Made by a program: the position numbers and the translations under genes
Notes under the pieces: generated by a model
What the model was told of the DNA's origin: nothing
The model's database searches: none
The model's input: the letters and a program-made list of their open reading frames with translations, nothing else
Source: a virus
DNA length: 27,367 bases
IMG/VR virus record: IMGVR_UViG_3300031772_001395
Coordinates: 1 to 27,367 of that record
Strand: one strand, 5' to 3'
Part shown: one piece after another, positions 1 through 27,367 of the stretch
How positions within the stretch are numbered: position 1 is the stretch's first letter
Layout of the letters: every line of letters begins with the position of its first letter

Positions 1-2
1 AG

Positions 3-227
3 AAGAGAAAGTGTAAGATAACTCACCCTGAGGCGGCACAGCCAGAAGTTATTATACAGTACAGTGGTGAGTCACTTAGACTAGATGTACTGAACAGCAT
101 TGTGGAGTTGTTCCCTGAGTTTGTCTATGTTCACTTTGTACCTGAAACCATCTTCCCTGAGAATAAACCTATAGGGTTAGGAGACACACTTGAACCAGCA
201 AGAGGCAATCCAACTACTACTGTCTGA
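3..227 (+). CDS. C-terminal end of an unknown phage gene (partial)
   Basis: One frame stays open from the left edge to a TGA at 225-227, giving 74 visible residues, while the other two plus-strand frames stop within the first 21 bases. The peptide is acidic to neutral, with a hydrophobic stretch around VELFPEFVYVHFVPE and a proline-rich end. Its last 38 bases overlap the start of the large terminase gene. The place just before terL is often held by a small terminase subunit, but no helix-turn-helix or other small-terminase signature is visible in this fragment, so the function is unknown. The start lies outside the window. Confidence 0.6.
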   Translation, partial: KRKCKITHPEAAQPEVIIQYSGESLRLDVLNSIVELFPEFVYVHFVPETIFPENKPIGLGDTLEPARGNPTTTV

Positions 228-1815
228 CAGAACTCTCCTAATCGAGACTCTGGTCAAGATTGAGAACAAGGAGCGCCAGCTAGTGCCCTTTGTGCTCAAT
301 CCTATTCAGAGAGATATGCTTAGTAGTAGCAGCAGTAGAGACATATATGTCAAGCCTGCTCAGGTAGGGGCAAGCAGTCTATTCATCTGTGACTACCTAC
401 TTGATTGTATTACTGTTCCTGGTACAGTGTCAATCATTATCAGTTATGATGAGTTCATCACTGGTAGACTACTCCGCAAGGCTCAGGGGTTCTACAACAT
501 ACTCAACAACACTGTGCCTGGACTGCCAACTCTTCAACACAAAAGCACTTATGAGAAGGTATTTGAGTTTAGGAGGAATGGCAGGATAGAGGGGTATAGT
601 AGCTTCTACATTGCCTCTGCCAGGAGTTTTGACTATGGTCGTGGTGAGGCTATACATGACTTACTGGCTGATGAGTATGCCTTCTGGCCTTCTGGTGAAG
701 CAGAGAAGTTTGTAGCTAGTGCACTACAGCGTGTTCCACTACTGCCCAACACTAAGGTAAGAGTGTGCTCGACTCCTAATGGTGAGGACAATGAGTTCCA
801 TGAAATGTATATGGCAGCAAAGGAGGGTAAGGAGGTAGGTAAGTCAGTCTATACTGCCCACTTCTACTCCTGGTGGAAGCATCCTGAGTACTCTATGGCA
901 GCAGACTCTCCATTTGTACTGCCAGGTGATGAGAACATTACTACTCTATCTACTGAGGAGCAGAATCTGCTCAAAGTCTGGCAGCAGTATGAGTTCACTG
1001 AGGATGAGATATATGACAAGATTAGGTGGAGGAGATACAAGCAGGCAGAGATGTCCAGTGTTAGGAGGAGTGGAGAGTCAAGGCTACTTTTTGGACAAGA
1101 GTATCCAGAGGATGATGTCAGTTGTTTCTTGTCTGCTGGAGATATGGTCTATGATGCCCAACTGATTAGTGACATGGCAAGAAAGTGCTATCCTGCGCCA
1201 GTCCACAACTTATTTGCTGACATCTGGTATACACCTGAACCTAGTGTATCTTACTTAGTAGCCATAGACCCTGGTGAGGGCAAGCAGAGTGAGTCAGTAG
1301 CAACTGTGTGGAAGTTCATATTTGAGGCTGATGAACTCAAGGAAGCAATCCACTGTGCTACTATGTCAGGCTTCTATGCTCAGGATGAGATGGCTGAGAA
1401 GTCAATAGTGCTGGCTAAGTGGTATAATGGTGCCATGATTGCTAATGAGGATGCGTTAGGATTCACTAGTCATGTGGCAAAGTATGGCAATCTATACTAC
1501 AGACATGACCCTGTGACTGGCAAAGTTGGTAAACTTATTGGCTGGCAGACTAACACATCCACTAAGCCTTTTATGATAACTGAGTTGGGCAGATACATGA
1601 GTAAGATAACTGCTCACGACATCAGGCTGGTTAGTCAACTCAGGAACATCAGATGGATGGTAGACAGTAGAGGCAGAGATAGAGCAGTAAGTATTGGCTC
1701 TGACGACTACCATGACAGTGCAGGGATAGCAATAGTTTGCAGAACCTCTATGCCAGTAGTTAGAGGTGCAGTTGGTACTTACGGTTGGGGAGATGACTGG
1801 GGAAGGATAAAGTAA
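190..1815 (+). CDS. terL: Terminase large subunit (packaging ATPase and nuclease)
   Basis: This is the motor that pumps DNA into proheads and cuts the concatemer. Visible motifs: an adenine-binding Q motif near residues 35-44 (LNPIQRDML), a Walker A variant at 55-62 (KPAQVGAS), a Walker B acidic pair at 161-162 (LLADEYAFW), and the coupling motif CSTPNGE near 194-200. The C-terminal RNase H-like nuclease carries Asp360 (AIDPGEG), Glu420/Asp421 (NEDALG) and Asp505-509 (DDYHDSAG). The length of 541 aa is usual for full-length TerL. The start is TTG at 190, chosen because AGGAG lies 6 nt upstream. The gene overlaps the end of the preceding one and is followed by a small ORF and the portal gene, the standard packaging order. 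The ATPase and nuclease signatures are seen directly; the function follows from the family. Confidence 0.95.
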   Translation: MNQQEAIQLLLSDRTLLIETLVKIENKERQLVPFVLNPIQRDMLSSSSSRDIYVKPAQVGASSLFICDYLLDCITVPGTVSIIISYDEFITGRLLRKAQGFYNILNNTVPGLPTLQHKSTYEKVFEFRRNGRIEGYSSFYIASARSFDYGRGEAIHDLLADEYAFWPSGEAEKFVASALQRVPLLPNTKVRVCSTPNGEDNEFHEMYMAAKEGKEVGKSVYTAHFYSWWKHPEYSMAADSPFVLPGDENITTLSTEEQNLLKVWQQYEFTEDEIYDKIRWRRYKQAEMSSVRRSGESRLLFGQEYPEDDVSCFLSAGDMVYDAQLISDMARKCYPAPVHNLFADIWYTPEPSVSYLVAIDPGEGKQSESVATVWKFIFEADELKEAIHCATMSGFYAQDEMAEKSIVLAKWYNGAMIANEDALGFTSHVAKYGNLYYRHDPVTGKVGKLIGWQTNTSTKPFMITELGRYMSKITAHDIRLVSQLRNIRWMVDSRGRDRAVSIGSDDYHDSAGIAIVCRTSMPVVRGAVGTYGWGDDWGRIK

Positions 1816-1828
1816 AATACCAGAACAA

Positions 1829-1945
1829 ATGACAAAGTTTACACCCTCGCATACAAAGATAGTTAGATTTATAGGCAAACATGGAGAGGTAGTTAAGGAA
1901 GTTCCAATGAACCGCAAAGAGCGTAGAAGGCGAGGGATAAAGTAG
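1829..1945 (+). CDS. Small very basic ORF between terminase and portal
   Basis: A 38-codon ORF with an ATG start fills the 140-nt gap between the terminase and portal genes and ends 10 nt before the portal start. The product is strongly basic, ending in NRKERRRRGIK, which would suit nucleic-acid binding. No good ribosome site lies at the usual distance; the nearest purine tract is about 22 nt upstream and lies in the end of terL, so expression would need coupling to terL. Its stop lies in a 10-base sequence (GGATAAAGTA) that also contains the terL stop. It may be a real small gene or a remnant of duplication. The function is unknown. Confidence 0.4.
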   Translation: MTKFTPSHTKIVRFIGKHGEVVKEVPMNRKERRRRGIK

Positions 1946-1955
1946 GAGGACTTAG

Positions 1956-3575
1956 ATGGCTAATATGACTGCAAACGATGTTATTGTGAAGTCTGGGAAA
2001 TTAAAGAAAATATGGGAGAAGCGTGATGTGCAACTCAAGCTGTACTACAAACAGATACAGATGGAAGATGAGTTTGCCCAAGAAAACTTAGAATCTTTTG
2101 TTGGCAACGACCCTAGGTCAGCCTACAACTTAGTAGTCCACATGCTCAATCAGAAGATACCTCACAGAATCAAAGCTGAGGAACTTGACAAGACTATCAT
2201 GGTAGCAAGTACTCAGGTTGAGGGATTCTTCACTACTGCCTGGAATGACATCTTTGAGGGGTACAGGAGGAGGGGCAAGCAGAGTTTCATGCGTGACCTG
2301 ATAGGACTGCTGATTGCAACTGGCTGGTACAGTGTATTCTCAACTATCACACCTGATGGTAGTAGATGTATGGCTGAGATATGGAATCCTTCTACTGTCT
2401 TCCCTTACTTTGACGATGATTTAGTAGAGTGTGCTCACATAGACACTCTATCTGAGAGTTCAGCCAAGAGGATGCTGATTAGAAACAGTTGGAAGGTAGA
2501 TGTGAGAGGTACTCAAAAGTTGTTTGACTACTGGTGGCTGGATACTCCCCGCACAGATGGTGGCTGGAATGTCTACAATGCAGTAGTAATAGGAACTACT
2601 CTAGCCAAGCCTCCTACACTCGAGTCAAGGATGAGACGCATACCTATCTTTATCTCTCCTACTGGTGGTCTACCTGACACTGGCTACATGAGTGACGACT
2701 GGCCTGCTGAGATTGGTCAACCCTCTATTGCTACTAACTCCAAAATCTACCGCTACTGGAACAAGTGGTGGACTTTCCAGATGCAAATTCTCAGAGACAC
2801 TGCTCAACCAAAGATATTTGAGCAGAGCAGGAGTACTAGTCCTATAATTAAAAAAGAAGATATGACTAAGCGAGGAGTCATTTGGAGAGGCAGTCCAGAA
2901 GACTCTGTAGAGTATGTAACTCCTCCAGTTATTCCACTGGAGCTTAGGGGTGCACTACTCGACATGGAAGCTATGAAGGACAGAGGCGGCCCTTCTGCTG
3001 CTATGTTTGGTGCTGTAGCACAGCAGATGACTAGCTTTATGATGTCTCAAGTATCCAGCCTCACTGCAATGATGGCTAGTGCATACCACGAAGGAATAAT
3101 TAACTGTCTAACTGACATAGACAACTTCTGGGTGCAACAGATGAAAGACAACAACCACTCTCCATACCAGTTTAGTTGGCCTAAGGAGATACCTGACAAC
3201 TACAAGATTACTGCTGAGTATGAAGTCAGAGTACCTGGCGACATGGCTAATAGAGCAACTGTGGCCAGGATGCTCAACCCCAACTTCCGACTGCCAATAC
3301 TCAGAGTCTACGATGAGGTATTCCCTGAGGTTAAGAATCCAATCAATGATATTGCACAAGTCAGGGCTGAGGATGCTGAGGCTAATCCTGTCTATGCACA
3401 GATAGCACTCATCCAAGCACTCAGGAGTCAGGCTGATATACTAGAGCAGTACAAGGATGCTGTTGGTGCTGCACTGTTCACTAAGGCAGCAGACATGGTG
3501 GAGAGTACACTTACTCCTCCACAGCAGGAACAGGCACAGCAACCTACTCAAACTCAGCAGGGTGGTGTGATTTAA
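1956..3575 (+). CDS. Portal protein (head-tail connector ring)
   Basis: A 539-aa protein directly after terL, with an ATG start preceded by AGGAGGA at 7-nt spacing. It has the look of a podovirus-type portal: a charged helical N-terminus, an aromatic-rich middle (WWLDTPR, RYWNKWWTFQMQ) that would correspond to clip, wing and stem regions, a helical segment around MFGAVAQQMTSFMMSQVSSLTAMM, and a Gln/Thr-rich tail. The portal forms the dodecameric ring through which DNA enters and leaves the capsid and to which TerL docks. The assignment rests on size, position between terminase and capsid genes, and general sequence character rather than a short diagnostic motif. The stop overlaps the ATG of the next small gene (TAATG), so translation is probably coupled. 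Confidence 0.82.
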   Translation: MANMTANDVIVKSGKLKKIWEKRDVQLKLYYKQIQMEDEFAQENLESFVGNDPRSAYNLVVHMLNQKIPHRIKAEELDKTIMVASTQVEGFFTTAWNDIFEGYRRRGKQSFMRDLIGLLIATGWYSVFSTITPDGSRCMAEIWNPSTVFPYFDDDLVECAHIDTLSESSAKRMLIRNSWKVDVRGTQKLFDYWWLDTPRTDGGWNVYNAVVIGTTLAKPPTLESRMRRIPIFISPTGGLPDTGYMSDDWPAEIGQPSIATNSKIYRYWNKWWTFQMQILRDTAQPKIFEQSRSTSPIIKKEDMTKRGVIWRGSPEDSVEYVTPPVIPLELRGALLDMEAMKDRGGPSAAMFGAVAQQMTSFMMSQVSSLTAMMASAYHEGIINCLTDIDNFWVQQMKDNNHSPYQFSWPKEIPDNYKITAEYEVRVPGDMANRATVARMLNPNFRLPILRVYDEVFPEVKNPINDIAQVRAEDAEANPVYAQIALIQALRSQADILEQYKDAVGAALFTKAADMVESTLTPPQQEQAQQPTQTQQGGVI

Positions 3576-3748
3576 TGTCGGCTTCAAAACGGATAGCTTC
3601 CACAATGGGGCTGGTTGTCATTGTGGCTGGTGTGGCTGGTGTTGTGGGTGCACTTGTGGGCTGGTGGTTGAATCTGGTGCAAAAACTGCCAAATTGCAGT
3701 CGTGGTACGCTACAATTAAATCTGTGGGGGTTGGATTGTGAAACTTAA
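3575..3748 (+). CDS. 57-aa single-pass membrane protein
   Basis: The ATG shares one base with the portal stop (TAATG), and the 57-codon frame ends inside the first codons of the HNH gene, overlapping it by 11 nt. The sequence shows a short basic N-terminus (MSASKR), one strongly hydrophobic helix at about residues 11-32 (GLVVIVAGVAGVVGALVG followed by WWL), and a short polar tail with two Cys. The topology is typical of small phage membrane proteins of unknown role. A holin, spanin-like or virion membrane component is possible, but nothing decides between them. The DNA is unusually GTG/CTG-rich and repetitive over the helix compared with the flanking genes. The tight overlap on both sides argues that it is real. 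Confidence 0.6.
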   Translation: MSASKRIASTMGLVVIVAGVAGVVGALVGWWLNLVQKLPNCSRGTLQLNLWGLDCET

Positions 3749-4211
3749 TTCAATTAACGGTAGGACTAGCAGGAGTATTGACCCTAAGTTGTCTAAGGAG
3801 CTATTTATTAGGGATGGTGGACTATGCACTTACTGTAACGGTCTGGCTATTGAGATAGACCATGTAGTCCCAGTCTCTTGGGGTGGTCCTACTATACCAT
3901 CTAATCTGGTTTGTTGCTGCCATAGATGTAATAGTAAGAAGAAGAATCGCTCTGATACAATAGGGCAGGAAATGATGACTGCAGGGTTGTTTCACTTAAT
4001 GAGGCAGGGTGAGGACATATCTTGGGTAGATACATTAGACCCTAACTATATGGTTAACAAGACTGACTTAGTGTTTGATAAGCGGCAGGATAAGAGTGTA
4101 AAGATTTCTTTAGGTGCAATAAGTGACTTACAGGCTGCTATAGACAGGGGAGACTGGAATACAGTGACTAGACTTAGCGAGTCATTAGATATGACAGTGG
4201 AGGAAGAATAA
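3738..4211 (+). CDS. HNH endonuclease, probably free-standing homing type
   Basis: A 157-aa protein with a complete zinc-braced HNH core: CTYC at residues 30-33, the catalytic His in IDHVVPVSWGG (His42 after Asp41), Asn56 in PSNLVCC, and a second pair CHRCN at 61-65. Basic residues follow (KKKNR). HNH enzymes of this form nick or cut DNA. In phages they serve as packaging-associated nucleases or as selfish homing genes. Here the gene sits between portal and a giant structural gene and starts with GTG inside the preceding small membrane gene, which fits a homing insertion better than the usual cos-cutting HNH beside the terminase genes, though the latter is not excluded. The C-terminal half is unrecognised and may determine target specificity. 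Confidence 0.85.
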   Translation: MKLNSINGRTSRSIDPKLSKELFIRDGGLCTYCNGLAIEIDHVVPVSWGGPTIPSNLVCCCHRCNSKKKNRSDTIGQEMMTAGLFHLMRQGEDISWVDTLDPNYMVNKTDLVFDKRQDKSVKISLGAISDLQAAIDRGDWNTVTRLSESLDMTVEEE

Positions 4212-4212
4212 T

Positions 4213-7200
4213 ATGCCATTACCAACAAAGACACCAATAATAGACTGGTCTAAGCCTGAATCGTGGCCTGAGAACTGGTGGTCAAATGTACCAAAGAAGA
4301 TAGGTAGTGTCATACCTATCAGTAGTTTCCCTGCAGCATCTTCTCAAGGTATGATGAGTATATTCGACAACCCTCCCAAAGGTTATGGTACTTTTGCTGC
4401 CCAACAACAGAAGTGGCAGATGGAGAACTACCGTTGGCAGTATGCTGTAGGACTCAACTCTATGAAGACTGGCACTCAGGCAGAGCCTAGCATGGGATGG
4501 TTTCCTTCACAGATACATGGTATTGTGTCTCAGTTTGAATTATTACAAAGAACTATGGCAGGACTTGTAGGCAAAACTCCTGCTGGAGTTGCTCCAAAGA
4601 ACATCTATGAGGCACCTATCACTGACCCAACTATTATTGCAAATAACTGGAAACGGTCAGCGTTTATGAGCGCTTTCTATGGTATTATAGAATCAATGGT
4701 AAAAACAGATAAAGTTAAAACTTTTGACGACTATTTGAGGATTAGCCAGATGAACCCTCAAGACTACCACATTACTGCTGCCGACCAGAATGAGATAGAA
4801 TCAGCTATAACAAGACTTACTCTTGCGCCTGCGGCAACTTTAGAGGAGCAGAAGCTGACTGAGTTTCTAACTACTCCCCAAGTGATTAGGATTACTCCTC
4901 AACTACCCCATGTGATAACAGTACAGGAGATTATCAAGTCACTAACAACAGGTGGTGCTACTGCAGTGGCTCCTGATGAGGCTGCTGCACAAGATTATCT
5001 AGACTTAGCTAAGACTATGGGAATACCAGATGACTACAAGGCTGAACTAGCTATCTTTGAGACTCAACTTGAGCCTTACTTTGCATCAGCCAGAGAGCAG
5101 GCAGCAAGTGTGGATGCTGTAATGAAAGGTTTGGCAGAGTGGAAGATGCCTGATGTGTCTCTGTGGCAACAGTTGCAGTTTGCTGCTGCTAGACCTATGC
5201 AGGAAGTTGCAGACTTCATCCAGAAGACTATAGGTAGTAATTTTGCAGACCCTATAGCTGGCTTGGGAGTATATATAGGCCAAAGACTCTTTCAACATAC
5301 TCCACAAGTTGATACTCTATTTGAGCAGTACAAATCTCAAGGCATAGACCCTTGGCATGCTCTTGGCTCTATGTACCAGGATTACACCTTATATGACAAT
5401 GGTGCACTTAATACTATTGGTAAGATGACATATAGTGCAATAGCTGACCCACTAACCTGGTGGCCTGGTTGGGGACTTAGTGTGCCAGGTAACTTGTTAG
5501 TTAAAGGAGGTACTAAACTCGGGCCTAATCTTGCTGGACTTGGGTTCAAAACTTTCGGTGAGGAACTGCTCTCAGTCAACAGGTGGATGTGGCATGTAAC
5601 TAATATACCCTTTGATGGCTTTAGAGGTATGCTGGATAAGTTACCTCTTGCTACTAAGGAGGTGATTAAGAGGGAAGGAGATAACCTTAGCAATATCTTG
5701 ATAGCAGGTAGCACTGATGCAGGCAAAGTAGCAGACAAACTAACTGCCACTGGATTAGTAGACCATATTGAGGCTAGTGTAGTTGCATTTGGTAAGACTC
5801 CAAAAGGCCCAGGATTGCTTGTATCTGCTGGTAGATTCTTCCATGTTCCTGCAACTCTAGAACCTGATGCAATAGTTGCAATGGGTAAGAAACTAGGCAT
5901 GGATGCGAGTAAGTTTAAACTTGGTGGAGTACAAGTAGTCTCAGACTCTATGATTGGTCGAGTCAATGACCTAGTCAAAGGTGCAATCCAAAAGACTATC
6001 CCTATTGAACAGGCTACTGTAGACTTGCTCAGGGAGTTTGGGATACCAAAGACTCTAGCTAACCTCAACAAAGCATCTAAGATGCTACTAGACCTAACAA
6101 AGGAAACTTACACTTCAAGAATATCTATACTGAAACAAATTGCTAAGGAGGAAGGTTCGACTGCCAATGATGTTCTCAAAGCTGCTAGAGGCCAGCAGAC
6201 TACACTAGCTCAAGACTACTTCAAGTCTAGGTATGCTCTTACTCAGCAACGCCAAGGTATAATGCAGGCAATAGTTAATGGGGTAGATGCACTAGATAGG
6301 GCTATCTGGCGCAGAACTATTGACAGACTCTGGAACACTCCCTTCGCTATGGCCTACATTGCTAACTTCCAAGTACTTATAGGCAATGTGTTTGGTGAGC
6401 CTCAACTAGTCCAAATGCTTGAGGGTATCAGACCAGGATTCGGGCATACTAAGACTTACCTCACCATTAGCAGAGGGTTATTAGCACCAACTGACCTGAC
6501 CAGAGAGGCTATGGAGCGTACTGGAACTGGTGAGTTTGGATTCCTAGCAGGTGCAGTTGGCACAAAGGGACAGAGAGCCATTGTACCCAGTAAGGGTTGG
6601 CCTGCATGGCTTGGTACTAACTTGATAAAGACTCAGAACTCTGCTGGTTACATGATTAGGATAGACTCCTGGAGCAAGTTATGGGAGAAGTACTTTGCCG
6701 AACGCCTCCGTGTTGCTAATCTTCTACCTGGTGTAGACATTCCCAAGGCAGTAACTGATGCTACTAGGAATGTGCCTGCACTACCTAAAGGCTTTGGGCT
6801 GAAATCTGCTACAATAGTCAAAGATACTCAACTAGCCTTTATGAACAATATAACTCAACTACAAGAAGTTGCGAAAGAGTTGATTGAGAACTACTCTCCT
6901 ACCAACATACTAAGAGGGCAGATAGAGAAGCTAATCAAGAATGAGAGTGCGTTCAGTATTGACACTAAGACTAAACTATTTGCTGCCCTAGACGAGACTG
7001 ATGTATTAGGTAGTCTAGATAACATCAATAAACTGGCTAGTGATGGAGCAAATTGGAGTTTAACTGAACTCAAACAGGCTGCGTGGAACAGGTCTGAGGC
7101 CTTCAAAGACCTAGCAGATGCCATTACTTCTCACACTATAGAAACTCCTACACAGTTAGCTGATGTCCTTGCTACTTATGGCAACATAGTTACTACTGCC

Positions 7201-10200
7201 AAGAAAACAATCCAAGACCTCATTAAGTCTGTTGCTGACGAGGCAGACGATGCTGCCATACTCAAGAAGTTCGGTAAGATAAGTAAGATATGGCGGACTG
7301 GGATAGACGCCATTGGAAGTGAGAAGGATGCTATCTGGCATGAGGTCAGGCGTATCCAGACTCAACTACAGGATAGTGTCACTGTACTAACTCCTAAACA
7401 AAGACTTGCAGCAGATAAGTTCCTTTCTGACTTAGATGCCGAGATAAACAATGCTAGTGACTACTTACTAGCTCACTACAATAGGACTGAGGCTTTGTGG
7501 AGTACAATAAGAACAGAACATCCTGAGGGGGCAGAGTTAGAAGCTCTACATTATCAGTATAGGAAAGACCAGATGGCACTCAGAGAAGCCTTCAATGACT
7601 CAGATGCAGCACTAAGCAGCCACAGTCTTGCATCTAGACTAGACTCTGCTAAGGCTATACTCGAACTGCCCAAGCAGACAACTAAGATTGTAAATGTGTC
7701 TGGCAGACCAATATCTCCTGTAGACATCGCCCAGATGTCAGGTTGTATGATGGAGGATGTATATAGGAACTTAGTAGAATCCTTTTCTATGCAGGGTAAG
7801 AAGTACTTTGTGGAAATGTTCCAGGCAATGGCAGACTCTAGACCTAGACAGTTCATAGGATTCACCAGGGAGAAGTTAGGCGAAGTCTATGACCACATAG
7901 TACAGAACATAGGTATAAGGCCAGCGGAGTCTGGAGCAGAGTTTGAGATTCGCAAAGCTGCTGAGAACTTGAAGATGGAACTGATTGACCTCAAAATGAA
8001 GAAGTCTATGGTATTTGACATGCAGCCTAGGTTGGCAGAGTACTTTACTAATGCAGCCAATAAGATGCAAGAGGGAATTAAGATTAGTAAGGGAGCTAAA
8101 GCCGCACCTCAGATTACTTTATCTACTGGTTCTCCAATAGCAGGAACCTATGATGTGGTTGCTTCTATAGGTAAGAAAGACTTGGGGGTAATAACTTACT
8201 CAGAAGGAAATAACTACTTTGCTATCCTTACTATAAAAGTCAAGGATGAATATAAGAGGTTAGGGGCGGGCAGTAAACTAATAAGAGATGCAATAGATAA
8301 GGCAGAGTCGTTCAAGAAACCTCTACTATCAGGTACTGTTGGTGATGAGGGTGAGCTATTACTTAGAGGTATGGAAAAGAAAGGGGTTATAATTCTAACT
8401 GAGCCTGCAGAAGAGTTCAAAGGTTGGAGTAAGTATGCAATATCTAGAGGCCCTAAGTTTACTGCTGCGCCTGAGTCTGTAGGTGGTATCACTAAGCAGT
8501 CTTGGGACTCGCTTCGCCAACTGGCCGCTGACGATGCCTCCAGAACTTACAACCAAATGTTTGCTGACTACAACAACACTTCCATCTTAGGTACAGTCGG
8601 GCGCATGTTCTTCCCTTACTGGAAGTACAACTCCTACCGTTGGACTTGGTTAGCTCGCACAGCAGTTCGTCATCCAGGTACAGTAGATGCCTGGTCAAGA
8701 TTCTACGAGAACACTGACCAGGGCAGGTTTGGGATTGGTGGAGACCTAGCTTTTGGTGCACTAGCAGGTACTGTACTAGGCCCTCTATTCCAACTGGCAA
8801 GGCAAGACTATGCATCTTACTACGAAGACATGGGGCCTCTATCTACATTTGTAGACAATGCTCAAAGGTGGGCGTTCTCTCCTAACCCTCTCATTATGAC
8901 AGCAGCATACTTATCTCCTATGTTGTCAGGACAAAAGCCTGAGTTAGGTTCACTCCTACCTGGCCTGTACAAGGCTGGACTCAGTGCTCTCATCTTGTCT
9001 CAGGTTCCAGGAGTCAGCGATGCAGCTAAGAAACTCCAGGATACAATCTTCCATGATAACTTCCGTGACTACTACAAAGCTATGATGGTGAATGAGAAGC
9101 AACTCAGAGTAGGTGGAACTCTTGCTGGTGGAGTAACTGGAACTGAGTTGTGGGAGAAGATAAAAACTAAGCTACCACTAACTCCTGAGGAGCAAGTATT
9201 GTGGGATAGCACTGAGCAAGATGTAGCTCTACTTAGTCTAGTTAGGTCTGAGTTTGCATACATATCTTACTCTCCTACCGAAACTAGAACTATCCAAGCT
9301 AATGTGGATAAAATCTATGAGGCTTATGGGTTCACTCCTGCCCAGATGAAGTACATGAGAGAACATGGTATTAGACCTTCTGACATCATGGGAGGTATGC
9401 CACTAGATATCAGACAACAACTAGACCAGATGTGGCAGTGGAAGTTTGTTGGTGGCGCAAGCGAGATGCTTGCACCTCCATCAATACAAGACACTAAAAT
9501 CAAAGTTAGCCAGTACTGGAGTGATGTAGGTACACTATCTGACAGAAGACTTGCTGAGGAGATTGATGCTGAGAGCAGATTCCTTCATCCAACTGGTACT
9601 ACTAAACCTCTAACTCCATCTGACTTCAAATCAGAGCATAGTAGTATCTGGGATAGGTACAATACATCTATCACTGACCTCAATACTATCAATCCTAAGT
9701 ACAAAGATGAGGAGTTTCAACTGATGGTATCTAACAGCCCAGAAGGTATAGCACTACTTATTGAGAAGACTGGTGGCTATGCGCCTTATCAGCAAGGCCC
9801 AATGGATACTCTCATCAGTTTCTGGTATGATGTGCAAGTGGAGAATAGAACTAATCCTCACACAGGTGAGACTGAGCCTGACTACCTTATGTATACTCTC
9901 AAGCGTCAGGCAGTGCTAGATGCTGTCCCACCTGAACTCCAGCCACAGTTCTTAGATTGGGTGCATAAGAACTCTACTCCTCTCGAGTTGAAGCGTGATG
10001 AGATAATGAACCAGTACATCAGAGGTTACCAGCGTATAACTGACATAGTATATGGAACTTATGATGAGGAGAGCCAGGCACTAATAGATGAGTTCTACTC
10101 TGGTGGTGTAACTAGGGAGAGGAAAGAGGAGATACAGCAGGAGATTGACCCTAAGACTGGTAGAAAACTAATCTCAGCCTACTCTTCTGCTCTCACAACT

Positions 10201-10341
10201 GCTAGGCAGAGGATGAGAGACCTTAGTCCTACACTAGACTTCTGGCTCTATGTGTTTGGCTATATCAGTCAGCCTAGAACTGATACTGCCAAGCTAATGG
10301 TAGACAACTGGGAGAAAGACAGAACTAGCATACTGAAGTAA
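4213..10341 (+). CDS. Giant (2042 aa) virion protein, probable internal/ejection protein with embedded GNAT domain
   Basis: This single ORF takes up over a fifth of the window. It starts one base after the HNH stop and is read by the same ribosome stream. It is mostly alpha-helical by composition, with long charged helical stretches at about 590-700 and 850-1150. Features seen: an aromatic segment near 700-727 (LWNTPFAMAYIANF) of the sort found in large polyvalent phage proteins; a GNAT-like acetyltransferase domain at about 1305-1405; an aromatic motif at about 1463-1490 (RMFFPYWKYNSYRWTW then ARTAVRHP); and a small-residue hydrophobic stretch at about 1511-1535 (GALAGTVLGPLFQLA) that could insert into membrane. 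Size, position between portal and scaffold, and this mix suggest a protein carried in the capsid and ejected into the host. No lysozyme or transglycosylase motif was recognised. Real gene: certain; role: inferred. Confidence 0.75.
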   Translation: MPLPTKTPIIDWSKPESWPENWWSNVPKKIGSVIPISSFPAASSQGMMSIFDNPPKGYGTFAAQQQKWQMENYRWQYAVGLNSMKTGTQAEPSMGWFPSQIHGIVSQFELLQRTMAGLVGKTPAGVAPKNIYEAPITDPTIIANNWKRSAFMSAFYGIIESMVKTDKVKTFDDYLRISQMNPQDYHITAADQNEIESAITRLTLAPAATLEEQKLTEFLTTPQVIRITPQLPHVITVQEIIKSLTTGGATAVAPDEAAAQDYLDLAKTMGIPDDYKAELAIFETQLEPYFASAREQAASVDAVMKGLAEWKMPDVSLWQQLQFAAARPMQEVADFIQKTIGSNFADPIAGLGVYIGQRLFQHTPQVDTLFEQYKSQGIDPWHALGSMYQDYTLYDNGALNTIGKMTYSAIADPLTWWPGWGLSVPGNLLVKGGTKLGPNLAGLGFKTFGEELLSVNRWMWHVTNIPFDGFRGMLDKLPLATKEVIKREGDNLSNILIAGSTDAGKVADKLTATGLVDHIEASVVAFGKTPKGPGLLVSAGRFFHVPATLEPDAIVAMGKKLGMDASKFKLGGVQVVSDSMIGRVNDLVKGAIQKTIPIEQATVDLLREFGIPKTLANLNKASKMLLDLTKETYTSRISILKQIAKEEGSTANDVLKAARGQQTTLAQDYFKSRYALTQQRQGIMQAIVNGVDALDRAIWRRTIDRLWNTPFAMAYIANFQVLIGNVFGEPQLVQMLEGIRPGFGHTKTYLTISRGLLAPTDLTREAMERTGTGEFGFLAGAVGTKGQRAIVPSKGWPAWLGTNLIKTQNSAGYMIRIDSWSKLWEKYFAERLRVANLLPGVDIPKAVTDATRNVPALPKGFGLKSATIVKDTQLAFMNNITQLQEVAKELIENYSPTNILRGQIEKLIKNESAFSIDTKTKLFAALDETDVLGSLDNINKLASDGANWSLTELKQAAWNRSEAFKDLADAITSHTIETPTQLADVLATYGNIVTTAKKTIQDLIKSVADEADDAAILKKFGKISKIWRTGIDAIGSEKDAIWHEVRRIQTQLQDSVTVLTPKQRLAADKFLSDLDAEINNASDYLLAHYNRTEALWSTIRTEHPEGAELEALHYQYRKDQMALREAFNDSDAALSSHSLASRLDSAKAILELPKQTTKIVNVSGRPISPVDIAQMSGCMMEDVYRNLVESFSMQGKKYFVEMFQAMADSRPRQFIGFTREKLGEVYDHIVQNIGIRPAESGAEFEIRKAAENLKMELIDLKMKKSMVFDMQPRLAEYFTNAANKMQEGIKISKGAKAAPQITLSTGSPIAGTYDVVASIGKKDLGVITYSEGNNYFAILTIKVKDEYKRLGAGSKLIRDAIDKAESFKKPLLSGTVGDEGELLLRGMEKKGVIILTEPAEEFKGWSKYAISRGPKFTAAPESVGGITKQSWDSLRQLAADDASRTYNQMFADYNNTSILGTVGRMFFPYWKYNSYRWTWLARTAVRHPGTVDAWSRFYENTDQGRFGIGGDLAFGALAGTVLGPLFQLARQDYASYYEDMGPLSTFVDNAQRWAFSPNPLIMTAAYLSPMLSGQKPELGSLLPGLYKAGLSALILSQVPGVSDAAKKLQDTIFHDNFRDYYKAMMVNEKQLRVGGTLAGGVTGTELWEKIKTKLPLTPEEQVLWDSTEQDVALLSLVRSEFAYISYSPTETRTIQANVDKIYEAYGFTPAQMKYMREHGIRPSDIMGGMPLDIRQQLDQMWQWKFVGGASEMLAPPSIQDTKIKVSQYWSDVGTLSDRRLAEEIDAESRFLHPTGTTKPLTPSDFKSEHSSIWDRYNTSITDLNTINPKYKDEEFQLMVSNSPEGIALLIEKTGGYAPYQQGPMDTLISFWYDVQVENRTNPHTGETEPDYLMYTLKRQAVLDAVPPELQPQFLDWVHKNSTPLELKRDEIMNQYIRGYQRITDIVYGTYDEESQALIDEFYSGGVTRERKEEIQQEIDPKTGRKLISAYSSALTTARQRMRDLSPTLDFWLYVFGYISQPRTDTAKLMVDNWEKDRTSILK
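8125..8427 (+). other. GNAT-like acetyltransferase domain inside the giant virion protein
   Basis: Residues about 1305-1405 of the 2042-aa protein depart from the surrounding helical character and show a beta-strand run (YDVVASIGKKDLGVITYSE, then NYFAILTIKV). This is followed by the GNAT motif A signature DEYKRLGAGSKLIRDAI, with the acetyl-CoA pyrophosphate-binding GxGS loop and the following helix. A strand (KKPLLSGTV) and a C-terminal helix-strand pair (ELLLRGMEKKGVIIL) complete the expected order. The usual Q/R three residues before the first Gly is a Lys here. GNAT enzymes move an acetyl group from acetyl-CoA to amines or protein lysines. The substrate is unknown. Confidence 0.7.
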
Positions 10342-10408
10342 GTGATATAATAAAATAATTGTGGCTATAATTATATCTATTGACAGCACAGCAGATTTAT
10401 GGTATACT
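10340..10408 (+). promoter_or_regulatory. Strong sigma70-type promoter with AT-rich upstream region, driving scaffold and capsid genes
   Basis: The -35 hexamer TTGACA (10380-10385) is perfect, the spacer is exactly 17 nt, and the -10 is TATACT (10403-10408). A TGG directly before it gives an extended -10 (TGnTATACT). The 40 bases upstream (10340-10379) are almost all A/T and include the palindrome TATAATTATA (10366-10375), resembling an UP element. Transcription would begin near 10414-10416, just ahead of the AAGGAGGGG ribosome site of the scaffold gene. It lies in the largest gap of the structural block and would boost scaffold and capsid expression over that of the upstream packaging genes. 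Confidence 0.85.
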
Positions 10409-10430
10409 TAGATTGTAATAAGGAGGGGAA

Positions 10431-10991
10431 ATGTTAGAGGATAAATCTCAGACTCCTACAGCAGCAACCAGTGAACCTGCTCAATCTACACCAACTACTC
10501 CAGCAGAGAAGATGGTGCCTGAGTCGGATGTGGTGAAGGCTAAGGGAGGGCTGCAAAAGCAACTGGAGGAAGTCAAGTCTCAGATGGCTGAGGCTCACTC
10601 TCTCCGATTGCAAGCAGAGGCCAAAGTGCAGACTTTGGAGGAGAACCAGAAGAAGAGTGCAGATGCGGTCAAGGAGATGGAGACACTCAAGAGTTCACTA
10701 GAGGAAGTCAAGAAGGCTTCTGACAGTGCAACTACTCTTGCTCTCCAGTACCGTAGGTCACTGATAGCCAAGGAGTACTCTGTACCTGAGGATACTATCA
10801 AAGCCTATGGTATGCAGGAGCTAGAGATGTTTGAGAAAGCTCTCAAGGTAGTCAAATCTAATACTGGTGGTGGACAGTATGCAGCAGGTGGAGTCTCAGG
10901 TGCACCAACAGTACACTCTGACACAGACCGTGCATTTCGGAATCTGGAAAAGGCTCAAAGAGGAACCCCTAATACACCTACACCAAAGTAA
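10431..10991 (+). CDS. Capsid scaffolding protein
   Basis: A 186-aa acidic, Ala/Glu/Lys-rich protein with a low-complexity Thr/Pro N-terminus (about 1-30), a long predicted coiled coil at about 35-115 (GLQKQLEEVKSQMAEA, VQTLEENQKKSADAVKEMET) and a Gly-rich hinge before a basic C-terminus (RAFRNLEKAQRG). The coiled coil followed by a basic C-terminal segment is the classic build of a phage scaffold, which nucleates procapsid assembly by binding the coat protein and is then lost. It lies directly upstream of the major capsid gene with only 14 nt between them, shares the strong promoter at 10380-10408, and has an AGGAGGGG ribosome site. No protease is seen, so removal by exit rather than cleavage is plausible. 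Confidence 0.85.
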   Translation: MLEDKSQTPTAATSEPAQSTPTTPAEKMVPESDVVKAKGGLQKQLEEVKSQMAEAHSLRLQAEAKVQTLEENQKKSADAVKEMETLKSSLEEVKKASDSATTLALQYRRSLIAKEYSVPEDTIKAYGMQELEMFEKALKVVKSNTGGGQYAAGGVSGAPTVHSDTDRAFRNLEKAQRGTPNTPTPK

Positions 10992-11005
10992 TATAAGGAG
11001 GAAAT

Positions 11006-12085
11006 ATGGCTGAGTCTGGTGGACATTGGAGTACACTAGCAGAGGCTCAGAAGCTCACTCAGTCTACTCTGATTCCTGGCGTTATCGAGATAGACATCAA
11101 ACGTGGGAATCCTGTTGATAGAATCCCAGTTGCCCAGGCTGCCAATGCAGGCAAGAGCATAAAGTTCGTCATGGAAGCAACTGGCAATGAGAGTTCTGTC
11201 TCAGCAGTAGACATCGGTGAGCAACTGAGTTGGTCTGAAGATGTCACTTACACAGAAGTCGAGAAGGAGCTCAAGAGACTCTACATTCAGCGTAAACTCG
11301 ACCAGTTCGTGCGTGACATCTACGGCAACATCAACAACTACCGTGCACAAGTAATGCTTGAGATGGAGAAAGGTCTTAAGCGCAAAATTGGCGACAAGAT
11401 GATATATGGAGACCTGACCTATGCTGCAGGCAATGCGGACTGGGATGGACTCCATGCAATCGCAGCAGAACATGGTGCAACTCCTGGGACTGGTACAGGG
11501 CATGAGTACCTCAACATAGACCAGGCGCATGTAGGCCTCAGCCTGAAGAACATGCGAGACATGGAGGATGCAGGCAAGGCAGGTTGGGATGAAATCTGGA
11601 TGCCCTTCAACATCATGCGCTGGTTTGACGCTGCCTACCAGGAGCGAGGCATAAACATCGCAACTCCTGCTGCTAATGTCCTGCCGAACATGGCAATGAT
11701 TAGTTTCGGCTGGAACGAGATGGGCAAGCGAGTTGCATTCTGGGATGGCATCCCTATTGTAAGAACTGACTACCTGGTAGCGGAGCAGTACAACACTGGT
11801 ACAGGTGCAACTTCTGACGCCAGAGCAAAGTACACTTCTGGTACAGCTAACTACAGCATCTTCTTCCTCAAGTTTGGCAATGTGATGGCTAGACAGCCTG
11901 GAATCACTTTTGCCTACGGTGGTACTGAGGGTGCTGGAGACTTGTACAAGTTAGTCCTGTTCCCGAACCTGGAAGAATACGATGCCGAGGGCTTGAGGAT
12001 GGTTACCTACGGAGCAATGCTCTGGGGTAGCACATTCTCAGTTGGTCGTATCTTCGACATTTACGACATTGCCATCACAGTCTAG
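11006..12085 (+). CDS. Major capsid protein (HK97-fold expected)
   Basis: A 359-aa protein after the scaffold, with AAGGAGG six bases before the ATG. The order and style fit a coat protein: an N-terminal helix, an extended loop region with alternating charge (IDIGEQLSWSEDVTYTEVEKEL would match E-loop and spine elements), a long helix (NINNYRAQVMLEMEKGLKRKI) and C-terminal beta-rich domains ending GRIFDIYDIAITV. Codon choice differs from the neighbours, with many C-ending codons (AAC, ATC, TAC, GAC) and CGT/CGC arginines instead of AGA/AGG, as expected for the most highly expressed phage gene. Identification rests on position, size and these features. The HK97 fold follows from general knowledge of tailed phages. 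Confidence 0.88.
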   Translation: MAESGGHWSTLAEAQKLTQSTLIPGVIEIDIKRGNPVDRIPVAQAANAGKSIKFVMEATGNESSVSAVDIGEQLSWSEDVTYTEVEKELKRLYIQRKLDQFVRDIYGNINNYRAQVMLEMEKGLKRKIGDKMIYGDLTYAAGNADWDGLHAIAAEHGATPGTGTGHEYLNIDQAHVGLSLKNMRDMEDAGKAGWDEIWMPFNIMRWFDAAYQERGINIATPAANVLPNMAMISFGWNEMGKRVAFWDGIPIVRTDYLVAEQYNTGTGATSDARAKYTSGTANYSIFFLKFGNVMARQPGITFAYGGTEGAGDLYKLVLFPNLEEYDAEGLRMVTYGAMLWGSTFSVGRIFDIYDIAITV

Positions 12086-12120
12086 CAACCAGTAATGATT
12101 TGTAAAAAGGAGAAAAGAAA

Positions 12121-12969
12121 GTGGCTATAGAACTAACTAAGGTCGGACATAGTCTAAGGGTAAGTAATGGTAGGGAGATTAGTCTTCCTGCCAACCCTCC
12201 CAAGAGTCTGGTAAACCTGCACATGCCTGATATAGAGACTGTGGACTCTAATCAGAGGTATCCACTAGGAACTATATTCAGGGATGGAGACAGGTCATAT
12301 AGGTATGCCTATGCCAGTGGTGATGTGAAGCCTTACTGGGGAGTCTACAAACCCAAGAAGTCTAATGTAAATGCAGCAGCTCCAGTTCAGGCGACAGGTG
12401 CAGGCGCAATAGGCAGCCTGACTGTCACAGTCACTATTGACACCGAGATTGGTGTCTTGACAACTGGTGTGCTGTCTGAGAACGAACTATCAGGTGGGTA
12501 TGTAGTCATAGGCAACGGTGTAAACCAGTATCCACAGACTCGCCAGATTGTTAGTCACCCTGCTCTGGCAACTACAGGTGGTTCTCTGACACTGACCATA
12601 GATAGACCACTAGGTGTTGCAGTTGTAGCTGCTACTACTAACATCGAACTGATGGAGTGCCCATACTACTGCGTAAAGGCAGATGGTCTGGGTAACGGGT
12701 ATGCGTCCTTCATCGGAATCGCTGCCTGTGTAGCTGTTAGTGGGCAGTACTTCTGGATTCAAACCTGGGGGCCTGTCTGGATTACCAGTGATGGTAATAC
12801 CTGTAACAGTGTTGGTGACAGGACTCTAGTGTGGGCGAACAACGGAAGCGTAGTGTCTAGCAATGACATAACAGTGGAGGATGGCTTCCAGATTGCTGGC
12901 ATCGCTCTTGACATGAGTTCTGTTGGTGCTAGTAACGCACCGTTTGTGCTCCTACAAATTGCTCCGTAG
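12121..12969 (+). CDS. Probable head decoration/stabilisation protein
   Basis: A 282-aa beta-rich protein directly downstream of the capsid gene, starting at GTG with AAGGAGAAAAG upstream. The N-terminal part contains YPLGTIFRDGDRSYRYAYA, a pattern seen in proteins encoded next to capsid genes of uncultured tailed phages. The rest is Val/Thr/Gly-rich (GSLTVTVTIDTEIG, GGSLTLTIDRPLG), ending in a compact domain with YFWIQTWGPVWI. Position and composition suggest a protein decorating the capsid surface. A minor tail protein is the main alternative. Partly C-rich codon use like the capsid gene suggests high expression. It is the last gene before the hairpin at 12980-13011. Confidence 0.55.
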   Translation: MAIELTKVGHSLRVSNGREISLPANPPKSLVNLHMPDIETVDSNQRYPLGTIFRDGDRSYRYAYASGDVKPYWGVYKPKKSNVNAAAPVQATGAGAIGSLTVTVTIDTEIGVLTTGVLSENELSGGYVVIGNGVNQYPQTRQIVSHPALATTGGSLTLTIDRPLGVAVVAATTNIELMECPYYCVKADGLGNGYASFIGIAACVAVSGQYFWIQTWGPVWITSDGNTCNSVGDRTLVWANNGSVVSSNDITVEDGFQIAGIALDMSSVGASNAPFVLLQIAP

Positions 12970-12979
12970 AGAGAACTAC

Positions 12980-13016
12980 TGAGGAGGAGGGTGGAAACGC
13001 TCTCCTCCTCAAGGAG
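12980..13016 (+). promoter_or_regulatory. Perfect 10-bp hairpin capped by a GNRA tetraloop, overlapping alternative RBS hairpin
   Basis: TGAGGAGGAG (12980-12989) is exactly complementary to CTCCTCCTCA (13002-13011). The pairing continues inward through G-U, G-C, U-G and G-C pairs to a GAAA tetraloop (12994-12997), giving a 14-bp stem. There is no U-tract, so it is not a normal intrinsic terminator. The 3' arm also contains CTCC (13005-13008), which can pair with GGAG (13013-13016), the ribosome site of the next gene. The large hairpin and RBS masking therefore exclude each other. It may shield the capsid mRNA 3' end, tune the downstream gene, or both. Confidence 0.7.
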
Positions 13017-13022
13017 TATAAC

Positions 13023-13238
13023 ATGGCACTAAGCAAGATTATTGTATGGTTAGAGTGGGAGAACAAAAACCTATTCAGGCTAACTGAAAAAGGTATTGGG
13101 GCTGCACCTGATATAACTATAATAGAGTCTCACGAGAATGCCACTATTGAGCAGGTCTGGCCTGGAGTACAGGCTTCTTGTGTCTCCTACTTCCTCAAAA
13201 AGATATCTGATGTTGGCACAGAGATGAAACAACCATAG
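13023..13238 (+). CDS. Small hypothetical structural-region protein (71 aa)
   Basis: The ATG is preceded by AAGGAG at 6-nt spacing, within the base of the hairpin at 12980-13016. The 71-aa product begins ALSKIIVWLEWENKNLFRL and looks like a compact mixed alpha/beta domain with no membrane segment or Cys-metal motif. It is followed 10 nt later by the next small gene, in a run of four short ORFs between the capsid module and the tail hub. Such positions often hold head-completion or neck proteins, but nothing in the sequence assigns a role. Confidence 0.65.
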   Translation: MALSKIIVWLEWENKNLFRLTEKGIGAAPDITIIESHENATIEQVWPGVQASCVSYFLKKISDVGTEMKQP

Positions 13239-13248
13239 GAGGTGTACT

Positions 13249-13431
13249 TTGCCGCTACCAGTGGATTCACTTACTCCTGACAGTTCTCCTCAAGCTGTCA
13301 AGGATGCAATTAGTGCAAGTATAGCACAGTGTATTAAAGAGGGGAAAGACCAGAAGCAGTGTGCAGCGATAAGTTATCAGGTAGCAAGAGAGAAGTCTGG
13401 CAAAGAACCATCTGGTGCAAAGTCTGTATGA
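13249..13431 (+). CDS. Small hypothetical protein (60 aa), helical with Cys pair
   Basis: It starts at TTG, supported by TAGGAGGTG 7 nt upstream that overlaps the end of the preceding gene. The first four residues, MPLP, equal those of the giant virion protein. The centre, AISASIAQCIKEGKDQKQCA followed by AISYQVAREKSGK, is a helical hairpin of a kind seen in short phage proteins near capsid genes, where a lysine/cysteine loop separates two helices. No function is known to me. Two Cys (in QCIKEGKDQKQC) are eight residues apart. Confidence 0.6.
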   Translation: MPLPVDSLTPDSSPQAVKDAISASIAQCIKEGKDQKQCAAISYQVAREKSGKEPSGAKSV

Positions 13432-13463
13432 GACGACTGCAATCCCCAGTTTGGAGAGATTGA

Positions 13464-13652
13464 ATGGTGACTATCATAATCAAGAAGGGACTCAGAGCAG
13501 ATAAACTCAAGCCAACTGCTCAACATGCTGAGATTATAGGAGCAGTCAATCAGGCAGTTGAGTCAGGTGTTAAACCTAAGGAGGCTTGGGACAGAGTCAG
13601 ACACAGTACAGGTTCAGACCACAAAGCTGCTCATGTGAACTGTAACATATAA
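13464..13652 (+). CDS. Small basic hypothetical protein (62 aa)
   Basis: ATG start with TTGGAGAGA upstream. The 62-aa product opens with a short strand (VTIIIKKGLR) followed by a helical stretch (HAEIIGAVNQAVESGVKPKEAWDRV) and ends in a His/Asn-rich tail (DHKAAHVNCNI). It lies 32 nt after one small gene and 10 nt before the next. The sequence pattern does not match a family I can name. An internal scaffold-like or neck role is possible from position only. Confidence 0.55.
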   Translation: MVTIIIKKGLRADKLKPTAQHAEIIGAVNQAVESGVKPKEAWDRVRHSTGSDHKAAHVNCNI

Positions 13653-13662
13653 GGAGGGTAAC

Positions 13663-14016
13663 ATGGGATTAGGAGTAGGACCTTGGAAGACAGTACAAAT
13701 TGATATCTCAGATAGTGATGTACTATCTGATGAGTGTGACTTGGGTGGAGAGTTCCAAGACTTGCTGGTTATAGTACCAACTATTACTAGCAGCACTATA
13801 GGAGTGAACGTAGCAAAGGATTCAGGCGGAACTTTCTATCCTCTCTACATCTTGGACGATGATGCAACTGGTAGTTTCTTGCATGCCACATCTGCAGCCA
13901 CAACTACCTTAGCAGTTATCTTCCACATAGGGGCAACCAGGTTCATCAAGATAGCTGCTGGCTCTGCTCAGGCTGCAGATAGAGACTTCTTAGTTAGAGG
14001 AATAAACCCAGTATAA
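13663..14016 (+). CDS. Probable minor structural protein, beta-rich (117 aa)
   Basis: ATG with AAGGAGGG upstream. The 117-aa product has a predicted all-beta profile (WKTVQIDISDSDVLSDECDL, LLVIVPTITSSTIGVNV, TTLAVIFHIGATRFIKIAAG) and ends with RDFLVRGINPV. The pattern, a beta-sandwich that reports values with an uncertainty-like order of strands, is common in small head or tail surface proteins of uncultured phages. It stands between the small genes and the tail hub with a 10-nt gap. It is probably a virion component. The precise role is unknown. Confidence 0.6.
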   Translation: MGLGVGPWKTVQIDISDSDVLSDECDLGGEFQDLLVIVPTITSSTIGVNVAKDSGGTFYPLYILDDDATGSFLHATSAATTTLAVIFHIGATRFIKIAAGSAQAADRDFLVRGINPV

Positions 14017-14026
14017 GGAGCAGCCA

Positions 14027-16636
14027 TTGAGAGTTAAGACTGCTACCTTAATCACAGCAGAAAAGTCTGTAACCTCTACTCCCTACATTACAGTTGTACT
14101 CTCTAATGGTACAACTACTTACACTTATGCCACTACTGACTCCCCCAATAGAGTCAAGTCTATCAAACACTCAGAGCAACCATATGAAGACTGGGCAGTT
14201 ATTATCCTTGGCAACCAGGACAAAACTCTGCCTGCTAGTCTTGCTGGCTACAAAGTTGACATCAGTTACGGCTACAGAGTATCAGGAGTTAACTACCAAA
14301 CTGACCCTCTCTACTGTGCTCCTCTCTGGGTGAAGCAACAGTTCCAAATATCTAAGCAAGGTGATGTAGATATAGTCCTCCAGTGCTCTGGTGCGTGGAC
14401 TATGTTAGCAGAAACAAATTACATTGCCAGTCTACTCGCTGCTGCTGCTGCTCCTTACTACGACATAGACTACACCTCTGCTGCCTACACTGTGTATGAC
14501 ATAATTGAGGCAGTGTTGGCAGGGTTGAACTTTGACCTAGCTGCACTAGGCATCCATGATGACAGTATAGTAGATACTCTCATGCCTATGTTTATGGTCA
14601 ACTATCAAGGCAACATAGAGGCAGCAAGAGATGTAATCTATCGACTGCTCAACATAACTAAGTGCTTTATGAGAGCAGAGACTACTACTGGGGTTTCAGT
14701 GGGGAGTTCCACAATAGCAGCAGGTAGTGTCATTAACCCGCAGCAGAGAAAGGTATTCTATGCGTTAGGTCTACACTGGGTATTCTATCTAGTTAGTGAA
14801 GCCCCTTTTTTCAAGACTTCTGCTAATGGAGTAACTTGGTCTGCTGCAACTGCAATAGGTGGCACAATGAGTGGTGCCTCTTGGGACTTCTTTGTGGAGA
14901 CTAGAGGTGGAGTTACATATGTTCACTATGTTAAGTCCTTTGCAGGTGTGTTCTATCGCAGAGGTACTATGTCTAGTGCAGGTGCAATCTCGTGGGATGC
15001 AGTAGAGCAGACTGTAGAGGCAATTTCTGGAGTTGGTATGTTCAGACCTACTATTGCAGTAGATACTAATGGCTATGCAGTTGTAGGTTACGCTCACAAT
15101 GATGGTACTAATATACATTGGCAAGGTCATGTCAATGCCAACAATGACGGAACTTGGGCAACTGACGACACCACTGTTCTCAATGCAAGTAGTAGAAACT
15201 GGGCTGGTTGTGCTGCTCCAACAACTGACGGCCAGGTAGTAATGGTGTATTCGGATGGTAGACAGGATGCGTACACTGAGCCACTCTACGGAAGAGTATG
15301 GAGTGGTACTGCCTGGAGTGCACAGGATAGTTCTGATACTAAACCTCATGACGTAGACAATGATCTAGGAGCATCCATTGTATGTGTTACTACTGTTGCT
15401 CACATTGTCTTCCTTAATGCTGCACATGCTATTGTGTATCTCTCTATGGACTCTGCAACTGCTCTATTTAGTGCCGAGACCACTGTAGAGACTGGAGCAA
15501 GTACCGATTTAGATAGTCCGTTACTCAGCAAAGATTCGGCTAACAATCTGTACTGTTTCTGGTACGAGAATGACAGTCATGTGTACTTCAGCAAGAGAGA
15601 CGTAGGTACAGGTGTGTGGGGTGCAGTAGTAGACTGTGGCGTGTTTGATATTAAGATAACATCTACTAATCGCTGGTGGACTGGATTTGCTACTCTACCT
15701 TCCGACCAACTATTATTTGTTTATGAGACAACTACTGGCAATCTTCAGATGGTGAACTCTATTCCTGCATACCGAGTTGCCCAGTTCCGTATTATCTATC
15801 CTAACGCTTGGACTTCCTACCACAACACTTTCACCTCAGACCGCCCTGATGCAACTTACCACCAGTTCAAAGAGTTTGAGTGGCAAGACCATCTACTCAT
15901 ACCTACTCATGTAATAGTAGTTGCAAATAGAGTAGATAAGGCAGATGGTACTTGGGAGCCTGAGCCGATTATGAAGATTGGAAATTATGCTCCTGCTGGC
16001 CTTCCTGAGGGTGGCTACCATGAGATACTCCAGTATCATCTAGCTGAGACTCTCACTACTGAGGCAGCAGCAGATACTAGGGCAGAAGTTATTGCTAAAA
16101 GGCAGTGGATGGAGGAAGCATTAGGTAGAGTGCTAGTCCAGCATGATTGTGGACTTGAACTCTACGACTACATACAAGTCAGAGACAAGCGTGGAGCAGC
16201 AAACTACACTGACTATCCTCCTACTAAGTGGAATACAACTTATGGTAAGATGTGTGTAGTTGGCAGTCTAGTGCACACATACGCTCCTGGAACTTATACT
16301 CTAGAGATAACTCTCAATGGGATAAGTAGTTCTACATCAGTGTTTGAAGTAGTCAAACCAAAGACTGCACAGGAAATAGTTAACTGGGGGTTCATAGGTG
16401 GAGTGGGTCATGGAGGGCGGTTGCCTGGGCCTGCACCTGTGTCAGTAGTGTTAGCATCTCCATTTGTTCCTCACCCTACTCCTACTCCACCAAGACCAAC
16501 TGGTATCCCTCCTGCAAGTACTTGGTATAATCCAAGTACACTCAAGGCTACTGCTGCCCCTAGCGCAAGACTGCCAGGTGAATCTGCTTGGGACTACATG
16601 ATGAGATTAGGTAGGGAAGGGAAGGAGAAGCAGTGA
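14027..16636 (+). CDS. Tail hub / receptor-binding protein with inserted beta-propeller (869 aa)
   Basis: The start is TTG with AAGGAG 7 nt upstream. Residues 1-215 resemble the N-terminal part of a baseplate-hub protein: beta strands (TPYITVVLSNGTTTYTYATT, YKVDISYGYRV) and a helical segment leading to AARDVIYRLLNITKCFMRAE. Residues about 230-580 switch to repeated WSAATAIG, TWATDDTTV, GTAWSAQDSSD and VYFSKRDVG units typical of sialidase-like beta-propeller blades. After 580 the hub pattern resumes (FRIIYPNAWTSYHN), with a helix (AAADTRAEVIAKRQWMEEAL) and a domain around CGLELYDYIQVRDKRG, then a Pro-rich linker and a charged end. It probably forms the tail tip and binds the cell surface. It overlaps the next gene by 4 nt (GTGA). 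Confidence 0.7.
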   Translation: MRVKTATLITAEKSVTSTPYITVVLSNGTTTYTYATTDSPNRVKSIKHSEQPYEDWAVIILGNQDKTLPASLAGYKVDISYGYRVSGVNYQTDPLYCAPLWVKQQFQISKQGDVDIVLQCSGAWTMLAETNYIASLLAAAAAPYYDIDYTSAAYTVYDIIEAVLAGLNFDLAALGIHDDSIVDTLMPMFMVNYQGNIEAARDVIYRLLNITKCFMRAETTTGVSVGSSTIAAGSVINPQQRKVFYALGLHWVFYLVSEAPFFKTSANGVTWSAATAIGGTMSGASWDFFVETRGGVTYVHYVKSFAGVFYRRGTMSSAGAISWDAVEQTVEAISGVGMFRPTIAVDTNGYAVVGYAHNDGTNIHWQGHVNANNDGTWATDDTTVLNASSRNWAGCAAPTTDGQVVMVYSDGRQDAYTEPLYGRVWSGTAWSAQDSSDTKPHDVDNDLGASIVCVTTVAHIVFLNAAHAIVYLSMDSATALFSAETTVETGASTDLDSPLLSKDSANNLYCFWYENDSHVYFSKRDVGTGVWGAVVDCGVFDIKITSTNRWWTGFATLPSDQLLFVYETTTGNLQMVNSIPAYRVAQFRIIYPNAWTSYHNTFTSDRPDATYHQFKEFEWQDHLLIPTHVIVVANRVDKADGTWEPEPIMKIGNYAPAGLPEGGYHEILQYHLAETLTTEAAADTRAEVIAKRQWMEEALGRVLVQHDCGLELYDYIQVRDKRGAANYTDYPPTKWNTTYGKMCVVGSLVHTYAPGTYTLEITLNGISSSTSVFEVVKPKTAQEIVNWGFIGGVGHGGRLPGPAPVSVVLASPFVPHPTPTPPRPTGIPPASTWYNPSTLKATAAPSARLPGESAWDYMMRLGREGKEKQ
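14714..15766 (+). other. Beta-propeller-like region within the tail hub gene
   Basis: Residues about 230-580 of the 869-aa protein. At least five to six blade-like units recur at roughly 45-60 residue spacing, each with a tryptophan or aromatic beside a Gly/Asn/Asp turn (NGVTWSAATAIG, AISWDAVEQTV, GTWATDDTT, GTAWSAQDSS, GVWGAVVDCG), as in sialidase, neuraminidase and BNR-type repeats. No complete arginine triad or Asp-box series is obvious, so sugar binding is more likely than hydrolysis. The only GATC site I found in the window lies here, at 15362-15365. Confidence 0.6.
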
Positions 16637-16866
16637 GACCAGATATCAAAACTGCTCGCAAGTACAGTGACTTAGAGAGGCCAGCAGTTCCTATCTATGG
16701 TGCTACTGTAGGTAGTAGCGGACTTATAGACAATTCAGTCACTCCTGCCAAACTACGTCACGATGCACAGTTCTCCTGGGGCTTTGATGGCGGAGAACTT
16801 GATGGACTGACTGAGTGGTCTTTTGGAACCTGGGAGCCTAAAGTGATTGACGGAGGTACACTATGA
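16633..16866 (+). CDS. Small tail protein (77 aa)
   Basis: GTG start overlapping the hub stop (GTGA), with AAGGAGAA just upstream inside the hub gene. The 77-aa product contains GLIDNSVTPAKLRHDAQF, a motif widely found in tail fibre and collar-region proteins (the ITPAKL-type turn), followed by an aromatic-rich stretch (FSWGFDGGEL, WSFGTWEPKV). It overlaps the fibre gene after it by 4 nt (ATGA), so hub, this protein and fibre are translationally coupled and probably assembled together. It may be an adaptor or anchoring segment for the fibre. Confidence 0.6.
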   Translation: MRPDIKTARKYSDLERPAVPIYGATVGSSGLIDNSVTPAKLRHDAQFSWGFDGGELDGLTEWSFGTWEPKVIDGGTL

Positions 16867-17462
16867 CTACACCACTACTTCTTAAGAGAGGAACTGCTGC
16901 TCAGAACGCTGCGTTTACTGGTACTGAGGGCGAACCTGTATTCACTACTAACACTCACGAACTATTTATCCATGACGGTGCAACTGCAGGAGGAATCAAG
17001 ATAGGTGGGGCAGCAGGCACTAGTGTAGTGTTCTTAGTCAACAACTTCCTCTGCCCTGCTCCTGGAACTGACTGGACTCCTACTATCAAAGGTGTGGAGT
17101 TAGCAGCCAACAAGTCTGCAAAGAAGTTCTGGATTCCACTAGACTTCCTCAAGATTGGTGACATCATCACTACTTATAAGATAGTAGGTGATGCAGTCAA
17201 AGTAGCAGGCGACACTGTAACCTTTGACTGCAAGTTAGTTCAAGTCAACAAAGCAGACCCTATTACTACTACTGACATAACTAGTGGTGGTATAGTGCAA
17301 GTTACAGCAGATGGGAACTTTGATGTTGCCGCTAACTGTGACGATACTACTGTTGCAACTGACAAACAGTACTTACTAGAATGTGTAGGTACTAATAGTA
17401 ATGTTAGTACAACTGAGCATATAACAGTCATAGGTGTAGAGATAACAGTCACTAGACTATAG
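16863..17462 (+). CDS. Tail fibre/tropism protein with Mtd-N-type domain (199 aa)
   Basis: The first 45 residues match the N-terminal domain of phage tropism determinants and many fibre proteins: LKRGTAAQNAAF, GTEGEPVFTTNTHELFIHDG and ATAGGIKIG. This domain folds into a small trimeric intertwined unit that anchors fibres. The remaining 150 residues are beta-rich (Val/Thr/Asp) and would form the distal receptor-contacting part. At 199 aa it is short for a complete fibre and could act as a tip subunit. No C-type lectin variable repeat, template repeat or reverse transcriptase was seen, so a diversity-generating system is not supported here. It overlaps the previous gene by 4 nt. Confidence 0.75.
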   Translation: MTTPLLLKRGTAAQNAAFTGTEGEPVFTTNTHELFIHDGATAGGIKIGGAAGTSVVFLVNNFLCPAPGTDWTPTIKGVELAANKSAKKFWIPLDFLKIGDIITTYKIVGDAVKVAGDTVTFDCKLVQVNKADPITTTDITSGGIVQVTADGNFDVAANCDDTTVATDKQYLLECVGTNSNVSTTEHITVIGVEITVTRL

Positions 17463-17471
17463 GAGGCCAAC

Positions 17472-19448
17472 ATGGGCAAGACATTAGCAACTCACTTATC
17501 TGATGTTAGGACTGACTTGAAAGACCCTTCTACTCTCTGGTCTGATGCAGAGCTAACTCGTGCACTGACCAGAGCATATGCAGACCTAAGCAGATTCTTG
17601 CCCAGAGAACTCTACTATGAGCAGAGATTATCATTTACTGTGACTGCTGAGTCTGTTACAACTGCTGCTGCTCATGGCACTTACAAAGCCTTAGCCAACA
17701 AGCCTATCAGGTATGAGTCTGATGTAGTAACTAATGCAGCAGGCACAGTAACTTATACTCGCAACACTGACTATGTGGTAGACTACATGAATGGTCAGAT
17801 TACTACTGTTAGTGGTGGTAGCATGGTAGTGCTAACTGCCTACAAGATAAGCTACACTAAGAGCAAGATAGCTGTTGACATGACTAGTCTGACTCCTATG
17901 CGAATTGGAGCAGTTGAGTATCCTGCCCACTCTATCCCCAAAATGACTGTATCTGCTGAACTCTACGGTGATGTACTTACAGTAATGTGCGGTGAGGATA
18001 CACAGGAGGAAATGTCACTCAATAAGCACATATTGGTGCAGTACTATGTACCTCACACTGTACCTGCTACTGCAGTTGGCACCTGCCCTGCATTCTTAGA
18101 TGAGACTGTGAACCTTGCAACTGCTGCCTATGCACTATTCCAGAAGGCAACACAGCATGAGCACCAGGCAGTGACTGACTTAGCCAGTGCTAGGACTGCA
18201 CTAGGTAACATAGCTGCAATTCATACACTAGCAGACGCAGCACTAGATAAGAATACTACCTACTACACCGATGTAGATACTGCTTTAGATGCTGTCAAGA
18301 CCAATGCAGACCTAGCTGCAACTGCTCTAACAGCAGTAAAGACTAACACTGACCTAGCTGTTGCATCTATAGGAGCAATAGCAACTGCATCGCTGTACTC
18401 TGAGATAGACACTGAACTAGGTGCTGCCAAGACTGACATTGCTGCTGCTGATACTGCACTAGCTAGTCTTGTAGCTCCTCAAGCAGCTGTAGTTACTGCC
18501 CTAGGCAAAGTTACAACTTGGCTAACTGGTAGTCCCTCTGCAGGTACACTACTAGCCCAAATTGCCACTGATAAAACCTACCTCAGAGATGGTGCAAATA
18601 CTGCAGTAGGAGCAGGAGTTACAGCTAATGGACTTGTCACTACTGCTGACTTTGCCAACGCTATTGGAGTCTGGGCTGATGAGGTCAAACATATACTCAC
18701 TACTGGTGGCATACCTAACATGGAGGACTTGATTGAGTTGGGTGACGACCTCATCAACACAGTCAACATAGGTGCAGATGCAGCTCAGACTTATGCTCAG
18801 TATGCAACTACTGTGGTTAATATGCAGAGGGCTTGGGCGCAGAAGCGGGCAGACTTCATACAGCAAGCAGGTATGAGACTAAACCAAGTTCAAGCATACA
18901 GCCAGGAAGCTAGTGTAAGAATGGACATGTTGAGGTCTTACATCGAGCAGGCCAGAGCTTATGGTGTAATCTCAGATGGATTCATTGCTGAGGCTAACCA
19001 GTGGATAGGAAGCTGCAACATCTACTTAGGCGAAGCCAACCAGCGAACTGCATCTGCTAATGCCTACATATCAGAAGCAGGCATGAAACTCTATCAAATA
19101 GACCGCTACTTAGGCGAAGCAGACAGATACATTGCTATGTCACAGCAGAGGAACACTGAGGCTGATGGCAGGATAGCAACCTGTAACGCCTACATTGGTG
19201 AGGCCTCTCAGCGACTAGCAATCATGGCAGCGTTCTCTACTGAGTCTATGTATAGAATATCTGAGATAGATAGATACATAGAGGAAGCCACTAGATATAC
19301 TGACTCTGCCAATGCCAGTATGTTACTGGCAGACAAGTTCCGTGCAGATGGTATTGAGAAGCGCAATGAGGCTTGGAGCATTTGGTCAGACAAGAAGGCA
19401 CTTACTGGTAACTTGGCACAGATTACTAACAGACAGGGGGTAAGATGA
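17472..19448 (+). CDS. Connector/adaptor-like protein with long helical tail and 28-residue repeats (658 aa)
   Basis: ATG preceded by AGGAGG. Residues 1-60 resemble head-tail connector/adaptor proteins (HLSDVRTDLKDPSTLWSDAE, LTRALTRAYADLSRFLPRE). Residues 60-210 are a beta-rich insertion, ending HILVQYYVPHTVP. From about 215 the protein becomes almost entirely helical: an Ala/Thr/Asp-rich section with near-repeats (DAVKTNADLAATAL and TAVKTNTDLAVAS), then six tandem 28-residue units at 462-629. Known podovirus adaptors are 150-250 aa, so the helical extension is additional and could form a long stalk, fibre base or DNA-conduit-like bundle. It overlaps the following membrane protein gene by 4 nt. 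The adaptor-like start is moderately supported. The repeats are seen directly. Confidence 0.6.
   Translation: MGKTLATHLSDVRTDLKDPSTLWSDAELTRALTRAYADLSRFLPRELYYEQRLSFTVTAESVTTAAAHGTYKALANKPIRYESDVVTNAAGTVTYTRNTDYVVDYMNGQITTVSGGSMVVLTAYKISYTKSKIAVDMTSLTPMRIGAVEYPAHSIPKMTVSAELYGDVLTVMCGEDTQEEMSLNKHILVQYYVPHTVPATAVGTCPAFLDETVNLATAAYALFQKATQHEHQAVTDLASARTALGNIAAIHTLADAALDKNTTYYTDVDTALDAVKTNADLAATALTAVKTNTDLAVASIGAIATASLYSEIDTELGAAKTDIAAADTALASLVAPQAAVVTALGKVTTWLTGSPSAGTLLAQIATDKTYLRDGANTAVGAGVTANGLVTTADFANAIGVWADEVKHILTTGGIPNMEDLIELGDDLINTVNIGADAAQTYAQYATTVVNMQRAWAQKRADFIQQAGMRLNQVQAYSQEASVRMDMLRSYIEQARAYGVISDGFIAEANQWIGSCNIYLGEANQRTASANAYISEAGMKLYQIDRYLGEADRYIAMSQQRNTEADGRIATCNAYIGEASQRLAIMAAFSTESMYRISEIDRYIEEATRYTDSANASMLLADKFRADGIEKRNEAWSIWSDKKALTGNLAQITNRQGVR
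18855..19358 (+). repeat. Six tandem 84-bp (28-residue) repeats, each built of two 14-residue halves
   Basis: Starting at residue 462 of the 658-aa protein, units begin FIQQA, YIEQA, YLGEA, YLGEA, YIGEA and YIEEA at exactly 28-residue spacing. Half-units at 14 residues also show the aromatic/hydrophobic-x-E-A pattern (YSQEA, FIAEA, YISEA, NTEAD). At DNA level TACTTAGGCGAAGC recurs at 19023 and 19107, and a related TACATTGGTGAGGC at 19191, all 84 nt apart. A 14-residue period equals two heptads, so a continuous coiled coil or stacked helical solenoid is expected. Confidence 0.85.
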
Positions 19449-19651
19449 GAGAAATACTAGCAGACTTCATTGCACTAGCATTGGCTGCATTACTACTGTT
19501 CCATCTGTTAATGATACAAGTATTCCACTCAGTACTAATCTATGAGAACAATGAGTGGATACTGGCTACAGAATTAGTACTAGCATTGGGAGTCTTTGGA
19601 CTTAGTATAGATAGAATAGTAGATGACTTGAAAGCGTTGAGGAAGAAATGA
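19445..19651 (+). CDS. Small two-helix membrane protein, holin candidate (68 aa)
   Basis: ATG overlaps the preceding stop (ATGA). The 68-aa product has a short polar N-terminus (REILADF), a strongly hydrophobic helix at about 8-30 (IALALAALLLFHLLMIQVFH), a short loop (IYENNEW) and a second hydrophobic segment at about 39-54 (ILATELVLALGVFGLSI), followed by a basic tail (DDLKALRKK). Two membrane spans and a positively charged end fit a class II holin or an accessory membrane protein. It lies in a block with a metallophosphoesterase and a second small membrane protein, at the end of the structural operon where lysis genes are expected. Confidence 0.6.
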   Translation: MREILADFIALALAALLLFHLLMIQVFHSVLIYENNEWILATELVLALGVFGLSIDRIVDDLKALRKK

Positions 19652-20325
19652 AGGTTTTTGCCTACAGCGATTCTCATAGAGGAATTACAGCCAACTACGA
19701 TAAGTTGATGCTGTTTGGTCAGAGGGTAGAGACTGAAAAGCCAGACTTAGTGTTAGGTCTGGGCGACAACTATACTCTGGACTGGGTGCCTTGGACGAAG
19801 GTTGTTACCTGGGAGCCTAGTGGCAGGTCTATAGCGCAACAGCAGAGACTGGCTAGGCAAGTTCCCTGGTTTGAGATGCTAGGCAACCATAATAGAAAGT
19901 TAGCAGACCATGCAGATGAAATCTATCCTGTTCATGTGTGCAAAGACCAGTACATTACTATAGATAGAGTCACATACACTCATGGAGACCAGTTTGACGA
20001 CACCATCAAGTACTGGTGGAATCCTCTAGAGCAAATCTTCTGGAAGTGGATGCCTTGGCTGTATCCTAAACTGTTCGGTACTCCATCTGTGCTGAAGAAG
20101 AAAGGTCACGATGTAAGTTATTCTAGACTAGTAGGTGCAGTAGAGGCAGCTGCGCAACTTTGGGCTGAGAGTGGTGAGAGTGACAAGTCTCTAGTCTTTG
20201 GGCATACTCACAGTGAGTTCATCAAGTATAGAAGTCTACACTTCATAGCCAACTGTGGAGACTTTGTGGACTCATGCAGTTACATTGTAGTGACCGATGG
20301 CAAACCTGAGTTGAAGTGGATATAG
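19648..20325 (+). CDS. Calcineurin-like metallophosphoesterase (225 aa)
   Basis: A full set of metal-binding motifs is present: Asp8 and His10 (SDSH), Asp40/Asn41 (GLGDN), Asn80/His81 (LGNHNR), His112 (THGDQ) and His186/His188 (GHTH). These ligate two metals and act on phosphomono- or diesters, cyclic nucleotides or nucleic acids. The length and motif order are ordinary for the family. The gene overlaps the small membrane protein before it by 4 nt and is followed 9 nt later by another small membrane protein. Such enzymes occur in phages but their roles there are rarely known; repair, nucleotide turnover or anti-defence action against cyclic signals are possibilities only. There is no signal peptide, so it should be cytoplasmic. 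Confidence 0.88.
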   Translation: MKVFAYSDSHRGITANYDKLMLFGQRVETEKPDLVLGLGDNYTLDWVPWTKVVTWEPSGRSIAQQQRLARQVPWFEMLGNHNRKLADHADEIYPVHVCKDQYITIDRVTYTHGDQFDDTIKYWWNPLEQIFWKWMPWLYPKLFGTPSVLKKKGHDVSYSRLVGAVEAAAQLWAESGESDKSLVFGHTHSEFIKYRSLHFIANCGDFVDSCSYIVVTDGKPELKWI

Positions 20326-20334
20326 GAGGAAGTT

Positions 20335-20520
20335 ATGCTACCAGGTACTGTAAGAATCTCTCTGTTCATCGAGGCAGTAGGTATGCTAGTACTGAGTGGT
20401 GCAGTAGTAGCATACTTAGTAACTAAGAATGAGTCGTTCAAAGATATTGCTATGACTGCTTTGGGTGCAGTAATCATCCTTACCAAAGATGTAGCAGATA
20501 AGTTCACTAAGGCTAGTTAG
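20335..20520 (+). CDS. Small two-helix membrane protein, second holin candidate (61 aa)
   Basis: ATG with a strong AGGAGGAAG site. The 61-aa product has two hydrophobic segments: about 7-29 (ISLFIEAVGMLVLSGAVVAYLV) and about 38-52 (IAMTALGAVIILT), separated by a polar loop TKNESFKD and ended by DVADKFTKAS. The layout resembles short phage holins, in which the second span contains an ALGA-like run. It is the last plus-strand gene and overlaps the convergent minus-strand gene by 8 bp. With 19445-19651 it makes a pair of candidate membrane lysis proteins. No endolysin is recognised nearby, so the assignment is tentative. Confidence 0.6.
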   Translation: MLPGTVRISLFIEAVGMLVLSGAVVAYLVTKNESFKDIAMTALGAVIILTKDVADKFTKAS

Positions 20521-20773
20521 CCCCAGGTAAGTACAGCTTTGGTAAATCCTTGTGTCCTCCAGTTAGCATAGAACTTAATTTGCTACTCATTTCAGATAGT
20601 ACTAATGCAGATGCCTCTACTACACAAACTTTCAAGTTCATCACTCCCTGAGGAGTGTGCTGCTGCATTACAGTTAAATGGTGACAAATCTTCCCCTGCT
20701 TCTCCAACTCATCATTAACTTCCTGGCAGGGCTTGTGATAATAAGGACAGATTCGCAATAGTTTCTTTTGCAT
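20513..20773 (-). CDS. Small Cys/His protein at the end of the replication operon (86 aa)
   Basis: ATG with GAAGGAG seven bases upstream, 10 nt after the polymerase stop. The N-terminal third holds CPYYHKPC (Cys9, Cys16), then KICHHLTV with Cys30 and two His, consistent with a single zinc site. The rest is helical (SALVLSEMSSKLSSMLTGG) with a short basic/Pro end. The 3' end overlaps the end of the convergent plus-strand holin-like gene by 8 bp. No family is recognised. Small zinc proteins like this are common in the early regions of phages. Confidence 0.65.
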   Translation of the reverse strand: MQKKLLRICPYYHKPCQEVNDELEKQGKICHHLTVMQQHTPQGVMNLKVCVVEASALVLSEMSSKLSSMLTGGHKDLPKLYLPGAN

Positions 20774-20783
20774 AGTATCTCCT

Positions 20784-23369
20784 TCATTCCCATCTCAAAG
20801 TTTTTGTAACCTCAAATGGTATCCTAACTGGTGCAATATGCTCTAGCTCCTCAACTGGAAACTCACAGTTACCGTCTAACGTGATAGAATCATGCACCGT
20901 CACTGCCAATGGTAGTTTGTACTTATCACATATAATTAGTGCTCTCTTCATAATCTCACCATCACTACCCTGCACAGGATAGTTAATAGCTTTAGACTTC
21001 ATACCCTCCTCTCCTTCATCGTCAGGCAGTCTGATTCTCCTCCCAAACACAGTTGGCAGTGACCACCCATCTCTGAGTCCTTCTCTTTGTGCTCCTTTAA
21101 TCCACTCTGCTGCCTCCTTGAAAGTCTTAAACCATCTGTCAAGGAACTCAGAACACTTCCTCACATCTTGTATCTTAGCCTGTTGACTGATAGTTTTTGC
21201 AGTTGCTCCATAAGCTATGGCATAGTTGAGAGTCTTTGCAATCTTACGAGTGTTAGGGGTGACTGTGCCAAACAACTCTTGTGCAGTGAATGAGTGTATA
21301 TCTCCATTCATATAGCCTTCTATGTAGACTTTCTCCATTTGCCTATCACCACTAAGGTGCATGATGATGTAGAGATGTTCCTGTGAAAAGTCGCCAGTAG
21401 TGTAAGTTCCACTGTCAGGTACAATAATATTTCTGATGTTGTAGTGCTCTACTCTAGGTCTAGTAGGATTCTTACCTGGAATATTCTGCATATTCATTTT
21501 ACTACTACTAATCCTACCAACTCTTGCATCTAGATTGTAGTTAGTGTAGATTCTATCCTGACCTTTCATAGGCCAGATGTACTTAGTTAGTAGAGTATTG
21601 TTATGCTTGTAGGATAGAACTATCTGAGCCAGTGGGTCGTCTAAGAACTCCAATGTATCTTCATCTGTCTTGAGTTGCTTTCTGCTTCTAGTGAGTGGTA
21701 GAAAGTTTCCTCTCTTAGCCAGTATAAACCCAACCTGCTGCCCACTGTTAGGATTATCAACTCCCAAACTCTTAATCATCTTGCTGTAGTATTCCAAGTC
21801 AGCCTCTAGTTTATTCTCCATCTCTACTCTGTCAGGCTCACTGAACTTGACACCTCTCAGTCCCATCTTGATTAGTATAGGCACAACAGCCATTTCTACT
21901 GCAAAGTAAGTTGGATTGATGTGAGGTAAGTAGTGATGGTATAGTGCAAGAGTACACCTGCTATCATCTGCACAGTGCTGAGCCACTATATCTGCTGGTA
22001 CATCTAGCATAGACTTAGTTTTGTACTTAGCTAGTATCTCTCTAGCTGGAGTAGTGGACTTATTAACTTCTATTGCAAGTAGATATAGTGTTGCATCCTG
22101 AGCACCTAACAACCTTGCCATAACTGCTGTGTCTGCTATGTTTGAACTCTCTATTGGGACTACTAGAGGCATGTTGCGCAAGTCAAAAGGACAGTTTCCT
22201 GTGATAAACATTTGGTCGTCTCCGTATGCTACCCAACTACCTAACTCTGTACTGACACACCAGGCATTCTCGTTGCTGACTGTGTAGTTTAGGTGTTGAC
22301 CTGTTATTACTGGGGTTACTAGTGATATGCTATGCCCATCAAGGGTGGGAAAGTACCCCATCAGGAATGATAGTAACTGTATTGCTCTAACCTTTACTAG
22401 AGACTTCTTCTGCGCAATCTTTGGGGGAATGGAGCCTTGATAGCCTTCTGCATCATATACTGTATCGAAGAAGGCTTTCCTAGCTTTACTACTTAAACTA
22501 AGTATGAACTCATCTAGGTTGCTTAGGTCTTTGTTTAACTGTGCTCTTTGCCAAAGATACTTGACGTACTTGGCCTTTAGATAGAACCTATATAGTAACC
22601 TCTGATTATCATTTCTTCCTGGCTGCTCTTGTATACTTGTAAGATTATCTTTAACTAGGAAGTATATATCATCTGGATACTTTGACTGTGCTATATATGC
22701 AACTACACTATTCTTCTTAAACCATTTTATACTTCCATCTGTTATTATCCATGCAATTACCCTCGCCTCGTCTTCTGTTATCGGTGATTCTCCATCTATA
22801 TTGTAATTTGCACTAAGTGTTATACATAAGTACTTATTGTTGAGCAACTCTGCTGTAGTAAATTCTACAGGTTTGAACTTACGGCTGTATGTATTGTACT
22901 TAGTACCGTACCATCTATGGTCTAGGGAGGCTCTGAATGTATATCTGCTATTGCCAAACTTGGCTATTTCCATATTTCTAGGCTCTACTATTCCAGTTAT
23001 TCTAGTCCATTCTAGGTTGCTAGACTTCTGGTTGTACCCAAGAACGGAATCTCCTATGCCTAGCTCTCCATAACCTTTCCATCCCTTATGCGTTAGTGCT
23101 TTGTAGTTAGCAGGTACACAGTTGTGAAATACTTTCTTAATGGCAGGGTTAGTCAGCACATTAGTTAAGTAGTGCAGTGCAGGGTCTGGCTCAGGGAATG
23201 TCTGGAAGTAGAATGACTCATCAGGTGTAGTGGCAATAGAGAATCCTACAGGCATCCTCTCATCCAAACTTATTGTTTCGCAGTCAACTGCAACTACAGG
23301 TGGAGGCGATTCAACTAGTTGTTGCATGAAGTATTCCTTAGTTAGAGTGTTAGGGCCAAAGTAAAACAT
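20784..23369 (-). CDS. polA: Family A DNA polymerase with 3'-5' exonuclease, interrupted by an intein
   Basis: The 861-aa precursor contains a 309-aa intein (84-392); the spliced enzyme would be 552 aa. Exonuclease: Exo I DCE (29-31), Exo II HN|CPFD (Asp396 after splicing), Exo III around ADDSRCTL (468-469). Polymerase: motif A GDFSQEHLYI with Asp660, motif B RKIAKTLNYAIAYG (708-721), motif C VHDS (826-828). There is no 5' nuclease domain, as in many phage enzymes. Motif A has His at 665, where the steric-gate Glu normally stands, and Tyr where Arg is usual. Motif B has Tyr716 at the Phe762 position of E. coli Pol I, and motif C has Ser for Glu. It is probably the replicase. It starts within the methyltransferase stop (TAATG), with a GAGGAAG ribosome site. 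Confidence 0.95.
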   Translation of the reverse strand: MFYFGPNTLTKEYFMQQLVESPPPVVAVDCETISLDERMPVGFSIATTPDESFYFQTFPEPDPALHYLTNVLTNPAIKKVFHNCVPANYKALTHKGWKGYGELGIGDSVLGYNQKSSNLEWTRITGIVEPRNMEIAKFGNSRYTFRASLDHRWYGTKYNTYSRKFKPVEFTTAELLNNKYLCITLSANYNIDGESPITEDEARVIAWIITDGSIKWFKKNSVVAYIAQSKYPDDIYFLVKDNLTSIQEQPGRNDNQRLLYRFYLKAKYVKYLWQRAQLNKDLSNLDEFILSLSSKARKAFFDTVYDAEGYQGSIPPKIAQKKSLVKVRAIQLLSFLMGYFPTLDGHSISLVTPVITGQHLNYTVSNENAWCVSTELGSWVAYGDDQMFITGNCPFDLRNMPLVVPIESSNIADTAVMARLLGAQDATLYLLAIEVNKSTTPAREILAKYKTKSMLDVPADIVAQHCADDSRCTLALYHHYLPHINPTYFAVEMAVVPILIKMGLRGVKFSEPDRVEMENKLEADLEYYSKMIKSLGVDNPNSGQQVGFILAKRGNFLPLTRSRKQLKTDEDTLEFLDDPLAQIVLSYKHNNTLLTKYIWPMKGQDRIYTNYNLDARVGRISSSKMNMQNIPGKNPTRPRVEHYNIRNIIVPDSGTYTTGDFSQEHLYIIMHLSGDRQMEKVYIEGYMNGDIHSFTAQELFGTVTPNTRKIAKTLNYAIAYGATAKTISQQAKIQDVRKCSEFLDRWFKTFKEAAEWIKGAQREGLRDGWSLPTVFGRRIRLPDDEGEEGMKSKAINYPVQGSDGEIMKRALIICDKYKLPLAVTVHDSITLDGNCEFPVEELEHIAPVRIPFEVTKTLRWE
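22194..23120 (-). mobile_element. Intein with LAGLIDADG-type homing endonuclease in the polymerase
   Basis: The insertion begins at Cys84, directly after KKVFHN, with a typical block A (CVPANYKALTHKGWKGYG, then GIGDSVLGYN). Block B-like SRYTFRASLDHRWYG follows, with the conserved His. The endonuclease core carries two degenerate LAGLIDADG helices, VIAWIITDGS (204-213) and FFDTVYDAEGY (300-310). The C-terminal splice blocks are CVSTELGSWVAYGDD and QMFITGN, ending at Asn392, with Cys393 as the +1 nucleophile. The penultimate residue is Gly rather than the usual His. The flanks rejoin to give HNCPFDLRNM, an intact Exo II motif. Confidence 0.93.
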
Positions 23370-24160
23370 TATTTCTTCCTCAACACTATTATGTCCTCAT
23401 CGTCACAAACTTCCCAACCTGCTGCTCTATGTATTCTAGTGTACATACTACCTAGTGTGAACCACTTGAACCAGTCCTGTAACTCAAACCCAATCTTCTC
23501 ACAGTCTCTTGCTGCTCTACCTGATAACTCCTTTCGCACCCAGTTCTTTATGTGGTCTTTAATCAGGATAGTGAGAGTGCCCCCAACTGGCAGTGACTCA
23601 TAACACTTCTTATATATCCCTTCCATCATAAAGTGATACTGGAACTCATTGTACTGCCCTACATTCTGTGGGTCATCTGTATATGCAGCCATCTTGTACG
23701 CACCAGACTTCTCCATAGTCAACTTATCAGTACCCTTGGACTTCATAATCTGTGCATACGGTGGAGAGAATATAATGTGGTTGCAAGGTATAGGAAGCAC
23801 TGCCTGACAAGCAGCATTGATAGTTATTATACTACACCCAGGAGCTAACTTCTCTACTGCTGCCCTGCTCATTTCAAGCAGAGGAAAGTACTCATCCTTG
23901 TTGAGTTCTATGCAGATGATGTTTCTACCTGTTAGTGCGCCAACCATAGTAGTGCCACTTCCTGCCATTATATCCATTAGTGTATCACCTGGCTCAGATA
24001 CATACTCTATGACTGACTGTATCAAGTATAAGTTAGCCTTTGCTGGATGCTTGTTAGTCTCAACTGGGAATATCTCATTCCTGTCTTTGGAGTCATTGAG
24101 TGGGAACAGTACCCAGTTATGCTCGTCACGGCTGTAGTCTGGCGCAAATACCTTACTCAT
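23369..24160 (-). CDS. DNA methyltransferase (N4-cytosine/N6-adenine type)
   Basis: A 263-aa enzyme. Motif X/I region: HPAKANLYLIQSVIEYVSEP, then GDTLMDIMAGSGTTMVGAL (about 59-77), the AdoMet-binding loop, followed by IICIELNKDEYF. The catalytic motif IV is SPPY (132-135), a form usual in N4-cytosine and some N6-adenine enzymes. Motif I comes before motif IV, the gamma-like order. An upstream ATG at 24178 would add six residues but would place the AAGGAGG ribosome site inside the coding region; the start at 24160 has AAGGAGG six bases upstream and overlaps the preceding gene's stop by 8 nt, so it is preferred. No restriction enzyme is nearby, so it probably protects phage DNA or regulates. 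The target sequence is unknown. Confidence 0.88.
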   Translation of the reverse strand: MSKVFAPDYSRDEHNWVLFPLNDSKDRNEIFPVETNKHPAKANLYLIQSVIEYVSEPGDTLMDIMAGSGTTMVGALTGRNIICIELNKDEYFPLLEMSRAAVEKLAPGCSIITINAACQAVLPIPCNHIIFSPPYAQIMKSKGTDKLTMEKSGAYKMAAYTDDPQNVGQYNEFQYHFMMEGIYKKCYESLPVGGTLTILIKDHIKNWVRKELSGRAARDCEKIGFELQDWFKWFTLGSMYTRIHRAAGWEVCDDEDIIVLRKK

Positions 24161-24320
24161 CCTCTTCCTCCTTAACATTCCTGTTCGCTTCTGCTCTCTC
24201 CATCTCAGCTATCTGCCTCCCAGTCATCCCATCCATAGTATAGCAAGGCTCACCACACTCAGGGCAGACTCTATCTCCAGACCTCATCAGGTGACCATTG
24301 CGACATGCAAACTCACTCAT
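24153..24320 (-). CDS. 55-aa zinc-ribbon-like protein
   Basis: This ORF starts at an ATG that shares one base with the stop of the preceding gene (TGATG). It has AAGGAGAG seven bases upstream, and its TAA lies 8 nt inside the methyltransferase gene, so it fits the operon exactly. The product begins MSEFACRNGHLMRSGDRVCP and continues ECGEPCYTMDG: Cys6 with His10, then CPEC (19-22) and Cys26, a compact metal-binding knuckle. The C-terminal half is charged and ends EEEDE. It is the first of three adjacent small zinc-type genes. Nucleic-acid or protein binding is likely, but the role is unknown. Confidence 0.75.
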   Translation of the reverse strand: MSEFACRNGHLMRSGDRVCPECGEPCYTMDGMTGRQIAEMERAEANRNVKEEEDE

Positions 24321-24613
24321 CACTTACTCTCCTTATGTGTATTAAGTAGCTCGTCCAAGCACTCGTCACACTCATGCCTGGTAGTAAGTGTGAGTGGCTC
24401 TGAGTGTGGGCAACGCTCGAATAACCAATCTATACTCACCATCCTCTGCTTATCGTGGGCAAGTTGGGTTTCAGCATACTCATAAGCTGTGCAGTCATGG
24501 GCCGTGCATACAAATCTTGAACCATTGGACAGTTCCACCTTGAAGGAACAAGATTTGGTAGGGCACTCTGCTAGTTCCCCCTCTGGCTGCTGTGGCTCTA
24601 TCTCTTTACTCAT
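24320..24613 (-). CDS. Cys-rich putative zinc-binding protein (97 aa)
   Basis: ATG with GAGGAG upstream, starting at the base after the previous stop. The product contains CPTKSC (about 17-22), FVCTAHDC, then CPHSEPL and HECDEC near the C-terminus, enough Cys/His for two zinc sites. The N-terminus is acidic with Glu/Gln/Pro. It resembles an ordinary zinc-ribbon or treble-clef small phage protein without a name. Sandwiched between two other small zinc genes in a coupled operon, it probably acts in the same early process as its neighbours. Confidence 0.7.
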   Translation of the reverse strand: MSKEIEPQQPEGELAECPTKSCSFKVELSNGSRFVCTAHDCTAYEYAETQLAHDKQRMVSIDWLFERCPHSEPLTLTTRHECDECLDELLNTHKESK

Positions 24614-24895
24614 CTACTTGCTCCTCATCTGCTGCTCTACAATCCAAGCACAGTCCATAACAAACTTACGTTCACAGACAGGGCAGTGAAATAGTACATC
24701 ACCATCAGCAGGTCTATGCCATACTAGTGGTTCTCTACACTGAGTACAGTATGGTATAAAAGACATACCTATATTCCACCATGCTAACTGTACCTTGCTG
24801 CCAATAACTATTATGTCTTGAGAGACTTCTACAGACTCTCCTAAGTCTGGACAGTTATCTGGTATGATTGTGTCTACACCTTTAATCTCTGCCAT
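24614..24895 (-). CDS. Zinc-ribbon protein (93 aa)
   Basis: ATG overlapping the ERCC4-nuclease stop (TAATG), with GGGAGGGAG upstream. The C-terminal half is a classical zinc ribbon: CTQC, a beta turn (REPLVWHRPADGDVLFH), then CPVCERKF, giving four Cys for one zinc, followed by a helix (DCAWIVEQQMRSK). The N-terminus is a beta-rich segment (GVDTIIPDNCPDLGESVEVS). Zinc ribbons of this kind bind nucleic acid or act as protein adaptors in transcription or replication. The function is not known here. Confidence 0.72.
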   Translation of the reverse strand: MAEIKGVDTIIPDNCPDLGESVEVSQDIIVIGSKVQLAWWNIGMSFIPYCTQCREPLVWHRPADGDVLFHCPVCERKFVMDCAWIVEQQMRSK

Positions 24896-25677
24896 TACAA
24901 CTCCCTCCCTATGCTAATAAGTAGTTTAGTTGCTAGAGTCTTGCCTATTCCTACTGTCTTGCACAACTCATATACATCAGCCATACCTAAGTCCAGCAGA
25001 CTATGGAAGCCTGCCTCCCTCAATGCTATTGCTTTAGTCTCACCTATGCCAATCTCATAAGCGAGACTGATTGACATGACTGCCTTAACAAAAGGGTCAT
25101 GTTGAGACAGAGTTATCTTTGGCCTGATGTACCTCTGCATAGTGGAATGGAACTCCTGCTGGCATGACTGGTAGTGGTGCACTAGCAACTGTGCTGTGCC
25201 TATGTAGTTGAGAGTCCAGAATGTAACTACACCTGCTTGACTAAGTTGAAACAGCCAGTTGTCGAGTAGTGCAGGCTTGACTCTATGAGGATGCTCGTCA
25301 TAGATGTGACCGTTGGGTGCAACCTTGTATGAGAAGAGTATATCAGTCATAGGTTTGGACTTAGTAGTCACACCATCTCTAAAGTCAAACGCCTTGGGTG
25401 CTTTGTGAGTTAGACACACTGGACTAATCAATCCTTCTACTATTTGATAGTTCTCATCTGCCTGATTATAGTAGTCTCGCAGTTGTGACTCTGCCTCATC
25501 AATGTCAGACAAGAGTTCACCTGATTGTTTGCGACTATACTGCCTAGTTCTATTATCAACTCCACCATAATAGTAGTCGCTCATTCTTTGCTGATTAAGG
25601 TTGTTAGTGGCTACTTCTACTGACTGCTTGATAAGTTCAACTATTTCTGATGGCTCATTACTATCAACAATTAGCAC
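24895..25677 (-). CDS. ERCC4 (XPF)-type nuclease with C-terminal helix-hairpin-helix
   Basis: A 260-aa protein starting with GTG overlapping the previous stop (TAGTG), with AGAGGAG upstream. The N-terminal half follows the XPF/Mus81 nuclease pattern: LIVDSNEP (Asp5, matching the DSREP strand), MSDYYYGG (Asp34), SRKQSGELLSDI in the place of ERKxxxD, EAESQL, and IVEGL. The C-terminus (about 205-260) has tandem helix-hairpin-helix features: AYEIGIGETKAIALREAGFH and KTVGIGKTLATKLLISIG. Such enzymes cut branched or flap DNA. Two core positions differ: Ser48 for Glu and Glu54 for Asp. The neighbouring ATPase and Fe-S nuclease suggest a recombination role. Family assignment is good. Activity is uncertain. 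Confidence 0.82.
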   Translation of the reverse strand: MLIVDSNEPSEIVELIKQSVEVATNNLNQQRMSDYYYGGVDNRTRQYSRKQSGELLSDIDEAESQLRDYYNQADENYQIVEGLISPVCLTHKAPKAFDFRDGVTTKSKPMTDILFSYKVAPNGHIYDEHPHRVKPALLDNWLFQLSQAGVVTFWTLNYIGTAQLLVHHYQSCQQEFHSTMQRYIRPKITLSQHDPFVKAVMSISLAYEIGIGETKAIALREAGFHSLLDLGMADVYELCKTVGIGKTLATKLLISIGREL

Positions 25678-26489
25678 TAGTCTCCTCTCAACGACTTAGT
25701 CAGTGTAACTATCCCATTGTAGTCTGGCGTTGGAAGGTACAGCCCCAAACCCTTTGTGCCTACTCCTACTAGTGCGCACTTATTAACTATCCTAACTGCA
25801 ATCGTATCTACTCCATTCTGCTTTACCCACTCAGTATGCAGTTCCAAGTCAATCAGCTTGCGAGTTTCCTTGAACCCATCAGGTTCAAGTACTCCAGTAG
25901 CATAAGACTCCTTCTCACCTTTGCTGTTGACAAAGTCTTTGTAAGAATCTCTTGGGTAGTGAATTAGAATTAGATTCTTCTTATAGGAGCGGGCAGTATA
26001 TATAAGTGTCGCCATGCGGTCATTAGGCTCGCCGTATTCTATTTGCACAAGGCGTTCACGAATTTTATCCTCTGACACTCCCTGTGCTATTTGCTTCTCC
26101 TGCAACTCCTGCAGGTATGCTCTAGTAACTATATTCCAGAGTTTAGTGGAGGAGTCAAATATGATAGTGGATATGTTAGGTTTCTGTACTGTCTCTACAT
26201 AGTCAATCACAAACTGCTGCCACAGTTCCTTCACTCCTATAATCTTCTTGGGCAGCCTAGATGTAGCATTAGGACTACCCTTCAATTTCTCCAGCTGGAT
26301 AGGAGTAGCAAACTGCTTGTTAGTTATTAGTGCTAGTTGAGCAGGAGTGAACCTCCATGCTGCTCTGGCATAGCCGCCTATGTCAAACTCATAGTGGACA
26401 ATTCTGCCCAAATCTACCCACGAAAGAGCAACGGATGTCTTCCAACTCCCTTCCTGACCCCAGATGCTGACTACTATTGGCTCAGTCAT
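25677..26489 (-). CDS. RecA-like/Sak4-type phage recombination ATPase
   Basis: A 270-aa P-loop ATPase with Walker A GQEGSWKTSVAL (11-22) and Walker B STIIFDSS (Asp112), and with RecA-like middle elements (LIYTARSYKKNLILIHYPRD) and a C-terminal domain (NKCALVGVGTKGLGLYLPTP). Phage ATPases of this form (Sak4 and relatives) promote single-strand annealing or strand exchange together with a binding protein. It overlaps the Fe-S nuclease gene upstream by 4 nt (ATGA) and the ERCC4 nuclease downstream, so all three are coupled. The length is usual for the family. Sak4 versus another RecA-like ATPase cannot be settled without alignment. Confidence 0.8.
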   Translation of the reverse strand: MTEPIVVSIWGQEGSWKTSVALSWVDLGRIVHYEFDIGGYARAAWRFTPAQLALITNKQFATPIQLEKLKGSPNATSRLPKKIIGVKELWQQFVIDYVETVQKPNISTIIFDSSTKLWNIVTRAYLQELQEKQIAQGVSEDKIRERLVQIEYGEPNDRMATLIYTARSYKKNLILIHYPRDSYKDFVNSKGEKESYATGVLEPDGFKETRKLIDLELHTEWVKQNGVDTIAVRIVNKCALVGVGTKGLGLYLPTPDYNGIVTLTKSLRGD

Positions 26490-27157
26490 GCTTCCTTCTT
26501 ACTAATCAGGCTAATTGCAGCACACTGCATTTTATACCGACACTTGGAACACTCCCACTCTTTACACCACATATAAGGTTCTGGAGGAGTGTTGTCGTTT
26601 AGGTGAGACTGGAATACATCTCGTCTAGTTAGGAGGTACTGCCAGTTCTCATCTAGCTCCCGCTGCTCGAACTCTAATCTACATGCTGAAATCTGTGGGA
26701 AGGGAGGAGCATAGTTCCCCATCAGATACAGAATGACTAATTCATAGCTGTTAGTCTTTCTGATATGACATCCACCTTTGATGTACTCAATCCATGTCTC
26801 AGGCAACTCACCCTTCTTGCTACTCATTCGAGTAGTCTTGACCTCAATCAGTTGCAACCCAACATTACCTGGTATGCACAGTAGCATGTCAGGTCTGTAG
26901 ATTATACCTTCATCCTCATAGATAGGAGTCTGTGCATCTGGTGGAGTCAAAACATCCTGCAGTCCATACCCAAGTGCAAACAGCATCAGTTCTTCATCAG
27001 TTGGCTCTACTGCTGAGTGAGCATCAAAGAATGAGCGAGTCAGACAGTAGACCAGAGTAGACAGGTGGATACCTTCTCTAGGCTGCTTGAGCTTGTATTT
27101 GTCAGAGAGATGGTTCAATATCAATCTTGATAGTTCAGGGTTGTCAGTTTTTATCAT
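26486..27157 (-). CDS. Cas4/RecB-like PD-(D/E)XK nuclease with Fe-S cysteines
   Basis: The nuclease core is YRPDMLL (Asp90) followed by LQLIEVKTT (Glu105, Lys107). One Cys stands near the N-terminus (LVYCLTRSFF, Cys38) and three or four close to the C-terminus (WCKEWECSKCRYKMQC: Cys198, 203, 206, 212), the spacing of the 4Fe-4S cluster of Cas4 and AddB/RecB-like nucleases. These act as exonucleases on DNA ends. The reading frame extends upstream to an ATG at 27247, but that would run through the folded element at 27175-27255 and give an atypical start. The ATG at 27157 (223 aa) with AAAGAGG upstream is preferred. No CRISPR array or Cas1/Cas2 is present, so this is a stand-alone phage nuclease. 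Confidence 0.82.
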   Translation of the reverse strand: MIKTDNPELSRLILNHLSDKYKLKQPREGIHLSTLVYCLTRSFFDAHSAVEPTDEELMLFALGYGLQDVLTPPDAQTPIYEDEGIIYRPDMLLCIPGNVGLQLIEVKTTRMSSKKGELPETWIEYIKGGCHIRKTNSYELVILYLMGNYAPPFPQISACRLEFEQRELDENWQYLLTRRDVFQSHLNDNTPPEPYMWCKEWECSKCRYKMQCAAISLISKKEA

Positions 27158-27174
27158 GTTGCCTCTTTCTAGTA

Positions 27175-27255
27175 GGAGCAGGACTCGGCTATTTACCCGA
27201 AGGTTTCGGTGGTCATCCGATAGGTGCGACCACCACTCCGCACACATCCTGCTCC
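27175..27255 (-). ncRNA. 81-nt folded element, possible riboswitch, ribozyme or other structured RNA
   Basis: GGAGCAGGA (27175-27183) and TCCTGCTCC (27247-27255) form a perfect 9-bp closing stem. Inside lie a perfect 7-bp stem (27208-27214 with 27228-27234) and, in the minus-strand transcript, a cUUCGg-capped short hairpin (27195-27204). Two 4-nt stretches of the 13-nt loop can pair outside it: GCAC with GUGC (27224-27227 with 27240-27243) and UCGG with CCGA (27217-27220 with 27185-27188), suggesting pseudoknots. It has six CpGs in 81 nt in an otherwise CpG-poor genome. It sits between the stop of the upstream gene (27264) and the RBS of the nuclease gene. It is not a tRNA and has no U-tract. 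Confidence 0.6.
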
Positions 27256-27263
27256 ATACTATC

Positions 27264-27367
27264 CTACTTTGCTACCTTGTGATATACCTTGTTTGCATCT
27301 ACTGTGAACGCACCAGTTGTGACCAGTCCTTCTACAAAGGAGTTGTCTAGTATGCTGCGCTGTGCAT
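27264..27367 (-). CDS. C-terminal end of an unknown gene upstream of the structured element (partial)
   Basis: Reading the minus strand from the right edge, one frame gives 33 residues, ending DNSFVEGLVTTGAFTVDAN then KVYHKVAK and a TAG at 27264-27266, with ordinary phage-like codon use. The frame read from the terminal base stops after six codons. A third frame is also open but has an atypical Arg/Cys-rich product. The function is unknown. The stop lies 8 nt before the folded element and about 100 nt before the next start, so this gene and the nuclease probably share a transcript. Replication genes missing from the window (helicase, primase, single-strand binding protein) may lie beyond this edge. 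Confidence 0.5.
   Translation of the reverse strand, partial: AQRSILDNSFVEGLVTTGAFTVDANKVYHKVAK

Follow-up and report, generated by a model that had tools for sequence, protein, structure and literature searches.

Near-absence of GATC in an uncultivated phage and in most of its relatives: a probable case of restriction-site avoidance

The tetranucleotide GATC has been almost completely removed from the genomes of a family of uncultivated phages, and it is likely that this elimination serves as an anti-restriction strategy. The stretch of DNA at the centre of this analysis, referred to as the window, is the whole virus record IMGVR_UViG_3300031772_001395 (27,367 bases), probably a fragment of a phage genome. 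GATC occurs in it a single time, at positions 15362-15365, and the exact count agrees with the initial annotation also for the abundance of the neighbouring words GATA (155), GATG (187) and GATT (98).

This number is far outside chance under all the models that were run. Base frequencies alone predict 104 copies in the window, while a maximal-order Markov model built on trinucleotide counts, a comparison of the kind suggested by the initial annotation, expects 90 (z = -12.1) and ranks GATC as the most depleted of the 256 tetranucleotides. Synonymous codon shuffling gives an expectation of 75 +/- 7, the lowest of 300 shuffles containing 59 copies. A stricter shuffle, in which dinucleotide counts are held fixed in addition to proteins and codon usage (the strict null hereafter), still expects 63 +/- 5.5, with 51 copies in the lowest of 25 samples. 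Shuffle nulls were preferred because a quasi-independence estimate, left out for 6-mers as its expectations were unstable and far too high, is inflated also for 4-mer palindromes. With elimination defined as an observed-to-expected ratio below 0.1 at an expectation above 15, GATC is eliminated from the window (1 versus 63-90).

The word has been removed by synonymous codon choice, with the proteins being largely kept. Specifically, in the 26 predicted genes aspartate preceding a codon that starts with C is encoded 58 times by GAC and only once by GAT, and that GAT is the surviving GATC, an in-frame GAT-CTA (Asp-Leu) on the plus strand within an 869-aa tail-region ORF (14027-16636, plus strand). 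In the same genes, isoleucine following a G-ending codon is never written ATC and is ATA or ATT in 133 cases, ATC being used 140 times elsewhere; similarly, serine following GA is never encoded by TCN. The amino-acid pairs able to encode GATC are found in approximately the expected numbers, with the exception of Asp-Gln (11 versus 22). As the pairs are mostly undepleted and the codons are skewed, it is the word itself that is avoided, by synonymous substitution rather than by amino-acid change or mutation bias. An assembly or library artefact was also considered as the cause of the missing GATC and rejected, because of this synonymous route, of the recurrence of the loss in independent metagenomes and of the retention of GATC in some related contigs.

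Most relatives of the window phage have lost GATC as well. The terminase large subunit (190-1815, plus strand) served to find and place them, and further contigs were recruited by searching with the proteins of one relative, G001; scans of viral contigs with PolA, the methyltransferase and a terminase alignment added nothing close. The closest relatives, which derive from other metagenomes, contain 0 GATC against 22 expected (L001), 1 against 47 (G002) and 0 against 50 (L006). Near-elimination, with 0 to 1 copies, is observed also in shorter relatives including L027, L028, L033, L034 and L036. Three relatives of about 42 kb, with 48-61% identity in the terminase large subunit and with the polymerase, the methyltransferase and neighbouring genes in common, have 1 of 136 (G005), 8 of 156 (G006) and 3 of 148 (G007) expected copies. 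The exceptions are G001, which shares about 76% DNA identity with the window over the aligned parts and has 25 GATC against 113 expected, and, among the shorter relatives, the sister contigs L032 (41 of 73) and L035 (10 of 25). Under the strict null these three retain about 0.3 to 0.66 of the expected GATC, a retention that counts against restriction avoidance, as does the persistence of one copy in the window. In portal and terminase trees of 12 rows, deep lineages lying apart from each other carry the loss, and the retaining branches are G001 and the L032/L035 pair; the family loss may thus be ancestral with two relaxations, or may have occurred repeatedly. The initial annotation had asked whether related phages share the loss and had supposed a strong, long-standing selection against GATC: the loss is indeed common to most relatives, and its presence in several deep lineages, together with the synonymous route, bears this supposition out. 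Two further observations concern individual relatives. L012 (IMGVR_UViG_3300020160_002761; 32% GC), whose terminase is very distantly related, has 0 GATC against 31 expected in 10.5 kb. In L006, two ORFs within 10107-14463 match the window ORF at 14027-16636, both including the N-terminal part, which suggests, from sequence comparison, a tail region that is duplicated or diversifying.

No other word of the window is depleted nearly as strongly as GATC, but the losses extend beyond it. CTAG, GTAC, TGCA and GCGC are near expectation and, as originally noted, CTAG, GTAC and GGCC persist (151, 133 and 37 copies). The specificity claimed for the loss, nonetheless, holds only in the sense that GATC is the most extreme word, since CCGG (0 versus 9) and CGCG (0 versus 6) are also absent from the window, where the observed-to-expected ratio of CpG is 0.25, and AGCT is reduced to 0.42 of its strict-null expectation (77 versus 183). 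Summed over the window, G002 and L006, CCGG amounts to 1 copy versus about 18 under the strict null. Within this clade AGCT stands at 0.35-0.42 of the controlled expectation, to be compared with 0.73 in G001. The dinucleotide signature of the window is itself odd, with CpG at 0.25, AG/CT at 1.43 and TA at 1.03, and its codon preferences include ATA, AGA/AGG, GAG and AAG, with ACT used for 449 of 641 threonines.

The other avoided palindromes differ from relative to relative, as seen from strict-null counts on greedily called ORF sets, in which expectations below 10 carry little weight. In G007, the loss of GATC (2 of 105) is accompanied by that of CCGG (0 of 27), GGCC (1 of 66), CGCG (0 of 17) and TCGA (1 of 46). 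The closely related G006 has likewise lost GATC (7 of 108), CCGG (1 of 18) and CGCG (1 of 12), but it retains TCGA (25 of 44) and a third of GGCC (18 of 61); this pair, with its differing avoided sites, is naturally suited to estimating how fast sites disappear. G005 has 1 of 90 expected GATC and has lost most of its TCGA (13 of 58), while L034 lacks ACGT (0 of 7) and TCGA (0 of 12), and L032 keeps GATC (37 of 56) and has no CCGG (0 of 14). A site avoided in common, combined with second sites that differ between lineages, is what would be predicted if the phages faced a varying repertoire of Type II restriction enzymes.

The gene set of the window is of the tailed-phage type. On the plus strand, the terminase is followed by a portal protein (1956-3575), so called because its gene lies behind that of the terminase and is conserved in relatives, with no family model match, by an HNH endonuclease (3738-4211) and by the major capsid protein (11006-12085, phrog_212). 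The minus strand encodes a family A DNA polymerase into which an intein-like segment is inserted (20784-23369), a 269-aa N6/N4 DNA methyltransferase (23369-24178) and three proteins conserved in relatives, namely a helix-hairpin-helix protein (24895-25677), an AAA/Sak4-like ATPase (25677-26489) and a phrog_1706 protein labelled 'CRISPR/Cas system associated' (26486-27247), the first and the last of these being early-type proteins. The polymerase is 861 aa long, versus 541 and 552 aa in G005 and G007, and the extra segment of about 290 aa, which lies within the exonuclease domain, begins with a Cys after FHN and ends with ITGN before CPFDLRN, in the manner of an intein. No integrase appeared among the family matches of the window and of the scanned relative ORFs, in contigs that may be incomplete; no lysin was among the family matches listed for the relatives, and a tRNA search of the window and relatives returned none. 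The database terminases nearest to that of the window share about 26% identity with it.

Two of these genes bear directly on the interpretation. In the predicted methyltransferase, motif I (DIMAGSGTT) precedes motif IV (FSPPY), solved structures related to it match mainly the motif I region, and homologues at about 50% identity are present in all three 42-kb relatives. Its presence could mean that GATC is protected by other means, a point that counts against restriction avoidance; its target, however, is probably a word other than GATC, because the avoidance would be hard to explain if the enzyme protected that site. In motif IV of the G007 homologue (L046, 16470-17267), SPPY is replaced by SPQY. 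G005 possesses an additional methylase ORF, in which the motif reads YADPPW (L041, 4691-5200), and an MT-A70 match was found among the scanned ORFs. As for the HNH nuclease, no homologue is present in G002 between the portal gene and the large ORF, and this phage is practically devoid of GATC as well; the nuclease was for this reason rejected as the cause of the loss. The initial annotation had also put forward a GATC-based sorting mechanism; no support for it was obtained, since the HNH nuclease does not occur in G002.

What makes restriction the best account is that further Type II palindromes are missing as well, and that the set of missing words changes from one relative to the next. Orthodox Type II enzymes with GATC as their palindromic target are known: it is the Sau3A site (PMC6532042) and that of many orthodox systems (PMC4687349). 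According to a survey, elimination concerns mainly the sites of orthodox Type II enzymes and occurs in dsDNA phages that are not temperate; where the host encodes GATC Type IIM enzymes, GATC was below expectation in 46 of 46 phages (PMC6286503). In the mechanism proposed here, the hosts would commonly carry GATC-cutting Type II systems of the MboI/DpnII/Sau3AI type, possibly alternating with the DpnI type; phage genomes bearing GATC would be cut on entry, and synonymous variants removing sites would be favoured until almost none remained. CCGG, CGCG, AGCT, GGCC and TCGA would be lost where local hosts carry matching specificities. Scans of bacterial and archaeal genome contigs returned no relative of the terminase or of the methyltransferase, and the cutting enzyme is therefore a step that we infer: restriction, seated in the host, would be the selecting agent behind the depletion and the synonymous route that it takes, as well as behind its extension through the family and the differing second sites. 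Hence, the host GATC-directed restriction supposed in the initial annotation stands as the best explanation, with the system itself inferred.

A first alternative is methyl-directed mismatch repair, in which unmethylated or hemimethylated GATC would be nicked by MutH in replicating phage DNA, or repair would be otherwise disadvantageous. Selection of this kind has been proposed for enterophages and phiX174, and MutH counterselection is summarised in two publications (PMC4687349, PMC5014478); moreover, GATC is the strongest loss here, and phage T7, described below, has a similar deficit. Nevertheless, Dam and MutH would predict the avoidance of GATC alone and not the losses of CCGG, CGCG, AGCT, GGCC and TCGA observed in the same genomes. 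In addition, MutH is largely confined to gammaproteobacteria, and nothing in the analysis indicates a gammaproteobacterial host. Mismatch repair is thus an improbable cause. We give about the same small chance to a GATC-directed defence or repair function other than orthodox Type II restriction, spread throughout the host clade, perhaps in an archaeal or little-known host; an archaeal host is possible for the window phage.

Quite unlikely, in turn, is compositional amelioration, whereby the host genome would itself be poor in GATC and the phage would track its oligonucleotide usage with no direct cutting. GATC is under-represented also in genomes that encode GATC Type IIM enzymes (PMC4687349), and the dinucleotide signature of the phage is distinctive, but the null that holds dinucleotides and codon usage still expects 63 copies, G001 retains more GATC with nearly the same signature, and phages show near-exclusion more often than prokaryote genomes do (PMC6286503). 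Even less credit is due to self/non-self discrimination, in which a phage nuclease would cut host GATC and the phage would avoid its own target: the window does encode an HNH nuclease and a methyltransferase, yet none of the phage nucleases found here has a known GATC specificity, the further avoided sites vary among relatives, and the case of G002 applies here too. Finally, mutation of methylated cytosine or adenine in GATC, conceivable given the strong CpG depletion, is hardly credible, as GATT (98 versus 108 expected) and AATC (101 versus 95) are not in excess, so that cytosine deamination is not the route, and the aligned GATC sites of G001 face a variety of words in the window, the amino acids being unchanged in 6 of 13.

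If restriction avoidance is indeed the cause, the restriction enzymes that a phage meets can be read from the words that it avoids. For a family with no known host, the shared GATC loss and the second losses would predict host enzyme specificities and help phage-host matching.

Comparable losses are found in several known phages. Staphylococcus phage K (NC_005880), examined over its first 50 kb with the same Markov method, has 0 GATC versus 112 expected and 0 GGCC versus 13.5, and its lack of GATC has been attributed to Sau3A avoidance (PMC6532042); unlike the window phage, to which it is unrelated, it is much larger and its host and GATC restriction system are known. In phiX174, GATC is likewise absent (PMC5014478), but this genome is single-stranded DNA of 5.4 kb and the cause discussed is mismatch-repair avoidance. 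The database phage with the terminase closest to that of the window (26% identity), Podoviridae sp. ctuNt529 from Manatee Spring (MW202692), lacks both GATC (0 versus 121; 0 of 72 under the strict null) and CCGG (0 versus 57.5; 0 of 30), though its CpG is not strongly depleted and relatedness is detectable in the terminase only; MW202801 retains GATC (257 of 262). Escherichia phage T7 (NC_001604) has nearly lost GATC (6 versus 141, same Markov method), while its other tetranucleotide palindromes are at 0.6 of expectation or above. The T7 host possesses Dam and MutH, and mismatch repair is therefore a live rival for T7. A further parallel is provided by the cases of a published survey, dsDNA phages in which a palindromic Type II site is eliminated (ratio below 0.1), a description shared by the window phage, in which no integrase was seen; those phages have known hosts and enzymes, whereas here the loss is followed through an uncultivated family, with changing second sites (PMC6286503). 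Site elimination is already known as an anti-restriction strategy from that survey and from phage K, and what is added here is a family-wide view of it without cultivated hosts.
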